Assembly: GCA_003725745.1 (NCBI GenBank)
Contig: RHDP01000001.1
Coordinates: 2,633,501 to 2,697,500, forward strand
Direction of reading: 5' to 3'
Source of the DNA: Streptomyces sp. I6
GTDB taxonomy: Bacteria; Actinomycetota; Actinomycetes; Streptomycetales; Streptomycetaceae
DNA length: 64,000 nt
Shown here: piece after piece, positions 1 to 64,000 of the stretch
How the letters are laid out: every line of letters begins with the position of its first letter
Position numbering within the stretch: position 1 is the first letter of the stretch
Made by a program: the position numbers and the translations under genes
The notes under the pieces: model-generated
The model's database searches: none
What the model was told of the DNA's origin: nothing
The model's input: the letters and a program-made list of their open reading frames with translations, nothing else

Positions 1-205
1 AGCCGGGTGCCCGGGGCGCACGTTGGGACTCCGCGGACGGCCGGAACGCTGGAACTCCACTGGACGGCCGAGGCGCGGGTACTGCACGTTCATGCCGTGC
101 TTCTCGCGTTTCCCGGAGCAGAAGGGCCGGTCCGCGACCATACGGCCGACAGGCAGGAGCGTGCCGTTCACGATCACGGTCACGATCACGGTCACGATCA
201 CTAAC
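1..205 (-). mobile_element. IS5-like transposase remnant, cut by the window edge
   Basis: Read leftward from about 205, the translation contains NGTLLPVGRMVADRPFCSGK followed by a HGMNVQ segment. I recognise this as the DDE-domain entry of IS5-family (DDE_Tnp_4) transposases, which usually read GTLLP..DR.AADRPFYSGKHKRHGMNVQ. After MNVQ the reading frame degrades. A neighbouring frame carries a weak match to the next motif (W-S-S-x-V-P), so the remnant seems frameshifted and decayed. A 12-bp direct repeat, acgatcacggtc, lies inside it at about 166-200. There is no upstream half and no start codon, and the rest would lie left of the window. Family assignment is from memory of the motif only. 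Confidence 0.5.
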
Positions 206-384
206 GCCGTCGTCGCCACGGCCCGCATCGTGTCGGGCAGGGTGGGCGCGAAGCCGGCCCAGAGTGAGACGGCCTCGGTGACCTACCGATCGGCGGTCGT
301 GACCCGGACACCGAACCCAGCCGCGAGCCGGGCACCCGCGTGTTCCACGCCTCAGGTGGGCGAGTGTGAGCAGGAGGCTGCGGC

Positions 385-986
385 ATGACTGAGCGCAAGG
401 TACGCCCGCTGCTGTTCCTGGACGTCGACGGGCCTCTCCTGCCGTTCGGCGACGGCACGCAGCACGAGCCGTCGGGCACCGCGACGGATTCACACCTGAC
501 GCGGCTCGATCCGCGCGTCGGGACTCGCCTGGCGGCACTGCCGTGCGAGCTGGTCTGGGCCACCACCTGGGAGGAAGAGGCTACACCGACATAGCACCGC
601 GACTCTGCCTGCCGCCCCTGCCGGTCGTGCACTGGCCGGAAACCTCCGACACGCATGAACGCGAGGACCAGTGGTTCGGGCTCCACTGGAAGACCCGAAC
701 CCTGGTGGCATGGGCGGACGGACGCCCGTTCGGCTGGGTCGACGACGAGATCACCGACGCCGATCGGGACTGGGTGTCCGTCCACCACCCCACCCCGGCC
801 CTCCTCCACCGCATCGTGTCGTCCCGCGGCCTCACCGACGACGACTTCACGGTCCTCGGTCAATGGCTACGGACCATGTGGGGCTCCCACGACGATCCAC
901 AGGAATCGACCGTCGCTCTTCTCCAGGTAGACGACCCGTCTACCAGGGGGTTCACCGTATTGCCCGCCCAACCACCGAGTCCTTGA
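385..986 (+). pseudogene. HAD-family hydrolase, frameshifted
   Basis: This would be a cytoplasmic haloacid-dehalogenase-type hydrolase of about 200 residues; the substrate is unknown. The N-terminus carries the phosphoryl-acceptor motif in RPLLFLDVDGPLLPFG (D-x-D). The second half, in another frame, has a matching HAD C-terminal segment (WTDADRDW-like: DDEITDADRDWV). The frame breaks at about 575-582: the first frame stops at a TAG, while restoring one base after GAGGCT continues into TDIAPRLCLPPLPVVHWP, which this family has at that place. ATG 385 follows an AGGAGG stretch (370-375). It is probably a sequencing error and not a true pseudogene, since nothing else looks decayed. Confidence 0.75.
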
Positions 987-1285
987 GGCAGGTTGGGAGA
1001 AGCTCAGTGCTTTCGCCCCCTGGGTAGGCTATCGGCGCGGTTGCAGCGGTGCTGCGCCCGCAGGGGGCGGCCGCCGAAGGGTCTGAGTCCCCCTGCCACC
1101 GACGCCGCCGTAGCGCACACCGTCGCCGGGATGCCGCCCGCCCCTGAGTGGCAGCACGGCCGAAGAGCGCGCACGGCCCGGGACGGCGGACCGCCGCGAC
1201 GGCGAAAAGATCAACCGGGTCCTTCGTTTGGGACCGTCCGGAGCGGCAATGTTCGGGTTGTGGGGGTCCCGGCTTGGAGGACCAA

Positions 1286-1441
1286 ATGATCATCCTCGGA
1301 CTTATCCTTCTGATCATCGGACTGGTCACCGGCATCGGCGTCCTGTGGACCATAGGCATCATCCTGCTCGCGGTCGGAGCGCTGCTCTGGGTGCTCGGGG
1401 CGATGGGCCACGCGGTCGGCGGCCGGCGCCACTTCTACTGA
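1286..1441 (+). CDS. Small membrane protein, DUF6131-like
   Basis: This 51-residue protein is almost entirely two hydrophobic segments (residues 2-20 and 22-40) joined by a short turn, and ends in a small basic tail (GGRRHFY). It therefore should sit in the cytoplasmic membrane as a helical hairpin. The sequence resembles the small DUF6131 family common in actinomycetes, whose function is unknown. The start was chosen at ATG 1286 because GGAGG (1276-1280) lies five bases upstream; longer readings in the same frame add only low-complexity residues. No neighbour suggests a role. Confidence 0.7.
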   Translation: MIILGLILLIIGLVTGIGVLWTIGIILLAVGALLWVLGAMGHAVGGRRHFY

Positions 1442-1582
1442 CCCGGCACGACGTGCGGTGACCGGGCGGCACCCGTACCGGCCCGGCACACTCTCCGCCG
1501 GCCCGGCGCCGCTGCCTCCGGTGACCGGCGTCCCCTCCCACCCCGGAGCGAATCGCGCGGACGCGCCCCGCAGGCCGCGCCG

Positions 1583-2247
1583 CTAACGCCCCGCCGTGAG
1601 CGCGGCGACGGCGTCCGCGGTCCAGTGGCCCGCGGCGCCCGGACAGGCCGCGAGATAGGCGGCGATTCCGGACGCCGGCCAGGCGCCGGCGTCCAGCAGT
1701 CCGGCGACGAGATGGCGCAGATAGGCGGCGGACGGCCGGGTCCACTCCACGTCGTCGAGCGACCAGGGGGCCGTGAAGGTCAGCACGGGCACACCGTCCA
1801 GGACTCCCGGGCAGACGAGTGTCTCGTACCTGCCGCTGCCGAGTTCCGCTCTCCCGCGGGTCAGGGCCTCCGAGAGGTCCAGGTCGGCCCCCGGGTCTCG
1901 GTACATCTCCTGGGCCACGATGTCCGAGAACTGCGCGGCGGTCACCAGATGCGCGCGGGCCAGGACCGTACCGGCCGCGGCGGGATCGTAGAACGCCCGG
2001 CCTCCGCGCCACACCGGTGAGTGCGTGGCGAAGTACAGCGCGCCCGGCATGTCGACCGGCACGGACGCCGCGGGCGGGCGGGGTCGCGGCAGCCCGGGTA
2101 GGTCCGGGCCGCGCCGCGCGGGCGGCCGCCGGTGAGGTAGTGCGACAGCCGCTCCAGATGCGTGTTGGAGCCGTAGGCCGCGTACCAGACCGTGTCCGGT
2201 CCGGCGGATGGTGCCGCGGTGGTGTCGATGGTGCGCGCGCGCTTCAT
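1583..2247 (-). pseudogene. Gamma-glutamylcyclotransferase-like protein, frameshifted
   Basis: Restored by one base, this is a protein of about 221 residues. The N-terminal part has WYAAYGSNTHLERL, the YGSN glycine-rich loop that binds the gamma-glutamyl group in the GGCT fold. After YPGCRDP the frame changes, and the product continues as VDMPGALYFATHSPVW and FYDPAAAGTVLARAHLV, the usual middle of this Streptomyces family. The break lies at about 2075-2090, inside a run of CG-rich triplets. Homologues are sometimes labelled histone deacetylase in databases, which the sequence does not support. Start at ATG 2247; the natural substrate is unknown. Confidence 0.65.
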
Positions 2248-2495
2248 GGACCTTGCCCTACCCGCTTCGGGGACGGTCCGGCCGCTGCTCGGATCCGGCG
2301 GCGGGTCGGGCCACCCGCCTCTGCCCGGCCGCGGGCCGGGCCCCTCCACTCCGCCCGGCCGGCCGGCCGCGGACCGCGTTCGCCGACGGCACAGTCCGGT
2401 AACGCTCGTCAACCGCATCACTACTGTCACGTAGAGTGCCACACATATTTTCGAACATGTTCAAGGCCATGGGGAACCCGGGGAGGGACTGCGGC

Positions 2496-4122
2496 ATGCG
2501 CAGTGGAGCCAAGATCGCCGTCGTGGGCGGTGTGTTCGTACTGTTCGCGGGCGGTGTGGGGTACGGCGCCCACAGCGCCCTGGGGGTGGTGACGGCGGTG
2601 GTACGGAGTCGAAGCCCGCTGCCGTCACGAAGAGATCGGGGCCGCCGAGCGCCGAGGAGATCCGCACGACCGCGGACGGCTTCCTCGCCGCCTGGGCGTC
2701 CGGGGAGTCGGCGCGGGCCGCGCAGTTCACCAACAACGCCGCCGAGGCGGAGCCCCTGCTCAGCTCCTTCCGCGACGGTGCCCGCGTCAGCGGCGTGACG
2801 ATGAAGCAGGGGAAGCCGGTCGGGCCGAAGGTGCCGTTCACCGTCAGCGCCACGGTCTCGTACGAAGGCGCGAGCAAGCCCTGGACGTACGCTTCCGAAC
2901 TCACGGTCGTCCGCGGTCTGACCACCGGCCGTCCGCTCGTCGACTGGGCCCCGTCCGTCGTCCACCCGCAGCTCGACAAGGGGGCGCGGCTGAAGACGGG
3001 GCCCGCGGCCGAGCCGCCGATCAGGGCCATCGACCGCAGGGGCAGGGAACTGACGAAGGAGAAGTACCCCTCGCTCGGTCCGGTGCTCGACCAACTACGG
3101 CAGAGGTACGGGGACGAGGCGGGCGGCAAGCCGGGGGTGGAACTGGTCATCAGCCGGCCGGACAGCGCCGACAGCGCCGACAGCACGGTGCTGACGCTGG
3201 CCGAGGGCGAGCCGGGTGAGCTGCCGACGACACTCGACGCGGACGTCCAGGCGGCGGCCGAGCAGGCCGTGAAGCGTCACAGCGAGGCGTCGGTCGTCGC
3301 GATCAAGCCGAGCACGGGAGAGATCCGCGCCGTGGCCAACAACCGCGAGGACGGCTTCAACGCGGCGCTCGGAGGACAGCAGGCGCCCGGTTCGACAATG
3401 AAGATCGTGACTGCCGCGCTGCTGCTGGACAAGGGGCTGGTCGCCGCCGACCGGAAGGCGGAGTGCCCGAAGAACGCGATGTACCAGGGGCGGACCTTCC
3501 ACAACCTGGACCACTTCGACATCCCGACGGTACGTTCACCCGGAGCTTCGCGCGCTCCTGCAACACCGCCTTCATCAAGCTGATCGACGACGTGGGCGAC
3601 GACGCGGCGCTGTCGAGGATCGCGCGCGACACCTTCGGCATCGGGCTGGACTGGAGCACGGGGGTGCCGACCTTCGACGGGTCGGTGCCGGAGGGCAGCG
3701 GAGGGGAGGCGGCCGCGCAGTACATCGGCCAGGGCACGATCCAGATGAACGCGCTGACCGTCGCCTCCCTGACCGCCACGGCCAAGAACGGCGGCTTCCG
3801 GCAGCCGGTCATCGTGCCTCGCTCGCTGGACGGCCGTGAACTGGCAACCGCGAACCGGCAGTTGTCGGGATCGGTGTGGCGGCAGCTGCGGGACATGATG
3901 CGGGCCACCGCCCAGTGGGGCTCGGGCGCGGAGTCGATGGCCGGTGTGCCCGGCGACAAGGGCGCCAAGACGGGGTCCGCGGAGGTGGACGGGCAGGCCA
4001 CGTCGAACAGCTGGTTCGCCGGGTTCGCCGGGGACCTGGCGGCGGCCGCGGTGGTACAGGCGGGCGGACACGGCGGTGACGCGGCCGGGCCGCTGGTGGC
4101 GTCGGTCCTCAAGGCCGGCTGA
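2496..4122 (+). pseudogene. Penicillin-binding protein transpeptidase (PBP2/MecA type), two frameshifts
   Basis: This class B penicillin-binding protein of about 542 residues (after restoring two bases) cross-links peptidoglycan outside the membrane. Residues 5-25 form the membrane anchor (IAVVGGVFVLFAGGVGYGA). An NTF2-like MecA-type N-domain follows (FLAAWASGESARAAQFTNNA). The transpeptidase domain has all three active-site motifs: STMK (SxxK), SCN (SxN) and KTGSAE (KTG). The frame breaks at about 2585 and again at about 3529, where CCGACGGTACG should read CCGGACGGTACG to give DGTFTRSFARSCN. ATG 2496 has GGGAGGG at 2481-2487. All catalytic residues are intact, so the gene is probably functional in the living strain. 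Confidence 0.85.
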
Positions 4123-4129
4123 CGCCGAC

Positions 4130-4360
4130 GGCGGAGGCGGGAACGGGAGCGGGGGCAGGAGCGGGGCAGGGCTACCCGCACCGAACCGGGAAAGGACCTG
4201 TGCCGAACCGGGGCCGGGGCGGGAGCCGCTCCGAACCGGGGCAGACCCGCGCGGAACCGGAACCGGAGCCGGGCCGAGGCCGGGACCGGGGCGGGGGCGG
4301 GACCGGGGCGGGGGCGGGGGCGGGGCGGGGGCGGGGGCGGGTACCCGCGTGGAGCCTGCC
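4130..4360. repeat. GC-only low-complexity tract between PBP and ybaK-like gene
   Basis: The roughly 485-bp gap between 4122 and 4608 holds degenerate repeats of ggaaccgg/ggagccgg and then (ggggcg)n from about 4285 to 4345. Open frames here are only a product of base composition. I see no gene, promoter or RNA in it. Confidence 0.6.
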
Positions 4361-4607
4361 GCCCGGCGAAGGCGATCGGCCCGGCGCCCCGCGCGGGCAA
4401 CCGCCCACCCGGTGCGGGCAACCGGGCGGGGCCCGCACCGGTACCGCGCCAGCCCGCGCGGGCAACCGCCCACCCGGTGACGGCGATCAGGCCCGCCGCC
4501 TTCCCCGTACGCGGATCGCTCCCGCCGCGACCCCCGCCCCACACGGGCGTACCGCTGGCCGAAACCGTGTCGCGTGACCGGTACGGCCACCGCTAGCGTT
4601 ACCGCCC

Positions 4608-5138
4608 ATGAGCACCGCCGAGTCCCCCGCCCACCCCCGTTTCGCCGAGGCCCTGCGCGCGCTCGGCCTCGACGTCGAGGTACGCCGCTTCCCGGACGCC
4701 ACGAGGACGGCCGCCCAGGCCGCGGACGCGATCGGCTGCGATGTGGCCGAGATCGTCAAGTCGCTGGTGTTCATCGCCCGGGGGATCCCGGGGGCGGAGG
4801 GCGCGGAGCAAGGCACGGAGGAGGGCGAGCCGGTGCTGGTGCTGATGGACGGCTCGTCGCGCGTCGACGTGGAGCTGGTGCGGCGGGAGCTGGGCGCCGC
4901 GGCTGTCCGGCGGGCCGACGCGGACCTGGTACGGGAGACGACCGGCTACGCGATCGGCGGTGTGCCGCCCTTCGGGCACCGTACGGCGACCCGGGTGCTC
5001 GCCGACCGGGGTCTGCTCGGCCACGCCGTGGTGTGGGCGGCGGCCGGTACCCCGCACACCGTGTTCCCGCTCGACCCCGCGTCCGTGATCGCACACGCGG
5101 GCGCGAAGCTGGTGGACGTGCGCGAGCGCACGGCGTGA
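4608..5138 (+). CDS. YbaK/EbsC-family aminoacyl-tRNA deacylase
   Basis: This 176-residue cytoplasmic protein belongs to the YbaK/ProX editing-domain family, which hydrolyses mischarged tRNAs such as Cys-tRNA(Pro). Typical features are AQAADAIGCDVAEIVKSLVF near the N-terminus, holding the conserved lysine of VKSLVF, a central GSSRVDVELVRRELG, and YAIGGVPPFGH, the GxxPxG(H) loop that shapes the editing pocket. Length is normal for a free-standing deacylase. A short acidic insertion around residues 63-72 (EGAEQGTEEGE) is loose. Start ATG 4608 leads directly into the domain. It is monocistronic, lying between low-complexity spacers. Confidence 0.85.
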   Translation: MSTAESPAHPRFAEALRALGLDVEVRRFPDATRTAAQAADAIGCDVAEIVKSLVFIARGIPGAEGAEQGTEEGEPVLVLMDGSSRVDVELVRRELGAAAVRRADADLVRETTGYAIGGVPPFGHRTATRVLADRGLLGHAVVWAAAGTPHTVFPLDPASVIAHAGAKLVDVRERTA

Positions 5139-5298
5139 CGGTCAGCGCTCGCGGCGGCGGTCCCCGCCGCGGCCGTGACGCACGCCGGCTCCCCGATGCT
5201 CCGCCCCCGTCCCGCGCCGCCCCTTCCCGTCCCACGCGGTACCTTCCCGTCCCGCCCCTTCCCGCCCGGGGACCGGCGCGCCGTCCCCCTCGGTACAC

Positions 5299-5343
5299 CG
5301 CGTGATGAGAGGCCGCGTGGTGAGACGCCGCGTGGTGAGAGGC
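5299..5343. repeat. 15-bp tandem repeat, 3 copies
   Basis: Three near-perfect copies of cgcgtggtgagaggc lie directly downstream of the serine hydrolase gene that ends at 5356. This is one of several short GC-rich minisatellites in the spacers of this window. Confidence 0.7.
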
Positions 5344-5355
5344 CGCACGGCCCGG

Positions 5356-6522
5356 TCACGTCGCCGAGCGGACCGCCCTGACCAGAGCCTGCGCCCGGGG
5401 GTCGGCCGTGACGCCCCTGCGCATGCCGTTGGTGACATAGCCCACGGCGACACCGGACTCCGGGTCGGCGAAGGCGAGCGAACCGCCGCGGCCCGGGTGG
5501 CCGAAGGAACCGGGGCCCAGCAGCGGGCAGGCCGGGCCGTGGAGCAGGTAGCCGAGGCCGAAGCGGGTGCCGACGACGAGGACGCGGTCGGGGCCGGTGG
5601 ACTCCTCGGTGCGGGCGAGGGTCAGCGTGGCGGGGGCGAAGAGCCGGTGGCCGTCGACCGGTCCGATCGTCGCCGCGTAGAAGCGGGCCAGCGCGCGGGC
5701 GGTGGAGACGCCGCCCGAAGCCGGGAGTTCCGCGGAGCGGTAGCCGGGGTCGTTCTCGTCGGGCATCGGATCGATCGCGCCGAAGGCCCGGCGGGTGAGG
5801 GAGTCCGGGTCGCGGTAGGCCTCGGCGACGGAACGCTTGGGACGCAGTTTCAGGCCGCCGCCGGACGCCGTGGGCGGTTCCTCGATCCGGCCGATCCTGC
5901 CGATGCGGTGGGCCTCGTCGCCGGGGGCCCCGATCCAGAAGTCCAGGCCGAGCGGGCGGGCTATCTCCTCGGCGGTCCAGCGGCCGATGGTGCGTCCGGT
6001 GACCCTGCGGACGAGTTCCGCCAGCAGCCAGCTGTAGGTCTGGGCGTGGTAGCCGTGATCGGTGCCGGGCTCCCAGGCGGGTGCCTGGGCGGCGACGGCG
6101 CGCGCCCCGGTCGTGCCGTCGGCGGCCTCCGCCGGGGTGAGCGGCCGGTCGAGCGCGGGCACTCCGGCCCGGTGCGACAGCAGATGCCGTACCAGCGCCC
6201 GTTCCTTGCCCGCGGCCTTGAACTCCGGCCAGTACGTGCCGACGGGCGCGTCCAGGTCGAGCTGCCCGCGCTGGTGCAGCAGCAGCGGCACGGCGGCGGC
6301 GACGCCCTTGGTGGCCGAGCGCACGACCTGCGCGGTGTCCACGGCCCACGGCTCGGTGCCGTCCACGTCCCGGGTGCCGCCCCAGAGATCGACGACCTTC
6401 ACTCCGTCCCGGTAGACGGCGACGGCGGCGCCGCGCTCCCCGCGCGCCTCGAAGTTGCGTACGAACGCGTCCCGGACGGGCTCGAAGCCTTCCGCGACCG
6501 TGCCCCGGACGTCCACGTCCAC
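5356..6522 (-). CDS. Serine hydrolase, beta-lactamase/EstB-like family
   Basis: This 388-residue enzyme belongs to the class C beta-lactamase-related esterase family (Pfam Beta-lactamase). The nucleophile motif SATK (Ser69, Lys72) sits in VRSATKGVAAAVPLLL. The second active-site tyrosine is most likely in GYHAQTYSW, which replaces the YxN box as in EstB-type carboxylesterases. The C-terminus has FGHPGRGGSLAFADPE, the HxG-like third motif. No signal peptide is visible, so it is probably cytoplasmic, and an esterase or peptidase role is more likely than antibiotic resistance. The start ATG 6522 follows a GGGAGG-like site (GGAGGGGTGAC). Confidence 0.85.
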   Translation of the reverse strand: MDVDVRGTVAEGFEPVRDAFVRNFEARGERGAAVAVYRDGVKVVDLWGGTRDVDGTEPWAVDTAQVVRSATKGVAAAVPLLLHQRGQLDLDAPVGTYWPEFKAAGKERALVRHLLSHRAGVPALDRPLTPAEAADGTTGARAVAAQAPAWEPGTDHGYHAQTYSWLLAELVRRVTGRTIGRWTAEEIARPLGLDFWIGAPGDEAHRIGRIGRIEEPPTASGGGLKLRPKRSVAEAYRDPDSLTRRAFGAIDPMPDENDPGYRSAELPASGGVSTARALARFYAATIGPVDGHRLFAPATLTLARTEESTGPDRVLVVGTRFGLGYLLHGPACPLLGPGSFGHPGRGGSLAFADPESGVAVGYVTNGMRRGVTADPRAQALVRAVRSAT

Positions 6523-6789
6523 GTCACCCCTCCCTGCCGTTCCGCCCTGCCCCTCGCCCCATCATGGTGCAACGTGCCGGGGGGTGAGGGGATTCCGGGT
6601 CGTCACCGGCGGAGCCGGGCCGTCCCCGGGCCGGTCGCGGAACCGCGCGGAGCCGGCGGAGGTTCGCCGGTGTCACCGGGTTGCCGCCGGGTGCCGCGGG
6701 TGGGCGGGATCGCGCGATCCCCGGAGCGGACGGTGTGCCGCGGCCGCGGCGTGCCGGATGCGGGCGAGGCACGGCCGGGAGCCCGGCAG

Positions 6790-6975
6790 CAGCTTCACGC
6801 CCGCCGTCCGGCCCATGCGCCCGCCGATCCGGCCCATGCGCCCGTAGTTCCGCCACGCGCCCGTCGTCCCGCTCACGCGCCGGTCGCACCGTGCACGCGC
6901 CCGCGCAGGGGCTTCGTGCCCGTCCGCACGCTCACGCGCCGGTCGTTCCCTTCACGCGCCCGTCGTCACGGCGCG
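6790..6975. repeat. Degenerate (cacgcgcccgtcgt)n spacer
   Basis: The 430-bp gap 6523-6951 contains no convincing gene. Its second half is made of loosely repeated units of about 20-24 bp built on CGCGCCCGTCGT / CGCGCCGGTCG. The repeat runs a few codons into the end of the ABC ATPase gene. Confidence 0.5.
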
Positions 6976-7728
6976 CGGATCGAAGCCGAACGGCAGTTCC
7001 AGCCGGTGTGCGCGCATGAGTTCGGGGTCGGCCAGCAGGTCCTGCGTACGCCCGTCGGCGGCGATGACACCCTCGCTGAGGATCACCGAGCGCGGGCAGA
7101 GTTCCAGCGCGTACGGCAGGTCGTGCGTGACCATCAGGACCGTGACGTCCAGCGAGCGCAGGATGTCGGCGAGTTCGCGCCGGGAGGCCGGGTCCAGGTT
7201 GGACGAGGGCTCGTCGAGGACGACGATCTCCGGCTCCATGGCGAGGACGGTGGCGACCGCCACCCGGCGCCGCTGGCCGAAGGACAGGTGGTGCGGCGGC
7301 CGGTCCCGGTACGCCGTCATCCCGACCCGGTCGAGCGCCGTGCGGACCCGCCTCTCCAGGTCCTGGCCGCGCAGGCCGGCCGCCGCCGGGCCGAAGGCGA
7401 CGTCCTCGCGCACGGTCGGCATGAACAACTGGTCGTCCGGGTCCTGGAAGACGATGCCGACCCTGCGCCGGACCTCCGCCATGTGCTGCCTGCCGACCGG
7501 CAGCCCGGCGACGGCGACCGAGCCGGCGCCGCCGCCGAGGATGCCGTTGAGGTGGAGGACGAGGGTGGTCTTCCCGGCGCCGTTGGGGCCGAGCAGGGCG
7601 ACCCGTTCACCGCGTCCGACGGTCAGGTCGACCCCGAAGAGGGCCTGGTGGCCGTCGGGGTACGCGTACGCCAGCCCGCGTACGTCGAGCGACGGCGGGA
7701 CGGCGGCCGCCGGAGGGTGCGAGGTCAT
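6952..7728 (-). CDS. nikO: ECF transporter ATPase (NikO/CbiO type)
   Basis: This 258-residue ABC ATPase energises metal uptake by an energy-coupling-factor importer. It has Walker A GPNGAGKTT, Q-loop FQDPDDQL, signature LSFGQRRR, Walker B IVVLDEPSS and switch histidine THDLP. The start MTSHPP at 7728 overlaps the stop of the upstream membrane-component gene by four bases (ATGA), so the two are translationally coupled. Longer readings in this frame belong to the opposite reading of nikQ. It is the last gene of the nikMN-nikQ-nikO operon. Nickel is preferred over cobalt because of the Nur box upstream of the operon, not because of the ATPase itself. Confidence 0.88.
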   Translation of the reverse strand: MTSHPPAAAVPPSLDVRGLAYAYPDGHQALFGVDLTVGRGERVALLGPNGAGKTTLVLHLNGILGGGAGSVAVAGLPVGRQHMAEVRRRVGIVFQDPDDQLFMPTVREDVAFGPAAAGLRGQDLERRVRTALDRVGMTAYRDRPPHHLSFGQRRRVAVATVLAMEPEIVVLDEPSSNLDPASRRELADILRSLDVTVLMVTHDLPYALELCPRSVILSEGVIAADGRTQDLLADPELMRAHRLELPFGFDPRAVTTGA

Positions 7729-8486
7729 AGGGTCCAGCCAAGCAGACAGACGGCGAGTGCCGAGAACGGGAGTGCGGCGGCGTACGCCCACTGGGCGCGG
7801 GACGCGACCACCTCGTCGATGACGGGCATGGTGCCGGTGTAGCCGCGGCTGACCATCGCCAGGTGCACCCGCGCGCCGCGTTCGTAGGAGCGGATGAACA
7901 GCGCGCCCGCGGACTTCGCGAGCACGCCCCAGTGGCGCACCCCCCGGGCCTCGAACCCGCGTGAGCGCCGGGCGATGGACATCCGCCGCATCTCGTCGGC
8001 GATGACATCGCCGTAGCGGACCATGAAGGAGGCGATCTGCACCATCAGCGGCGGCAGCCGCAGCCGCTGGAGTCCGAGCAGCAGGGAGCGCAGCTCGGTG
8101 GTCGATGCGAGGAGGACGGAGGTGGCGACCCCCAGCGTCCCCTTGGCGAGGATGTTCCAGGCGCCCCACAGTCCCGGCACGGACAGCGAGACCCCGAGCC
8201 ACTCGGTGCGCTCGCCCGGCACCAGGAAGGGCATCAGCAGCGCGAAGGCGACGAACGGGACCTCGATCAGCATCCGGCGCAGCACGAAGCCCGCCGGGAC
8301 ACGGGCCGCCGCGGCGACGGCGGCCAGCAGCAGTGCGTACAGGCCGAAGGCCCAGACCGCCTCGCGCGGGGTGGAGACCACGACCAGCACGAAGCACAGG
8401 GCCGCGGCGATCTTGCAGTGCGGCGGCAGCAGATGGACCGGCGAATGCCCGTGCCGGTACAGCTTGTGCGCGTGCCCGGTGCTCAT
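7725..8486 (-). CDS. nikQ: ECF transporter transmembrane component (NikQ/CbiQ type)
   Basis: This 253-residue integral membrane T-component has about five or six hydrophobic segments (for example IAAALCFVLVVVS and AWAFGLYALLLAAVAAA). It carries the cytoplasmic coupling motif ARRSRGFEARG, typical of CbiQ/EcfT, which docks onto the ATPase. ATG 8486 starts MSTGHAHKLYRHG, and its N-terminal histidines are common in this family. The gene lies between the substrate-binding component (stop at 8501, 14 bp upstream) and the ATPase (4-bp overlap), which fixes it as the middle gene of the operon. Confidence 0.88.
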   Translation of the reverse strand: MSTGHAHKLYRHGHSPVHLLPPHCKIAAALCFVLVVVSTPREAVWAFGLYALLLAAVAAAARVPAGFVLRRMLIEVPFVAFALLMPFLVPGERTEWLGVSLSVPGLWGAWNILAKGTLGVATSVLLASTTELRSLLLGLQRLRLPPLMVQIASFMVRYGDVIADEMRRMSIARRSRGFEARGVRHWGVLAKSAGALFIRSYERGARVHLAMVSRGYTGTMPVIDEVVASRAQWAYAAALPFSALAVCLLGWTL

Positions 8487-8500
8487 TCCGGCTCCGCTCC

Positions 8501-9577
8501 TCAGGCCCGCACGGATTCCTTGCCGGCCTCGGTGGTGTCGAGGCGGCGCCGGCGGACCACGAGGAAGACGCCGGTGCCCACCGCCAGCGTCGCGCCGACG
8601 CCGACGGCTCCCGCGAGGCCGCCCGAGACCCGGGCGTTGTCGAATCCCCTGATGCCGTAGTCGGCGAGCGGGGAGTCGGCGGCGGCGTGGTCCTCCACCT
8701 TGGTGTCGATGCCCTTGTCGGCCGCGACCCTCTCGAGACCGTCGGGGTCGGCGGAGGCGTAGAAGGAGACGAAGCCGGCCAGGACCAGGGAGATCACCAG
8801 ACCGGCGAGCAGCACCGGACGCGGGGAGGCGGCGGGCGTGGGCGGGGTGTCGGGCGAGGCGTCGACCAGTTCGCCGTCCACACGAAGTTTGAGGGGCGCG
8901 GACAGCCCGCGAGCACCGTGGACGAGGTCGGGCCGCACGGCGAGGACGGTGCCGACGGTCAGCGCCGTGATCACGGCCTCGCCGACGCCGATGAGGATGT
9001 GGACGCCGGTCATCGCGCCCAGGACCGTGCCGACGGGCACATCGGTGGTGCCGCCGATCGCGTAGAGGAGCGTGAAGGCGATCGCGGACGCCGGCACGGA
9101 GACCAGGGCCGCGAGGAAGGTGGCGACCGTCACCGACCTGCGCTTGCGGGGCAGTACCCGTACCAGGGCGCGGAACAGGGTGTAGGCGACGACGGTGGTG
9201 ACCACGCCCATGACCAGGATGTTGACGCCGAGCGCGGTGAGACCGCCGTCGGCGAAGAGGACGGCCTGGAGCAGCAGGACCACGGATATGCACAGCACCC
9301 CCGTGTACGGCCCGACGAGGATCGCCGCCAGCGCCCCGCCCAGTAGATGGCCGCTGGTCCCGGCCGCCACGGGGAAGTTGAGCATCTGGACGGCGAAGAT
9401 GAACGCGGCGACGAGTCCCGCGAGCGGCGCGGTCCGCTCTCCCCCGTAGCCTCCGACGTGGGTGGTGCCGCCGAGTTCCCGCCGGGCACCGCGCAGGCTC
9501 ACGGCGACGGCAGCGGCGGCGGCGACCCCGGCCGCGGCGGAGACGGGAAGGTCGATGAATCCGTCGGGGACATGCAT
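8501..9577 (-). CDS. nikM: Fused ECF substrate-binding component NikM(CbiM)-PDGLE/NikN
   Basis: This 358-residue membrane protein is the metal-binding S-component. It begins MHVPDGFID: in CbiM/NikM the amino group and His2 of this conserved MHxxDG start bind Ni2+ or Co2+, so the ATG at 9577 is certain. About residues 1-230 form the multi-helix CbiM domain. After a soluble linker, residues 250-350 form a two-helix module with DPDGLERVAADKG, the PDGLE domain that replaces a separate NikN/CbiN. The fusion means no extra small subunit is needed. It is the first gene of the operon; a Nur-type box lies 67 bp upstream of its start. Confidence 0.9.
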   Translation of the reverse strand: MHVPDGFIDLPVSAAAGVAAAAAVAVSLRGARRELGGTTHVGGYGGERTAPLAGLVAAFIFAVQMLNFPVAAGTSGHLLGGALAAILVGPYTGVLCISVVLLLQAVLFADGGLTALGVNILVMGVVTTVVAYTLFRALVRVLPRKRRSVTVATFLAALVSVPASAIAFTLLYAIGGTTDVPVGTVLGAMTGVHILIGVGEAVITALTVGTVLAVRPDLVHGARGLSAPLKLRVDGELVDASPDTPPTPAASPRPVLLAGLVISLVLAGFVSFYASADPDGLERVAADKGIDTKVEDHAAADSPLADYGIRGFDNARVSGGLAGAVGVGATLAVGTGVFLVVRRRRLDTTEAGKESVRA

Positions 9578-9643
9578 GGCGGGCTCCGCTTCCGGTACAG
9601 GCCGCGTCGGCCCGGCTGGTCGACCGTCCGATGATGCGCCATG

Positions 9644-9660
9644 TTGCGAATCAGTTGCAA
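9644..9660. promoter_or_regulatory. Nur (nickel repressor) box
   Basis: TTGCGA-ATCAG-TTGCAA matches the published Streptomyces coelicolor Nur consensus tTGCaa-N5-ttGCAA at eleven of twelve defined positions. It lies between nikM (start 9577, leftward) and the SsgA-like gene (start 9758, rightward), and is 67 bp from the nikM start. This suggests nickel-dependent repression of the importer. Confidence 0.65.
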
Positions 9661-9757
9661 GAGCGTACCAGCGACAGATGCAAGCGACACGCCTGGTCTT
9701 CCCGAGGCAAAATATGGGACATTAGATAACAAAGAGAGCAAAAGTGGGGAGCGTCCG

Positions 9758-10123
9758 ATGTCGAACAGTGTCGAAAGCCCCTCTGTCGTAGAGCACGCCA
9801 AGGCCCGGATCATCAACGACGCCCCTCACTACCGATCGGTGCCGGTGGCCCTCCGCTACGAACCCGGCGGAGATGCCGACGCGGTCCGGTGCGTCTTCCC
9901 CGGCGGCACCGAATGGGCGTTCCGCCGCGAACTCCTGGAGGCGGGTCTGCGCGCACCGGCCCGCGGGGGTCCGGTGGCCGTCTGGCCGTGCGGCCGTGCC
10001 CAGGTGATCGTCGAGTTCCATTCGCCGGACGGGGTGTCGGTGATCCAGTTCGACGCCCGTCCCCTCGTGCGTTTCCTGCACCGCACCCGCGAGGGAGCGG
10101 TCGCGCCAGCCACCAGGGTGTGA
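9758..10123 (+). CDS. SsgA-like sporulation/cell-division protein
   Basis: This 121-residue protein belongs to the SsgA-like (SALP) family, found only in morphologically complex actinomycetes. Family members control septum placement and peptidoglycan processing during sporulation. Visible family segments are VPVALRYEPGGDADAVRCVF, EWAFRRELLEAGL, VWPCGRAQVIVEFHSPDG and a C-terminal FLHRT. It is slightly shorter than SsgB (about 137). Start ATG 9758 has GGGGAG at 9746-9751; upstream in-frame codons add only non-conserved residues. I cannot say which paralogue (SsgC-G) it is. It is transcribed away from nikM across the Nur box and followed by a strong hairpin. Confidence 0.85.
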   Translation: MSNSVESPSVVEHAKARIINDAPHYRSVPVALRYEPGGDADAVRCVFPGGTEWAFRRELLEAGLRAPARGGPVAVWPCGRAQVIVEFHSPDGVSVIQFDARPLVRFLHRTREGAVAPATRV

Positions 10124-10135
10124 CGCCACCGGACG

Positions 10136-10163
10136 GGCGGGACGGGCCCGCCCGTCCCGCCCC
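10136..10163 (+). terminator. Hairpin terminator after SsgA-like gene
   Basis: A perfect 13-bp inverted repeat (GGGCGGGACGGGC / GCCCGTCCCGCCC) with a 2-nt spacer lies 12 bp after the stop. The rest of the gap to 10553 shows short GC repeats and no gene. Confidence 0.65.
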
Positions 10164-10552
10164 TTCACGCGCCCGCGCGGCACACCGGTGCCCACCGGCC
10201 GGCCGGTGGGCACCCAGGGTTCACCCGAGTCGCCCGGCGTGTGCCGCCGGGCGACTTCGGTGCTGCCGTCCGCCGGACGGCTTCGGCGCGGCCACCGGAC
10301 GGCTTCGGCGTATGCAGGCGGACGCCTGGTGAGAGGCGGTGAGAGCCGGCCGCTTGCCGCCGGTTGTCCGGTCGCTGACGCCGGTTGTCCGATGGCTGCC
10401 GACGCTCCCCGAACTCCTCGCGTTCCCTGCGCCTCTGCGCTCCCGGTGTCCCGGGTTCCGGACCGGGCGGAACCGACCCGGAACCCGGAACCCGGCGAAC
10501 GCCCGGACCCGCACCCGCACCGAGGCCGCTCGCCGTCCGGTCCGGGCCGTGG

Positions 10553-12718
10553 TCAGGTGCCGACCAGCTCCCGCTCCTTGCCGCCGTCACCGGCCGGAGC
10601 GCCCGCGCCGCCCAGCTTCTCGCCCTCGACGTCCACGCTCGGCAGCACCCGGTCCAGCCAGCGCGGCAGCCACCAGGCCTTGCCGCCCAGCAGCGCGAGC
10701 ACCGCCGGCACGATCGCCATGCGGACGACGAAGGCGTCGAAGAAGACCGCGATCGCGAGACCGAAGCCGATCATCTTCACCATCTGCTCGCCGGAGCCGA
10801 TGAAGCCCGCGAACACCGCGATCATGATGACGGCGGCGGCGGTGACCACCCGGGCCCCGTGCCGGAAGCCGGTGACGATCGCCTGGCCCGGCCGCTCCCC
10901 GTGCACGAACGCCTCGCGCATCCGCGTCACCAGGAACACCTCGTAGTCCATGGCGAGCCCGAAGACGACACCCACCATGAAGATCGGCATCATCGACATG
11001 ATCGGGCCGGTCTGCTCGACGCCGAAGAGGGAGCCGAGCCAGCCCCACTGGAAGACCGCGACGACCGCGCCGAGGGCGGCGACCACCGACAGCAGGAAGC
11101 CGAGTGCCGCCTTCAGCGGCACCAGGACGGAGCGGAAGACCACCATGAGCAGCAGGAAGGCCAGCCCCACCACGAGCGCCAGATAGGGCGCCAGCGCGTC
11201 GTTCATCCGCTGCGAGAAGTCGATGTTCATCGCGGTGGCGCCGGTGACGTGCACATTGTCGTCGGTGGTGTCGCGGATGGTGCGGACGAGGTCCTCGGTC
11301 TCCTTGGAACTGGGCCGGTCCTCGGGGATCACCGTGATCATCGCCGTGTCGCCGGCCTTGTTGTACGTGGCCGGTGTGACGGCCGCGACGCCGTCGAGTC
11401 CCGCGATGTCCTTCGCCGTGCCTTCCGCGGCCGCCTTGTCACCGTCGACGACGATGAGCAGCGGCCCGTTGAAGCCGGGTCCGAAGCCCTCGGAGAGCAG
11501 GTCGTACGCCTTGCGCTGGGTGGTGCTGGTGGGCTGGGAGCCGTCGTCCGGCAGGCCCATCTCGAGCGACGCGGCCGGTACGGCCACGGCTCCGAGGCCC
11601 ACGACACCGGCGAGCAGCACGGCGACCGGGCGGCGCAGGACGAACCGGGCCCAGCGCGTACCCATGTTGGGCTTGTCGCCCGCCGGCGCGGTCTCCTTGC
11701 GGGCCTTGCGGCCCAGCACCCGCTTGCCGGCGAAGCCGAGCAGGGCCGGGATCAGGGTGAGGGCGATGAGGACGGCGATGGCCACCGTGCCGGCGGCCGC
11801 GAAGCCCATCTTGCTCAGCATGGGGATGTTGACGACGGCGAGGCCGACGAGCGCGATGACCACGGTCAGTCCGGCGAAGACGACGGCGGAGCCGGCCGTG
11901 CCGGTGGCCCGTCCCGCGGCCTCCTCGTGGTCGCGTCCCTCCGCCAGCTCGGCCCGGTAGCGGGAGACGATGAAGAGCGCGTAGTCGATGCCGACGGCGA
12001 GGCCGATCATCGTGGCGAGGGTGGCCGTCGTGGAGCCGAGGTCGAGGGTGTTCGCGAGCGCCGTGATGGTGGAGACGCCGATGCCGACGCCGATGATGGC
12101 GGTGAGCAGCGGCAGCCCGGCCGCGACCAGGGAGCCGAAGGTGATCACGAGGACCACCGCGGCGACACCGACGCCGATGACCTCCGACGCGCCGGTCTCC
12201 GGGGCGGCCAGCAGGGCGTCACCGCCGATCTCGACGGTCAGCCCGGCCTTTTTGGCCTGCTCCCCGGCCTCGGTGAGGGCCTCCCGGTCCTTGTCGGTCA
12301 GCTCCATACCGCTGACCTTGTAGGAGACCTGGGTGTAGGCGATGGTGCCGTCCCGGCTGACCGCCTTGGCCTGGTAGGGGTCGACGACCGAGGCGACCTG
12401 GTCCGAGCCGGACCTGAGGTCGGCGACGACCTTTCCGACCTCGGCCCGGTGGGCGGGGTCCGTCATCTTCTCGCCGTCGGGCGCCTTGAAGACGACGCGT
12501 GCGGTCGCACCGTCCGCACTGGTCCCGGGGAAGCGCTCCTCCAGGAGGTCGAAGGCCTTCTGGGCTTCCGTCCCCGGTATGGAGAAGGAGCTCGACGCGG
12601 CGGTCGGCGCGGAGGAGGCGGCGACTCCGGCGAGGGCGAACAGCCCCACCCACAGCAGCGCGACGAGCCGTCGGCGCCGGAAGGCGAACCGCCCGAGTTT
12701 GTAGAGGAAGGTGGCCAC
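10553..12718 (-). CDS. MMPL-family (RND) transporter
   Basis: This 721-residue polytopic membrane exporter belongs to the MMPL/HAE-type RND superfamily. It is built as two repeats: TM1 (LVALLWVGLFALAGVAA), a periplasm-side loop, then a block of five helices including AVGIDYALFIVSRYR (the GxxxDY proton-relay motif); and a second half with GLAMDYEVFLVTRMRE. Such proteins move lipids, siderophores or drugs out of actinobacterial cells; the substrate is unknown here. A TetR gene lies 222 bp upstream on the same strand, so the exporter is probably part of its regulon. The C-terminus after KAWWLPRWLDRVLP is short and charged. Confidence 0.88.
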   Translation of the reverse strand: MATFLYKLGRFAFRRRRLVALLWVGLFALAGVAASSAPTAASSSFSIPGTEAQKAFDLLEERFPGTSADGATARVVFKAPDGEKMTDPAHRAEVGKVVADLRSGSDQVASVVDPYQAKAVSRDGTIAYTQVSYKVSGMELTDKDREALTEAGEQAKKAGLTVEIGGDALLAAPETGASEVIGVGVAAVVLVITFGSLVAAGLPLLTAIIGVGIGVSTITALANTLDLGSTTATLATMIGLAVGIDYALFIVSRYRAELAEGRDHEEAAGRATGTAGSAVVFAGLTVVIALVGLAVVNIPMLSKMGFAAAGTVAIAVLIALTLIPALLGFAGKRVLGRKARKETAPAGDKPNMGTRWARFVLRRPVAVLLAGVVGLGAVAVPAASLEMGLPDDGSQPTSTTQRKAYDLLSEGFGPGFNGPLLIVVDGDKAAAEGTAKDIAGLDGVAAVTPATYNKAGDTAMITVIPEDRPSSKETEDLVRTIRDTTDDNVHVTGATAMNIDFSQRMNDALAPYLALVVGLAFLLLMVVFRSVLVPLKAALGFLLSVVAALGAVVAVFQWGWLGSLFGVEQTGPIMSMMPIFMVGVVFGLAMDYEVFLVTRMREAFVHGERPGQAIVTGFRHGARVVTAAAVIMIAVFAGFIGSGEQMVKMIGFGLAIAVFFDAFVVRMAIVPAVLALLGGKAWWLPRWLDRVLPSVDVEGEKLGGAGAPAGDGGKERELVGT

Positions 12719-12940
12719 GAGGAGATCTCCCGGTCAGGTCGTAGGGGTGAGGGGCAGGCTTGACCAGCCCGACGACGTGAGCGGTGCGCGTCAGGTGGGA
12801 CCGTGCGGAACTGCGGGGTGGGGAGGGGTGTTGCGCTGGGTGGTGGGGAGGTCTCGCGCTGGGTTGCGGGAGGTCTTGCACCGGCGGGTTGCGCGGGTTG
12901 GTCGCGCGGGATGGGGAAGGTCCCGCGCGGGGAGGGGACG

Positions 12941-13528
12941 TCAGTCGCCGCCGACGGGCACGCCCAGGGCGGGGAACACGACCGCGTCCAGGTAGTCGTG
13001 CAGGACGCTCTGGCGCATGGGCTCGTCACTGATCAGCGGATGGGCCACGAACGCGCCCACCAGCATGTGCGACAGGTACTTCAGGGCGGGGTTGTCCGCG
13101 GAGACCTCCCCGCGGGCGACCGCCCGCTGCAGCAGTACGTCGAGCCCGGTGATCTCGGGTTCGATGAACAGCTCGCGCAGCGCCTGCCGCAGATCGTCGT
13201 TCTCGTGGACCGCCCGGGCGAGGCCGCACATCAGCGCGTTGTCCCGCTCCATCTGGCCGTCGTCCGCCTGGGACACCATCTCGTGGAGGTCGCCGCGCAG
13301 ACTGCCGGTGTCGATCCGGGAGATGTCCACCGGCTTGCTGTTGCGCAGCGACATGGCGACCAGCTCGGGCTTGCTCCCCCACTGGCGGTAGAGGGTCGCC
13401 TTGCTGGAACGGGTACGGGCGGCGACGGCGTCCATGGTGAGCGCGTCGTAACCGACCTCGCGCAGCAGGTCGAGCACGGCCTCGTACAGCTCGGCCGCGC
13501 GCTCGGGCGTGAGTCTGCTCCGGGCCAT
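12941..13528 (-). CDS. TetR-family transcriptional repressor
   Basis: This 195-residue DNA-binding regulator has its HTH at about residues 10-55 (LREVGYDALTMDAVAART followed by SSKATLYRQWGSK). The C-terminal ligand domain resembles TetR_C families of actinomycete efflux repressors. The start was set at ATG 13528 (MARSRLT); the longer in-frame reading would run through two palindromic operators and is not protein-like. Those palindromes (13543-13557 and 13589-13603) sit directly upstream, so autoregulation is very likely. Control of the downstream MMPL exporter is likely, and control of the divergent tricorn gene is possible. Confidence 0.9.
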   Translation of the reverse strand: MARSRLTPERAAELYEAVLDLLREVGYDALTMDAVAARTRSSKATLYRQWGSKPELVAMSLRNSKPVDISRIDTGSLRGDLHEMVSQADDGQMERDNALMCGLARAVHENDDLRQALRELFIEPEITGLDVLLQRAVARGEVSADNPALKYLSHMLVGAFVAHPLISDEPMRQSVLHDYLDAVVFPALGVPVGGD

Positions 13529-13542
13529 GACCAACCTTCCGA

Positions 13543-13557
13543 ACGAAACGGTTTCGT
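13543..13557. promoter_or_regulatory. TetR operator 1 (ACGAAAC-N-GTTTCGT)
   Basis: A perfect 7-1-7 inverted repeat lies 15 bp upstream of the tetR start. The same arms recur at 13589-13603. Confidence 0.7.
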
Positions 13558-13588
13558 ACACCGAGAACGTACCCCACCGCCGAGCGAA

Positions 13589-13603
13589 ACGAAACCGTTT
13601 CGT
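13589..13603. promoter_or_regulatory. TetR operator 2 (ACGAAAC-N-GTTTCGT)
   Basis: This second perfect copy has its centre 46 bp from the first and lies between tetR and the divergent tricorn gene. The arms are identical to operator 1 and only the central base differs (G or C). Confidence 0.7.
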
Positions 13604-13689
13604 ACGTGTCCTGGGCCACAGTCGCACCGCCCCCGGAAAGCCCGGCCCCACAAGTTGCCGGGCCCTCCGCGCGCGGAAAGCATTTAGGA

Positions 13690-16600
13690 GTGAGTGACGA
13701 CGTCGCGTATCTCCGCTTTCCGCATCTGCACGACGACTTGCTGTGCTTCGCAGCCGAGGACGACCTCTGGATCGCCCCCCTCGTCCCGGCGGGGCGGGGC
13801 CCCGGCCGGGCTTGGCGGGTCACCGTCGACCGGACCCGGATCGGGCACCCCCGCTTCTCCCCGGACGGAAGCCTCATCGCCTACACGAGCTGGCGCAGCC
13901 TGGACCCGGAGGTCCATCTGGCACCCGTCGGCGGCGGACCGGCACGCCGCCTCAGCTACTGGGGCTCGACCGACACCCGGGTCTGCGGCTGGGACCCGGA
14001 CGGCAACATCCTCGCGGTCTCCTCGCACGGCCAGCCCTTCTCCTACTTCTCCTGGGCCTACAAGCTGCCCACGGACGGCGACCCGGGCAAACGCCTGCCC
14101 TGGGGGCCCGTCTCCGACATCTCCGTCACCGACTCCGGCGGACAGCACCGCACCCTGCTGCTCACCGGGAAGCCGCCGCACGAGCCGGCCGGGTGGAAGC
14201 GCTACCGGGGCGGCGCCATGGGGCGGCTCTACCTGCACGGCGAACGGCTGCTCGCGGACATCGGCGGCCATCTCGACTGCCCGATGTTCGTCGGCGGCCG
14301 CATCGCGTTCCTCTCGGACCACGAAGGCGTCGGGAACCTGTACTCCTGCCTGCCCGACGGCACGGACCCGCGCCGGCACACCGACCACGACGCCTTCTAC
14401 GCACGGCACGCCTCCAGCGACGGCAGCCGGGTCGTCTACCAGTGCGCCGGCGACCTGTGGATCGTGGAGGACCTGGCCCCCGACTCCCGGCCGCGGAAGC
14501 TGGACGTCTGGCTCGGCGGCCCGCGCGCCGGACGGCGGCGCCACCAGGTCCCCGCCGCCAGCAACGTCGCCGGCCTCTCCGTCGACACCACGGGCCGGGC
14601 CAGTGCGGTCGTCGTACGCGGCAGCCTGTACTGGCTGACCCACCGCGACGGGCCCGCGCGCACCATCGCCGACACCCCGGGCGTGCGGGTACGGCTGCCG
14701 GTGATGCTCGGCAGCGGCGGAGGGCAGGTCGCGTACGTCACGGACGCGGACGGGGAGGACGCCGTCGAGATCGCGTACCTGCCCCGGGCCAGCGGCGACC
14801 GGCCGCCACGGCGGCTGGCGTCGGGGCGGCTGGGCCGGGTGCTGGAGATGGTCTCGGACCCGGCCGGTGAGCGGCTCGCGATCGCCTCGCACGACGGGCG
14901 GCTGCTGCTGATCACGGTGGCGGAGGAGGAGGGGGCCGAGGCGGTGGGTGTGGCGGGGACCGGGGACGAGAGGGACTCCGGGGACGAGGGCGAGGAGGGG
15001 GACTCCGGGGAAGCGGGGGACTCCGGGGAGGCGGGCGGAACCGGGGCACCCGAAGCCCGGCCCGCCGCAACCGGGGCGTCCGAAGCAGCGCAGAACCCGT
15101 CGCAACCCGCCGAAACCGACGCATCCGAAGCCGAGACCCCCGAAACCCGGCCCGCCGGGGCAGCCGCGTCCGGAACCGCACCCGGCGGAGCGGATTCCGG
15201 ACCCGTGGGCGAGGCCGAAGGCTCCGGCGACGGCCACGTCACCGAACTCATCCGCTCCGTCAACGGGCCCGTGCGCGATCTCGCCTTCTCCCCCAAGGGA
15301 ACTGGCTGACCTGGTCGCACCCCTTCATCGGCCGCTCCCTTCGGCAGATCAAGATGGCCCGCATCGACGGCCCCGGCCCCCGCACCGTCGTCGACGTCAC
15401 CAACGGCCGCTTCGAGGACGAGTCCCCCGTCTTCACCCGCGACGGCCGCTATCTGGCGTTCCTGTCCTGGCGTGGCTTCGACCCGGTGTACGACGTGCAC
15501 ACCGGCGACCTGTCCTTCCCGCTGGGCTGCCGCCCCTACCTCGTACCGCTGTCGTCGGCGACGCCGTCCCCGTTCGCGCTGCTGCCCGACGGGCGGCCGG
15601 CGGCCGGCGGGCTCGACCCCACCGAGGCCGACATCGGGGAGGGCGCGGCGATGGTGGAGGTGGAGGGACTGGAGAGCCGGGTCACGCCGTTCCCCGCAGC
15701 CGCCTCCAAGTACTCCTCCCTGCACCCCGTGGCGGGCGGCGGCCTGGTCTGGCTGCGGTGGCCGATCTCGGGCGCGCTCGGCGAGACGTTCGCCAACCCC
15801 GCCGACCCCTCGCACCGGCCGACCCTGGAGTACTTCGACATCCCGAAGGCGCGCAGGACCGAACTCGTCGCACACCTCGACTGGTTCGCGGTCAGCGGCG
15901 ACGGTTCCCGGCTGGTGGTCTTCGACGACGGCGAGCTGCGCGCCGTGCCGGCGACCGAGTCCGGCGACAGCGACTCCACCGTCTATCTCGACATGCGCCG
16001 GATCCTGCACGAGGTGGACCCGCCCGCGGAGTGGCGCGGCGCGTACGAGGAGGCCGGCCGGCTCATCCGCGACTACTTCTGGGACCCGGGCATGTGCGGG
16101 ATCGACTGGGACTCCGTGCTGGACCAGTACCGCCCGCTGCTCGAACGGGTCGCCTCCCCCGACGAGTTCGCCGACCTGCTCCGTGAGGTGCTCGGCGAGC
16201 TGGGCACGTCGCACGCCTATGTCACGCCCGCGCGCCGCAACGAGGGGCCTCCGCACTACCAGCGGGCGATGGGCCTGCTCGGCGCCAACCTGGCGCACAG
16301 GGAGGAGGGCTGGACCGTCGTACGGATCCTGCCCGGCGACTCCTCGGATTCCAAGGCCCGTTCCCCGCTGGCCGGCACCGGGATCCGCGAGGGTGCCGTG
16401 CTGACGCACGTCGAAGGACGCCCGGTGGACCCGGTGACCGGCCCGTACCCGCTGCTGGCCGCGGCAGGGGGGACCACCGTGGAGCTGACCTTCCGGTCGG
16501 CCGAGGGCGAGGGCCCGCCGCGGCGGGTGGCGATCGTGCCGCTGATCGACGAGCGCCCGCTGCGCTACCAGGACTGGGTCGCCAAACGGCGTGCGGTCGT

Positions 16601-17246
16601 TCGGGAGATGAGCGGAGGCGAGTGCGGCTACCTCCACATCCCGGACCTCGGCGGCTCGGGCTGGGCGCAGTTCAACCGCGACCTGCGGATGGAGGTGTCG
16701 CGGCCGTCGCTGATCGTGGACGTGCGCGGCAACGCGGGCGGCCACATCAGCGAGCTGGTCATGGAGCAGCTGAGCCGCAGGATCCTGGGCTGGGACCTGA
16801 CGCGGAACGCCCAGCCGGTCTCGTACACCTCGAACGCCCCGCGCGGACCGATCGTGGCGCTCGCGGACGAGGCGACCTCCTCGGACGGGGACATGATCAC
16901 GGCGGCGTTCAAGCTGCTGGGCGTGGGCCCCGTGGTGGGCCAGCGCACCTGGGGCGGTGTGGTCGGGATGACCGGCCGGCACCGGCTGGTGGACGGGACG
17001 GTGATCACGGTGCCGATGAACGCCGCGTGGTTCGAGGCGTACGGCTGGTCGGTGGAGAACCACGGCGTCGAGCCGGACATCTTCGCCGAACGGCCGCCGC
17101 TGCACTGGGCCGAGGGCAAGCGCACCGATCTCGACACCGCGGTGCAGGTCGCGCTCGACCGGCTCGCACGGGATCCGACCAAGACGCCTCCGGGGTACGA
17201 GAACGTCCCCGACCGGCGCCGCCCCCCGCTGCCGCCGCGCCGCTGA
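13690..17246 (+). pseudogene. Tricorn-type S41 protease, one frameshift
   Basis: After restoring one base near 15300 (AAGGGAAC[C]TGGCTGACC) this is a 1185-residue homologue of tricorn protease. Tricorn is a giant cytosolic peptidase that trims oligopeptides released by the proteasome. The N-terminal half is a beta-propeller (VAYLRFPHLHDDLLCFA; FSPDGSLIAYTSW). An acidic, low-complexity linker follows at about residues 425-545 (repeats of EAGDSGEAGGTG type). The second propeller leads into a core region, a PDZ-like segment and the catalytic S41 domain with GELGTSHAYV (His) and ATSSDGDM (Ser-Asp). GTG 13690 was chosen because VSDDVAYLRF is the conserved N-terminus; GGAAAG (13675-13680) is the likely ribosome site. 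It diverges from the TetR gene across two operators. Confidence 0.85.
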
Positions 17247-17309
17247 ACGACGGGTACGGACAGCCGAAGGACCCTGCCCCGCGGGGCGACGAGGGCCGCG
17301 TCACCGAAT

Positions 17310-17378
17310 GGTCCTCTCCGCGGGTTCCTCTCCGTAGGTTCCTCTCCGCGGGTTCCTCTCCGCGGGTTCCTCTCCGCG
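17310..17378. repeat. 14-bp tandem repeat (ggttcctctccgcg), about 5 copies
   Basis: This direct repeat lies in the 328-bp gap between the tricorn gene and its terminator. It has an open frame on the minus strand that encodes only a monotonous EEPAERNPRRGT repeat, so I do not call a gene. Confidence 0.7.
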
Positions 17379-17524
17379 CCGCTGGACGACGGGGCGCGTT
17401 CGGCCCGTCCGCGTCTCGGCCCCGTCCGCGTTGGGCCCCCGCCTGGTCCGGGTGGAGGGCGCCGGGCGGAACGGCGCCGGGCGAAACCGGGGCCGATCCG
17501 GCCGGGGGTGGGCCGGCCACGGGA

Positions 17525-17558
17525 AAGGGGCGCACCCCGTGCACTGGGTGCGCCCCTT
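17525..17558. terminator. Bidirectional hairpin terminator
   Basis: A stem of 13 bp (AAGGGGCGCACCC / GGGTGCGCCCCTT) with an 8-nt loop lies between the tricorn gene and the convergent small gene ending at 17575. Its A/T ends suit both directions. Confidence 0.75.
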
Positions 17559-17574
17559 CGGCATGCGCCGGACG

Positions 17575-17825
17575 TCAGGCGTCGTGACGGCGGTGCATCG
17601 GATCGTCGCCCATCTCACGCTCCGGACGGCGGCGCTCCTGGCCGTGCTCACGGCCCTGCTCACGGCCCTGCTCACGGCCGCGCTCCTGACCCGGCTCCTG
17701 CGGGGGCGCTGCTGCGGCCGCTGCTGCGGCGAGCGCTGCGAAGCCTCCTGCTTCATGCCGGGCTTCTGCTTGGCCTGCTCCTTGAGCTGGTCCGCCTTGT
17801 CCTTGAACTGATCCTGGATACCCAT
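17575..17825 (-). pseudogene. Small hydrophilic charged protein, probably frameshifted
   Basis: From ATG 17825 the product starts MGIQDQFKDKADQLKEQAKQ, an amphipathic, lysine-rich helix similar to the short stress-type CsbD-like or uncharacterised Streptomyces proteins. AGGAG lies eight bases upstream. In this frame the C-terminus runs on into repeat DNA without a sensible end. The neighbouring frame gives a plausible tail (ERRRPEREMGDDPMHRRHDA) and a stop at 17575 next to the terminator. One missing base at about 17690-17730, within a glutamine/arginine repeat, would give 83 residues. The exact break point and the function are uncertain. Confidence 0.5.
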
Positions 17826-17923
17826 CTGGTTCACTCCTGGAAGGGTGAGAGGGACGGGGGCCGTTGGGCCGGCCCCCGGGGCCTCGACCAGACTGGCACG
17901 CGTGGACATTCCGCGCATTTCGA

Positions 17924-18805
17924 TCAGTTACGCTCCGTACGTTCCCGCTCGTCAGCGGCCCCGCCGGCACCCACGAGCCCCGCCCGCATCCCGCTGAGCC
18001 GCGGCTCGAAGCGCCTCATCTCCCGCCGGCCCACCAGCCCGATGAGGCTCGGCAGGCCGCCGCGGACCGACTGCATCCCGCGCAGCCACCACTGCGCGTA
18101 CACATGGGCGGAGCGCCGTTCGATCCCGGCGACGAGCCGGTCCACGGCCGGGCCGAGCGGATAGGTGCGGTTGGACGGCCACGGGAGCCGCTGCCGCAGG
18201 TCCCTCATCACGTCGTGCAGGTCGGCCCCGCGCACCATGTCCGTGTCGGTCCAGGACAGATAGCCGACGCCCACCTTCACGCCCTTGTGGCCCACTTCGG
18301 CCCGCAGGCTGTGGGCGAAGGCCTCGACCCCCGACTTGGAGGCGCAGTACGCCGTCATCATCGGCGCCGCGGTGATCGCGGCGAGCGAGGCGATCTGGAG
18401 GTAGTAGCCGCGGGACTCGACCAGGACCGGCAGGAAGGCCCGGCAGGTGACCGCGCTCCCGATGAGGTTGACCTCGATGACCCGTCGCCACGCCTCCGGG
18501 TCGGAGTCCGCGAACGGACCTCCCGTCGCCACACCGGCGTTGGCGACGACGATGTCGACCTTGCCGAAACGCTCCTTGACCTCGCGGGCCACCCGGGCCA
18601 TCGCCTCGTGGTCGGTGACGTCGGCGTGCCAGTGGCCGCACTCGCCGTGCAACCGTGCGGCGACCGACTTGAGTTCGTCCGGCTCCAGGCCGACGAGGGC
18701 GACCTTGGCCCCGCGCGCGGAGAGTTTGCGGGCCAGCAACTCACCCACACCGCGGGCGGCTCCGGTCACCACGGCCACCTGCCCTTCGAGGCTGACCCTG
18801 GTCAT
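17924..18805 (-). CDS. Short-chain dehydrogenase/reductase (SDR)
   Basis: This 293-residue NAD(P)-dependent oxidoreductase has the cofactor loop TGAARGVGELLA, the NAG motif (VANAGVATGG), and the catalytic pair YCASK (Tyr, Lys) with a serine in LQIASLAA upstream. A C-terminal extension after the Rossmann core (MRRFEPRLSGMRAGLVG) is typical of actinobacterial SDRs near monooxygenases. Its start overlaps the stop of the upstream hydrolase gene by four bases. With the Baeyer-Villiger monooxygenase and hydrolase it makes a coupled three-gene operon, in which it would interconvert the alcohol and ketone that feed the monooxygenase. Confidence 0.88.
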   Translation of the reverse strand: MTRVSLEGQVAVVTGAARGVGELLARKLSARGAKVALVGLEPDELKSVAARLHGECGHWHADVTDHEAMARVAREVKERFGKVDIVVANAGVATGGPFADSDPEAWRRVIEVNLIGSAVTCRAFLPVLVESRGYYLQIASLAAITAAPMMTAYCASKSGVEAFAHSLRAEVGHKGVKVGVGYLSWTDTDMVRGADLHDVMRDLRQRLPWPSNRTYPLGPAVDRLVAGIERRSAHVYAQWWLRGMQSVRGGLPSLIGLVGRREMRRFEPRLSGMRAGLVGAGGAADERERTERN

Positions 18806-19968
18806 GCTGTCTCCTCCTGCTCCTGCGTCGTTGGGGTGCCCGGCCCGGCGGGGGCCTTGTGCACCGTAACGGAGCCCCGCTGCGCGGGGGCCTGCCACGT
18901 CGTGGCGGATTCCCGGCGGGCGGGCGCCTCCCTCGCCGTAGTGGATTCCCTGGGGACAGGAGCGTCCCTCGCCGCAACGGGATCCCGCTGCGCGGCGGCG
19001 TCCCGCGTCGTGAGAGAGTCCCGCGTCGTGAGAGAGTCCCGCGTCGTGAGAGAGTCCCGCGTCGCGAGGGATTCCCTCCGGGCGGGGGTCTCCCGCACCG
19101 TACGCGCTTCCCGCCCGGCGGCGCCGTCCCGCCCCAGGTGCGCCTCCACCAGCTTCCTGATCTCCGCCGTGACCGCCTCCGGGGCCTCCACCGGGGTCAT
19201 GTGCCCCGTCCCGGCGAGTTCGACGAGACCCACGCACTCGGGCAGCGACGCGGCGAGCGCCCGGGCGTGGACGATCGGGGTGAGCCGGTCCGCGGTACCC
19301 GCGACGACCGCCGTGGGCAGCCGCATCTCCCGTACGCCGGCGTCCAGATCGAGCCCGGCGAGGACGTGCGACCAGGCCACCCGGGTCGAGCGCGGGCATG
19401 CGTGCACGATCCGGGCACACTCGGCGACCCGCTCCGGTGCCGCACCCGGCGCCATCGTCGCGTAGCGCAGAATCCTCCGGGAGACCGGGGTGACCGGGCC
19501 GAGCGGGGCACGCGAGCCCAGGACCGCCCGGGTGAGCCGGGTCCGGAACGCACCGGCCCGCATCGGCACCACCAGCGACTCGGCGACGAGCCGTGAACTG
19601 CCCGTGCTGCACAGCAGCGCGGCCGCGGCGTGCTCGACGAACCCCGGCCGCGACGCGGCCGCCATGAGCGTCATCCCGCCCATGGAGTGCCCGGCGAGGA
19701 CGGCCCGTTCGCCCGGTGCCAGCGCGGCGGCGAGCACGGCCTCCAGATCGTCTGCGAGGGCCTCGGTACTGTGCCCGGCCCCGGCGACGGCGGGTGTGCG
19801 GCCGTGCCCCCGCTGGTCGTAGGCGACGACCCGGTGGTCGGCGGCCAGCTCCCTGATCTGGGCGGCCCAGAAACGGGTCGAGCAGGTCCAGCCGTGTGCG
19901 AGCACGACGGCGGGCGCGCCGTCGGGGCCGTGCATCTCCACGTGGACGCGGGAGCCGTCGGCCGACAC
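18802..19968 (-). CDS. Alpha/beta hydrolase with repetitive C-terminal tail
   Basis: This 388-residue protein has an alpha/beta-hydrolase domain in residues 1-275: oxyanion loop AHGWTCSTRFW, nucleophile GHSMGGM, acid in AGTADRLTP and histidine in GTGHMTPVE. Residues 280-388 are an unusual, probably disordered tail of degenerate hexapeptides (TRDSLT, ARESTT types). The tail includes three perfect 18-bp DNA copies at 19001-19054. The usual family length is about 280, so the tail is an add-on. The gene lies 64 bp after the Baeyer-Villiger monooxygenase and overlaps the SDR, which fits a role in hydrolysing the ester or lactone formed by the monooxygenase. Confidence 0.88.
   Translation of the reverse strand: MSADGSRVHVEMHGPDGAPAVVLAHGWTCSTRFWAAQIRELAADHRVVAYDQRGHGRTPAVAGAGHSTEALADDLEAVLAAALAPGERAVLAGHSMGGMTLMAAASRPGFVEHAAAALLCSTGSSRLVAESLVVPMRAGAFRTRLTRAVLGSRAPLGPVTPVSRRILRYATMAPGAAPERVAECARIVHACPRSTRVAWSHVLAGLDLDAGVREMRLPTAVVAGTADRLTPIVHARALAASLPECVGLVELAGTGHMTPVEAPEAVTAEIRKLVEAHLGRDGAAGREARTVRETPARRESLATRDSLTTRDSLTTRDSLTTRDAAAQRDPVAARDAPVPRESTTAREAPARRESATTWQAPAQRGSVTVHKAPAGPGTPTTQEQEETA
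19001..19054. repeat. 18-bp tandem repeat inside hydrolase tail, 3 perfect copies
   Basis: The unit tcccgcgtcgtgagagag, read on the minus strand, encodes one copy of a six-residue T-R-D-S-L-T motif. A fourth, diverged unit follows to about 19070. The number of residues stays in frame, so copy-number change would only lengthen or shorten the tail. Confidence 0.8.
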
Positions 19969-20032
19969 GGCGGTCAGTTCGCGGGGGCGACGGGCGGGGC
20001 CGGGGCCGTCGCCGCCCGCTTCACACGCCCGC

Positions 20033-21577
20033 TCACGCGCTCTCCTCCCCCACCGCGGCGGGGACGGCTCCGCTGCTCCCGGCCGCCCGGTCCGCCGCCG
20101 CGGTGCGGGGCGCGCGGATCACCTCGTACTCGGCGAGGTCGACCGTGCGGGTCTGCCGACGGAACTCCCCGGTCGTACCGGGCCAGAGGGTGGTGTTGCG
20201 GCCGCTCGCGTCGAGGTACCAGCTGGAGCAGCCGGTGTTCCACACGGTCCGCTTCATCCGCTCCTGGACCCGCCGGTTCCAGGCGTGGACGGCGGAAGGC
20301 CGGGCGCCGAGCGCGACCCGGCCGCCGAGGACGTCCAGCTGGCGCAGGTAGTCGGCCATGTAGTTCAGCTGGGACTCGATCATCAGGATCATCGAGCTGT
20401 TTCCGAGGCCCGTGTTGGGGCCGATGATCGTCATCCAGTTGGGGAAGCCGGCCGCGGTGGCACCGCGCAGCGACTCCATGCCGTCCTTCCACACCTCGGC
20501 GAGAGTGCGGCCGTCCGCGCCCACCACCCGGTCGGCGATCGGCAGGTCGGTGACGTGGAAGCCGGTGCCGAAGACGATCGCGTCGACCTCGGCCTCCGCG
20601 CCTCCGGCGGCCACGACCGTGGAGCCGCGCACCTCGGCCAGCCCGGAGGCGACGACGTCGACATTGGGCCGGGCGAGCGCCGGGTAGTAGTCGCTGGACA
20701 GCAGGATCCGCTTGCAGCCGATGCGGTAGGACGGCGTCAGCTTCGCCCGCAGAACCGGGTCCTTGACGGACTTGGCCATGTTGGCCTTGGCCAGCGACTC
20801 GATCAGGCCGAGTTGTTCCGGGCGCTTGGTGAACGCGCTGACCTGCAACTCCCTGATGCCCCAGAGCAGTCCGCGACGGACGGTCGCGGTGAGCGGCAGC
20901 AGCCGGTGCAGCCGGCGCTCACCCGCACCGATGGCCCGGTCCATCCGCGGCATCACCCAGGGCGGGGTGCGCTGGAACAGCGTCAGCTTCGCCACCAGGG
21001 GCTGGATCGCCGGCACGATCTGGATGGCGGACGCACCGGTCCCGATCACCGCGACCCGCTTGCCGCGCAGGTCGTAGTCGTGGTCCCAGCGCGCCGAGTG
21101 GAAGACCCTGCCGGGGAACCCACCGAGTCCGGGGATCTCGGGGACCTTGGGGTCGGACAGCGGGCCGGTGGCGGAGACCACGACGTCGGCGGTGAACGCA
21201 CCCCGCGAGGTCTCGATCTCCCAGTGCAGTTCGCCGGTGTTCCAGCGCACCATCAGCACGTCGTGTCCGAAGCGGAGGTGCGGGCGGATCCCGAAGGTGT
21301 CGGTGACGTGCTCCAGGTACGCCCGGATGTGCTCCTGCCCGGAGAAGGTCCGGGGCCAGTCCGGGTTGGGCGCGAAGGAGAACGAGTACAGGTGGGACGG
21401 CACGTCGCAGGCGCAGCCGGGGTAGCCGTTGTCCCGCCAGGTCCCGCCGACCGAGTCGGCCCGCTCCAGCACGACGAAGTCGGTGATCCCCTCTCGGCGC
21501 AGCCGGACCGCGGCGCCGAGACCGCCGAAGCCGGACCCGATCACCGCCACTCGCACGTGCTCGAACCGCTGGCTCAT
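20033..21577 (-). CDS. Flavin-containing Baeyer-Villiger monooxygenase
   Basis: This 514-residue FAD- and NADPH-dependent monooxygenase inserts oxygen next to a ketone. The FAD site is VAVIGSGFGGLGAAV near the N-terminus. The type I BVMO fingerprint is FPGRVFHSARWD (FxGxxxHxxxWD), followed by the NADPH site VAVIGTGASAIQ. Start ATG 21577 (MSQRFEHVRV) was chosen because the longer reading runs into the promoter region. It is the first gene of an operon with an esterase-like hydrolase and an SDR, together able to take an alcohol through ketone and ester to an acid. The divergent MerR gene starts 140 bp away and probably controls it. Confidence 0.9.
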   Translation of the reverse strand: MSQRFEHVRVAVIGSGFGGLGAAVRLRREGITDFVVLERADSVGGTWRDNGYPGCACDVPSHLYSFSFAPNPDWPRTFSGQEHIRAYLEHVTDTFGIRPHLRFGHDVLMVRWNTGELHWEIETSRGAFTADVVVSATGPLSDPKVPEIPGLGGFPGRVFHSARWDHDYDLRGKRVAVIGTGASAIQIVPAIQPLVAKLTLFQRTPPWVMPRMDRAIGAGERRLHRLLPLTATVRRGLLWGIRELQVSAFTKRPEQLGLIESLAKANMAKSVKDPVLRAKLTPSYRIGCKRILLSSDYYPALARPNVDVVASGLAEVRGSTVVAAGGAEAEVDAIVFGTGFHVTDLPIADRVVGADGRTLAEVWKDGMESLRGATAAGFPNWMTIIGPNTGLGNSSMILMIESQLNYMADYLRQLDVLGGRVALGARPSAVHAWNRRVQERMKRTVWNTGCSSWYLDASGRNTTLWPGTTGEFRRQTRTVDLAEYEVIRAPRTAAADRAAGSSGAVPAAVGEESA

Positions 21578-21717
21578 GCCGCCTCCCGCCTGCCGAAGAC
21601 ACTCCCACCGGACCGCGCCAGCAATCACTGGCACGATGGGAGGGTAAAGCCTCCGCATACCGAGCGGTAGGGGCGGGACCGAACAAGTTACCGGCGGTAC
21701 AACATAGGCTTGCGCGC

Positions 21718-22388
21718 GTGACGGACGAGCAGCGCACGGATCGCGAGACCCGCGAGATCCGCGAGTACCGCATGGGGGAGCTGGCCGAGCAGGCCGGAAT
21801 CACGGTGCGCACCCTGCGCTTCTACCGCGAGCGGGGGCTCATCCCCCGCCCCGCAGGGAGGGCCGGATCGCCTGGTACGACGACCACCACCTGGCCCGGC
21901 TGCGGACCATCGCGGCGCTGCTGGAGCGCGGACACACCCTCAGCGGCATCGCCGACCTGGCCGCCGCGTTCGACAGCGGCCGCGACGTCGGCGAGGTGCT
22001 GGGCCTCGGGGAGCCCAGCGAGGAGACCCCGGTCCGGCTCACCCCGGAGGCCCTGGCCGACTACTTCGGGGGCGAGACCACCGCGGAGAACCTCACGGCG
22101 GCGCTCGACCTCGGCTATCTGGCCACCGACGGCGACGAGATCGTCCACATCAGCCGCCGACTGCTCGACGTCTCGTCCGCACTGGTGAAGGAGGGCGTCC
22201 CGCTCTCGGCAGTCCTCGCGGCGGGGCGCGAGGTGCGCGGCCACGCGGAGGCGCTGGCGTCCCTCTTCGTCGAACTGCTGTGCTCCCACACCGCCGAGGG
22301 AGACCTGGAGCGCCTGCGCCCACTGGCGAAGAGCGTGGTGGACGCGGAACTCTCGATGGCGATGGACCGCCGCCTGCGCGGGGGGTGA
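21718..22388 (+). pseudogene. MerR-family regulator, frameshifted
   Basis: GTG 21718 opens a MerR-type winged-helix domain: RMGELAEQAGITVRTLRFYR and then ERGLIPRP. The frame breaks at about 21855-21865. One restored base leads into GRIAWYDDHHLARLRTIAAL, then LGLGEPSEETPVRLTPEALA and a C-terminal effector domain ending at 22388, 223 residues in all. The second half is intact and protein-like. It diverges from the Baeyer-Villiger operon with a 140-bp shared promoter region, so it is the likely local regulator. The missing base fits the pattern seen across the window. Confidence 0.8.
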
Positions 22389-22554
22389 CGGCAGCGGCAT
22401 CAGACGCGCCTCCTGACGGCCTGGGCCGCCGCCTGCGCGGGGTGACCGGTGGGCCCGGCAGGGCCGGCGCGCCACGGGGGAGCGTCGGGCCCCTCCCGCG
22501 CTGCGGCCGCACCGCGGAGTGCACGGCCCGGTACGGGGGCCCACCGGCCGGCCC

Positions 22555-22705
22555 CGGATCGGGACCTGAATCGGGGCCTGAATCGGGGTCCGGAGTCAGG
22601 GGTCCGGAGTCAAGGGTCCGGTACGGGGGCCCGGAGTCAGGAGTCCGGAGCCAAGGCCCGGAGTCAGGAGTCCGGAGCCAAGGCCCGGAGTCAGGGGTCC
22701 GGGGC
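22555..22705. repeat. Interspersed ccggagtcagg/ccggagccaagg repeats
   Basis: The gap between the MerR and exonuclease genes contains about eight diverged copies of a 12- to 14-bp unit, some as higher-order pairs (cccggagtcaggagtccggagcca type). No gene is visible in it. Confidence 0.65.
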
Positions 22706-23513
22706 TACGGCTCGAAGACGGCCGTCACCGGCGCGTGGTCGCTCCACCGCTCCGTGTGGCTCGCGGCCCGCTCCACATACGCCTTCACACACCGCTCCGC
22801 GAGGTGCGGGGTCGCCACCAGCAGATCGATGCGCCAGCCCGTGTCGTTGTCGAAGGCGCGACCCCGGTAGGACCACCAGGAGTACGGGCCCTCCTGCCCG
22901 GGGTGCATGGCGCGGACGACGTCCACGTACCCGGCACCGGTCTCACCGTCGCCGTACACCCGGCCGAGCCACTCCCGCTCCTCGGGCAGGAAGCCGGAGT
23001 TCCTCCTGTTGCCGCGCCAGTTCCTCAGGTCGGCCTCCTCGTGGGCGATGTTCCAGTCACCGCACACCAGCACGTCACGGCCGTCCGCCGCCGCGCGCTC
23101 CCGAAGACCCCTCAGATACGGCAGGAACGCGTCCATGAAGCGGTACTTCTCGTCCTGGCGCTCCGTCCCGACCTCCCCGAGGGGAGGTAGAGGCTGGCGA
23201 CCGTGACGCCGGGCAGGTCGACCTCGACATAGCGTCCGCTGCCGTCGAACTCCGCGCTGCCGAACCCGGTCCGCACCGCGTCCGGCTCGCGCCGGGTGAG
23301 GACGGAGACGCCGGCGCGGCCCTTGGCGGCAGCCGGGACATGCACCGCGTGCCAGCCCTCGGGGCTGCGCACCTCGTCGGGAAGCTGGTGGGCCTCGGCC
23401 CGCACCTCCTGGAGGCACACCACGTCGGCGGAGGTCCCGGCCAGCCACTCGACGAAGCCCTTCTTGGCGGCGGCCCGCAGCCCGTTCACATTCACGCTGG
23501 TCACAGTGAGCAC
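22705..23513 (-). pseudogene. xth: Exodeoxyribonuclease III (AP endonuclease), frameshifted
   Basis: This would be a 269-residue Mg-dependent exonuclease III-type repair enzyme that cuts at abasic sites. The first part, from GTG 23513, reads LTVTSVNVNGLRAAAKKGF (active-site Asn) and VVCLQEVRAE (metal-binding Glu). The second part, in another frame, has VLVCGDWNIAHEEADL (Asp, Asn), GWRIDLLVAT and WSDHAPVTAVF (Asp-His). The break is at about 23176, in CCCTCGGGGAGG, where one more G joins LYLPSG to EVGTERQDEKY. All catalytic residues are present. The gene is monocistronic and divergent from the GNAT gene. Confidence 0.85.
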
Positions 23514-23564
23514 CCCGGAACAATAGCCGGAAGACCGACCGTGCATACATGTACGATATTCCGC

Positions 23565-24050
23565 ATGAACATCCAGCGGATGCGCTTCGACCACCCCGAC
23601 GCCGTCAAACTCAACGATCAGGTGCAGCTGGAGTACGCCGCGCGCTACGGCGACGAGGGGGATGTCACACCCCTGGACCCCTCGATGTTCGTGCCGCCGC
23701 GCGGACTCTACCTGCTCGCCTACGACGGGCTGGGCCGCCCGGTCGCCACCGGCGGCTGGCGCACCCAGGACGAGAACGCCGAGGGGTACGCGAACGGCGA
23801 CGCCGAACTCAAGCGGATGTACGTCGTCCCCGAGGCGCGCGGCATCGGCCTGGCACGGCGCGTCCTGGCGGCACTGGAGGAGGACGCCCGCACGGCCGGG
23901 CGCACCCGCATGGTCCTGGAGACCGGCACCGCCCAGCCCGAGGCCATCGCGCTGTACACCTCCAGCGGCTACGAGCCGTGCCCCAAGTTCGGCCACTACC
24001 GCGAGTACGAGAACAGCCGCTGCTTCGCCAAACCGCTCACCCGGCACTGA
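23565..24050 (+). CDS. GNAT-family N-acetyltransferase
   Basis: This 161-residue acetyl-CoA-dependent acetyltransferase has a GNAT core: the beta4 strand ELKRMYVVPEARG is followed by the acetyl-CoA pyrophosphate loop RGIGLARRVL, and the C-terminal part reads ALYTSSGYEPCPKFGHYREY. The acceptor is unknown. ATG 23565 (MNIQRMRF) is preferred over upstream codons because those overlap the divergent exonuclease gene. A short palindrome, TACATGTA (23547-23554), lies just upstream in the shared 51-bp spacer and could be an operator. Confidence 0.85.
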   Translation: MNIQRMRFDHPDAVKLNDQVQLEYAARYGDEGDVTPLDPSMFVPPRGLYLLAYDGLGRPVATGGWRTQDENAEGYANGDAELKRMYVVPEARGIGLARRVLAALEEDARTAGRTRMVLETGTAQPEAIALYTSSGYEPCPKFGHYREYENSRCFAKPLTRH

Positions 24051-24516
24051 GCCCGGCGCCCGGCACCCCGGCCCTCATCGCTGAGCCCGACGCCCGACAC
24101 CCCCGGCGCTCTTCTCCGCCCCGCCCCGCCGACAGGGGAAGACCCGCCGACCTCCGGGGGCTCCGCCGGCCCCGCGAGCGCGGCCGGCCCCACCGGCCCC
24201 CGCCGCTGCCCTGAGCGCCCACGGCTCCGGACGTTCCGCCGACTGCGACGGCCGCGACTTCCACCAGCCCCGCGAGCACGAGCCGATCCACCAGCCCCGG
24301 CGCCCCCCTCAGCGCCGACGGCCCCGCCGCCCTCGACGGCTCCATCCGCTTCTACGGCTCCGGCGCCCTCAACGACCGCGGCAGTCACGACAGTCACGGC
24401 AGTCACAATATTCCTGACGCGCTCCTGACAATCGCGCCGCATCGTGGCAACCTGCCTCACGAACGTCGATCCGCACCGTTCTCATCCCCCACCTGCCCCG
24501 GCAGAAGGAGACATGC
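24051..24516. other. 466-bp spacer without a recognised gene
   Basis: The first 330 bases are proline/arginine-type GC-rich sequence with no protein-like frame. The last 130 bases drop in GC, with a small ggcagtcac repeat (about 24381-24410), and probably contain the promoter of the secreted protease. I cannot place the promoter boxes with confidence. Confidence 0.4.
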
Positions 24517-25487
24517 GTGAGACGCCATCGCACAGCCGCAGCGATCCTGTTAGCAGTCGGCGCTCTGCTCACGGGCGGCCTGACGGCCACCACCGCCGCC
24601 CACGCCGCCACACCGGACCCGTCCCCCGCCCCCAGCCCGCGGCCCACCAGGCCACGGCCGCCGAGCAGCAGAAGGCCCGCACCTTCTGGACCCCCGAGCG
24701 GATGCGCGCCGCGGCCCCGCTCGACCTCCACCTCGGCGTGGACGCGCTGAAGACCCTGAAGGCCCCCGAGCCGGGGGCCGTGACCACGACCGTCGCCCCG
24801 ACCGCCTTCCCCCAGGCGGGCGGCCCCTGGACCGGCGGCGGCGCGGTCGTGAAGACCTCCGGCCGGCTCTTCTTCACCTTCCAGGGACGCAACTCGTCGT
24901 GTTCGGCGAACGCCGTGACCAGCCAGAACGGCAGTACCGTCATGACGGCCGGACACTGCGTCAAGTACCAGGGCAGCTGGCACACCAACGTCGTCTTCGT
25001 GCCCGCGTACGACAACGGCCAGGCCCCGTACGGCCAGTGGACCGCCACCAAGACCCTGACCACCCCGCAGTGGGAGGCCACCGAGGACATCAACCACGAC
25101 ATCGGCGCGGCCGTGCTCGCCCCGCTGAACGGCCAGAAGCTGACGGCCGTCACCGGAGCCCAGGGCATCCAGTTCAACGGCGGCTACAACAAGCAGATGT
25201 ACGCCTTCGGATTCCCGGCCGTGTCCCCGTACGACGGCTCGAAGCTGATCTACTGCAGCGGAAACAGCTCCAAGGACTGGCTGTTCACCCAGGACCACAG
25301 CCTGGGCTGCAACATGACCGGCGGCTCCAGCGGCGGCCCCTGGTTCACCGGCTTCAACGAGACGGCGGGCACGGGCCTGCAGGTCTCGGTGAACAGCTTC
25401 GGCTACATCTTCCTGCCGAACCGGATGTTCGGCCCGTACTTCGGCAATGAGGCGAAGGCGCTGTACGACAGGGCCCAGACCTCCTGA
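24517..25487 (+). pseudogene. Secreted trypsin-like serine protease, frameshifted; TTA codon
   Basis: After restoring one base this is a 323-residue extracellular S1 protease. From GTG 24517 a Sec signal peptide runs RRHRTAAAILLAVGALLTGG and ends in AHA-A. The frame breaks at about 24620-24645. It resumes at AAEQQKARTFWTPERM, then a propeptide-like stretch, then the triad: TAGHC (His), NHDIGAAV (Asp) and GGSSGGPW (Ser). GAAGGAGA lies just upstream. Codon 12 is TTA (24550-24552), the rare leucine codon read by the bldA tRNA, so translation should depend on development. A perfect hairpin terminator follows the stop. Confidence 0.85.
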
Positions 25488-25495
25488 CCACAGGC

Positions 25496-25523
25496 GCCGG
25501 CGGGGGCCCAGTCCCCCGCCGGC
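25496..25523 (+). terminator. Hairpin terminator after the secreted protease
   Basis: A perfect 11-bp stem (GCCGGCGGGGG / CCCCCGCCGGC) with a 6-nt loop lies 8 bp after the stop. It sits between convergent genes and so may serve both. Confidence 0.7.
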
Positions 25524-25540
25524 CGCCGGCCGCAGTCCGC

Positions 25541-25587
25541 AGCCCCCAGCCCCCAGCCCCCAGCCCCCAGCCCCCAGCCCCCAGCCC
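25541..25587. repeat. 7-bp tandem repeat (agccccc), 6.7 copies
   Basis: This perfect heptamer array lies in the spacer between the protease terminator and the end of the aldo/keto reductase gene. It is non-coding. Confidence 0.85.
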
Positions 25588-25646
25588 GCCGAACGAGACC
25601 GCCGAACGCCGTGTCCCCGACGGGTACATGACTGCGGTGGAACCGC

Positions 25647-26657
25647 TCAGGGAAGCGGCACGCCGCGAGCCGCCAGCCAGAGCGCGTACCACTCCTCGTG
25701 GTCGAGGTCCGGCTCCCGCTGCGCGGCCTGCCCGCAGGCGCGGATGCGCTCGGGGCTGGCGGTGCCGATCACCGGGGAGATCCGCGCGGGGTGGCGCCGC
25801 AACCACCACAGCAGCACCGTCTCCGGCGTCACGCCCTTCCGCTCGGCGAGGGACGCGACGAGCCGGGCCGCGGCCTGCTCCTCCGGCGTCTCCTGCCGCC
25901 CGGTGAAACGGCCCTGCGCCAGTGCGCCCCAGGCCTGAAGCTCGATGCCGTTGTCCCGGCAGTACTCGAGGGTGCCGAAGGGGAAGCCGTTCGAAGCGGC
26001 CTCGGGGGTGTTCACGACCACTCCGGCCTCGAGCCAGTCGCGCCGTTGCAGGCTCATCTCCAACTGGTTCGCGACGAGCGGCACGTCCAGCCGGGCCTGC
26101 AGGGGAGCGATCTGCGCCGCCGCCATGTTGGACACCCCGAACCGCCGCACCAGACCCTGCCGGTGGAGCGAGGTCAGTGCCTCGGCGATGTCGTCGGGGT
26201 CGGCCAGCGGGTCCGGCCGGTGCAGCAGCAGCACGTCGATCACATCGGTGCGCAGCCGCGTCAGGCTCTCCTCGACCCGCCGCACGACGGTCCGCCCGCG
26301 CAGGTCGTAGATCCCCGGGCGCTCCCCGTCCGCGAGGCGGATACCGCACTTGGTCTGCACGACGATCCGCTCCCGCAACTCCGGAGCACGGGCCAGGACC
26401 TCGCCGAAGACGGCCTCCGCCTTGCCGTGCCGGTAGATGTCGGCGTGGTCGAACCTGGTGATGCCGATGCCCAGCGCCGCCTCGACCGCCGCCTCCGCGG
26501 CGGCTATGTCCCCGGGGCCGTACGGGGCGGCGTCCCAAGTCCCGCCGAGTCCCATGCAGCCGTACAGCAGCCGATCGCCCGTCGCGCCCGTCGCGCCCGT
26601 CGCGCCTGTCGTGCCTGTCGTGCCTGTCGTGCCTGTCACGGCCGTCTTCGTCGTCAC
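25647..26657 (-). CDS. Aldo/keto reductase
   Basis: This 336-residue NADPH-dependent reductase has a TIM-barrel fold. The catalytic tetrad is visible: Asp and Tyr in FDHADIYRHGKAE, Lys in VVQTKCGI and His in LLLHRPDPL; GVSN and the C-terminal ISPVIGTASPERI complete the cofactor pocket. The closest group appears to be the YdhF-type oxidoreductases. The N-terminus is odd: residues 6-27 are Thr-Gly-Thr/Ala-Thr-Gly repeats encoded by a 9-bp tandem array (26581-26634). This is not part of the family domain, which begins at LLYGCMGLGG. Start ATG 26657 is kept, but a shorter product is possible. Confidence 0.88.
   Translation of the reverse strand: MTTKTAVTGTTGTTGTTGATGATGATGDRLLYGCMGLGGTWDAAPYGPGDIAAAEAAVEAALGIGITRFDHADIYRHGKAEAVFGEVLARAPELRERIVVQTKCGIRLADGERPGIYDLRGRTVVRRVEESLTRLRTDVIDVLLLHRPDPLADPDDIAEALTSLHRQGLVRRFGVSNMAAAQIAPLQARLDVPLVANQLEMSLQRRDWLEAGVVVNTPEAASNGFPFGTLEYCRDNGIELQAWGALAQGRFTGRQETPEEQAAARLVASLAERKGVTPETVLLWWLRRHPARISPVIGTASPERIRACGQAAQREPDLDHEEWYALWLAARGVPLP
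26581..26634. repeat. 9-bp tandem repeat in the AKR N-terminus, 6 copies
   Basis: Units gtcgcgccc / gtcgtgcct alternate in two blocks of three. Read on the minus strand, each encodes one copy of the tripeptide G-T-T or G-A-T. The unit keeps the frame. Confidence 0.8.
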
Positions 26658-26774
26658 CCGGCGACCCTACTGGCCACGGTTGCGGGGAGGTGGCGGGGGT
26701 GCGGGGGCCTCCGCCGGCCCGGCGCGCGCAAGGGTGCCGGGCACCAGGCGGACGGGCACGCGAGGGGGCGGGAG

Positions 26775-26840
26775 GCGGACGGAGACGGAGGGGACGGAGA
26801 CGGAGGGACGGAGACGGAGGGGCGGAGACGGAGGGGCGGG
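26775..26840. repeat. ggagacggagggg tandem repeat, about 4 copies
   Basis: This GC-rich minisatellite lies in the 274-bp spacer upstream of the aldo/keto reductase gene. No gene is visible there. Confidence 0.65.
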
Positions 26841-26931
26841 CGCAGGGGTCGCCCACCCCCTCACGATGTGCCGAGTCGCACGGACCACCCGGCGCCCGGG
26901 GTTGAGGGTGGCCCGCGGCGGCCGGCTAGGG

Positions 26932-27429
26932 TCAGCGCCCTTGCGGCTCCTTCACCGTGCGAGCGCCACCGCTCTCGGCCACCACCCGAGGCACGTCCTC
27001 CCGGTCCTCACCGCCGTCGCGGTCACCGCCCTCGTCGGTTCGTTCGTCGGGACGGCCACCGGGACCGGAAAGGCGCATGCCCCCGGACTCCGCGACCCGC
27101 ACGGCATCGGCCAGGCACTCGGCGAGCCGGAGGCCCGCGTACCGGACCTCGCCGTACGGGGACATGGGGTCGGCCAGAACCTTCCCGGCATCCAGCAGGA
27201 CCTGTCTCCCCACACCCAGTTGCCCGGCTTCCACCTCGTCGGCGAACCGCGACAGGTGGCTGCCCGGGTCGTCGGTGCCCAGATGACACGGTTCGCCCTC
27301 GGGAGACGACCAGGGCATCAGGCGCGCGACGTTCGAGGGGCCGGGACCGGGGAGGGGCGACCTGTGCCGGCCCCGAACGGGCGCGGAGGCCGCCGGGGAC
27401 CCAGCCGAGGCGTTCGCCGAAGACTCCAT
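26932..27429 (-). CDS. Conserved Streptomyces protein of unknown function
   Basis: This 165-residue soluble protein has a conserved core of about residues 30-118: GPSNVARLMPWSSPEGEPCH, GSHLSRFADEVEAGQLGVG, and YAGLRLAECLADAVRVAESG. I recognise this pattern as a recurring Streptomyces hypothetical protein but know no function. The C-terminus is acidic and loose. Start ATG 27429 overlaps the stop of the upstream small gene by one base, so the two form a coupled pair. The long open frame upstream in the same frame is compositional. Confidence 0.6.
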   Translation of the reverse strand: MESSANASAGSPAASAPVRGRHRSPLPGPGPSNVARLMPWSSPEGEPCHLGTDDPGSHLSRFADEVEAGQLGVGRQVLLDAGKVLADPMSPYGEVRYAGLRLAECLADAVRVAESGGMRLSGPGGRPDERTDEGGDRDGGEDREDVPRVVAESGGARTVKEPQGR

Positions 27430-27632
27430 CAGGCGGTCACCCCTTCGGCACCGACCACATGCCGGGCCAACCCGATGCCCAGATCCGCTGCGACGAGGGC
27501 GAGCCTCCGCCGCCGCTGGAGCATGTGCTCCCGGTCGCACGCGAGGAGGTAGGGGCGTACGAGGGCACCGGCCCCGCCGTCCAGCGGGGCGCCGAGCCCG
27601 TACGGCGACCGGGCGGCGGGGAGACGGCCCAC
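27429..27632 (-). CDS. Small conserved protein (SPYGLGAPLDGGAGALV type)
   Basis: This 67-residue protein starts at GTG 27632. The conserved N-terminal segment is SPYGLGAPLDGGAGALVRPY, followed by LLACDREHMLQRRRRLALVA and a short hydrophobic end (LGIGLARHVVGAEGV). I recall that this small family is usually coupled, as here, to a gene like the one downstream (26932-27429). No function is known to me. No transmembrane segment or signal peptide is visible. Confidence 0.55.
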   Translation of the reverse strand: MGRLPAARSPYGLGAPLDGGAGALVRPYLLACDREHMLQRRRRLALVAADLGIGLARHVVGAEGVTA

Positions 27633-27944
27633 GAGCGCGGAGGGACGGATCGCGCTGACTGAACTCCCCTTCCCGGCCGCCGTCGCCGCCGACCCGACCC
27701 GCCCCGCCCCGCCGACACGTCACCCGCACCCGCACCCGCACCCGCGATCCGATCGCTTCGACGGCCCCGGAGATCCGCCACCTGCCCGCCGTCGCCCTCA
27801 CCCCGCCGGACATGACCGCGGCCGGACCGCTCCACTGACCCGCCTGACGCAGACGCACCTGGCAACAGCCCGCGGCGGCATACTCGGTGATCACCCGCGA
27901 GGCTGCCCCGCCGCTGTCACTGCCTGCGGCTGTCGCACGATCGA

Positions 27945-27969
27945 GGGGCGGTCTCCGTGAGACCGCCCC
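27945..27969. other. Perfect hairpin between divergent genes
   Basis: An 11-bp perfect stem (GGGGCGGTCTC / GAGACCGCCCC) with a 3-nt loop is looser but extendable outward (CTGCGG...CCGCAG). It lies in the 427-bp spacer between two diverging genes, where no transcript should end. It may be an operator, an RNA element or the terminator of an unseen transcript. The rest of the spacer has a small acccgc repeat (27725-27745) and no convincing gene. Confidence 0.5.
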
Positions 27970-28059
27970 CGCACGACCGCAGTCCCGCCACACTCCCGCC
28001 ACCCGGCGAATGACCAGGTCGGACAACGAGATCCTGCTGGAGTACTAGGGTTGGCGGTC

Positions 28060-28668
28060 ATGAGGTCACGGTTCCGTAGGGGTGAGGTCATCGTCCGGCG
28101 CGAGATCCTGGACGGCCGCGAATGGCTGGTGTACCCGGTGCGGGTCGCGAGCGACGACGAGCGGGCGCTCGCGGTGTACCTGGCCCAGGGCACACCGCTC
28201 ACCTTCGGGGGCGGCGACTTCCGCTGGGGGCTGCACCCCTGGACCGAGTTCGAGCACGTGTGGCAGTCCAGTGGCGTCCTGCAGCTGCAGCGCGCGGGGG
28301 ACGGCTACTCCGTGTGGGGCCGCTGGACGGACGGCACCCTGTCGGAGTGGTACGTCAACTTCCAGGCACCCCTGGTCCGTACGGAACGCGGATTCGACAC
28401 GCTGGACCACGAGTTGGATCTGGTCATCCCCGGCGACGGCTCCCCGTACCGGTGGAAGGACGTCGAGCACTTCGAGGAGCGGGTGCGCACGGGCGGCTTC
28501 GACGCCGAAGAGGCGGACGCCGTGCGTGCGGCGGCCGCCTCCGTCGTGGACCTCGTCGAGCGTGGCGCGTGCTGGTGGGAGCAGTGGCGCGACTGGCGGG
28601 CACCGGCCGACTGGGACCCGCCTGCCGCGGTGGCCCTCCAGGACGGCGCCCCGGTGGGCGCCCGCTGA
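28060..28668 (+). CDS. DUF402 domain protein
   Basis: This 202-residue cytoplasmic protein belongs to the DUF402/FomD-like superfamily. Diagnostic parts are FNF-like WYVNFQAPLVRTERGFDTLD and HELDLVIPGDGSPYRWKDVEH, the metal- and phosphate-binding region in FomD-type nucleotide hydrolases. The actinobacterial branch is usually annotated only as DUF402. FomD itself hydrolyses a CMP-phosphonate intermediate in fosfomycin biosynthesis, and this gene directly abuts a phosphonate cluster. However, DUF402 genes are also common core genes in Streptomyces, so the link is only suggestive. ATG 28060 was chosen over TTG 28051. Confidence 0.8.
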   Translation: MRSRFRRGEVIVRREILDGREWLVYPVRVASDDERALAVYLAQGTPLTFGGGDFRWGLHPWTEFEHVWQSSGVLQLQRAGDGYSVWGRWTDGTLSEWYVNFQAPLVRTERGFDTLDHELDLVIPGDGSPYRWKDVEHFEERVRTGGFDAEEADAVRAAAASVVDLVERGACWWEQWRDWRAPADWDPPAAVALQDGAPVGAR

Positions 28669-28698
28669 GGGCCCCGCAGCCACGACCGGGCCCGTCCG

Positions 28699-29819
28699 TC
28701 AGTACGACTCGGCGTACAGGGTGAACAGATAGTCGCGGTCCACCGGGCCCGCCGGGTCGTTGTCGAGGTTGCCCGTCACGCCCTCGACCAGCCGGTCCAG
28801 GTCGTCCCTGGCCACCCCGCAGTCCCGCATCCGGGCCGCCAGACCCGCTGAGGCCAGGAGCCCGCCCACCGCGTCGTGGACGGTGTCGCCGCCCAGCAGC
28901 TCGGCGACCGCCGCGAACTCGTCCGGCACCAGGGGGCGGTGTGCCGGAGCCAGCTCGGGTACAGCACCGCCAGGCCCCGGCCGTGCGCGAGGTCCACCCC
29001 GGGCAGTGAGCCCATGGCCTGTTGCATCCGGTGGGGAAGACAGGTGCTGACGTTGGCGACGTTGACGCCCCCGAGCAGGGCCGCCCGGCACAGCGCCTCG
29101 CGGGCCTCGGCCGAGTCCTCGCCCTTCAGCACGGCCGGCAGATGCGTGGCGATCAGCTCGATGGCCTGGTGCGCCCGGGCCCGGCTCGCCTCGTCGGCGC
29201 GGGCCGCGACGCAGCCCTCGACGGCATGGGCGAACGAGTCGAAGACGGTCTCCGCCATGACCGCGCGCGGCACCGACGCGATCAGGTCGGGGTCGACGAT
29301 CGCCGTGCGCGGGAAGACGGCGTCACCGCGAATGCCGGACCGGAAGCCGCGCACCGTGTCCGTGATGATCGCCCCCTTGGTCACCTCCGAGCCGCTGCCC
29401 GCCGTCGTGGGCACGGCCAGCAGTGGCAGCCCGGGCGCCTGCGGGCCCAGGGTCACGCCGATGAGGTCCCGCACGCTGCCGCCGGCGGGAGCGGTGACGC
29501 TCACCCCCTTGGCCGCGTCCAGGGCGCTGCCGCCACCGAGGCCGACGACGAGGTCGCAGCCCTGTGCGCGGGCCTGCGCGGTCGCCTCGTCCACCTCGTC
29601 GGACCTCGGGTTGGCCGACACCCGGTCGAAGACCGTGGCGCGCACCCCCGCGGCTTCCAGGGACGTCACGACCCGGTCCAGATAGCCGTGGGTTCGTGCC
29701 GCGCTCCGCCCGGTGACCACGAGCGCGTGCGTGCCGAGCGCCGTCGCGTGTGTCCCGGCCCGGTCCAGTTCACCGCGGCCGAACTCCACGCGGGTAGGGA
29801 CGTCGAGGTCCACCTTCAC
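28699..29819 (-). pseudogene. Iron-containing alcohol dehydrogenase (FomC/PhpC-like), frameshifted
   Basis: This is a group III metal-dependent alcohol dehydrogenase of about 373 residues after one base is restored. NAD(P) binding: VVGLGGGSALDAAKG. Then PTTAGSGSEVT and the metal ligands in ETVFDSFAHAVEG, CLPHRMQQAMG and LAHGRGLAVLYP. The frame breaks at about 28935 in a C-run (RHTAP[L]VPDEFAAVAELLGGD). GTG 29819 overlaps the PGK-like stop as GTGA. FomC, PhpC and DhpG of other phosphonate clusters are enzymes of this family that reduce phosphonoacetaldehyde. Here a three-carbon phosphono-aldehyde made by the ArgC-like enzyme is the better guess. It is the last gene of the leftward operon. Confidence 0.82.
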
Positions 29820-31096
29820 GTGCTTACTCCATTCATGGCGTTGTCGTCGGCGGGGGGCGTGGCCTCGTCCCTCGCGCCGCGGGCGTCGGTGTGCCTCGCG
29901 CCGCGGGCGTGGTCGCGCAGCGCGTCCAGCACCGCACAGGTACCGGTGGCGAGCAGTTGCAGCGCCGACCCGCCGCCCGTCGACACCGGTCCCTGCCAGG
30001 GGAGTTCGGCCACCGTGTCGCCGCCCAGCAGCAGTGCCGGCCCGGACGCGCGCGAGAGCGCGGACAGGACGGCGTCCGCGGACCTCGCCTGCCCGTCGAG
30101 ATACCGGGACGGTGTCCCGGCCAGCACTGCGGAGCCGGCGGCGGCCAGGGACCGGGCCGCCCACGGCTCCAGTTCGAAGTCCACGACGGCGTGCCCGGCC
30201 GGTACGCCGTCGGCGACGGTGACGGGCCCGGCCTCGCCCGTGATGCGCCGTCCGTCCACGGGTGCCACCCACACCGTCCGGGGCACGTGCAGCCGCGCCT
30301 TCGCCGGTGCGTCCAGCACACCCCGTACGGCGTCCAGGCAGGCGTCGGGCCTGCTGCCCAGGTCGGAGGCGCCGAGGTCGTGGCCCAGGGCGCGCAGCAC
30401 CGTGTTGAGCACCACGCCGCCCGGCACCACCAGGTCGCAGGTGCGCATCGCGTGGACCAGGCCCACCAGGGTCTTCTCGGGTTTGCGCCCGCCGAGCACG
30501 GCCACGCGGAACACTCCCTCGGGCGGCCGCGCCCAGGGCGTGAGGAACCGGACCTCCGTCACCAGGCTCTGTGCGGCATGGCCCGGCAGCAGACGCAGCA
30601 CACCGGTGTTGGAGGCATGGGCGCGGTGGGCCTTGGAGAAGCCGCCCACGGCGACCGCGTCGCCGAGCAGCGCGAACCTTCGGGCCAGTTCCGGATCGCC
30701 CCGTTCCTCCCCGGCGTGGTGACGGGTGTTCCCGAAGACGGCTATCTCACCGGGCGCCAGTGCCTCGGCGGCCCGCACCGCCGCGTCCGAGGCGTTCTCG
30801 GGGATGTAGCGCACCCGGCGGCCCAGCCGCCGCGAGAGATGGCCGGCGACGTGGTCCAGCGCGGTCGCGGTGCCGTCGTGGTGGCTGCCCTGGTGGGACA
30901 GGACGGCCACCCGCGCGCCGGCCCCGGCGAGCCGCCGCAGATCGGTCAGCTCGCTGTCGATGCGCCCGGTGCTGGTCAGGGCCGCGTCCACGTTGAACCC
31001 GGCCGAGAGGATCCAGCGTTCGCCCGCGACGATGTCGCGTGCGCTCAGCAGCGGCACGCCGCCGAGCGGGTCGACCCGACCGGTGTCAGAGGCCAT
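29816..31096 (-). CDS. Phosphoglycerate kinase paralogue, proposed phosphonolactate kinase
   Basis: This 426-residue PGK-fold kinase keeps the two-domain PGK layout. Conserved: FGNTRHHAGEERGDPELA (PGK: ENTRFHxGEE), SKAHRAHASNTGVLRLLP (AHRAHAS) and the nucleotide end GGDTVAEL. Changed: the triose-site start (PGK DLNVP) reads GFNVDAAL, and the GRPKG loop after LSH reads QGSHHDG. The substrate pocket is therefore probably retuned. Inferred role: ATP-dependent activation of the carboxylate of phosphonolactate, the C-P analogue of 3-phosphoglycerate, to an acyl phosphate. It overlaps the ArgC-like gene by 11 bp and the dehydrogenase by 4 bp. It cannot be the housekeeping PGK by context, which would sit with gap and tpi. 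Confidence 0.85.
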   Translation of the reverse strand: MASDTGRVDPLGGVPLLSARDIVAGERWILSAGFNVDAALTSTGRIDSELTDLRRLAGAGARVAVLSHQGSHHDGTATALDHVAGHLSRRLGRRVRYIPENASDAAVRAAEALAPGEIAVFGNTRHHAGEERGDPELARRFALLGDAVAVGGFSKAHRAHASNTGVLRLLPGHAAQSLVTEVRFLTPWARPPEGVFRVAVLGGRKPEKTLVGLVHAMRTCDLVVPGGVVLNTVLRALGHDLGASDLGSRPDACLDAVRGVLDAPAKARLHVPRTVWVAPVDGRRITGEAGPVTVADGVPAGHAVVDFELEPWAARSLAAAGSAVLAGTPSRYLDGQARSADAVLSALSRASGPALLLGGDTVAELPWQGPVSTGGGSALQLLATGTCAVLDALRDHARGARHTDARGARDEATPPADDNAMNGVST

Positions 31097-32183
31097 AGGT
31101 GCGCAGACCGGTCGTCTCGTCGTGACCGAGCATCACGTTCATGTTCTGGAGGGCCGAACCCGCCGCTCCCTTGACCAGGTTGTCGCTGACGGAGACGACC
31201 TTGGCGATACCGCGCCGTGCGTCGTAGTCCACACCGATGTGGCAGAAGTTGGAGCCGACCACCCCGGCGACTCCCGGGTACCTGCGGTAGTCCTTGTCGG
31301 TGAGGCCGCCGAGCTGGGGTTCGGCGTTGACCCGGACGAAGAACTCGCCTTCGGCGCCGGTGCCGTAGCGCTCGGTGTAGCGGCTGAGCAGCAGTTCGCG
31401 CGAGAAGTCCTGGCGCAGTTCCTCCCGGACGCGGACGCTCGCCTGGATGTGGATGCCGCGGGCGAAGGGGCCGTGCGCGGTGCTGAGGTCCACGGTGACC
31501 GGTCCGCCGGCCGGGCCGGAGAGCCGGTCCTCCAGCTCGGGCGCGTGCCGGTGGCCCTGGAGGCTGTACGGCAGCATCGACCCGAAGACCTCGGCGTGCA
31601 GGATCTCGGTGCGCGGCTTGACGCCGGCGCCCGTGGTCCCGTTGACCGCCGCGATGTGCAGCGGCGCGCCGGGCTCGGCGAAGCCGGCGGACAGCAGCGG
31701 TTCGAGGCCGAGCAGCGCCGTGATGACGTAGCAGCCCGGGTTGGCCACCAGACGGGACTCGGGCAGCAGGTCCCGGTGGAACTCGGTGACGCCGTAGACC
31801 GCTTCCGGCAGCAGTTCGGGGGCGGTGTGCTCGGCGCCGTACGCCGCCCGGTAGGCCTGTGGGTCGGCGAACCGGAAGTCGGCGCTGAGATCGATCACCC
31901 GGGCCCCTGCCCTGAGCAGTGCGGGGGTCCGGCGCATGGCCTCGCCGGACGGCGTGCACAGGAAGACGACGTCCAGGTCGGCGGCGGCCGCGGTGACCTC
32001 GTCCGCGTCGTGGAACCGCAGCCCGGAGCCGAGCAGGTTCGGGTGCACCCGCTCGAAGGACTCCCCGCCCCGGGACGTGGGCAGGATCTCGGTGACCGCC
32101 GGGTGCCCCAGCAGCAGGCGGCACATCTCGCCGCCCGTGTAGCCGCTGCCTCCGATGACCGCTGCCCGTATGCCGTTGCTCAT
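31086..32183 (-). CDS. ArgC-like acyl-phosphate reductase
   Basis: This 365-residue NADPH-dependent reductase belongs to the N-acetyl-gamma-glutamyl-phosphate reductase family. It has the Rossmann loop VIGGSGYTGGEMCRLL, catalytic cysteine in ANPGCYVITALLGL, VNGTTGAGVKPR, and the HRHAPELED loop. No ArgB, ArgD or ArgJ lies nearby. Instead it is sandwiched between a PGK-like kinase and dehydrogenases, overlapping both neighbours. Inferred role: reduction of phosphonolactyl phosphate to 2-hydroxy-3-oxopropylphosphonate, the analogue of glyceraldehyde 3-phosphate. ATG 32183 overlaps the previous stop as ATGA. A true arginine gene seems unlikely from the context, but only a tree could exclude it. 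Confidence 0.88.
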   Translation of the reverse strand: MSNGIRAAVIGGSGYTGGEMCRLLLGHPAVTEILPTSRGGESFERVHPNLLGSGLRFHDADEVTAAAADLDVVFLCTPSGEAMRRTPALLRAGARVIDLSADFRFADPQAYRAAYGAEHTAPELLPEAVYGVTEFHRDLLPESRLVANPGCYVITALLGLEPLLSAGFAEPGAPLHIAAVNGTTGAGVKPRTEILHAEVFGSMLPYSLQGHRHAPELEDRLSGPAGGPVTVDLSTAHGPFARGIHIQASVRVREELRQDFSRELLLSRYTERYGTGAEGEFFVRVNAEPQLGGLTDKDYRRYPGVAGVVGSNFCHIGVDYDARRGIAKVVSVSDNLVKGAAGSALQNMNVMLGHDETTGLRTYGL

Positions 32184-33283
32184 AGGTTCCATCCGTTCGT
32201 GAACTCGTCCGGGTCGGTGGTCACATGCAGCATGATCTTGCCGGTGGGGACATCGGCCCGGTCCATCAGACGCAGCGCCGACCCGGTGCCGGCGAGTGGG
32301 AAGTGGTGGGTGACCATCGGCAGGACGTCGAGGGTCCCGGCCGCGAGCCGGTCGATCACCTCGGTGAAGTCCCGGGGCGTCGACAGCGCCGATCCGTGCA
32401 CGGTCACCTCGCGTCCGACGAGCGCGTTGAGGTCGACCGGGTGCCGGTCCTCGAAGTAGCTGACGATCACGATGTCGCCGCCGGGCCGTACCGCGCGCAG
32501 CGCCTGGTCGGTGACGCCGGGGTAGCCGGCGGCGATCACCACCACGTCCGCCGGACCGGCCAGGGCCTCGAGCGCCTCGGGCACCGGGTCGCCGTCGCGG
32601 GCGTCGGCGTAGGCGTCGGCGCCGAGACCGAGGGCGAGTCCACCCTTCTCGGGGCCGACGTCCACGCAGGCCACCGTGGCGTGGCCGAGCTGCCGGGCGG
32701 CGATCAGGCAGCTGAGGCCGATCGTTCCGGAGCCGAGGACGAGGACGCTGCGGCCCGCGCCCTCGCCGACGAGCCGTACCGCGTGCAGGCCGATGGAGAG
32801 CGGTTCGACGAGCGCACCGGCCACGGGATGCAGGTCGGGGGGCAGCCGGTGGGCCATGTTGGGCCGCAGGACGACCAGTTCGGCGAACGAGCCGGTCCAG
32901 TCGAGGTGGCTGAGGTTCAGCTTCCGGGTGCACAGGTGGGGTGCGCCGTGCAGGCACTGGGCGCAGGCGTCGCAGTGCGAGAAGGCGGCCGAGCACGCCC
33001 GGTCCCCCACGGTGAAGCCGGTCACGTCGGCGCCGACGGCCACCACGGTCCCGGAGAACTCGTGGCCGAGGACGGCGGGTGCCGTCTTGTAGGGGTGGGT
33101 GCCGCGGTAGGCGGCGAGGTCGGAGCCGCAGATGCCGGTGGCGTCGACCCGGACGAGCAGTTCGCCGCGGCCGGGCTCGGGGGCGGCGGTGTCCTGGTGG
33201 GCGATGGTTCGACGGCCGGTGAGGACGGCCGCCTTCATGGTCTTCGGCCCGGTGGTCCCGGGCGGGACGGTGTTCGGCGTCAT
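32180..33283 (-). CDS. Zinc-dependent alcohol dehydrogenase (MDR)
   Basis: This 367-residue medium-chain dehydrogenase has catalytic zinc ligands in TGICGSD and GHEFSGTV, structural zinc cysteines in HCDACAQCLHGAPHLC, NAD loop VLVLGSGTIGLSC and a C-terminal MDRADVPTGKIMLH. It resembles threonine/sorbitol dehydrogenases. The start ATG 33283 lies 2 bp after the stop of the hydroxyacid dehydrogenase; the domain proper begins at MKAAVLTG, 15 residues in, which is an alternative start. It is the second gene of the leftward operon. Its role could be oxidation or reduction of a hydroxypropylphosphonate, overlapping in chemistry with the iron enzyme at the operon end. Confidence 0.88.
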   Translation of the reverse strand: MTPNTVPPGTTGPKTMKAAVLTGRRTIAHQDTAAPEPGRGELLVRVDATGICGSDLAAYRGTHPYKTAPAVLGHEFSGTVVAVGADVTGFTVGDRACSAAFSHCDACAQCLHGAPHLCTRKLNLSHLDWTGSFAELVVLRPNMAHRLPPDLHPVAGALVEPLSIGLHAVRLVGEGAGRSVLVLGSGTIGLSCLIAARQLGHATVACVDVGPEKGGLALGLGADAYADARDGDPVPEALEALAGPADVVVIAAGYPGVTDQALRAVRPGGDIVIVSYFEDRHPVDLNALVGREVTVHGSALSTPRDFTEVIDRLAAGTLDVLPMVTHHFPLAGTGSALRLMDRADVPTGKIMLHVTTDPDEFTNGWNL

Positions 33284-33285
33284 GC

Positions 33286-34236
33286 TCAGCACACCCGGTT
33301 CGTCGCCGGGCGGCCGGCCAGGACGGCGCGCAGGTCCGCGGCGAGCAGGCGGCCGACCCGGTCCTGGGCGTCGGTGGTGGTGGCGCCGATGTGCGGGGTG
33401 AGCACCACGTTGTCCAGGGCCGCCAGGGCGGGGGTGCCGCACTCCCGCCCGTGCACGTCGAGGGCGGCGCCGGCGATCACGCCGTCGTTCAGCGCCCGCA
33501 GCAGGGCGTCCTCGTCGACGACACCGCCGCGGGAGACGTTGATGAGGTAGGAGTCGCTGTTCATCCGGGCCAGTTCCCCGGCCCCGATGAGGTTCCTCGT
33601 ACGGTCGGTGAGCGGTACCGCGAGGCACACCATGTCGGCCGCGCCGAGGAGGTCGGTCAGGGCGACCCGTTCGATCCCGCGGCCGCGCAGTTCCTCGTCG
33701 CGGGCCGGCGTGGCGCGGTCCACGGCGGCGAGCACGCGCATGTCGAACGCCGAGCCGAGCCGGGCGATCCGGGCGCCGATGGGGCCGAGTCCGACCACGC
33801 CGAGAACCCGGTCCGCGAGGCCCGGCCCGGCGAGCCGGGGCTTGTTCCACTGCCCGCTGCGGACCTGCCGGTCGGCGAGGGCGATGTTGCGGGTCACGGC
33901 GAGCATGAGCCCGATGGCCAGATCGGCGACAGCGGGTGCCGAGACGCCGGGGAAGTTGAACACCTGCACTCCCGCCGCGCGGCAGGCGTCCAGGTCGATG
34001 TTGTCGGTCCCCGAACCGGCCCTCGCCACGGCCTTCAGACGGTGACCGGAGCGGATGACGTCGCCGGTGACGGTCACGCCGCTGCGCACGACGAGGGCGT
34101 CGGCACCGGCGGCCAGCTCGACGAGTTCGTCATGGCCGGGGTGCAGCCGCACCACGACCTCGTGGTCCTGTTCCAGGTCCGCGAGGGCGCCCGGAGACAC
34201 GGGGTCCAGGACGACGACGCGTGCTCGATAGGTCAT
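33286..34236 (-). CDS. D-2-hydroxyacid dehydrogenase, proposed phosphonopyruvate reductase
   Basis: This 316-residue NAD-dependent D-isomer-specific dehydrogenase is related to phosphoglycerate dehydrogenase catalytic domains. It has VARAGSGTDNIDLDAC, Rossmann loop VGLGPIGARIARL, catalytic Arg in INVSRGGVVDEDAL, Glu in ALDVHGREC and His in LTPHIGAT. No ACT regulatory domain is present. It is the first gene of the operon divergent from pepM. A 2-oxoacid reductase next to PEP mutase, with no phosphonopyruvate decarboxylase in sight, suggests reduction of phosphonopyruvate to phosphonolactate, as described for the valinophos route (VlpB). Start ATG 34236 (MTYRARVVV) begins the fold. Confidence 0.88.
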   Translation of the reverse strand: MTYRARVVVLDPVSPGALADLEQDHEVVVRLHPGHDELVELAAGADALVVRSGVTVTGDVIRSGHRLKAVARAGSGTDNIDLDACRAAGVQVFNFPGVSAPAVADLAIGLMLAVTRNIALADRQVRSGQWNKPRLAGPGLADRVLGVVGLGPIGARIARLGSAFDMRVLAAVDRATPARDEELRGRGIERVALTDLLGAADMVCLAVPLTDRTRNLIGAGELARMNSDSYLINVSRGGVVDEDALLRALNDGVIAGAALDVHGRECGTPALAALDNVVLTPHIGATTTDAQDRVGRLLAADLRAVLAGRPATNRVC

Positions 34237-34265
34237 GTCAATGATCCTGCACGCCCATGACAGAG

Positions 34266-34283
34266 TTGGCAAGAAATTGCCAA
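34266..34283. promoter_or_regulatory. Palindrome TTGGCAA-GAAA-TTGCCAA in the divergent pepM promoter
   Basis: A perfect 7-4-7 inverted repeat lies 29 bp upstream of the dehydrogenase start and directly 5' of a possible pepM -35 box. The core GGCAA-N-TTGCC recurs upstream of the XRE regulator at 57307-57319. It is a candidate site for that cluster regulator. Confidence 0.55.
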
Positions 34284-34290
34284 AAAGCTG

Positions 34291-34321
34291 TTGACCAAGG
34301 TCGCCTCGACCGTGCTAGCTT
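34291..34321 (+). promoter_or_regulatory. Possible pepM promoter
   Basis: TTGACC (34291-34296) and TAGCTT (34316-34321) resemble -35 and -10 boxes, with a slightly long 19-bp spacer (18 if CTAGCT is used). The leader to the pepM start would be about 125 bp. Confidence 0.35.
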
Positions 34322-34451
34322 CGCCACCGCAGCCGCCACATTGCAGCAAAACGGCTAGTCAATGAGGTGACAATCACTGTCCTATCGTGTAGCCACCCCC
34401 GCCTCGGCAGAGCCGAAACGCGCCGGGACCGCCGCCCCAGAAAGGCTCGAG

Positions 34452-35312
34452 ATGCTCAAGCGCAGCTATCCCTCGTTCCGCTCCGTACTCGCCGCGCACG
34501 ACGTGGTCCGCCTCGCGGGTGCCCACCACGCACTCAGCGGTGTGCTGGCCCAGGAGGCCGGATTCCAGGCGGTGTGGTCGTCGAGCCTGGAGGTGTCGGC
34601 CTCCCGGTGCCTGCCCGACGCGAGCATCCTGAGCATGACCGAGTACCTGGAGGCGGCCGCCAACATCCAGAAGGCCCTCGACATCCCCGTAGTCGCCGAC
34701 GTCGACACCGGCTACGGCGGCAACTACAACGTGGCCCACATGGTCAACGAGTTCGAGGGCGCCGGCATCACCGCGGTGTGCATGGAGGACAAGCTGTTCC
34801 CGAAGATGAACAGCTTCGCGAACGGCGACCAGACGCTGCTCGACACCGCGGCCTTCGCCTGCAAGATACGGACCGCCAAGACCGTGCAGTCCACCGACGA
34901 CTTCTTCGTCATCGCCCGCACCGAGGCCCTGATCTCCGGCGCGGGCGTCGACGAGGCGGTGCGCCGCTGCAACGCCTACGCCGACGCCGGCGCCGACGCC
35001 GTGCTCATCCACTCCAAGGCGCGCACCAGGGATGAGGTGCTCGCCTTCCTGGACCGGTGGGACGACCGCGTCCCGGTGGTCATCGTCCCCACCACCTACC
35101 CGGACTGGCACATCGACGAGGTGCGCGCGGCCGGCGTCTCCGTCGTCATCTACGCCAACCAGGGCATGCGCGCCGCGCTCTCCGCCATGCGCAGCACCTA
35201 CCGCGCCATCTACGAGGCGGGCCACACCACCGCGCTGGAGTCGGAGATCGCCTCGGTACGGGACATCTTCGACCTTCAGCGGATGGCCGACTGGCAAAAG
35301 CTCGACGCGTGA
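34452..35312 (+). CDS. pepM: Phosphoenolpyruvate mutase
   Basis: This 286-residue enzyme forms the C-P bond by rearranging phosphoenolpyruvate to phosphonopyruvate, the entry step of nearly all natural phosphonates. It belongs to the isocitrate lyase / PEP mutase superfamily. The decisive motif is MEDKLFPKMNSF, the EDKxxxxxNS gating loop specific for mutases (residues about 113-124). VVADVDTGYGGNYNVAHMVN carries the Mg-binding aspartates, and ARTEALISG and LIHSKARTRDEV complete the barrel. ATG 34452 is preceded by AAAGG. It is the first gene of the long rightward operon and divergent from the five-gene reductive operon. No partner decarboxylase (Ppd) is adjacent. Confidence 0.95.
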   Translation: MLKRSYPSFRSVLAAHDVVRLAGAHHALSGVLAQEAGFQAVWSSSLEVSASRCLPDASILSMTEYLEAAANIQKALDIPVVADVDTGYGGNYNVAHMVNEFEGAGITAVCMEDKLFPKMNSFANGDQTLLDTAAFACKIRTAKTVQSTDDFFVIARTEALISGAGVDEAVRRCNAYADAGADAVLIHSKARTRDEVLAFLDRWDDRVPVVIVPTTYPDWHIDEVRAAGVSVVIYANQGMRAALSAMRSTYRAIYEAGHTTALESEIASVRDIFDLQRMADWQKLDA

Positions 35313-35364
35313 GCACGGCTCGTGTGAACGGCATGGTGCGGACGGGCGAAGGCGAGCGGGAGGC

Positions 35365-36333
35365 ATGACAGTCATCACGGGGGCCGACGAGCTCCTCGAC
35401 ACCGAGGTCTACCTCGACCTGCGGCGGCTCCTGGACTGCCGCCTGTACCTGAAGTGCGAGGGCTTCAACTTCGCCGGATCGGTGAAGGTGCGGCCGGCGG
35501 CCTGGATGGTGGACACCGCACAGCGCGACGGGATCATCGGCCCCGACTCCGTTCTGATCGAATCCTCCTCCGGCAACCTCGGAGTCGCGCTCGCCGTCAT
35601 CGCGGCGGCGAAGGGAATCCGGTTCGTCTGCGTCACCGACCCCAAGTGCAACCCCTCCGCGACCGACCTGATGAAGGCCCTCGGTGCCGAGGTCGTCGTG
35701 GTCGACGAACCGGACGCCACCGGCAGCTATCTCGCCGCACGCAAGGCCCGTGTGCGCGAGCGCTGTGCGCAGGACCCGCGGTACGTCTGGCTCAACCAGT
35801 ACGAGAACCCGGCGAACTGGGTGGCGCACTACGAGAACACGGCCGCCCTGATCGCCAAGCAGTTCCCGGGCCTGGACACGCTGTTCATCGGCACCGGCAC
35901 CGGCGGGACCCTCATGGGCTGTGCCCGCTACTTCCGTGAACACAGCCCGCGGGTGCGCATCGTGGCCGTCGACAGCGTCGGATCGGTGAACTTCTCGGGC
36001 GCACCCGGGCCCCGGCACGTCCCGGGGCTGGGCGCGAGCACGCCCATGCCGCTGATCGACCCGTCCGTCGTGGACGAGGTCATACGGGTCGACGAACGGG
36101 ACACCATCCGCATGTGCCGGCGCCTCGCCGCCCGCGGCGTCCTCCTCGGCGGCTCCTCCGGCACCGTGGTCAGCGCGGCCGCCGGGTGGCTGGCGCGGCA
36201 CGGCTCCGCGGACCACACCGCGGTCGCCATCGCCCCCGACCTCGGCGAACGGTACATCGACACGATCTACAACGACGCCTGGGTGGCGCGCCACTACCGC
36301 CGGGGCGCGCAGGACCTCTTGGAGAACCAGTGA
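35365..36333 (+). CDS. SbnA-like PLP enzyme for 2,3-diaminopropionate synthesis
   Basis: This 322-residue fold-type II PLP enzyme belongs to the cysteine-synthase/SbnA family. The PLP lysine is in NFAGSVKVRPA, the phosphate loop is GTGTGGTLMGCARYF, and ESSSGNLGVALA is the Asn-loop. SbnA joins O-phosphoserine and glutamate to N-(1-amino-1-carboxyethyl)glutamate. The following gene is its usual SbnB partner and overlaps it as GTGA, which makes L-Dap production the best reading over cysteine synthesis. GGGAGG (35358-35363) precedes ATG 35365. Dap would be a building block for a phosphonopeptide or an amine donor. Confidence 0.85.
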   Translation: MTVITGADELLDTEVYLDLRRLLDCRLYLKCEGFNFAGSVKVRPAAWMVDTAQRDGIIGPDSVLIESSSGNLGVALAVIAAAKGIRFVCVTDPKCNPSATDLMKALGAEVVVVDEPDATGSYLAARKARVRERCAQDPRYVWLNQYENPANWVAHYENTAALIAKQFPGLDTLFIGTGTGGTLMGCARYFREHSPRVRIVAVDSVGSVNFSGAPGPRHVPGLGASTPMPLIDPSVVDEVIRVDERDTIRMCRRLAARGVLLGGSSGTVVSAAAGWLARHGSADHTAVAIAPDLGERYIDTIYNDAWVARHYRRGAQDLLENQ

Positions 36334-37412
36334 ACAACCCGTCTGAGACACCGGACTTCTCTGTGGTCACGGGCGCCACCGTGCACCACGTTGTGGACGG
36401 CCGGCAGCAGGAGGTCTGCGAACTCGTCGAACGGACCTATCTCCTGCACGGCGAGGCGGGCACCGTGAATCCGCCCTCCTACTTCCTGCGGTTCCCCGAC
36501 CGGCCCACCGCGCGCATCATCGCCCTGCCCGCCTCCGTGCGCGGCGGGCGACCGGTCGACGGCCTCAAGTGGATCTCCAGCTTCCCCACCAACCTCGACC
36601 GCGGCATCCCGCGCGCGTCGGCCGTGCTGATCCTCAACGACCCCGTGACCGGTTACCCGTACGCGTGCCTGGAGAGCTCCATCATCAGCGCCGTACGCAC
36701 CGCCGCGTCGGCCGCCGTCGCGGCCCGTGCGCTCACCCGGAACCGTCCCGCACCGCGCCGCGTCGGCTTCGTCGGCACCGGCCTGATCGCCCGCTATCTG
36801 CACACCTATCTGTCCGTGCTGGACTGGGAGCCGCGGGAGTTCGGGGTGTACGACCTGTCGGAGGAGTACGCCGAGGGCTTCGCCGGGCATCTGCGCGAGA
36901 CCGCGGGCGGCACCGCCGTCCGCGTCCACGACAGCGCGGAGAGCCTGATCCGCTCGTCGGACGTCGTGGTCTTCGCCACCACGGCGGCCACGCCCCACGT
37001 CGACGACCCGTCCTGGTTCGGCCACCACCCGCTCGTACTGCACGTGTCGCTGCGCGACCTGAGCACCGACGTCATCCTCGACAGCGTCAACGTGGTCGAC
37101 GACATCGAGCACGTCCTCAAGGCCGACACCTCCGTCCACCTCGCCGAACAGCGCACCGGGGGGCGGGACTTCATCGACGGCACGCTGTACGACGTCCTCA
37201 CCGGCAAGGTCGACGCGCCGGCCGACCGCACCGTCGTCTTCTCCCCGTTCGGACTCGGCGTACTGGACCTGGCCGTCGGCGATCTCGTGCACGGCCGGGC
37301 CAGGGAGACGGGCACCCTGGCCGTGGTCGACGGCTTCTTCCACGACCTCGAACGCCACCGCAGCCCGGCCCCCGGGGCGGTGCGCGATGACCGCATGCCA
37401 CGAATGGGCTGA
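36330..37412 (+). CDS. SbnB-like dehydrogenase (ornithine cyclodeaminase family)
   Basis: This 360-residue NAD-dependent enzyme belongs to the ornithine cyclodeaminase / mu-crystallin family. It has LKWISSFPTNLDRGIPRASA, SIISAVRTAASAAVAARAL, Rossmann loop VGFVGTGLIARYLH, and a C-terminal VFSPFGLGVLDLAVG. SbnB oxidises the SbnA product to L-2,3-diaminopropionate and 2-oxoglutarate. GTG 36330 overlaps the SbnA-like stop by four bases with GGAG just upstream; the C-terminus overlaps the adenylation gene by 26 bp. The tight coupling of this pair is the hallmark of Dap biosynthesis in siderophore and peptide clusters. Confidence 0.87.
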   Translation: MNNPSETPDFSVVTGATVHHVVDGRQQEVCELVERTYLLHGEAGTVNPPSYFLRFPDRPTARIIALPASVRGGRPVDGLKWISSFPTNLDRGIPRASAVLILNDPVTGYPYACLESSIISAVRTAASAAVAARALTRNRPAPRRVGFVGTGLIARYLHTYLSVLDWEPREFGVYDLSEEYAEGFAGHLRETAGGTAVRVHDSAESLIRSSDVVVFATTAATPHVDDPSWFGHHPLVLHVSLRDLSTDVILDSVNVVDDIEHVLKADTSVHLAEQRTGGRDFIDGTLYDVLTGKVDAPADRTVVFSPFGLGVLDLAVGDLVHGRARETGTLAVVDGFFHDLERHRSPAPGAVRDDRMPRMG

Positions 37413-39036
37413 ACTCCCCCTCGCTCCCGGCACGGTGGAGCGTGCCACCGCCCTGGCCCTGACCGCGGCCAAGGAGGTGGACACCGCCACCGGCGTCCTG
37501 GAGTACGTCGCCCGGCACGCCGAGGGCGACCCGGACCGCCCGGCGCTGACCGAAGGCGGACGGACCCTCGGCTACCGCGCCCTGCTGCTCCGGGTGGCCG
37601 CCGTCCGTGCCGTCCTGCTCGACGAGGGCGTGGCCGCCGGGGACGTCGTCGCGTGTGTCGGCCCGCGCAGCGCCGAGACACCGGCCGTGTTCCTGGCCCT
37701 GGAGAGCGTCGGGGCCTCCTACCTGCCGATCGACCTGGACTGGCCGCAGGAGCGGGTCCGCGATGTGCTGGAGCGCAGCCGTGCCGCCCTCCTCCTCGAC
37801 TACGCCTCCCTCACCGGGACTCCGGCCGGCCCCGCCCACGCCGCGGCCGCGGCCGCCGGGGTGAGGGCCGCGGCGGCGCCGGCCGGCGCGGCGGACGGAC
37901 CGCCGCCCCGGGACACCTCGGACCGCTCGCACGAGACGCGCTACACGATCTTCACCTCGGGCACCACCGGGCGGCCGAAGGGCGCCACCGTCGAGCACCG
38001 GGGCATGCTCAACCATCTGTGGGCCAAGGTCGTGGACCTGTCCCTGGGCGCCGACGACGTGGTGGCCTTCACCGCACCGCTCGTCTTCGACATCTCCATC
38101 TGGCAGATGCTCTGCCCGCTGCTCGTCGGCGGACACGTCGTGGTCGTCGACGAGACCGTCATGCGCTACCCCCGACGGCTCGTCAAGACGCTCGACGCCC
38201 ATCGCGTCACGGTCGTCGAACTGGTCCCCACGGTCGTGGGCTGGCTGGTCGACGAGACCCGCCGGCGCGACCCGGCGCCCCTGCGGGCCCTGCGGTGGCT
38301 GCTCTCCACCGGCGAGGAGCTGCACCCGCCGGTCGCCGAGCGCGCGGTGACGGCCCTGCCCCAGGTCACCCTGGTCAACGCCTACGGGCCCACCGAGTGC
38401 TCCGACGACGTCACCCACCACGTGGTGGCCCGCTCCGACCTGGAGCGCACCCGGCTCCCCGTGGGCTCCCCCGTCATCAACACCGCGCTCTACCTGCTGG
38501 TCGAGGAGGACGAGGGCGGCTGGCGGGCCGCGGAACCGGGCGAGTCGGGCGAGCTGTTCGTCGGCGGCACGGGCGTGGGCCTGGGCTACCTCAACGACCC
38601 CGAGGCCACCGCGCGTGCCTTCTTCCGCGATCCGTTCGCACCCCGCTCGGCCACCGGACGGCTGTACCGCACCGGCGACCTGGCGCGCTTCGACGAGGGC
38701 GTCGTCCACTACCTGGGACGCGGCGACCGCCAGGTCAAGGTGGCCGGCGTACGGATGGAACCCGACGAGATCGAGGCGGTGCTCAGCCGGCACCCGGCCG
38801 TCACGCAGTGCGCCGTCACGGTCAGCGGCGACGGCGAACACGGCCGGCTGATCGCGCACTACTCGCTGCGTGCGCCCGCGACCCCCGACGAACTTCAGCA
38901 CGCCGTACGCGCCGCCGTCCCGCCGGCCATGGTGCCCAGGCGCTGGCGGGAGTGGGAGGCGCTGCCCCTCACCCCCAACGGAAAGGTCGACCACCGGTCC
39001 CTGCGGGCGGCCGTCACCGAGGAGGAGACGCTATGA
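37387..39036 (+). CDS. Free-standing NRPS adenylation domain
   Basis: This 549-residue AMP-forming ligase has A3 YTIFTSGTTGRPKGATVEHR, A5 VNAYGPTECSDDVTHH, A7 YRTGDLARFD, A8 RGDRQVKVAGVRMEPDEIE and A10 LTPNGKVDHRSL. No condensation or carrier domain is fused to it. A discrete carrier protein lies 1.3 kb downstream (40305), so it probably loads that protein with an amino acid; Dap from the two preceding genes is an obvious candidate. Specificity cannot be read reliably by eye. It overlaps the SbnB-like gene and ends in an ATGA overlap with the next gene. Confidence 0.9.
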   Translation: MTACHEWAELPLAPGTVERATALALTAAKEVDTATGVLEYVARHAEGDPDRPALTEGGRTLGYRALLLRVAAVRAVLLDEGVAAGDVVACVGPRSAETPAVFLALESVGASYLPIDLDWPQERVRDVLERSRAALLLDYASLTGTPAGPAHAAAAAAGVRAAAAPAGAADGPPPRDTSDRSHETRYTIFTSGTTGRPKGATVEHRGMLNHLWAKVVDLSLGADDVVAFTAPLVFDISIWQMLCPLLVGGHVVVVDETVMRYPRRLVKTLDAHRVTVVELVPTVVGWLVDETRRRDPAPLRALRWLLSTGEELHPPVAERAVTALPQVTLVNAYGPTECSDDVTHHVVARSDLERTRLPVGSPVINTALYLLVEEDEGGWRAAEPGESGELFVGGTGVGLGYLNDPEATARAFFRDPFAPRSATGRLYRTGDLARFDEGVVHYLGRGDRQVKVAGVRMEPDEIEAVLSRHPAVTQCAVTVSGDGEHGRLIAHYSLRAPATPDELQHAVRAAVPPAMVPRRWREWEALPLTPNGKVDHRSLRAAVTEEETL

Positions 39037-40229
39037 CCACCGCATCCGAGAAGACCGCGCCCGCGGACGCGCCCGCGGACGCGCCCGCGCCCGGCGGACC
39101 GGACACCTCCGCCCTGCCCGCCCACGCCCGGCTCCTGCTCGCCCTCGCCCGGCCGCGGCCGGAGGGGGACCACGAGCGCCTGGCCCGCTCGCTCGCCGGC
39201 CGGGGCGACCTCGACTGGGGTGCCTTCCTCGACGCCGCGGCCCGCCACAAGCTGCTCCCGCTGGTCGGCCGCCACGTCTTCACGCACCGCCTCGACCGCG
39301 AACGCGACGGCGTCAACGGCTTCCCCTACAGCTGGGTGTTCACGACCTCCTACCTCGGCAACCGCGCACGCAACCAGGCGCTGTCCGACGACTTCGGCCG
39401 GGTGTTCCGGGAACTCGGCCAAGCCGGGGTCAGGCACGCCGTACGCAAGGGCTTCTCCCTCGCCGAGGGCGAGTACGGCGACCCCGGACTGCGCCGGATC
39501 AACGACGTGGACCTGCTGGTCGACCGGGACGACGCACCCCGGGCCCACGAGGTCCTGGAACGGCTCGGGTACGTGCAGGGCAAGCTCACGGGGGACGGCG
39601 AGCAGATCGTGCCGTTCAGCCGCAAGACCCAGGTCTTCTGGCGCGTCAACCTCAGCAACCAGCTGCCGTACCGCAAGGCCGGACACCGCCCGGACGTCCC
39701 CGAGTTCAACGTGGACCTGTGCCACGACATCTTCCAGCGGAAGTCGGGCGTCAGCGCACCCGCACGCGAGCTGCTCGGCCGCTCCGTGCCCACGGTCCTG
39801 TGCGGCGCGCCGACCTGGATCCCCGACCCCGCCGACCGGCTGCTGGACCTCTGCTCCCATGTGCACAAGGAAGCGACCAGCCTGCAGTTCATCGAGGACA
39901 GCGTCGATCTCCAGATCAGCAAGTTCCTCGACGTGGCACTCGTCGCCGCGAGCTACGACGAGAGCGTGTGGCGTGCCTTCCTGAGCCGGGTCGAGGAGTA
40001 CGAGGCAGGCCCCATCGCGTACTACGCCCTGCACTTCACGGCCGAGCTGTACCCGGACGCGGTGCCGCCGCGGGTGCTCGCCGCGCTGCGGCCCGAGGAC
40101 ACCGCGTACCTGGACGAGTACGGAACCCTCGACGGCCAGACCGCCCGCTGGGCGCTGCCCTTCCTGGAGCGGCTCTTCGACACCGGCCGCGGGGACGGCA
40201 GCGAACGCTCCAACGTCCCCCATGACTGA
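39033..40229 (+). CDS. Nucleotidyltransferase-fold protein (PF14907-like)
   Basis: This 398-residue cytoplasmic protein has the uncharacterised nucleotidyltransferase fold (NTP_transf_5). The signature is AVRKGFSLAEGEYGDPGLRR followed by INDVDLLVDRDDAPRAHEVLE, with the D-x-D metal pair. HVHKEATSLQF and FIEDSVDLQISKFLDVALV form the helical C-half. The N-terminal 30 residues are an Ala/Pro-rich repeat (APADAPADAPAP). In other clusters such proteins accompany small-molecule or peptide modification. Here it might transfer a nucleotide to an amino acid or phosphonate, but that is only inference. It is coupled by ATGA to the adenylation gene. Confidence 0.72.
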   Translation: MTTASEKTAPADAPADAPAPGGPDTSALPAHARLLLALARPRPEGDHERLARSLAGRGDLDWGAFLDAAARHKLLPLVGRHVFTHRLDRERDGVNGFPYSWVFTTSYLGNRARNQALSDDFGRVFRELGQAGVRHAVRKGFSLAEGEYGDPGLRRINDVDLLVDRDDAPRAHEVLERLGYVQGKLTGDGEQIVPFSRKTQVFWRVNLSNQLPYRKAGHRPDVPEFNVDLCHDIFQRKSGVSAPARELLGRSVPTVLCGAPTWIPDPADRLLDLCSHVHKEATSLQFIEDSVDLQISKFLDVALVAASYDESVWRAFLSRVEEYEAGPIAYYALHFTAELYPDAVPPRVLAALRPEDTAYLDEYGTLDGQTARWALPFLERLFDTGRGDGSERSNVPHD

Positions 40230-40304
40230 CCCGGGCGGTCCACCGGCCGGCACCACCGCTCCCCCACCGAACACCCCGCCCTCTCACCGACATCGGGAAC
40301 ATCC

Positions 40305-40577
40305 ATGAACACACCCTGGGACAGCCGTTTCGAGGCGCTGGTGATGCGGCATGTCGAACTCGGCCGCGACGGCGGACTGCGGCCGGACGACGATCTGCCG
40401 GGCCGTGGACTCGACTCCATCGCCATCGTCGAACTCGTCGTCTCCCTGGAGGAGACCTACGACATCGAGATCCCCGACGAGCGGCTCACCCAGCAGTCGT
40501 TCACGACCCCGGGCACCCTGTGGTCGGTCGTCTCCGGGCTGGTGGAGCGTGAGCCCGGCCGGGAGGGCGCCGCGTGA
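40305..40577 (+). CDS. Acyl/peptidyl carrier protein
   Basis: This 90-residue discrete carrier protein has phosphopantetheine attachment serine in GRGLDSIAIVELVVSLEE (Ser38). Helix II and III (DIEIPDERLTQQSF, TPGTLWSVVSGLV) are typical. It would carry the aminoacyl group loaded by the free-standing adenylation enzyme. A downstream condensation-type protein or ATP-grasp ligases could then use it. A 75-bp gap precedes it, the only real break in the first half of the operon. The stop overlaps the next start (GTGA). Confidence 0.9.
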   Translation: MNTPWDSRFEALVMRHVELGRDGGLRPDDDLPGRGLDSIAIVELVVSLEETYDIEIPDERLTQQSFTTPGTLWSVVSGLVEREPGREGAA

Positions 40578-41221
40578 TCGTCTCCCTCGTGGGCTCGGAC
40601 GGGGCCGGCAAGTCGACCGTCTCGCGGCTGGCCGCCGAGCGACTGGCCGCGGCCGGGACGACGATCGAGCGGGTGGACCGCTGGGACATCGTCGGCAATC
40701 CGGCGTATCCCGCGACCCGCTTCATGAAGCCCGACGTGCCCGACACCCGGCTCTGCGTCGCCGAGATGCCGAACCCGACCCGGTTCCTGTTCCTCATGTG
40801 GTCGATCTCCCACGCCCTGCTGGCCCGCACCCCCGAGGCGGTCCGGCCCGGCACGGTCACCCTGCTCGACGGCTACTGGATGAAGCACGCCGCCGCCGAG
40901 ATCGTCTACGGCCTGGACCGCTCCTGGGCGGAGGGCGTCGTCTCCGCCCTCCCCGTCTCCGGGCAGGTGCTCTACCTCCGGCTCGACCCGAAACGGGCCT
41001 GGGAGCGCAAGGTCGGACGGGACGTCGTGCCCTACGAGTGCGGGATGGACCCCGAGTGCGCGCAGGAGAACTTCCTGGCCCACCAGAACCGCATCCTCGC
41101 CGTGCTCGACGACTGGGCCGCACGGTTCGGATGGCTCACCCTCGACGCCGAGGAACCCCTCGACGACGTCGTCGACCGGGTCGTGGCCACCGTGTCCGGG
41201 GCGCTCACGGAGGAGCGGTGA
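40574..41221 (+). CDS. Thymidylate-kinase-like P-loop kinase
   Basis: This 215-residue protein has Walker A GSDGAGKSTVSRLAAERL at residues 7-24 and the thymidylate-kinase family layout. The usual DRY/DR switch region is replaced by VTLLDGYWMKHAAAEIVYG. ERKVGRDVVPYECGMDP is the lid region. It is not the housekeeping enzyme by sequence detail or context. Phosphonate clusters use kinases for self-protection or for activating intermediates, and this gene is coupled by GTGA to a FomA/IPK-type kinase. A two-step phosphorylation of product or substrate is possible. The substrate is unknown. Confidence 0.8.
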   Translation: MIVSLVGSDGAGKSTVSRLAAERLAAAGTTIERVDRWDIVGNPAYPATRFMKPDVPDTRLCVAEMPNPTRFLFLMWSISHALLARTPEAVRPGTVTLLDGYWMKHAAAEIVYGLDRSWAEGVVSALPVSGQVLYLRLDPKRAWERKVGRDVVPYECGMDPECAQENFLAHQNRILAVLDDWAARFGWLTLDAEEPLDDVVDRVVATVSGALTEER

Positions 41222-42249
41222 GCGCGCCCGCGGCGGCGGCGCGCGAGCGGGCCGGGGAGCCGCGCACCCTCGTGGTCAAGGTCGGCGGCAGCCTCGTCTC
41301 CGACAAGCGCACCGACGACCACCTGGACGCCACGGCGGTGCGCGCGTACGCGGCACTCGTCGCCGACCTCGTACGGACCTTTCCGGGCCGCACGGTGTTC
41401 GTGGCCGGCGGCGGCGCCCTGGGGCACGGGGCGGTCCGCGACCTCGACACCGCGGACGACTTCGCCGCCCTCGGCCTGACCCGGGCCACGTTCGCCGTCA
41501 AGTGGGCCTGGACCTCGGCCTTCCGGGAGGCGGGCATCCGTGCCATGCCGCTCCAGGTGGCGGCCATGTGCGCGGACCGGCCCTCGGGCGCCGTCGCCGA
41601 CCTCACCGTCGTACGCAGGCTGCTGGCCGAAGGCGTGCTGCCGGTGCTCTCCGGCGACTGCGTCCTGACCGCCGACGGCGGCCTGCGGATCTACGGCAGC
41701 GACCATGTGCCCGGCATGCTCGTCGACGGGCCGCTCGCCCCCGTACGGATCGTCACGCTCACCGATGTGCCGGGCATCCTGACCGGGACCGGGCCGGACG
41801 GGCCCGTCCTGTCCTGGGTCAGCCCCGACGACCCGTCACCCGCGCACGCCGTGGTGTGGCAGACCGCCTCCTGGGACACCAGCGACGCGATGCGCGGCAA
41901 GGTCGACGCCATGGTGGCGCACGCCCGGCGCGGAGCCGAGTGCGTGATCACCCGCGGCGACCCCAACGCGGCCTCGCTGCACCATCTGCTCGCGCCGATG
42001 AGCCGGTGGCCGGCGGACGTGCCGCACACCCTGATCTCTCGCACACGCCCCGCCCCGCCCCGGCCGGGGACACCCGGCCGACCGGTACCGCCGACCGCGT
42101 TCCGTCCCCGCCCGACCCCAGCTCCACGTCAGCCCGCTCCTGAGGAGATTCCGGCATGTCCGCCACCACCGCCACGCCCGCCGCCGGCCGCCTGGTCCTG
42201 CTCAACCCCGGCCCGGTCAACGTCCACGAGGACGTACGCGCCGCCATGA
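41218..42249 (+). CDS. Amino-acid-kinase-fold kinase, FomA / isopentenyl phosphate kinase type
   Basis: This kinase starts at GTG 41218. The domain (residues 1 to about 272) has VVKVGGSLVSDKR, VAGGGALGHGAVRDL, LPVLSGDCVL, GSDHVPGML and TLTDVPGIL, as in isopentenyl phosphate kinases. FomA, which phosphorylates fosfomycin as self-resistance, is from this family, so a phosphonate kinase for immunity or biosynthesis is the best guess. After HTLIS the given frame adds about 70 Pro/Arg residues and overlaps the next gene by 94 bp. One missing base near 42035 would instead end it at 42143, 12 bp before the next ATG. This is probably another sequence error. The C-terminus is therefore uncertain. Confidence 0.82.
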   Translation: MSAPAAAARERAGEPRTLVVKVGGSLVSDKRTDDHLDATAVRAYAALVADLVRTFPGRTVFVAGGGALGHGAVRDLDTADDFAALGLTRATFAVKWAWTSAFREAGIRAMPLQVAAMCADRPSGAVADLTVVRRLLAEGVLPVLSGDCVLTADGGLRIYGSDHVPGMLVDGPLAPVRIVTLTDVPGILTGTGPDGPVLSWVSPDDPSPAHAVVWQTASWDTSDAMRGKVDAMVAHARRGAECVITRGDPNAASLHHLLAPMSRWPADVPHTLISRTRPAPPRPGTPGRPVPPTAFRPRPTPAPRQPAPEEIPACPPPPPRPPPAAWSCSTPARSTSTRTYAPP

Positions 42250-43283
42250 CCTCGCCCGACCAGTGCCACCGCGAGCCGGAGGCCACCGCGCTGATGAACC
42301 GGGTCCGGGAGAAGGCCACCCGCGTCAGCGGCGGCGACGACGCCTTCACCTCGGTGCTGCTGGCCGGTTCGGGCACCGCCGCGCTGGAGGCCGCGTTCTC
42401 CTCCATCGTCCCCGCGGACGGCCGCATCCTGATCCTCGACAACGGCAACTACGGCGAGCGGCTCTGGCGCATCGTCGACGTGCACGGCATCCCGCACCGT
42501 CGTATGGAGTTCGGCTGGTGCAACCCGATCGACGTGGACGCCGTCGACCGCGCCCTCGCCGAGGACCCGGGCATCACCCACGTCGGCCTCGTCCACCACG
42601 AGACCAGCACCGGCATGCTCAACCCGCTCCGCGAGATCGGCGCCGTCGTCGCCGGGCACGGCCGGCAGTTCGCCGTGGACGCCATCAGCAGCCTGGGCTC
42701 CGAGCAGCTCGACCTGCGGGCCGACCACATCGACTGGTGCGTGGGCACCGCCAACAAGTGCCTCGAGGGGCTGCCCGGCGTCAGCTTCGTCACCGCACCG
42801 CGGCACCGCCTCGAGGAACTCAAGGACGTACCGACCCGCACCTTCTACCTGGACCTGTACGGCCACTTCATCTCCCAGGACCGCAGGAACGCACCGCTGT
42901 TCACCCCGGCCCTCCAGGTCATGACCGCGCTGGAGAAGGCACTGGACCGGTCCCTGCGGGAAGGTGTCGAGGGCCGGGGCGCCCGCTACACCGCGCTCGC
43001 CGAGCAGATCCGGACCGGCCTCGCCGAGCGCGGCATCCGCTTTCTGCTGCCGGCCGGGCAGCGCGCCAACTCCGTGACGAACGTGTACGTGCCCGAGGGC
43101 ATGACGTACGACGAGCTGCACGACGGCCTCAAGACCGAGGGATACGTCGTCTACTCCACGCAGGAACAGCTGGAGGGAGTCTTCCGCGTGGCCAACATGG
43201 GCCAGCTGGACGGCGACGACATCGCGGGCTTCCTCGCCGCGTTCGACCGCGTGGTCGCCAAGTACGCCGACCGGGCCGGGTGA
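42156..43283 (+). CDS. PhnW-like class V aminotransferase
   Basis: This 375-residue PLP transaminase is related to 2-aminoethylphosphonate:pyruvate aminotransferase (PhnW). It opens with LLNPGPVNVHEDVR, has LAGSGTAALEAAFSSIV, VGLVHHETSTGMLNPL and AVDAISSLGS, and the PLP lysine in GTANKCLEGLPGVSFV (PhnW: SANKCIEGVPG). The substrate should be a phosphonate aldehyde or ketone. With no decarboxylase in the cluster, phosphonoacetaldehyde is not expected. Amination of 2-hydroxy-3-oxopropylphosphonate or of phosphonopyruvate is more likely. ATG 42156 has GAGGAG 42142-42147. It is followed by the flavoprotein gene after 50 bp. Confidence 0.9.
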   Translation: MSATTATPAAGRLVLLNPGPVNVHEDVRAAMTSPDQCHREPEATALMNRVREKATRVSGGDDAFTSVLLAGSGTAALEAAFSSIVPADGRILILDNGNYGERLWRIVDVHGIPHRRMEFGWCNPIDVDAVDRALAEDPGITHVGLVHHETSTGMLNPLREIGAVVAGHGRQFAVDAISSLGSEQLDLRADHIDWCVGTANKCLEGLPGVSFVTAPRHRLEELKDVPTRTFYLDLYGHFISQDRRNAPLFTPALQVMTALEKALDRSLREGVEGRGARYTALAEQIRTGLAERGIRFLLPAGQRANSVTNVYVPEGMTYDELHDGLKTEGYVVYSTQEQLEGVFRVANMGQLDGDDIAGFLAAFDRVVAKYADRAG

Positions 43284-43333
43284 CCGCGCCGCAGCGGCAT
43301 GCTCCCACCCCTCTGACCAAGGAGACCCACCGT

Positions 43334-45562
43334 ATGCGTTCCAACCGACTCGCCATCGTCGGTGCGGGCCCCAGCTGCACCTACGTGCTGGACCGGCTCG
43401 CCGCGACGGCGCGGGCGGCTACGACGGCCCTGTCGCTCGACATCCACATATTCGACCGCACAGGGCAGTTCGGCGCCGGGCAGGTGCACAGTCCCGAGCA
43501 GCCGGTCACCAGCTTCCTCAACCGCATCGTCGGCCAGGTGGCGTTCGCGGCGGACGAGAGCGTCGTCGGAGCGGGACCGCTGCTGCCTCAGGAGGACCGG
43601 CCCACCCTGCTCGACTGGTGCCGCGCCAGGTACGAGGAGACGAAGGACCCCGTCTTCGACCTGGCCGCCGAGGACTGGCCGAAGCGCTACGTCCACGGCC
43701 TGGCGCTCGCCGACCAGTTCCGACGGTATGTCAGGATACTGCGGCACGTGCCGGGCGTGGAGGTCCATGTGCACCACAGCGAGGTGACCGACCTCCGGGA
43801 ACTGGCGGACGGCCGACTGGCCGTCATCGACGGAACCGGCGAGCCCGTCCTCGACGCCGACCACGTCCTGATGCTGACCGGGCACTCCTCCAACGACCCG
43901 GACCGCTACCCCAGGCAGGCCGCGTGGGCCCGGTTCGCCGAGCGGCACCGGGCGGCCTTCGTCCCCTCCGCCTACCCGCTGGAGAAGGCCTTCGAGCCCG
44001 GCCAGGCCGGACCCGGCAGCACCGTCGGCTGTGTCGGCATGGGCCTCACCGGCATCGACGTCATCCTGCACCTGACCGAGGGCCGGGGCGGTGTCTTCGA
44101 GGAGCGGCCCGACGGCACCCTGGCCTACCGGGCCTCCGGCCAGGAGCCGGACTCCATCGTCCTGTTCAGCCGCGCCGGGCTGTTCACCTTCGCCCGGCCC
44201 TACAACGCCAAGGAACGCAACCCCGGGGAACTGGAGCACCGGGGCGTCTTCCTGGTGGAGGACGCGGTGCACCGGCTGCGCCGGTCCGCGGGCCGTCCCG
44301 TCACCATCGGCGGCCTCGAGCAGCGCCAGCTCGACTTCCGCGACCACGTCTTCCCCGTGATCGTGCTGGAGATGGCCCACCTGTACTACACCACGCTCCT
44401 CGGCGCCGGCTTCGGCCGCCGGCTGGAGGCGGCGGCCCGGCCCGAGTACGAGGCGTTCCTCGCCGACGGCGGCCGTGGCGCACCCTCCGACGACTCCGTG
44501 CGCCGGCTCCTGGCCCCGCTGGAGGCCCTGGTGGACGAGGCGGCGGAGACCCTCGACGCGGTCCTGGCGGGCACGCTGGGCCTGGCCGCGGCCAAGGAGC
44601 ACGAGTGGGACGCCGAAGCGGCGCTGCGCCGGCTCCTGGAGGTGGTCTTCGGGCCCGAGCAGGCGGCCGGCCTCGCCGAACGGCTGGACGATCCGGCCCG
44701 GTTCGCGGCCGGTGTCGCGGCCGTCGAGTCCCCCTGGCGGCACCCGAAGAGCGTCGGTGCCCAGCGGTTCTCCTGGGAGCGCTCGATCCGGCCGATCGAC
44801 CGCGGCTCGTTCGCCACACCCGGCGAATACCGCGCGGCGATGCTCGACTTCCTCGACGTCGACCACCGCTGGGCCGCCCAGGACAACCTGTCCAACCCGG
44901 CCAAGGCGGCAGCCGACGGGGTCTGGCGCGACCTGCGGGACGTGCTGGCGGCGGCGGTCGACTTCGGCGGGCTGCACGCCGCGTCGCACCGCGACTTCCT
45001 GGACGTCTTCATGCGCCACCACAACCGGCTGTGCAACGGCGCCGCCCTGGAGGTCATGGAGAAGGTCCGCGCCCTGATCCAGCACGGCCTGGTCGATGTC
45101 TCGGCAGGTCCCGAGGCCGAGGTGGCACTGGACGAGAGCAGCGGACGCTTCGTGGTGCGCGGCGCTGTCACCGGTGCCGAACTGCCGGTCGACATCCTCG
45201 TCGACTCACGCGTCCACCCCTTCGACGCCGAGAACGACGTCCTGCCGCTCTACCCGAACCTGCTGCGACACGGACTCGTCCGCAAGTGGCGCAACCCGGG
45301 CATCGGCGAACCGGACTTCGCGCCCGGCGGGCTGGATCTCACGGAGGACTTCCACCCGGTGCGTGCCGACGGCGAGGTGGACCGGCGGCTCACCCTGCTC
45401 GGCCCGCCCAGCGAGGGCGTGATGTTCTTCCAGCTGGGCGCGCTGCGCCCGAACCAGAACCATCACGTCATGCAGGACATCCTGTGCTGGATCCGGGAGT
45501 TCTGGCTCCATGACGGTGCCGCCGCCGACACGGCCGGCACGCCCCTCACGACGGGAGTGTGA
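43334..45562 (+). CDS. FAD/NAD(P)-binding protein (NAD_binding_9 family)
   Basis: This 742-residue cytoplasmic flavoprotein has its FAD loop at the N-terminus, LAIVGAGPSCTYVLDRL, followed by FDRTGQFGAGQVHSPEQP and SFLNRIVGQVAF. A second dinucleotide site is GCVGMGLTGIDVIL. This resembles the large actinobacterial FAD/NAD(P)-binding proteins of PF13454, whose reactions are mostly unknown. A C-terminal half of about 350 residues, rich in helices, ends with EGVMFFQLGALRPNQNHHVM. In this cluster it may oxidise an amine or alcohol of the phosphonate or peptide. The start ATG 43334 follows GGAGA. The stop lies 3 bp before the next start. Confidence 0.78.
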   Translation: MRSNRLAIVGAGPSCTYVLDRLAATARAATTALSLDIHIFDRTGQFGAGQVHSPEQPVTSFLNRIVGQVAFAADESVVGAGPLLPQEDRPTLLDWCRARYEETKDPVFDLAAEDWPKRYVHGLALADQFRRYVRILRHVPGVEVHVHHSEVTDLRELADGRLAVIDGTGEPVLDADHVLMLTGHSSNDPDRYPRQAAWARFAERHRAAFVPSAYPLEKAFEPGQAGPGSTVGCVGMGLTGIDVILHLTEGRGGVFEERPDGTLAYRASGQEPDSIVLFSRAGLFTFARPYNAKERNPGELEHRGVFLVEDAVHRLRRSAGRPVTIGGLEQRQLDFRDHVFPVIVLEMAHLYYTTLLGAGFGRRLEAAARPEYEAFLADGGRGAPSDDSVRRLLAPLEALVDEAAETLDAVLAGTLGLAAAKEHEWDAEAALRRLLEVVFGPEQAAGLAERLDDPARFAAGVAAVESPWRHPKSVGAQRFSWERSIRPIDRGSFATPGEYRAAMLDFLDVDHRWAAQDNLSNPAKAAADGVWRDLRDVLAAAVDFGGLHAASHRDFLDVFMRHHNRLCNGAALEVMEKVRALIQHGLVDVSAGPEAEVALDESSGRFVVRGAVTGAELPVDILVDSRVHPFDAENDVLPLYPNLLRHGLVRKWRNPGIGEPDFAPGGLDLTEDFHPVRADGEVDRRLTLLGPPSEGVMFFQLGALRPNQNHHVMQDILCWIREFWLHDGAAADTAGTPLTTGV

Positions 45563-45565
45563 AGG

Positions 45566-46279
45566 ATGACGGCCCCACACGGCGAAGGCGCCGAACGGCT
45601 CGACGAGATCGCGGCGATCCACGCCCGCCTGCGTGCGGACGCGGCCGCCCTGGACGACGCGGCGGCCCGTGAGGCGACCCGACTGCCGGGCTGGAGCAGG
45701 GGACATGTCCTCACCCACCTCGGCGACCTGGCCCGTGCCTTCGCCCGGCAGGCTCGCTACGCCCTCGAGGGCCGGACCGTCGAGGTGTACGACGGCGGCC
45801 GCCCGGGTCGCGACGCGGGCATCGAGCGGGGCGCCGGCCGATCCGCGGCGGAGCTGCGGGAGTCGCTGGAGGACGGGCTCACGCGGCTGGAGAAGGCGTG
45901 GGCCGAGCTGGGCCCCGACGACTGGAGTCTGCGCTGCGCCTACCGCGACGCGGATCTGCTGGCCACCCAGCTGTGCTGGTGGCGCGAGGCGCACATCCAC
46001 TACGCCGACCTGGGCACCGGCTACCGGCCCGAGGAGTGGGGCGACGCCCTCGGCGCGCACCTCGTCGAATACCTGCTGCCCCGGCTGCCGGCGGCCCGTA
46101 CCACGGTGCTGTTGTCCGCCGACACGGCGCGCCGCTGGGAGTACGGGGCGGGCACCCCGACCACGGTCCACGGCACCCAGAACACCCTGGCGGCCTGGCT
46201 GGCCGGGCGATCCGCAGCCGAGCTGCCCAAGGGCTACGGGTCCACCGACTCGCTGCCGGATCTGGGCCCCTGGCCCTGA
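45566..46279 (+). CDS. Mycothiol-dependent maleylpyruvate isomerase-family protein
   Basis: This 237-residue protein is of the DinB/MDMPI fold. The metal site is visible: His in PGWSRGHVLTHL and the E-x3-H pair in WWREAHIHYADLG. The N-terminal four-helix bundle and C-terminal SCP2-like part match the normal length of about 240. Members catalyse mycothiol-dependent isomerisation or conjugation, so it could use mycothiol as a cofactor or for detoxifying a reactive intermediate. It starts at ATG 45566 with GAAGG overlapping the previous stop region. Confidence 0.85.
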   Translation: MTAPHGEGAERLDEIAAIHARLRADAAALDDAAAREATRLPGWSRGHVLTHLGDLARAFARQARYALEGRTVEVYDGGRPGRDAGIERGAGRSAAELRESLEDGLTRLEKAWAELGPDDWSLRCAYRDADLLATQLCWWREAHIHYADLGTGYRPEEWGDALGAHLVEYLLPRLPAARTTVLLSADTARRWEYGAGTPTTVHGTQNTLAAWLAGRSAAELPKGYGSTDSLPDLGPWP

Positions 46280-46346
46280 CCGGCGGTCCCGGTCACCGCA
46301 CCCCGCGGGCCGGGGACACCACGCACGATCGAAGGAGACGACAGGC

Positions 46347-46988
46347 ATGGCGGCACAGACACAGACTCTCAGCGGTGACACCGGTCTGGTGCTGCCCGAG
46401 TTCGACGCCCCGCCGCAGGACCCCTATCCGCTGATGCGTGCATGGCTGGACTCCGCCGTGGCCCGCGAGGTCCGGGAGCCGTACGCGGCGGTGCTGGCCA
46501 CCGCCGACCGGACGGGCCGGGCGTCCAGCCGGGTGCTGCTGGTCAAGGAGATCGACGACCGGGGGCTGTTGTTCACCAGCTTCCGGGGCAGCCGCAAGGG
46601 CCGGGACCTGGCCGTGACGCCCTGGGGGTCGCTCACCTTCTACTGGCGGGAGACGCTCCAGCAACTCACCGTGCAGGGCCCGGTGGAGGTCCTCAGCGGC
46701 GCGGAGTCCGACGAGCTGTTCGCACGGCGGCCGCTCACCGCGCAGGCCACCACGGCGGTCTCCCGGCAGAGCCGGCCGCTCGCCGACGAGGCCGAGCTGA
46801 AGGCCGGCGCGAAGGCGCTGGCCGCCGCGGGCGGCCCGGTCGCCCGCCCGGACGAGTGGACCGGCTACCGGCTGGTGCCGCAGGCCATCGAGTTCTGGTA
46901 CGGCAGCCCCGACCGGCTGCACCGGCGGCTTCGCTACGACCGCGGCGCCGACACCGCCGACTGGACGCACCAGCGGCTCCAGCCGTGA
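46347..46988 (+). CDS. PNPOx/PhzG-like flavin oxidase
   Basis: This 213-residue FMN-binding split-barrel protein is of the pyridoxamine-phosphate oxidase family. RASSRVLLVKEIDDRGLLF and FTSFRGSRKGRDLA form the FMN pocket, SLTFYWRETLQQLTVQG the barrel core, and the conserved C-terminal dimer segment reads FWYGSPDRLHRRLRY. It lacks the exact R-L-H-D signature for pyridoxal synthesis and resembles PhzG, which oxidises a biosynthetic intermediate. Context suggests tailoring (dehydrogenation) of the peptide or diaminopropionate unit. AAGGAGA (46332-46338) precedes ATG 46347. Confidence 0.85.
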   Translation: MAAQTQTLSGDTGLVLPEFDAPPQDPYPLMRAWLDSAVAREVREPYAAVLATADRTGRASSRVLLVKEIDDRGLLFTSFRGSRKGRDLAVTPWGSLTFYWRETLQQLTVQGPVEVLSGAESDELFARRPLTAQATTAVSRQSRPLADEAELKAGAKALAAAGGPVARPDEWTGYRLVPQAIEFWYGSPDRLHRRLRYDRGADTADWTHQRLQP

Positions 46989-47033
46989 GGCACTCAGTCC
47001 TGATCCGACCGGCAACGACCTTGGAGAGACCCC

Positions 47034-48389
47034 ATGCACGCTAGCGACCCGCTCCGGGCGGTGGCCGACGACCTGGTCGCCGGGATGCGCCGGCACCGCC
47101 CGCCGGGATGCGCGGGCACCTCGGGCGCGGTCCAGGCCTGGTACCGCACCAGCGGACGCTTCGCCGAGGGCGGGGTCAGCGACATCAGCGTCCAGCGGGG
47201 CGAGGGCACGTCCGCCAGGTACGTGCTGCGCGACGGCTTCCGGCACCGCTCGGTGCCGGGCCTCGATCCGTACGCCGCCGTCCTCGACGGGGACGGCGGC
47301 CGAGCGCCCGCGGGCACCGGCCCGGGACGGCCCGCCGGGGGCCGTCCCGGGCCCGAGTGGATGGACCTCACCTCCGTCCTGTCCGTGCTCGGCGAACTGG
47401 AGCGGTCGGCCCGGGACTTCGACCCGGCCGTGGCCCAGGTCGTCATCGACTTCGAGCTGAGCGAGCAGGACATGGTCCTCGCCCGGGACGACCGGATCCG
47501 CGAGGAGCACCGGCTGCTCAGCTATCTCACCGTCCGGGTCATCGCCCGCAGGGGCGGCCGGATGTCCACCGGCTTCTACACCCCCGGCACCAGCGGCCCC
47601 CTGGACGGCATCGACGCCGCTGCCGCCGGTGCCGAGGTCGCCCGGCGCGCGGTGACGGGCCTCGACGCCCGGCCCGCCCCGGTGGGCCACCTCCCGGTCG
47701 TGGTGGCCGGGGGGCGGGGCATGGTCCTGCTCCACGAGGCCTGCTGCCACCCGCTGGAGGGCGACGAGGTGCTGCGCGGCTCCGTCTACGCCGGACGGAT
47801 CGGCGAGACCATCGCCTCCCCGCTGGTCACCATCACGGACGACCCCACCGTCCCGGGAGCGGTCGGTTCCTTCGGCCACGACGACGAGGGCACGCCCGGA
47901 ACACCGACGACGCTCATCGAGAACGGCGTCCTCAGGGGCTATCTGACGGACCAGGAGTCGGCGGCCCGCCTCGGCCTCGCGCCCAGCGGCAACGGCCGGT
48001 GCACCACCGTGCTGCACCCGCCGCAGCCCCGGATGACGAACACCTGCCTCTCGGCCGGTACGTCCGGCGTCGAGGACATCGTCTCCGGCACCGAGTACGG
48101 GATCTACGCCCAGCACGTCGGAGGTGGCGAAGTCATCGAGTCCACCGGCGAGTTCACCTTCCGCGTGACCAACGGCTTCCTGATCGAGAACGGCAGGATC
48201 ACCGACCCCATCGAGGAGACGACCATTACGGGAACGGGAACCCAGGTGCTCGGGGACATCGACGCGATAGCCGACGACCCCGTCGTCGGGGCCGCCAAGT
48301 GCGGCAAGTTCGGCCAGTGGGTGCCGGTGGGTGTGGTCGGCCCGACCCTGCGCGTGCGGTCGCTCCTGGTCGGCGGTACCGGGCGATGA
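47034..48389 (+). CDS. TldD-family metalloprotease subunit
   Basis: This 451-residue protein is the catalytic-type TldD half. The zinc motif is HEACCH in GMVLLHEACCHPLEGDEVL (HExxxH). ITDDPTVPGAVGSFGHDDEG and TTLIENGVLRGYLTDQESAA are conserved TldD signatures, and IVSGTEYGIYAQHVGGGEV follows. TldD/TldE heterodimers thread and cleave unfolded or modified peptides (for example microcin B17 leader). Placed in a small-molecule cluster, it more likely trims or modifies a peptide intermediate. It is coupled to the TldE gene by ATGA. Confidence 0.9.
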   Translation: MHASDPLRAVADDLVAGMRRHRPPGCAGTSGAVQAWYRTSGRFAEGGVSDISVQRGEGTSARYVLRDGFRHRSVPGLDPYAAVLDGDGGRAPAGTGPGRPAGGRPGPEWMDLTSVLSVLGELERSARDFDPAVAQVVIDFELSEQDMVLARDDRIREEHRLLSYLTVRVIARRGGRMSTGFYTPGTSGPLDGIDAAAAGAEVARRAVTGLDARPAPVGHLPVVVAGGRGMVLLHEACCHPLEGDEVLRGSVYAGRIGETIASPLVTITDDPTVPGAVGSFGHDDEGTPGTPTTLIENGVLRGYLTDQESAARLGLAPSGNGRCTTVLHPPQPRMTNTCLSAGTSGVEDIVSGTEYGIYAQHVGGGEVIESTGEFTFRVTNGFLIENGRITDPIEETTITGTGTQVLGDIDAIADDPVVGAAKCGKFGQWVPVGVVGPTLRVRSLLVGGTGR

Positions 48390-49690
48390 GCGAGGCATCC
48401 GGCTTCCTGAACGCGACCGCCGCCGGCCGGGGCGCCGACTCCGAGGTCTGGGAGAACACCCACGAGACCGACGAACTGGTCTGCCGGGAGGGCGCGGTGG
48501 AACGCCGCGTCGCCGCCACCACCACGGCCACCGCCCTCACCGTCTGGAAGGACGGGGCCGAGGGATACGCCGTGCACATCCCCGGCGGAGCCGACGCCGC
48601 GCTCGTCGACACCGCCCTCGCGGTCGGCCGGGCCCTGGGCTCCGCGGCGCCCGCGCCCGCCCGCCCCACCACGCCGGCCGCGGGGCCCCGGCTGCTCGCG
48701 CAACCGCGGCTCGACGAAGCCGTGGCCCGGCGCCTCGCCCGGCTCACCGCGGGCCCAGCCGACGTGGACGTCGAGCTGCGCGCCCGGGCCGACCGGTCGA
48801 GGGTCCTGCTGCACCGCGCCGGCTGCGAGCCGCTGCGGCACACGACGGGCACCGTCCAGTTGCAGGCCCGGATCACCGCCAAGGGCCCGCGCGTCGGGTT
48901 CATCGCACACCAGATGTTCGGGCGGTCGGTGGACGCCGTTTTGGAGGACGCCGCAGGCGCGGAGCTGGACGACCTGACGGCCCTCGCCCGCGTGCTGGCC
49001 CGCGAACCCGTGCCCCGGATCTCCCACGACGACGTCCTGGTGGACGGGCGTGTGATGGTGAAGCTGCTCATGCTCGCCGTGCCCGCCTTCCAACTGGACT
49101 CCGTCCTGGAGGGCCGCTCGCCGCTGGCCGGCCGCACCGCCGAGCGGATCGGCAGCGCGGGCCTGTCCCTCGTGGACGACCCCACGGCGGCGGACAGCCC
49201 CCTGCCCACGCCCTGGGACGACGAGGGCACCGCGTGCCGCCCCACCACGCTGCTGGAGAACGGCGTGCTGCGCGGCTTCCTCAGCTCGCGCCGCACCGCC
49301 GCCCGGGCCGGCACGGTCAGCACCGGCTCGGGCCGCCGGGGTCCCTCCGGCGAAATGCCCACGGTGCAGCCGGGGTTCCTGGCCCTGCGCCCCGCCACCT
49401 CGCTCGGGGACGCCCCGCTCGACGGCAGGACGCTGCTGAAGGTGGTGCAGGCGAACGGCGCCCACACGTCGAACGCCATCACAGGCGACTTCTCCATCGG
49501 CGCCAACGCGGTCCTCCTCACCCCCGACGGGGCCCGGCACAACGCCGGCAACATCACCCTCGCCGGCAACGTGTTCCGGTTGCTCGCCCGGATCGACGGC
49601 CATGACGGGCGGACGCGTCTCCACCGCAGCCACACCTCCTTCATCGCGAGCCCCGGCGTCTGGACGTCCGGGCTCACGATCGGGAGGTGA
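48386..49690 (+). CDS. TldE/PmbA-family subunit
   Basis: This 434-residue partner of the preceding TldD has the same fold but no HExxxH motif, as expected for TldE. Recognisable parts are SLVDDPTAADSPLPTPWDDE, TTLLENGVLRGFLSSRRTAA and the C-terminal FSIGANAVLLTPDGARHNAG. Together they should form the heterodimer that encloses a peptide channel. Starts by ATGA overlap with tldD, so stoichiometric expression is likely. The pair lies between oxidative tailoring genes and the exporter. Confidence 0.88.
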   Translation: MSEASGFLNATAAGRGADSEVWENTHETDELVCREGAVERRVAATTTATALTVWKDGAEGYAVHIPGGADAALVDTALAVGRALGSAAPAPARPTTPAAGPRLLAQPRLDEAVARRLARLTAGPADVDVELRARADRSRVLLHRAGCEPLRHTTGTVQLQARITAKGPRVGFIAHQMFGRSVDAVLEDAAGAELDDLTALARVLAREPVPRISHDDVLVDGRVMVKLLMLAVPAFQLDSVLEGRSPLAGRTAERIGSAGLSLVDDPTAADSPLPTPWDDEGTACRPTTLLENGVLRGFLSSRRTAARAGTVSTGSGRRGPSGEMPTVQPGFLALRPATSLGDAPLDGRTLLKVVQANGAHTSNAITGDFSIGANAVLLTPDGARHNAGNITLAGNVFRLLARIDGHDGRTRLHRSHTSFIASPGVWTSGLTIGR

Positions 49691-49697
49691 CCGCGCC

Positions 49698-50954
49698 ATG
49701 ACACTGCTGAGGCACCGGGAGTTCCGCCTCTTCTGGGCCGCGCAGACGGCCAGCACCCTCGGCGCCAACATGAGCCGGGTGGCGCTGCCGCTGCTGGCCG
49801 CGACGACGCTGGCCGCCACCCCCTTCCAGATGGGGCTGCTGCAGGCGGCGCAGACCATCGCCTTCCTGCTCATCGGCCTTCCGGCGGGCACGCTGGTCGA
49901 CCGGATGCACCGACGGCCGATCCTCATCGCCTGCGATCTGCTGCGCGCGCTGTTCCTGACGTGCCTGGTCGTCGGGTTCGCGCTGGACTGGGTCGGCTTC
50001 ACCGGGCTGATGGCGGCGACACTGGCGATCGGATTCGCCACCGCCTTCTACGAAATCGCCTACCAGTCGTACATCCCGGCCGTGGTGGGACGGGCCCGCC
50101 TCGTCGAGGGCAACGCCAGGCTGGAGAGCACCAACGCCGCGGCCCGGCTCGCCGGGCCCACGCTCGGCGGCTCGCTCGTGCAGCTGCTGGGCGCGACGGC
50201 CGCCGTCGCCTCCCAGGCCGTGAGCCATCTGGCGTCGGCGCTGCTGGTGTCCCGGATGCGCACCGTCGAGGAGGCACCGGCCCGCGGGAACCGGCGCCGG
50301 ATGTCGGCCGAGATCGGCAGCGGCCTGCGGTTCGTGCTGCGGCAACCGGTGTTCCGGGCCATCACCGGCTCCGCCGCGACGTACAACTTCTTCTACGCGG
50401 TCATGCTGCCGCTGGTGATGCTGCTGCTGGTCAAGGAGCTGGGGCTGTCGGGGACCACCGTCGGCGTGCTGATGGCGGTCAGCGGACTCGGCGGCATCCT
50501 CGGGGCCGCGGCGGCCGGCCGGCTCGCCCGGCGGCTCGGGCAGGTGCGCGCCATGTGGCTGGCGTATCTGCTGACCGTGCCGACCACCTTGCTGATCCCG
50601 CTGTCGCACGGCGGCTGGGGCATCGCCCTGTTCGCCGTGCCCTGGTTCACCGTCAGCTTCGGCATCGTCGTCTACAACGTCGGCCAGGTCAGCATCCGGC
50701 AGGCCCTGTGCCCGCCGGACATGCTGGGGCGGATGAACGCCAGCGTGCGGTTCATCGTCTGGGGCATCCTCTCGCTCGGCTCGCTCACCGGCGGTGCCCT
50801 CGGCGAATGGATCGGCGTGCGCGGCGGCCTGTTCGTGGCGGGCGCCGGGATGACCGCCGGAGTCCTGTGGCTGCTGCTGTCCCGGCTGGTCCGGATGCGC
50901 CATCTGCCCGCCGAGGAGCCGCAGGCGGTACCGGACGCCGCCCCCTCCCCCTGA
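49698..50954 (+). CDS. MFS exporter
   Basis: This 418-residue major-facilitator membrane protein has 12 predicted hydrophobic segments. N-terminal REFRLFWAAQTASTLGANMS and the loop LPAGTLVDRMHRRPI (motif A-like, G-x3-D-R-x2-R-R) place it with the DHA/enterobactin-exporter-type (MFS_3) group. The ATG is at 49698, 7 bp after the tldE stop. Inferred role: export of the phosphonate product and self-resistance. The C-terminal 25 residues are soluble and proline-rich. Confidence 0.9.
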   Translation: MTLLRHREFRLFWAAQTASTLGANMSRVALPLLAATTLAATPFQMGLLQAAQTIAFLLIGLPAGTLVDRMHRRPILIACDLLRALFLTCLVVGFALDWVGFTGLMAATLAIGFATAFYEIAYQSYIPAVVGRARLVEGNARLESTNAAARLAGPTLGGSLVQLLGATAAVASQAVSHLASALLVSRMRTVEEAPARGNRRRMSAEIGSGLRFVLRQPVFRAITGSAATYNFFYAVMLPLVMLLLVKELGLSGTTVGVLMAVSGLGGILGAAAAGRLARRLGQVRAMWLAYLLTVPTTLLIPLSHGGWGIALFAVPWFTVSFGIVVYNVGQVSIRQALCPPDMLGRMNASVRFIVWGILSLGSLTGGALGEWIGVRGGLFVAGAGMTAGVLWLLLSRLVRMRHLPAEEPQAVPDAAPSP

Positions 50955-51006
50955 CACGACCTCGAAACCGACCGGCCCCCGAAGAGCCTGATCAAGGAGC
51001 ACCCCC

Positions 51007-52287
51007 ATGTCCGACCGGAAGACTCCCCGCTACGTGGTCTTCGTCGAGTCCCCGCTGACCGGCGCGGGCCAGGACTGCGCCCGGTTCCTGCTGGAGCAGG
51101 GCGTGACCCCCGTGGTGGTGGCGGCCCGGCCCGCAGCCATGGCGCCCTCGCTGATCCGCGACTACGCCGCACTGGGCGTGGAGGTCCGCGCCTGCGACAC
51201 CCATGACGCCGACGCCGTCGTCGCGGCCTGCCGGGAAATCGCCGCGGACGGCGAACTCGTCGGAGTCGCCTCGGTGTACGAGTACTACTGCGACATGGGC
51301 GCCCAGGTCGCCGCCCGGCTGGGGCTGCCCGGCCCGGACCCGGCGGCCGTGGCCGCCTGCCGTTCCAAGGCGTCCATGCGTGCCGCGATGGCCGGGACGC
51401 CCGGCCTCAACCCGCGCTTCCGGGTGTGCTCCTCCGCTGACGAGGCCGCGTCCGCCGGGACCTCGATCGGGTTCCCCGTCGTCGTCAAGCCGCTGGACCT
51501 CACCGGCAGCCTCTGGGTCCGCCGGTGCGAGACGGCCGAGGAGGTCGACGCGATCACCCGGGAGATCCTGGGGATCGGCGAGTACCTCGGCCAGGAAGTC
51601 ACCCCCCGGGTGGTCGTCGAGGAGTGCGTACCCGGCGCCGAGTACTCCGCAGAGGTCATGCACGGCAAGGTGCTCGGCCTCACCGAGAAGATCTGCAGCG
51701 CGCCCCCGCTGTTCCTGGAGATGGGCCACGTCTTCCCGGCGGAGGTCACCGGAGCGCGGGAGCGCCTGCTCGTCGAGAAGGCCGAGCAGGCCGTCAAGGC
51801 GATCGGCCTGACCTGGGGCCCCGCCCATGTCGAGCTCAAGCTGACCGCCGACGACAAGGACGCCCGGGTCATCGAGGTCAACGGGCGGATCGCCGGCGAC
51901 CGGATCCCCGAGGCGGTGCGGATCGCGAGCGGCGTCGACATGTGCCGCCTCCACATGACCGCGCTGCTGGGCGCCGCCCCCGACCTGAACGTCGTCTGCG
52001 ACCGCACCGCGGTCGTCCACTTTTTGATGTCGGCGCCGCTCGGCCGCCTCGACGCCATCGACGGCGTCGCCGAGGCGCAGGCCCTGGAGGGGGTGCACGA
52101 GGTGCACATGCGCCCCGGTGTGCAGCCGGGCATGGTCTACAGGGCCAACGGGTCGAACCGGGACCGCGCCGCCTGGATCATCGCCGAGGGCGCCGACCGC
52201 GACGAGGCGCTGGGCCGGGCCGCGGCGGCGGGCGAGAAGCTGACCTTCACCTGGTCGCCGGTGGACGAGTCCCAGGTCAGGGGCTGA
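51007..52287 (+). CDS. ATP-grasp ligase 1
   Basis: This 426-residue carboxylate-amine ligase is of the ATP-grasp superfamily. A preATP-grasp Rossmann-like domain (1-110) precedes the nucleotide-binding core: FPVVVKPLDLTGSLWVRRC, VVVEECVPGAEYSAEVMHGK, and Mg site RVIEVNGRIAGDRIPE. The N/E-N-R-x-G-G-D-like pattern is close to carnosine-synthase/L-amino-acid ligases. It probably activates a carboxylate as acyl phosphate for attack by an amino acid. It is the first of three ATP-grasp genes here, so the product may hold several amide bonds. GGAG lies before ATG 51007. Confidence 0.88.
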   Translation: MSDRKTPRYVVFVESPLTGAGQDCARFLLEQGVTPVVVAARPAAMAPSLIRDYAALGVEVRACDTHDADAVVAACREIAADGELVGVASVYEYYCDMGAQVAARLGLPGPDPAAVAACRSKASMRAAMAGTPGLNPRFRVCSSADEAASAGTSIGFPVVVKPLDLTGSLWVRRCETAEEVDAITREILGIGEYLGQEVTPRVVVEECVPGAEYSAEVMHGKVLGLTEKICSAPPLFLEMGHVFPAEVTGARERLLVEKAEQAVKAIGLTWGPAHVELKLTADDKDARVIEVNGRIAGDRIPEAVRIASGVDMCRLHMTALLGAAPDLNVVCDRTAVVHFLMSAPLGRLDAIDGVAEAQALEGVHEVHMRPGVQPGMVYRANGSNRDRAAWIIAEGADRDEALGRAAAAGEKLTFTWSPVDESQVRG

Positions 52288-52292
52288 CCACC

Positions 52293-53741
52293 GTGCGAAC
52301 CACCCCCGAGCACCGCGCGGTGCGCTTCGCGGCGGGCGAGGCACGCCGGGCGCCACTCACCTGGAGCCAGCAGTACTACCTGGCCGAAACGGACGCCGCC
52401 CGGCCGCTGGGGCGTGGGCTCGCCATCAGGAGGCTGTACGAACTGCGGGCCGGTGTGCGCGAGCGGGACGTCGTGGCGGCCCTGCGGGACCTGCTGCACC
52501 GCTTCGAGGGCCTGCGCAGCACGGTCGTCCGTGACCCGGCCGGTACGGGCGGCGCGGACGACTGCGCCGGAGCCGGGCAGCGCGTCCACGCGGAGGGCAC
52601 CCTGCACCTCGCCGTCCACGAGGTGGACGGCGCACAGGGGCCGGCGGAGGCCGCGGCCGCCGTACTGGACGAGCTGGCCGCGACGCCGTTCGACGTCGCC
52701 GAGGAGTGGCCGGTACGCGCGGCGCTGATCGGCCCCGCCGGCCTGCCCCGCTTCCTGGCACTGGTGTTCAGCCATGTCGCCGTGGACGCGTTCGCCCTGC
52801 TGCCGGTCACCGACCACCTCGTCTCCGCCGTCGCCGTACGCCGTCCCGAGTGGCCTCCCGCCCGAAGCCGGGACGCCGGCCGCAGCCCTCGTGAACAGGC
52901 CGCCGCCGAGGCGGCCGAGCCGGCCCGCCGCTCGGCGGAGCGCGCCCTGCGCCGAGCCGCCGACACCTTCCGCACCATGCCGGCGGCGCCCCCCGCCCCG
53001 GACGGCGCCGCGGCCACCGACCGGTACCGGTTCCTGTCGCGCACCTCGCCCGCACTGCACCAGGCGGCCGGTGCCGTGTCGCTGCGCACGGGGGAGAGCG
53101 TGGCCACCGTGCTCGCCGCGGCCATGATCGCGGTCGACGCCCACCTCGCGGACAGCCCGACGGGGTACCTGCAGCTGCTCGCCGCCAACCGGTCGCGCCC
53201 CGAGACCGTCAACGCCGTGGTGCCCTGTTCGCAGCCCGTGCCGTTCTGCGTGCCCGTGGCCGGCTCCTCGTTCCCGAAGCTGGTCCGTGCCACCGCATCG
53301 GCCGCCCTGGGCGCGTTGCGCCTCGGCTCGTATCCGCCGGACCGGCTGGCCGAGCTGCACCGCGTCGTGGAGCGGGAGCGGGGCGTCCGCCTGGACATCA
53401 CGCCCACGCTCAACTACCGGCCCCGGGCGGGCGCCCCGCCCCGCCGCGAGGTCACCGCGGCGGAGCTGGAGGAGTCCGCGGCGGCCGGTGTCACCCGCTG
53501 GATCCCCGGCGATCTGGTGTGGCGGTCCACCCGCTATCTGAGCGCCGACGTGAGCGAGTCCGGTATCCGGCTGGTGCTTCAGGTGGACACCCGGGTGCAC
53601 ACTCCCGGCTGGGCCGAGCGCTGGACGGCGGCGCTGGAGCGGCTGCTGTGCGCGGCCGCGACCCGGGAGGTGGCCGCGGAGGAGCTGCAGCGCGTGGTGA
53701 AGCAGTCGCAACCGACACGTCAGGAGCCGAGATGTCGCTGA
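52293..53741 (+). CDS. Condensation-domain-like acyltransferase
   Basis: This 482-residue protein has the two-lobed fold of NRPS condensation domains. TWSQQYYLAETD opens like C1 (S-x-A-Q-x-R-x-W/Y). The active-site motif reads SHVAVDAFALLP in place of HHxxxDG: the catalytic second histidine and the aspartate remain, while the first His is Ser and the Gly is Ala. A later segment, LDITPTLNYRP, resembles C5. It stands alone with no carrier or adenylation domain fused. It could move the aminoacyl group from the discrete carrier protein to an amine or alcohol acceptor. Start GTG 52293; the stop overlaps the next start by 10 bp. Confidence 0.78.
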   Translation: MRTTPEHRAVRFAAGEARRAPLTWSQQYYLAETDAARPLGRGLAIRRLYELRAGVRERDVVAALRDLLHRFEGLRSTVVRDPAGTGGADDCAGAGQRVHAEGTLHLAVHEVDGAQGPAEAAAAVLDELAATPFDVAEEWPVRAALIGPAGLPRFLALVFSHVAVDAFALLPVTDHLVSAVAVRRPEWPPARSRDAGRSPREQAAAEAAEPARRSAERALRRAADTFRTMPAAPPAPDGAAATDRYRFLSRTSPALHQAAGAVSLRTGESVATVLAAAMIAVDAHLADSPTGYLQLLAANRSRPETVNAVVPCSQPVPFCVPVAGSSFPKLVRATASAALGALRLGSYPPDRLAELHRVVERERGVRLDITPTLNYRPRAGAPPRREVTAAELEESAAAGVTRWIPGDLVWRSTRYLSADVSESGIRLVLQVDTRVHTPGWAERWTAALERLLCAAATREVAAEELQRVVKQSQPTRQEPRCR

Positions 53742-54973
53742 GCGGTACGCAACGGACCGTGGAGTTGGTCGGCGCGGGTGTCATGGCGGAGGGCTATCTC
53801 CGCGCGGCACAGCGCATGGGCCTGAGGGTGGGGCTGGTGGAGACCGCCGCCCGGCACGCCGAACTGGCGCCCCGGTTCCCCTGCGTCGTCGACTTCGAGC
53901 CGGTGGAGGGAGTCCCGGCCCGGGACGAGGCCTGGCTGCCCCCGGCGATGACGCTGGCCGGCCGGCTGGCCCCGGACGCGGTGCTGGGATTCGCCGAGCC
54001 GCATGTGCTCGCCACGGCGCTCGTACAGCACCGGCTCGGCGTGCCCGGGCCTGGCCTGGCCGCCGCCACGGTCTCCCGCAACAAGGCGTTGCAGCGGGGT
54101 GAGTTCCACCGCGCGGGCCTGCCGCAACCCGGCCACCGGCACACGGTACGGCTGTCCGACGCTTCCGCATGGGCCCTGGAGCGACTGCCCGTGGTCGTCA
54201 AACCCGTGTCGCTGCAGGGCAGCATGGGCGTCGAGCGGATCGACACCGCCGAGCAGTGGCAGGACGCCGTGCGCCGCCGCGACGACGAGGGCCCCCTGTT
54301 GGTCGAGAGCTATGTCGAGGGGCCGGAGTACAGCGTCGAGGCGCTGGTCCGGGACGGGCAGGTGCTGTTCACCAACCTCACCCGCAAGGAGACCACCGGG
54401 GCCCCGTTCTTCGTCGAGCTGTTCCACGAGGCCGGCCACGGCGCCCACCGCCCGGTGCTGCGGAAGGCGGCCGACGAGCTGTGCCGCGGCGTGGTGGCGA
54501 CGCTGGGTCTCGACACCGGGATCGCGCATCTGGAGTTCAGGGCCCGAGCCGACGACGACCTCGTGATCATGGAGGTCGCGGTACGCACCCCGGGCGACCA
54601 CATCCTGGAGATCATCTCCCTGGCGTACGGATTCGACGTGTACGAGGCATGCCTGCGGCTGGCCCTCGGTGAGCAGCCGCGGCTGCCGCCGGCGGACCGG
54701 GCAGCCGCGCGTTCCGCGGGCAGCCTGTTCCTCGGCGCGGGCCGGGCCGGGGTCCTCGCCGCACTCGACGTGACGGACTGGGCGGCCCGGGAGGGCGTGG
54801 TCCACCATGCGGCGCGGATGGCACCCGGCGCGGCCGTACGCCCCGCCGAGAACTCCGGGGACCGGCTGGCGTACGCCGTGCTCGACTGCCCGGACCCGAC
54901 GGAACTCGCCGCTCTGGCCGCGCGGTTGCGGGCGGCCGCCCGCGTGGAGATCACCGGCGCCGCCTCCTCCTGA
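53732..54973 (+). CDS. ATP-grasp ligase 2
   Basis: This 413-residue ATP-grasp carboxylate-amine ligase has LPVVVKPVSLQGSMGVERID (ATP-binding lysine), LLVESYVEGPEYSVEALVRD, and the Mg-binding VIMEVAVRTPGDHILEI. The last of these has V-R-T in place of the N-x-R found in ligases 1 and 3, a departure worth noting. ATG 53732 has AGGAG five bases upstream; upstream codons fall inside the condensation gene. It probably forms one amide bond of the product. It is paralogous to the flanking ATP-grasp genes but not a recent duplicate, judging by low similarity. Confidence 0.88.
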   Translation: MSLSGTQRTVELVGAGVMAEGYLRAAQRMGLRVGLVETAARHAELAPRFPCVVDFEPVEGVPARDEAWLPPAMTLAGRLAPDAVLGFAEPHVLATALVQHRLGVPGPGLAAATVSRNKALQRGEFHRAGLPQPGHRHTVRLSDASAWALERLPVVVKPVSLQGSMGVERIDTAEQWQDAVRRRDDEGPLLVESYVEGPEYSVEALVRDGQVLFTNLTRKETTGAPFFVELFHEAGHGAHRPVLRKAADELCRGVVATLGLDTGIAHLEFRARADDDLVIMEVAVRTPGDHILEIISLAYGFDVYEACLRLALGEQPRLPPADRAAARSAGSLFLGAGRAGVLAALDVTDWAAREGVVHHAARMAPGAAVRPAENSGDRLAYAVLDCPDPTELAALAARLRAAARVEITGAASS

Positions 54974-55032
54974 GCCGCGCCCGCGCTCAGCCGTCCGACG
55001 GAACCCCAGCACGCACAGGACAAGGAAGACGT

Positions 55033-56288
55033 ATGCCAGCAGAGCGAGTCTTGATCATCGGCGGCCGGATCGAGAACGTGCGCAAGGCCGTGGAGCAGGG
55101 GCTCGGGGTCGTGTACCTCCAGCAGCCTGGGCAGTTCACCCCCGAACACGCCAAGCTGGTCGACGCGGCCCTCCTCGTCGACTTCGCGGACTGGTCCGTG
55201 GTGGAGCCCATCGTTACGGCCGCCCACAAGGTCTACGGCTTCACCCGCGTGGCCACCACCGGCGAGGCGGGCGTGGAGACCGCCGGACGGATCAACGACC
55301 TGCTGGGCCTCGGCGGCGTCTCGCACGGGGTCGCCCGGCTGCTCCGGGACAAGCTGAGCATGCGCGAGCATCTCACCCGAGTCGGGGCCACCACGGTACC
55401 GGCGGCCGAGGTCACCGACCGGGCGGCGCTGGAGGCGTTCGGGGCCGCGCACGGCTACCCGTTCATCGTGAAGCCGGTCGACGGCATCGCGAGTCTGGGC
55501 ATCCAACTGGTGCGCGGACCGCAGGAGCTCGGCGCGGCCTGGGAGCGCATCGTCGAACTGCGCGCATCCGAGCACCAGTTCGCCCAGTACTTCCCCCTGG
55601 ACCGCTTCATCGCCGAGGGCTACGTCGAGGGGCCCGAGTTCAGCGTCGAGGCCTTCACCTTCGAGGGCCGGCATGTGATCGTCGCCGTCACGGAGAAGCT
55701 GACCGACGGCAACTTCGTGGAGGCGGGGCACGTGGTCCCGGCCCGTATCGGCACGGACGCCGAACGCGCCGTCGAGGCGGCCGTCGTGGAGTTCCTGGAC
55801 GCCGTGGGCGTGGTCCACGGTCCCACCCACACCGAGCTGCGGCTCTCCCCGGACGGGCCACGGGTGATCGAGTCCCACAACCGGCCGGGGGGCGACCGGA
55901 TCAGGGATCTGGTGGAAGCGGCGTACGGCTTCGACATGGAGGCCTACACGGTCGCCTGGCCGTGCCCCGGACTGCCGGCCCCGACCGGGCGGCCCCGCTG
56001 GTGCAGGCCGCCGCGACCCGTTTCCTGACCGCCGAGCCCGGGGTGGTGTCGAGGATCGAGGGCGCGGAGGAGGCCCGCGCCCTGGAGGGGGTCGTGGACC
56101 TGGACCTGTCGGTCCGCGCCGGGAGCGAGGTGGCCGCGCTCAGGTCCAGCTGGGACCGGATCGGCCAGGTGATCGCGGTCGGTGCCGACGCCGACGGGGC
56201 ACTGGCGACCTGTGACGAGGTGTGCGCCAGGACGGTCGTCGTCACCGGGGACGCCCCGGGGGACGACGCATCCGGGGCGGGCCGGTGA
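55033..56288 (+). pseudogene. ATP-grasp ligase 3, frameshifted near its end
   Basis: Restored, this is 418 residues. It contains YPFIVKPVDGIASLGIQLVR, FIAEGYVEGPEFSVEAFTFE, HTELRLSPDGPRVIESHNRP and GGDRIRDLVEAAYGFDMEA, a complete ATP-grasp core with Mg-binding N-R-P-G-G-D. The frame breaks at about 55985-56000. In the other frame the C-terminal domain continues as APLVQAAATRFLTAEPGVVS and VVDLDLSVRAGSEV to the stop at 56288. Catalytic residues all lie before the break. It is the third ligase of the cluster and the last clear biosynthetic gene. Confidence 0.85.
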
Positions 56289-56542
56289 GCCGCTCCGAGA
56301 TCACGTCCCCGGAGGAACTGCCCGGGGTGGCCGGACCGGCCTCACGCGCGGTGTTCGACACGGCCTCGACCACGCTCCGGGACGTGGACCGCCGGTCGCC
56401 GGGGCAGTCGCCGCTCCACCCGGTCGCGGCGGCTGCGGCGGACGGCCTGTGCGAGGTCTCCCCCAGGGGATCCGCCGGGCTTCGCCCACGCCGGGGACGA
56501 CTCGGCCCCGGCGATACCGGAGCGCCCGGGCGGCGGGGTTGA
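56285..56542 (+). CDS. Possible small protein after the last ligase
   Basis: GTG 56285 overlaps the ATP-grasp stop as GTGA, the same coupling used throughout this operon, and opens an 85-residue frame (VSRSEITSPEELPGVAGPAS). The first 50 residues look protein-like (AVFDTASTTLRDVDRR), and the rest is Arg/Gly-rich. I recognise no family. It may be a real short product, a frameshifted gene start, or chance. Confidence 0.35.
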   Translation: MSRSEITSPEELPGVAGPASRAVFDTASTTLRDVDRRSPGQSPLHPVAAAAADGLCEVSPRGSAGLRPRRGRLGPGDTGAPGRRG

Positions 56543-56935
56543 CCGTGTGTGCGGAATGCACTTGACAACCCTCGGACAGGGCTTGCCTCCGCCGCGCCCG
56601 GACCGCCGGCCGCTTCGGGTCAGCGGCCGCGCGAAGCCACTGCGGGACGCGCGGTTCATCGACCGCGGGGTGGTCCGGGGCGGTCCTCGGCCGGGGCTGG
56701 GCCGAGGACCGTCCCGTGACCCTGCCCGGACATGGAGGAGTTCTCCTCCCCCTGCGGCTGCTGCGCGCCCGGCTCCGGCCCCCTCGGCCCGGGCCCCCGG
56801 CGCCGTGCCCCGCGCGGGTGCAGATCCCCCGGCACGGGGTGGAGGGGTATGAAGCCGGAGCCGCTGGGACGGCGCTACGGCCCCGAGCGCGAGCGACACC
56901 GCCCTCCCCAGCCTCCGGCATCCCGCAGAATGACT
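56543..56935. other. Spacer with no recognised gene
   Basis: This GC-rich stretch between the end of the biosynthetic operon and the regulator region has open frames on both strands that are Pro/Arg/Gly-rich and lack any family pattern. From 56936 the GC content drops sharply where the regulatory region begins. Confidence 0.4.
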
Positions 56936-56941
56936 CAATGC

Positions 56942-56992
56942 TTGCCAGATATTGTCAATCTATTGCCAATATCTTCCCTTGCCATCTAGTGT
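56942..56992 (+). promoter_or_regulatory. AT-rich promoter with repeated TTGCCA boxes
   Basis: TTGCCA occurs at 56942, 56963 and 56979, with TTGTCA at 56952. TTGCCA 56963-56968 and TAGTGT 56987-56992 can serve as -35 and -10 (18-bp spacer) for the small peptide gene. The other copies may be regulator half-sites. This is the least GC-rich stretch of the cluster. Confidence 0.45.
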
Positions 56993-57091
56993 TCGATTCG
57001 ACCCGCGCGACCGGAGCCCTTCCATGCCCACAGGCCGGAGGCCGCGGCCGATGGCGCGGGACTGAAACACTGGATGCCGAGGAGCCAGATT

Positions 57092-57252
57092 GTGAAGATC
57101 GCCAAGCTTGCCAAGATCGCCGCCGGGGGCTGGCCGTCCTTGTCCTGTCCGTCAACTTCACGCCCGGAACAGGGGACACGCCCGAACGTTCCGCCGTTTC
57201 GAGCGCGAGCACTCAACCCGGTACGCCGAGCGACGTCATCGACTGGCCGTAA
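57092..57252 (+). pseudogene. Small signal-peptide-bearing peptide, candidate pheromone precursor (one base missing)
   Basis: GTG 57092 has a near-ideal ribosome site (GAGGAG 57079-57084, 7-nt spacer). It starts VKIAKLAKIAAGG: three lysines before a hydrophobic stretch. Restoring one G in the GGGGG run at 57125-57129 continues LAVLVLSVNF, a complete signal-peptide core, then a soluble Ser/Thr/Pro tail ending SDVIDWP, 53 residues in all. Without this correction the frame gives no sensible product. It lies 180 bp upstream of an XRE-TPR regulator on the same strand. This is the arrangement of RRNPP systems, in which a secreted peptide is matured, re-imported and bound by the TPR domain. The role is inferred from context. 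Confidence 0.45.
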
Positions 57253-57306
57253 GAGCCGCCGCACCCAAGCGGCCGCTCGAACAACCGGGCCGATTGCCCA
57301 CCTTGA

Positions 57307-57319
57307 GGCAAAGTTTGCC
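57307..57319. promoter_or_regulatory. Palindrome GGCAA-AGT-TTGCC upstream of the XRE regulator
   Basis: This inverted repeat shares its arms with the pepM divergent-promoter palindrome (34268-34281). A possible -10, TAGTAT (57351-57356), and a second hairpin-like repeat CGATGG-N7-CCATCG (57327-57345) lie between it and the gene. Confidence 0.5.
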
Positions 57320-57434
57320 AAATCGTCGATGGAATGAAACCATCGGAGGCTAGTATTCAAGCCCGGCCCGCGGTCGGGCTTGAATTGTCCGGTCGGGGGA
57401 ACAACGCACCACGTGTTCCTCGCAGAGGTGGAAG

Positions 57435-58649
57435 TTGCTTGAGCAGCCAGCATTCGGTCGACGTCTGCGCCAGCTGAGACAGCAGCGGGGTAAGTCCCAG
57501 GTCGAGTTGACAGGACCTGGAATGTCCGCCACATATCTGTCACGTCTGGAATCCGGCAGCCGACGCCCGACTGAGCGTTCGGTCGCCTACCTGGCCGAAC
57601 GTCTCGGCATTCCGGTCGAGAGCTTCGAGCAGCAGCCCGGGGACAGCCTGACCGATGCGCTCGCCTCGGTCGCCGCGCTCTCGGAGCGGGAGGTCGACGA
57701 GGAGGCGGCGGGCATCCTCGTCGAGGCACTGGACGCCGCCGACGATGCCGACCCGGTCATGCGCTGGCATGCGCTCGCCCAGCTCGCCAGGTGCTACGAG
57801 GCCCTCGGTGACTTTCCCGGTCAGCGGGACGCACTGATGCGCCTGAGCGAGCTGAGCGACGACATGGGCCGGCCGGTCCTCCAGGTCCGGGCCCAGCTGC
57901 GGTTGGCACGCTGCGCCCGCAACCTCGGCGACGCGGAGGCGGCCCGTGCGGCCGTGCGGCAGGTACTGGCCATCAGCCAGGAGCACGGCGTCCGGATCTC
58001 CGCCTCGGATCTGGTACGCAGCAGGCTCGTCCTGGTGTCCGCGGAAGCGGAGCTGGGCGACGTCGCCGAGGCCGCCCGGCTCGTCGACGAGGTCCGCACG
58101 TCGCTGGAGGGCACCGACGGGGTGCTGACGGCCGAGGTGCTCTGGACCGCGGCCACCGTCAGCACCCGGCAGGGCAATCACGCCCGCGCCTTCGCCTTCC
58201 TGCTCGAGGCGCTGGGGGCCCTCGACAGCCGCGACAACCTCGTGCTCTGGATCAGGCTGCGGCTGGCCGCGGCATCCCTGTCCATGCAGTCCATGCCGCC
58301 GCGGCTCGCCGAAGCGGAGTCCTTCCTCGACAGCGTCGAACCGCTGCTGAAGGTCGCCGGTCCGCTGCGGCACTGGCACGAACTGCTCTTCCTCAAGGCC
58401 AAGCTCGCCTACCATCAGGGGGACGCCGACCGCGCCCGGGAACTGGTGGCCCAGGCTGACGAGGGCGCCCAGTCGTTCACCTACCGCGACCAGGTGCGGC
58501 TCGAGGTCCTGCGCGGAGTGCTCGACCTGAAGGCCGGCGACCAGGAGGCGAGCGGCCGGCTCAGGGCACTCGTCGCCCAGGTGGAGACGGCCAACATGCC
58601 CGACCTCGCGGCCGAGGTCTGGCGCTCGGTGGCCGAGAGCCTGCTCTAG
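57435..58649 (+). CDS. XRE-family regulator with TPR-like domain
   Basis: This 404-residue cytoplasmic transcription regulator has a helix-turn-helix of the Cro/CI type at residues 8-62 (FGRRLRQLRQQRGKSQVEL, MSATYLSRLESGSRRP, VAYLAERLGIPVESF). The rest is a helical-repeat domain of TPR type (ALAQLARCYEALGDFPGQR, LRLARCARNLGDAEAARAAV, LRLAAASLSMQSMPPRLAEA). TTG 57435 is the only workable start, with GAGG six bases upstream. HTH plus TPR is the layout of peptide-responsive RRNPP regulators. Palindromes upstream of it and of pepM, and its place at the cluster end, make it the likely pathway-specific regulator. Confidence 0.88.
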   Translation: MLEQPAFGRRLRQLRQQRGKSQVELTGPGMSATYLSRLESGSRRPTERSVAYLAERLGIPVESFEQQPGDSLTDALASVAALSEREVDEEAAGILVEALDAADDADPVMRWHALAQLARCYEALGDFPGQRDALMRLSELSDDMGRPVLQVRAQLRLARCARNLGDAEAARAAVRQVLAISQEHGVRISASDLVRSRLVLVSAEAELGDVAEAARLVDEVRTSLEGTDGVLTAEVLWTAATVSTRQGNHARAFAFLLEALGALDSRDNLVLWIRLRLAAASLSMQSMPPRLAEAESFLDSVEPLLKVAGPLRHWHELLFLKAKLAYHQGDADRARELVAQADEGAQSFTYRDQVRLEVLRGVLDLKAGDQEASGRLRALVAQVETANMPDLAAEVWRSVAESLL

Positions 58650-58694
58650 CTGGGCTTGTGTCGACCTGTAACGACCTGTGTCGCGTCGTGAGGG

Positions 58695-58712
58695 CCCCCT
58701 TGGCGGAGGGGG
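58695..58712 (+). terminator. Short hairpin after the XRE gene
   Basis: CCCCCT-TGGCGG-AGGGGG lies 45 bp after the stop. The stem is only 6 bp, so this is a weak candidate. Confidence 0.35.
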
Positions 58713-58739
58713 ACCCCCCGGAGACCGGGATCTCGAGAT

Positions 58740-58874
58740 TGCAGAGGAGACAGCACCCGGTGGGAAGCGCGTACACCAAGCGGCACACCGAGGAGTCCAC
58801 GCGGGACGCGATCGCACTCGTCGATTCCTCGGGCAGGACGGTCACCGCCGTCGCCCGGGAGCCCGGCGTGAGTT
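58740..58874 (+). mobile_element. IS3-family OrfA N-terminal remnant
   Basis: From GTG 58760, the first 38 residues (VGSAYTKRHTEESTRDAIAL, then VDSSGRTVTAVAREPGVS) match the N-terminal HTH of actinobacterial IS3-family transposase OrfA, which typically reads MGSKYTKRYSEEFKRDA..LV.SSGRTV..VAR.LGVS. The typical IS leader AGAGGAGACAGC precedes it. The match ends abruptly after GVS at about 58874. No OrfB and no right end are found. It marks an insertion or recombination event at the cluster border. Confidence 0.6.
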
Positions 58875-59101
58875 TCAGGATCGCCCGGTACCGCAGGGAC
58901 GAGGACTTCACCGATGACCGGTGGGACGTGACCCACCTCGGCGAGCGGACCCTGGCAGAGGTCTTCCACATCACGCACCCCGACCACCTCGGTGACACCT
59001 ACCGGGTGACGGAGGAGCAGGCCGCCAAGCTCGCACCACTCACCGGACTCACCTTCGACCTCGAAACCTATGAGTACTACCTGGAGCCGACCGCCGACTG
59101 A
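58760..59101 (+). CDS. Chimeric protein: IS3 OrfA start joined to an unrelated C-terminal domain
   Basis: This 113-residue open frame has IS3-transposase-derived residues 1-38. From RIARYRRDEDFTDDRWDVTH to the end (DHLGDTYRVTEEQAAKLAPL, then TFDLETYEYYLEPTAD) it is an acidic segment seen in other Streptomyces hypothetical proteins. The original N-terminus of that protein was probably replaced when the IS element recombined. Expression could now start from the IS ribosome site (AGAGGAGA). The function is unknown. A hairpin terminator follows. Confidence 0.6.
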   Translation: MGSAYTKRHTEESTRDAIALVDSSGRTVTAVAREPGVSFRIARYRRDEDFTDDRWDVTHLGERTLAEVFHITHPDHLGDTYRVTEEQAAKLAPLTGLTFDLETYEYYLEPTAD

Positions 59102-59126
59102 TCCGAGCGGATACCCGGCTCACCAC

Positions 59127-59159
59127 GGCCCGGCGCCGTCGCTTGCGACGCGCCGGGCC
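59127..59159 (+). terminator. Hairpin terminator
   Basis: GGCCCGGCGC(C)GTCGC-TTGC... pairs with GACGCGCCGGGCC: a stem of about 14 bp with one bulge, 25 bp after the stop at 59101. The rest of the 290-bp gap to 59392 shows nothing recognisable. Confidence 0.6.
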
Positions 59160-59391
59160 CTGCCCGGTCCCGAGCTGCGCGTGCTCCGCGAACGCCCGCC
59201 CTGTTGCTGCCTCCTGTCGGGTTGGGCCTTCCCCCATGCGAAGAGGGCAACAGGGGTGATCACCTTCGCTGCGCAGGCCGTCGGCCGTCCCTGACGAGCG
59301 CGGTGGAGCCGGGGGAGCCGCGACGAGGGCCGGAGCGCGGCGGTGGCCCGAGGGACCGGCCCTCCTCGGATGGCTGCGCGCGGTAGGCGTC

Positions 59392-61167
59392 TCAAGGCTG
59401 CACAGGAGTCTGCCCGTTGACGGTGACGCTGGTCGCTGCGGCCCAGTAGCCGGTGAGGGCGCCGGCGGTGATCTGGTACATGGGCCGTCCGTTGACGATG
59501 GCGCGGCGGTCGGTGGGCGCGTTGGAGGGGTTGGTGAAGGAGACGGTGCGGATGGACGCGTCGTCGCCGTCTTCGGTGAAGCGGTACACATCGACCTCCC
59601 GGTTGCCGCCGGGGAAGGTGAGGGTGCGGTGGGGCAGGTAGGTGGTGGTCAGGTACTGGCCGCGGAGGAAGGCGGTCGGCCAGGTCTCGCCGACCCACCA
59701 GCCGGTGTAGGCGCCGGCGCTGATGCGGTAGTAGATCCCGCGGTCCTGGATGCGGCGCCGCATGTCGGCGGGGGCCTGCGTCGCCCGGGTGAAGGTGACC
59801 TTCTTCGTCTCCAGTTGGGCGTCCTGCTTGCTTGCGTCCCACCCGCCGTCTGCCTTGGTGTCCAGCCGGTACAGGGTGTGGGTCCCGGCGGCGAAGGCAA
59901 CGGTCGAGCCGTCGCCCAGGTAGGGGGAGGGGAAGTCGTCGGTGAGGACGTCGGTGTGGTAGGCGAAGTCGGGACTGCCGGTCTGCCAGTGCAGTTGGCG
60001 GAAGAGGTTGATGTGGTGCTGGTGGTAGCTGGGGGTCGGGATCCGGTGGGTCTGGCAGTAGTAGGAGTGCCAGCGGACGTTCCGTAGGAGCGGAAAGTAG
60101 CGCGCCATGGTGGTCGCCCCGCCGTCGTACAGTGCCAGGGCAAGCTCGTGGCCGGTGGCTGCGTAGTAGTCCCACAGCCCGAACAAGGCGAAGATCATGC
60201 CGTTGTACGTGTAGTCCCCGGACGCGGGCTGCGCGCCGGGGTACTCCTGGATCCACAGGTATCCGGTCGCGTTCTTGTGGACCACCCACGGCGCGCCGTC
60301 GTCTCCGCGCAGCAGGGAGGCGAAGGCCGCGTCCGCGGCCTGCCGGTACAGGCTCCGCTCTTCGTCCGTGAGAGCGTCGAGTTGGGAGAGCTGGATGAAC
60401 AGGCTGATCGCCTCGCCCTGGGCCATGCCCGAGTACCAGGGGGCCTTGTAGCTGACGCCGGAGTGCGTCCCGTGGGTGTAGTCGAACGGGTAGGGGAAGT
60501 ACCACGCGCCGCGCGCCTCGACCCGCCGGTCGATCAGCCGCTTGGCCTGCGCCTTGGCACGGGTGAGGAAGAGAGCCCTGCGGGTGGCGTCGCTCTCGGT
60601 GCGGTAGCTGGTGATGCAGCCGAGTGCGAACTGGATCTGCGTCACCGGCTGGTCGTAGCCCGGCATGCCCGCGCCCTCGCGTACCTGGATGACGCCCTCG
60701 GCATCGAGGAACAGCTTGTCCGTGTCAGGAGTGACGTTCTCCCATCGCGTGGGCCGGTCCCGCCACGGCCTCAGATGCTCGGGGAGGTCGGTAACCGGCC
60801 GGTATCCGTACTGGTTGAACGAGAAGGGGAGCGTGGTGGGGACGTCGTCCGGGGCCATGCGTGACGAGGGCGCGCCCTGCGCGTAGGGGATACGCCTGCC
60901 CGGTCGTGAGATGCGTCCGCCACCGGTCTGGTCGGGCAGTGGCGGCAGCGGGGCGTCACCGTTCACACCACGCGGCACGCTGAGCGCCAGGGACCGCGGC
61001 ATGCCGCGGAGCGGATCGGGCTGGGCCACCGGCGTGGCGACCGCGCCCGTTGCCGTTGCGGTCCCCGTGAACGTACCGCCGGCGGTGACGGCGATACCGG
61101 CCACGGTCCCTTTGGCGGCCAGTCGTATGAGGCCGCGGCGGTCGATGGCCGGGCGGGACTTGGACAT
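59392..61167 (-). CDS. Secreted D-glucuronyl C5-epimerase-like protein
   Basis: This 591-residue exported protein has an N-terminus, SKSRPAIDRRGLIRLAAKGT, with twin arginines before a hydrophobic segment, suggesting Tat export. The central domain resembles the D-glucuronyl C5-epimerase C-terminal family: GAWYFPYPFDYTHGTHSGVS, APWYSGMAQGEAISLFIQLS and DYTYNGMIFALFGLWDYYAA. The family converts glucuronate to iduronate in heparan-like chains. In bacteria the substrate is often unknown, and a glycoside-processing role is possible. The last 200 residues hold two similar beta-rich segments (YYRISAGAYTGWWVGE; MYQITAGALTGYWAA) that may bind carbohydrate. ATG 61167 was chosen for the signal region. 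Confidence 0.75.
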   Translation of the reverse strand: MSKSRPAIDRRGLIRLAAKGTVAGIAVTAGGTFTGTATATGAVATPVAQPDPLRGMPRSLALSVPRGVNGDAPLPPLPDQTGGGRISRPGRRIPYAQGAPSSRMAPDDVPTTLPFSFNQYGYRPVTDLPEHLRPWRDRPTRWENVTPDTDKLFLDAEGVIQVREGAGMPGYDQPVTQIQFALGCITSYRTESDATRRALFLTRAKAQAKRLIDRRVEARGAWYFPYPFDYTHGTHSGVSYKAPWYSGMAQGEAISLFIQLSQLDALTDEERSLYRQAADAAFASLLRGDDGAPWVVHKNATGYLWIQEYPGAQPASGDYTYNGMIFALFGLWDYYAATGHELALALYDGGATTMARYFPLLRNVRWHSYYCQTHRIPTPSYHQHHINLFRQLHWQTGSPDFAYHTDVLTDDFPSPYLGDGSTVAFAAGTHTLYRLDTKADGGWDASKQDAQLETKKVTFTRATQAPADMRRRIQDRGIYYRISAGAYTGWWVGETWPTAFLRGQYLTTTYLPHRTLTFPGGNREVDVYRFTEDGDDASIRTVSFTNPSNAPTDRRAIVNGRPMYQITAGALTGYWAAATSVTVNGQTPVQP

Positions 61168-61323
61168 GACGGTGCTTCCCTCGTCTTCTCTCGGGTGCGG
61201 TGGCAGGCGATCCGGATCCGCCTGGCAGGGGTGGCGGTGATGCACACAAGGTGCAGGCCGCCCACTTCAGTCGATCAGTTGATGGAGGTTAAGAGTGGCC
61301 GGTTGTTGCAGGAGTGCGGCCCC

Positions 61324-61357
61324 GGGGGCCTGGTCGTTGTTGTGTGACCAGGCCCCC
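61324..61357 (-). terminator. Strong hairpin terminator
   Basis: A perfect 12-bp stem (GGGGGCCTGGTC / GACCAGGCCCCC) with a 10-nt loop lies 20 bp past the stop of the FG-GAP gene on the minus strand, ahead of the epimerase gene. The two genes are therefore separate units. Confidence 0.8.
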
Positions 61358-61377
61358 GCGGTTCGATGTGGGGGTGG

Positions 61378-63911
61378 CTAGTTGCCGGTGTGGTAGGTGT
61401 TGACGAGCTTGGTGGAGGTGTAGACCCAGGCGCCGGGGTTGGATGCCCAGCCGGCCTGGCCGCCGTTGAAGAGGGCGTCGGGCCGGGCGGTCCAGGTCCA
61501 CATCTTGACGGCGTTGTCGCTCTGGTGGTTCATGATGGCGAGGTCGTCGCGGCCGTCGCCGTTGTAGTCGCCGGTCGCCAGCTGCAGGCGCTTGACGTCG
61601 AAACCGCCGGAGCTGTTGAGGGTGAGCTTGGCGGAGCCGAACCTGTTCTGGCCGTCGACCTTCTCGAACAGCATGGTGCTGGTCTTGTCGCTGCCGTCGG
61701 CGTAGTCGTACCAGATCAGGGTGTCGTCGTGGCCGTCGCCGTTGAAGTCACCGGCCTGCGGGATGGCCTGGTCCCACTTGAGCGTGGTCTCCCACCACGG
61801 CGTGGGACTGGCGAAGGTGCCGCCCGGCTGGGTGGTGAAGACGTAGGTCTTCATCCCGTTGCCGCCCTGGTCGTAGTACACGCCCAGCTCTTCGCGGCCG
61901 TCGCCGTTGAAGTCGCCGGTGACGAACTTCGTGCTGCTGCGCAGCCAGGTGCCCTTGGGGGCGGACCAGGAGGCGACGGGGGTGTTGAAGGTGCCGTTGG
62001 TCTTGGTGGTGAAGGTGTGCAGCTTGGTGGTGCCGTCGGCTCCGGCGTACCAGACGGCCATGTCGTCACGGCCGTCGCCGTTGAAGTCGCCGGCCTGCGG
62101 GGTCATGTAGCTGTAGTGGAAGGGGCCGCCCGCGGGGGAGCTCCAGGCCTGGACGGGGGTGGCGAAGCCGCCGTCGGTCTTGCCGAGGGCGACGAAGGCC
62201 TTCACGCTGGCGTCGCTGTAGCCGCGCAGCATGGCCATGTCGCTGCGGCCGTCGCCGTTGAAGTCGCCGGAGACGAACTTCATGTACCTGGCGTCCCATT
62301 CGCCCACGGGGGCGGTGTAGGACTTGTACGGTGCGCTGAGTGTGCCGTTGTCGCCCTGGCCGAAGAAGGTGTAGGTGGCGTCCGAGCCGGCGGTGAAGTC
62401 GTACCAGGCGCCGATGTCACTGCGGCCGTCGCCGTTGATGTCGTTGCGGACGACGGTGTTGCTGGACCACAGCGACTGGTTCTGGGTGTTGTAGACGACC
62501 AGGTTGCCGCGGTCGGTCAGGACGGCCTGGCCGTCGGCGGCGGTCGTCTTGGACTCCCACAGCGTGGTGGTGTCTGCGGCGTTGCGCACCATCAGGTTGC
62601 CCTTGCTGAGACGCGTGAACGCTCCGGGGTTGCCTGCGGTGTCCGTGGACCAGAGGGTTTTGCCGGCATTCGAGGTGATGACCAGGTTGCCGTCGCTCTT
62701 CATGGTCAGCTGGGCGGAAGCGGAGACGAGGATGTCGCCGGTGTCCAGGCGCCTGGCGGCGGTCAGGCGGGAGCCGAGGAGGATGTCGTTCACGCGCGTG
62801 GCGACGGCGCCGGTACGCGTCTCGTCGTATTCCCCGATGCAGGTGCCCTGCTGGGAGCGGCTGGCGATGCCGACGAGTTCAGTTTTGCCGTCTTTGGTGC
62901 GGAGTACGGGCGCGCCGGCGTCGCCTTTGCAGATGGCGGATTCGGACTTCGCGTCGAGGTTGACCTCGGTGGCGGTGGCATCGGTGACGGTGAACCCACT
63001 GGTGTGGCGCTTGGTGGGTACCCACTGGTCGGCGGTGCGTCCGAAGCCGACGACGTTCACCACCTCGCCCTTTTCGGCTGCTGAGGTCGCGAGCGGCACG
63101 GGAGTGATGTCGGTGGCGGGCTCGGCGAGCCGGGCCAGGACCAGGTCACGGTCACCGCGCGGGGCGAGTGTGGTGATCTCGGTGGTGTGCCCGCCGCCGA
63201 GGGCGAGGTCGCTGCGGCCGAGGGTGAGTGTGGTCTTCTCGCTCGGGGGCCGGTGGGGATGTCGATGCTCTTTGCCGGGTTCTCGGCGAAGCAGCTCTTC
63301 GAGGTGGCGACCCACTGCGGGGCGACCAGTGTCGCGGTGCAGGAGCGGAGGGTGCCGATGGTGAGCTTGCCGGTGAAGGGCAGCGTGCTGTCCTTCTGCT
63401 CCCCGGTGGGTGGCTTCGCCTCGGGGCCCGACACTTGGAGGTTGAGCAGCACCGCCTGCTTGGGGTCGGCGGGATCGGCCTCCCCGAAGCCCTTGGCGGT
63501 GTCCTTGGGGACGTTCAAGGTCTCCGTGTCACCGTCGATGCTGACCTCGGCCCGGATGTCCCGGTCGGCGGTCTCGATCCGGTAGGCGCGCGGAATCTTC
63601 ACGGACAGATGGCCGGTACTCGCGGCCTTGAAGCAGATCCGCGACTCATCCGTCATGAGGTTCCGGGCCCAGACCATGATCTGGAAGTCCTCGGAACATG
63701 ATGTGAGGGTGATGTTCCCGTCACCGGCGATGAGCTGAGCCCCCGTGTTCTCGAGGATCACATCGGCATCAGGGTAGGCGCCGTCCTCGACGGCGTAGGG
63801 GGCGGTGGTGTCGGTCGGATTCTCGTCTGCGGCAGTGGCTGCGGGAGCGGGCATCCCCACGGCGGTGGCTGCGATCACGATCGCTGCGGGCAGCCATTTG
63901 CGTATACGCAC
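61378..63911 (-). pseudogene. Secreted inactive-trypsin / bulb-lectin / FG-GAP protein, frameshifted
   Basis: Restored by one C in the run near 63255, this is 844 residues. From GTG 63911 a signal peptide (RIRKWLPAAIVIAATAVGMP) ends near AATA-A. A beta-rich domain follows, then an S1 fold in which APQWVATSKSCF replaces TAAHC and KGDAGAPVL replaces GDSGGP: catalytic His and Ser are both lost, although the Asp (DRDLVLARL) remains. Next is a bulb-type lectin domain (LTMKSDGNLVIT, DRGNLVVYNTQNQSLW). It ends with six FG-GAP/VCBS repeats, each with a D-x-N-G-D-G-R calcium loop. It probably binds glycans or surfaces outside the cell rather than cutting protein. Confidence 0.82.
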
Positions 63912-64000
63912 AGGTGTTTCGCTTTCACGAAAGGCCCCCCGACCAGGCGGGAGGGAAGGCGGAAGCACAACGGGACCGTCAACGCTTCGCTGCGGACGGT

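Follow-up and report, generated by a model that had tools for sequence, protein, structure and literature searches.

A Streptomyces phosphonate cluster in which a glycolysis-like three-carbon module may take the place of phosphonopyruvate decarboxylation

Zhang et al. are said to have described, in JACS in 2022, a valinophos pathway in which a dehydrogenase acts first and phosphonolactaldehyde is then reached through a kinase and a reductase likened to those of glycolysis and arginine biosynthesis. In valinophos biosynthesis VlpB is the 2-hydroxyacid dehydrogenase (2HADH), and the pathway includes a VlpF-type valine ester. Clusters of the phosphonocystoximate/hydroxynitrilaphos type encode PcxL, which forms the oxime of an aminophosphonate. 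The aspartate N-hydroxylases FzmM/CreE and the fosfomycin kinase FomA also bear comparison. PhnW aminotransferases act on an aldehyde, their usual substrate being phosphonoacetaldehyde.

The window analysed here is a 64,000 nt stretch of Streptomyces sp. I6 (GCA_003725745.1, contig RHDP01000001.1, 2,633,501-2,697,500, forward strand). The cluster at 28699-56288 consists of PEP mutase (PepM), a divergent five-gene operon (2HADH, Zn-ADH, ArgC-like reductase, PGK-like kinase and Fe-ADH) and a forward run of 19 genes (Table 1). The minus-strand genes overlap successively by 4, 11, 4 and 7 bases and match the expected families, in agreement with the preliminary description, which had also correctly named PepM with its EDKLFPKMNS motif and the diaminopropionate and carrier-protein genes. 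The three ligases that it listed are present as ATP-grasp proteins, to which a separate adenylation enzyme and a protein that may be condensation-like should be added. The PhnW-like, N-oxygenase and FomA-like genes had escaped the preliminary description. The last 94 bases of the FomA-like gene overlap the PhnW-like gene, which adjoins the N-oxygenase gene.

The entire 28060-58649 gene set is present in NRRL S-455 and B-2873 (80-97% protein identity) and the gene order is therefore not a matter of chance. Fe-ADH and ATP-grasp ligase 3 each occupy two frames in the window and a single frame in both relatives (373 and 409-412 aa, respectively), and the genome's sole enolase also appears as two matches in different frames. 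The split enolase and a genome completeness of 87% make assembly indels the likely cause of both split genes. A pseudogene reading was ruled out by the single frames in the two relatives together with the split enolase.

Table 1. Genes of the cluster and its edges, with the matches on which their assignment is based.
Feature	Position	Strand	Evidence and remarks
DUF402 protein, cluster edge	28060..28668	+	PF04167; kept in S-455, B-2873, SBT349
Fe-ADH	28699..29819	-	PF00465 1e-50; two frames in present assembly; proposed aldehyde to primary alcohol
PGK-like kinase, proposed for phosphonolactate	29816..31096	-	PF00162 1.6e-41
ArgC-like acyl-phosphate reductase	31086..32183	-	TIGR01850 314 bits, above cut-off 233.6; NPGCY kept
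Zn-dependent dehydrogenase (Zn-ADH), proposed C2 alcohol oxidation	32180..33292	-	NCBIfam best IolM, threonine 3-DH; all below cut-off
2HADH, proposed phosphonopyruvate reductase	33286..34236	-	TIGR01327 276 bits, cut-off 454
PEP mutase (PepM)	34452..35312	+	PF13714 2.2e-57; TIGR02320 305 bits, cut-off 319.6; EDKLFPKMNS
SbnA-type diaminopropionate synthase	35365..36333	+	TIGR03945 above cut-off
SbnB-type dehydrogenase	36363..37412	+	TIGR03944 above cut-off
Stand-alone amino acid adenylation enzyme	37435..39036	+	TIGR01733 above cut-off
Nucleotidyltransferase-like protein	39033..40229	+	PF14907 2.6e-43
Carrier protein	40305..40577	+	PF00550 5e-8
Thymidylate-kinase-like P-loop kinase	40574..41221	+	PF02223 6e-4, below cut-off; also in SBT349, Clavibacter
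FomA-like kinase	41218..42249	+	NF000338 2e-64, 217 bits, NCBIfam cut-off 550; PDB 3d40 8.7e-61
PhnW/AepZ-like aminotransferase	42156..43283	+	TIGR03301 357 bits, cut-off 360.8; PDB 1m32 2.1e-60
FzmM/PcxL-type flavin N-oxygenase	43334..45562	+	Sole PDB sequence match 8cp2, 8.6e-43
Maleylpyruvate isomerase/DinB-like protein	45566..46279	+	PF11716 4.5e-22
PhzG-like FMN oxidase	46389..46988	+	NF038138 above cut-off
TldD/TldE-like protease pair	47034..49690	+	PF19289 1.4e-60 and 2.5e-42
MFS exporter	49698..50954	+	PF05977 5.6e-35
ATP-grasp ligase 1	51007..52287	+	PF13535 2.3e-17, PF18603
Protein, perhaps condensation-like	52293..53741	+	SHVAVDA read by eye; 0 Pfam or NCBIfam matches; predicted model pLDDT 36
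ATP-grasp ligase 2	53759..54973	+	PF13535 1e-20
ATP-grasp ligase 3, two frames	55033..56288	+	Ligase body 55033-56028; LAL_C2 in frame ending 56288
HTH/TPR regulator, other cluster edge	57522..58649	+	Kept in S-455, B-2873, SBT349

As in the valinophos-type phosphonolactate route, the window has PepM and a 2HADH without a phosphonopyruvate decarboxylase (Ppd), and dihydroxypropylphosphonate would be a common intermediate; its operon also combines a PGK-like kinase with an ArgC-like reductase, the pair that reportedly leads to phosphonolactaldehyde in valinophos. This likeness, drawn from the published description, supports the view that the reductive PGK/ArgC chemistry would be the valinophos route already published and not a new one. 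Valinophos had been named in the preliminary description as the nearest route, with the VlpB step alone; the kinase and reductase steps are reportedly part of it too. The reductive PGK/GAPDH route proposed there is supported by the gene anatomy and by the exchange against Ppd described below. It stopped at dihydroxypropylphosphonate, and Zn-ADH, the PhnW-like enzyme and the N-oxygenase, which the window adds to the valinophos set together with a FomA-like kinase and diaminopropionate genes, point further.

The closest solved relatives of the 2HADH are phosphoglycerate dehydrogenases, and the nearest families of Zn-ADH are dehydrogenases of secondary alcohols (NCBIfam, below cut-off). The PGK-like kinase keeps the GGxK lysine and three of the four sites that we take to be the phosphate ligands of PGK; the Asp23 site is glycine in 9 of 9 sequences. 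Its identity to plasmid-borne PGKs, among those listed, is 26-36%, partly over half the length only. The NCBIfam order for Fe-ADH is ErcA, choline dehydrogenase and then lactaldehyde reductase, none near its cut-off; that aldehyde reductases come only after the ErcA and choline dehydrogenase models speaks against an aldehyde-reductase role. In SBT349 the kinase and Fe-ADH share one open frame, as do the FomA-like and PhnW-like proteins.

Direct tblastn with two kinds of Ppd found none in the window, which bears out the preliminary description. In the genome as a whole TIGR03297 gave four matches (best 33 bits), none above a cut-off that was passed by none of 11 genomes, those with a genuine split Ppd included; matches below it also occur in 13 of 14 control genomes. 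Searches of the seven other whole genomes with the kinase and reductase gave weaker matches only (best 4.8e-12), and in all three diaminopropionate-Ppd genomes Ppd was matched as two halves, one at 1e-37 to 1e-38 and the other at 1e-25 to 1e-27. A Ppd encoded elsewhere in the genome was rejected on the zero TIGR03297 matches above the cut-off; such an enzyme feeding the cluster, which according to the preliminary description would speak against its route, was found neither here nor in the seven related genomes.

Among 16 fetched loci with PepM, a PhnW-like gene and an N-oxygenase, Ppd is encoded in ten and the five-gene operon in six, and no locus has both or lacks both; the 16 are not independent and the six module loci represent three lineages (Streptomyces, Umezawaea and Clavibacter). 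Two of the 12 fetched N-oxygenase loci, L070 (G287) and L074 (G105), were excluded because the stretch contained neither PepM nor a PhnW-like gene, as were F-6492, Nocardia and G278, which have no N-oxygenase. Three of the ten Ppd loci have the diaminopropionate, adenylation and kinase genes in common with the window: their SbnA/SbnB, adenylation enzyme, NTP transferase, FomA-like protein, PhnW-like protein and N-oxygenase are 53-71% identical to those of the window (59-65% for the last two) and PepM is 74-75% identical. In one of these three, G094, SbnA was matched only as a 142-aa piece; this Ppd locus also carries a distant 2HADH-family gene (30%), which counts against a clean exchange. Because of the 10:6:0 distribution and the three Ppd loci that are otherwise alike, the operon appears to replace Ppd, and the comparison supports a five-enzyme C3 module taking the place of Ppd decarboxylation among otherwise homologous clusters. 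This would be a natural exchange of the early phosphonate branch, in which a decarboxylation leading to C2 and a glycolysis-like module leading to C3 substitute for each other, and comparison of the clusters provides exact and cheap assays.

The other seven Ppd loci, assigned to the PcxL type by their gene content, likewise place a PhnW-like gene beside an N-oxygenase gene (48-52% identical to those of the window), but with Ppd where the window has the C3 module. A predicted model of the window N-oxygenase (pLDDT 81) shares the fold of FzmM/CreE (Foldseek match to 8cp2, 1.1e-39, TM 0.88 by target, 26% identity) and differs in having Ser14, Asp536 and Ala539 at the positions of Arg13, Asn413 and Arg416 of 8cp2; in addition, the Pfam matches of the cluster include no nitrosuccinate-lyase family. 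Arg266, Arg409, Arg412, Arg577 and Asn62 of 8cp2 are kept in all 16 loci. The aspartate-binding Arg13 is serine in 6/6 module loci, threonine in 3/3 diaminopropionate-Ppd loci and arginine in 7/7 PcxL-like Ppd loci, and the aspartate-binding Arg416 is alanine or glycine in the module loci and isoleucine and serine in the two Ppd kinds. At Asn413, a change of which abolishes activity, the six module loci have Asp, Asp, Asp, Gly, Pro and Pro with no clean pattern, and Val571 and Trp51 do not distinguish module loci from PcxL-like ones. Two of the aspartate-site residues, Arg13 and Arg416, vary with the upstream branch. The FomA-like protein belongs to the same kinase family as FomA, with a score below the NCBIfam cut-off.

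We favour, with a probability of roughly 55%, a phosphonate cluster in which a three-carbon-retaining module replaces decarboxylation and is followed by amination and N-oxygenation; all substrates and products of the route are those that we infer from sequence. Phosphonopyruvate would be reduced to phosphonolactate by the 2HADH, phosphorylated to the acyl phosphate by the PGK-like kinase, reduced to phosphonolactaldehyde by the ArgC-like reductase and to 2,3-dihydroxypropylphosphonate by Fe-ADH, and oxidized by Zn-ADH to 3-hydroxy-2-oxopropylphosphonate. Between them, the two ADHs would do what triosephosphate isomerase does in glycolysis and shift the carbonyl from C3 to C2, where it would lie beta to phosphorus; phosphonoacetaldehyde, on which PhnW usually acts, has its carbonyl in the same position. 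The PhnW-like enzyme could then form 2-amino-3-hydroxypropylphosphonate, with two or three N-oxygenations giving an oxime or a nitro compound. Protection of the host or of intermediates is a possible role of the FomA-like and other kinases, and the diaminopropionate genes, adenylation enzyme, carrier protein and ligases may add a peptide part that is missing from the smaller sister clusters.

Taken together, Zn-ADH, the PhnW-like aminotransferase and the N-oxygenase suggest that the product is aminated and N-oxygenated, which would make it a new kind of phosphonate. That it is 3-hydroxy-2-nitropropylphosphonate (or its oxime), made through a two-dehydrogenase aldehyde-to-ketone relay in place of an isomerase and serving as warhead in a naturally occurring peptide antibiotic, is a speculative and rather doubtful proposal. 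Anderson, Weiss and Cleland reportedly described this nitro compound in 1984 as a synthetic reaction-intermediate analogue and inhibitor of enolase. A literature search on the cluster and on a nitrophosphonate natural product found none, a weak negative with most subscription journals outside its coverage, and one combining enolase with nitropropyl or nitronate found nothing on the subject (for nitronate, among the titles listed). If the product is an N-oxygenated C3 phosphonate, nature would have reached an enolase inhibitor designed by chemists; SF-2312 is a natural phosphonate inhibitor of enolase (PMC13302981).

Alternatively, the PhnW-like enzyme could aminate phosphonolactaldehyde at C3, and the resulting 3-amino-2-hydroxypropylphosphonate could undergo N-hydroxylation, giving a hydroxamate precursor similar to FR-33289. 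This is unlikely: PhnW enzymes use an aldehyde, phosphonolactaldehyde is already an intermediate and an N-oxygenase is present, but neither ADH would have a role, the amine would lie gamma and not beta to phosphorus, and the homologous PhnW-like enzymes and N-oxygenases of the diaminopropionate-Ppd loci (59-65% identity) should handle a beta amine. We consider distinctly improbable a valinophos-like pathway to dihydroxypropylphosphonate in which the PhnW-like enzyme and the N-oxygenase build another part of the molecule, for instance from diaminopropionate or aspartate. The module with ATP-grasp ligases resembles valinophos, and FzmM acts on aspartate; however, the two enzymes accompany the module in SBT349, Umezawaea and Clavibacter, in which the search gave no SbnA and no ATP-grasp match close to the module, and the aspartate-contacting Arg13 is replaced by serine in the window.

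Family names are all that would make the kinase, reductase and dehydrogenases primary-metabolism paralogues unrelated to the phosphonate, a very remote prospect. The tight operon adjoins PepM in Streptomyces, Umezawaea and Clavibacter, the genome has a separate argC-like gene (41% identical to the ArgC-like reductase), and a kinase paralogue is rare, with 2 of the order's 292 other genomes (E 1e-40) and 0 of 395 other Actinomycetota (1e-60) having one. A primary-metabolism origin was rejected on the identities of the reductase and of the kinase given above, on this rarity and on the separate argC-like gene.

Two further loci carry parts of the module. The 21-kb locus of F-6492 has PepM, 2HADH, ArgC, PGK and Fe-ADH and no Zn-ADH, PhnW-like gene or N-oxygenase, in keeping with the favoured reading. 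In Nocardia takedensis, ArgC, PGK, Fe-ADH, an incomplete Zn-ADH and 2HADH are spread across two contigs; its nearest N-oxygenase match is distant (about 37% over half the length), and what by eye looks like an aminotransferase of another type is encoded there. Zn-ADH thus also occurs apart from PhnW and the N-oxygenase, which counts against that reading. The PepM alignment contains no position that marks the module loci, and in the trees drawn the six module loci do not form one clade, with the branching order mostly open; both points weigh against the favoured reading. The PepM tree, which carries a long-branch warning for Clavibacter and F-6492, places the four Streptomyces module loci beside the three diaminopropionate-Ppd loci with support of 88/88, under the tool's mark for firm support.

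When 391 genomes of the order were searched with the N-oxygenase, 13 matches, among them that of Streptomyces sp. I6, fell below 1e-200; the next best was at 1.6e-37. The loci of the 12 other matches, together with that of SBT349, were fetched for comparison. Seven of the 12 have the gene order PepM, Ppd (phosphonopyruvate decarboxylase), PhnW-like aminotransferase, N-oxygenase; three carry PepM, SbnA/SbnB for diaminopropionate (SbnA being a 142-residue piece in one), an adenylation enzyme, an NTP transferase, a FomA-like kinase, the PhnW-like enzyme and the N-oxygenase, as well as a maleylpyruvate isomerase-like gene and a Ppd divided between two genes; in the remaining two, PepM and the PhnW-like gene are both absent. 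Setting these ten Ppd loci beside the window, S-455, B-2873, SBT349, Umezawaea and Clavibacter gives 16 loci, with Ppd in ten, the five-gene module in six, both in none and neither in none. Whole-genome searches agree: the Ppd halves match at 1e-37 to 1e-38 and at 1e-25 to 1e-27 in all three diaminopropionate–Ppd genomes, whereas only weaker matches were found in seven module genomes and in the I6 genome, which bears out the preliminary description of a cluster without a visible Ppd. The curated Ppd family cut-off was passed by no genome searched, so that the contrast rests on E-values and on tblastn with the Ppd proteins of these loci. From this comparison of gene content it is concluded that the module probably takes the place of Ppd and supplies the PhnW-like enzyme.

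Features of the cluster and of the I6 genome discussed in the text
Feature	Position	Strand	Basis
Module operon (2-hydroxyacid dehydrogenase, Zn-ADH, ArgC-like, PGK-like, Fe-ADH, in this order)	34236 to 28699	-	codon-usage gene calling, Pfam/NCBIfam scans
19-gene run divergent from the module, PepM first	starts 34452	+	codon-usage gene calling, Pfam/NCBIfam scans
Protein with C5-epimerase C-terminal domain	59392-61167		
Sole enolase of the genome	G000:C1:2557579-2558420		
Second PepM-like gene	G000:C1:3205216-3205992		

Successive module genes overlap by 7, 4, 11 and 4 bases. The surrounding genome comprises 7.05 Mb in two contigs (completeness 87%). Fe-ADH and the third ATP-grasp each occupy two frames here and single frames in NRRL S-455 and B-2873, and the enolase of I6 is likewise broken into two matches that lie in different frames, a sign of indels in the assembly; on these grounds the two split genes are taken as assembly indels. 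The C5-epimerase-domain protein is apparently external to the cluster. Roles of the ligases, carrier protein, diaminopropionate genes, TldD/E and kinases can be assigned in outline only.

Patterns drawn from the PGK paralogue alignment (A1) picked out 518 candidate stretches in the genome contigs, eight of which proved to be loci. The paralogue is rare: it occurs in two of the 292 genomes searched in the order besides I6, and in none of 395 other Actinomycetota. Judged by the length of their contigs and by position, the two are apparently identical with the records of loci L020 and L021. In S-455 and B-2873 the set is complete, with the DUF402 and HTH/TPR genes at its two edges. The SBT349 cluster is shorter, with 12 open frames; SbnA and the NTP transferase gave no hit there, and one frame is shared by PGK-like and Fe-ADH and another by FomA-like and PhnW-like. 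The Umezawaea and Clavibacter loci contain PepM, the module, PhnW-like and N-oxygenase genes.

Kinase and reductase chemistry of the kind proposed here is part of the valinophos pathway. For the present cluster, gene content, homology, the exchange of Ppd for the module, the absence of a Ppd match and the residue patterns are observed; the substrates and products of all the enzymes we infer. Formation of phosphonolactate by a 2-hydroxyacid dehydrogenase is described in passages of PMC12871164, and parts of PMC12723261 and PMC11867202 give VlpB as a phosphonopyruvate reductase and VlpF as esterifying valine. Zn-ADH is closest to secondary-alcohol dehydrogenases and Fe-ADH to the ErcA and choline dehydrogenase models, followed by lactaldehyde reductases, all below cut-off. 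Jointly they could bring a C3 carbonyl to C2, the position beta to phosphorus that it has in phosphonoacetaldehyde. All six module loci with a PhnW-like gene contain Zn-ADH; the 21 kb F-6492 locus has PepM and four module genes and lacks Zn-ADH, PhnW-like and N-oxygenase. In Nocardia takedensis one contig ends with a partial Zn-ADH accompanied by ArgC, PGK and Fe-ADH, and the 2-hydroxyacid dehydrogenase starts another contig that bears PepM (45%) and, as read by eye, a putative class III aminotransferase; a close N-oxygenase was not found in this organism. This arrangement fits a Zn-ADH preceding an amination and breaks a strict link to PhnW and N-oxygenase. The PGK paralogue site equivalent to human Arg65 is Ser, Glu or Thr in the seven loci with Zn-ADH and Arg in F-6492 and in a further genome, G278.

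The sole PDB sequence match of the N-oxygenase is 8cp2, the aspartate N-hydroxylase of Streptomyces sp. V2, which forms nitrosuccinate by successive oxidations; the AlphaFold model of the window's N-oxygenase (pLDDT 81) matches 8cp2 at 1.1e-39 (TM 0.88 by target), and the next different protein at 7.5e-7. Part of PMC10404684 groups PcxL, which converts an aminophosphonate to an oxime, with FzmM and CreE. Arg266, Arg409, Arg412, Arg577 and Asn62 are conserved in all 16 loci, and the Trp51 site is His throughout. The Arg13 and Arg416 sites change with the upstream branch; small residues at these two sites may leave room for an extra CH2OH. The Asn413 site is not cleanly branch-linked (Asp, Asp, Asp, Gly, Pro and Pro in the module loci), Val571 is replaced by Phe in module and PcxL-like loci and by His in the other three, and the counterpart of Arg276 is uncertain in the alignment. 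At eight N-oxygenase and five PhnW positions, but at none of PepM, the six module loci have one fixed residue that differs from those of the ten Ppd loci.

The two N-oxygenase homologues among the 12 that were left out of the 16 loci belong to G287 and G105. The first (77%, G287) adjoins a thymidylate kinase-like gene (76%) in a genome with no PepM match at 1e-15; the other (51%, G105) lies amid adenylation-domain genes in a stretch with neither PepM nor PhnW-like genes.

The second PepM-like gene of I6 (40% identical), outside the window at L015, has EDSAYPKCNS instead of EDKxxxxxNS and adjoins a 2-hydroxyacid dehydrogenase-family gene, a radical SAM protein, a 53-residue peptide and a peptide hydroxylase domain of the aKG-HExxH type. 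This may be a peptide (RiPP) cluster that includes phosphonate enzymes. A related cluster on contig C4 of G278 (L011, L012, L090) has two peptides of about 50 residues, an HExxH protein, a radical SAM-like protein (61% to its L015 counterpart), PepM with EDKVFPKRNS, a 2-hydroxyacid dehydrogenase (51%) and the PGK paralogue (60%). Since ArgC-like gave no hit in 55 kb of this contig, the acyl phosphate may here act as a donor in its own right.
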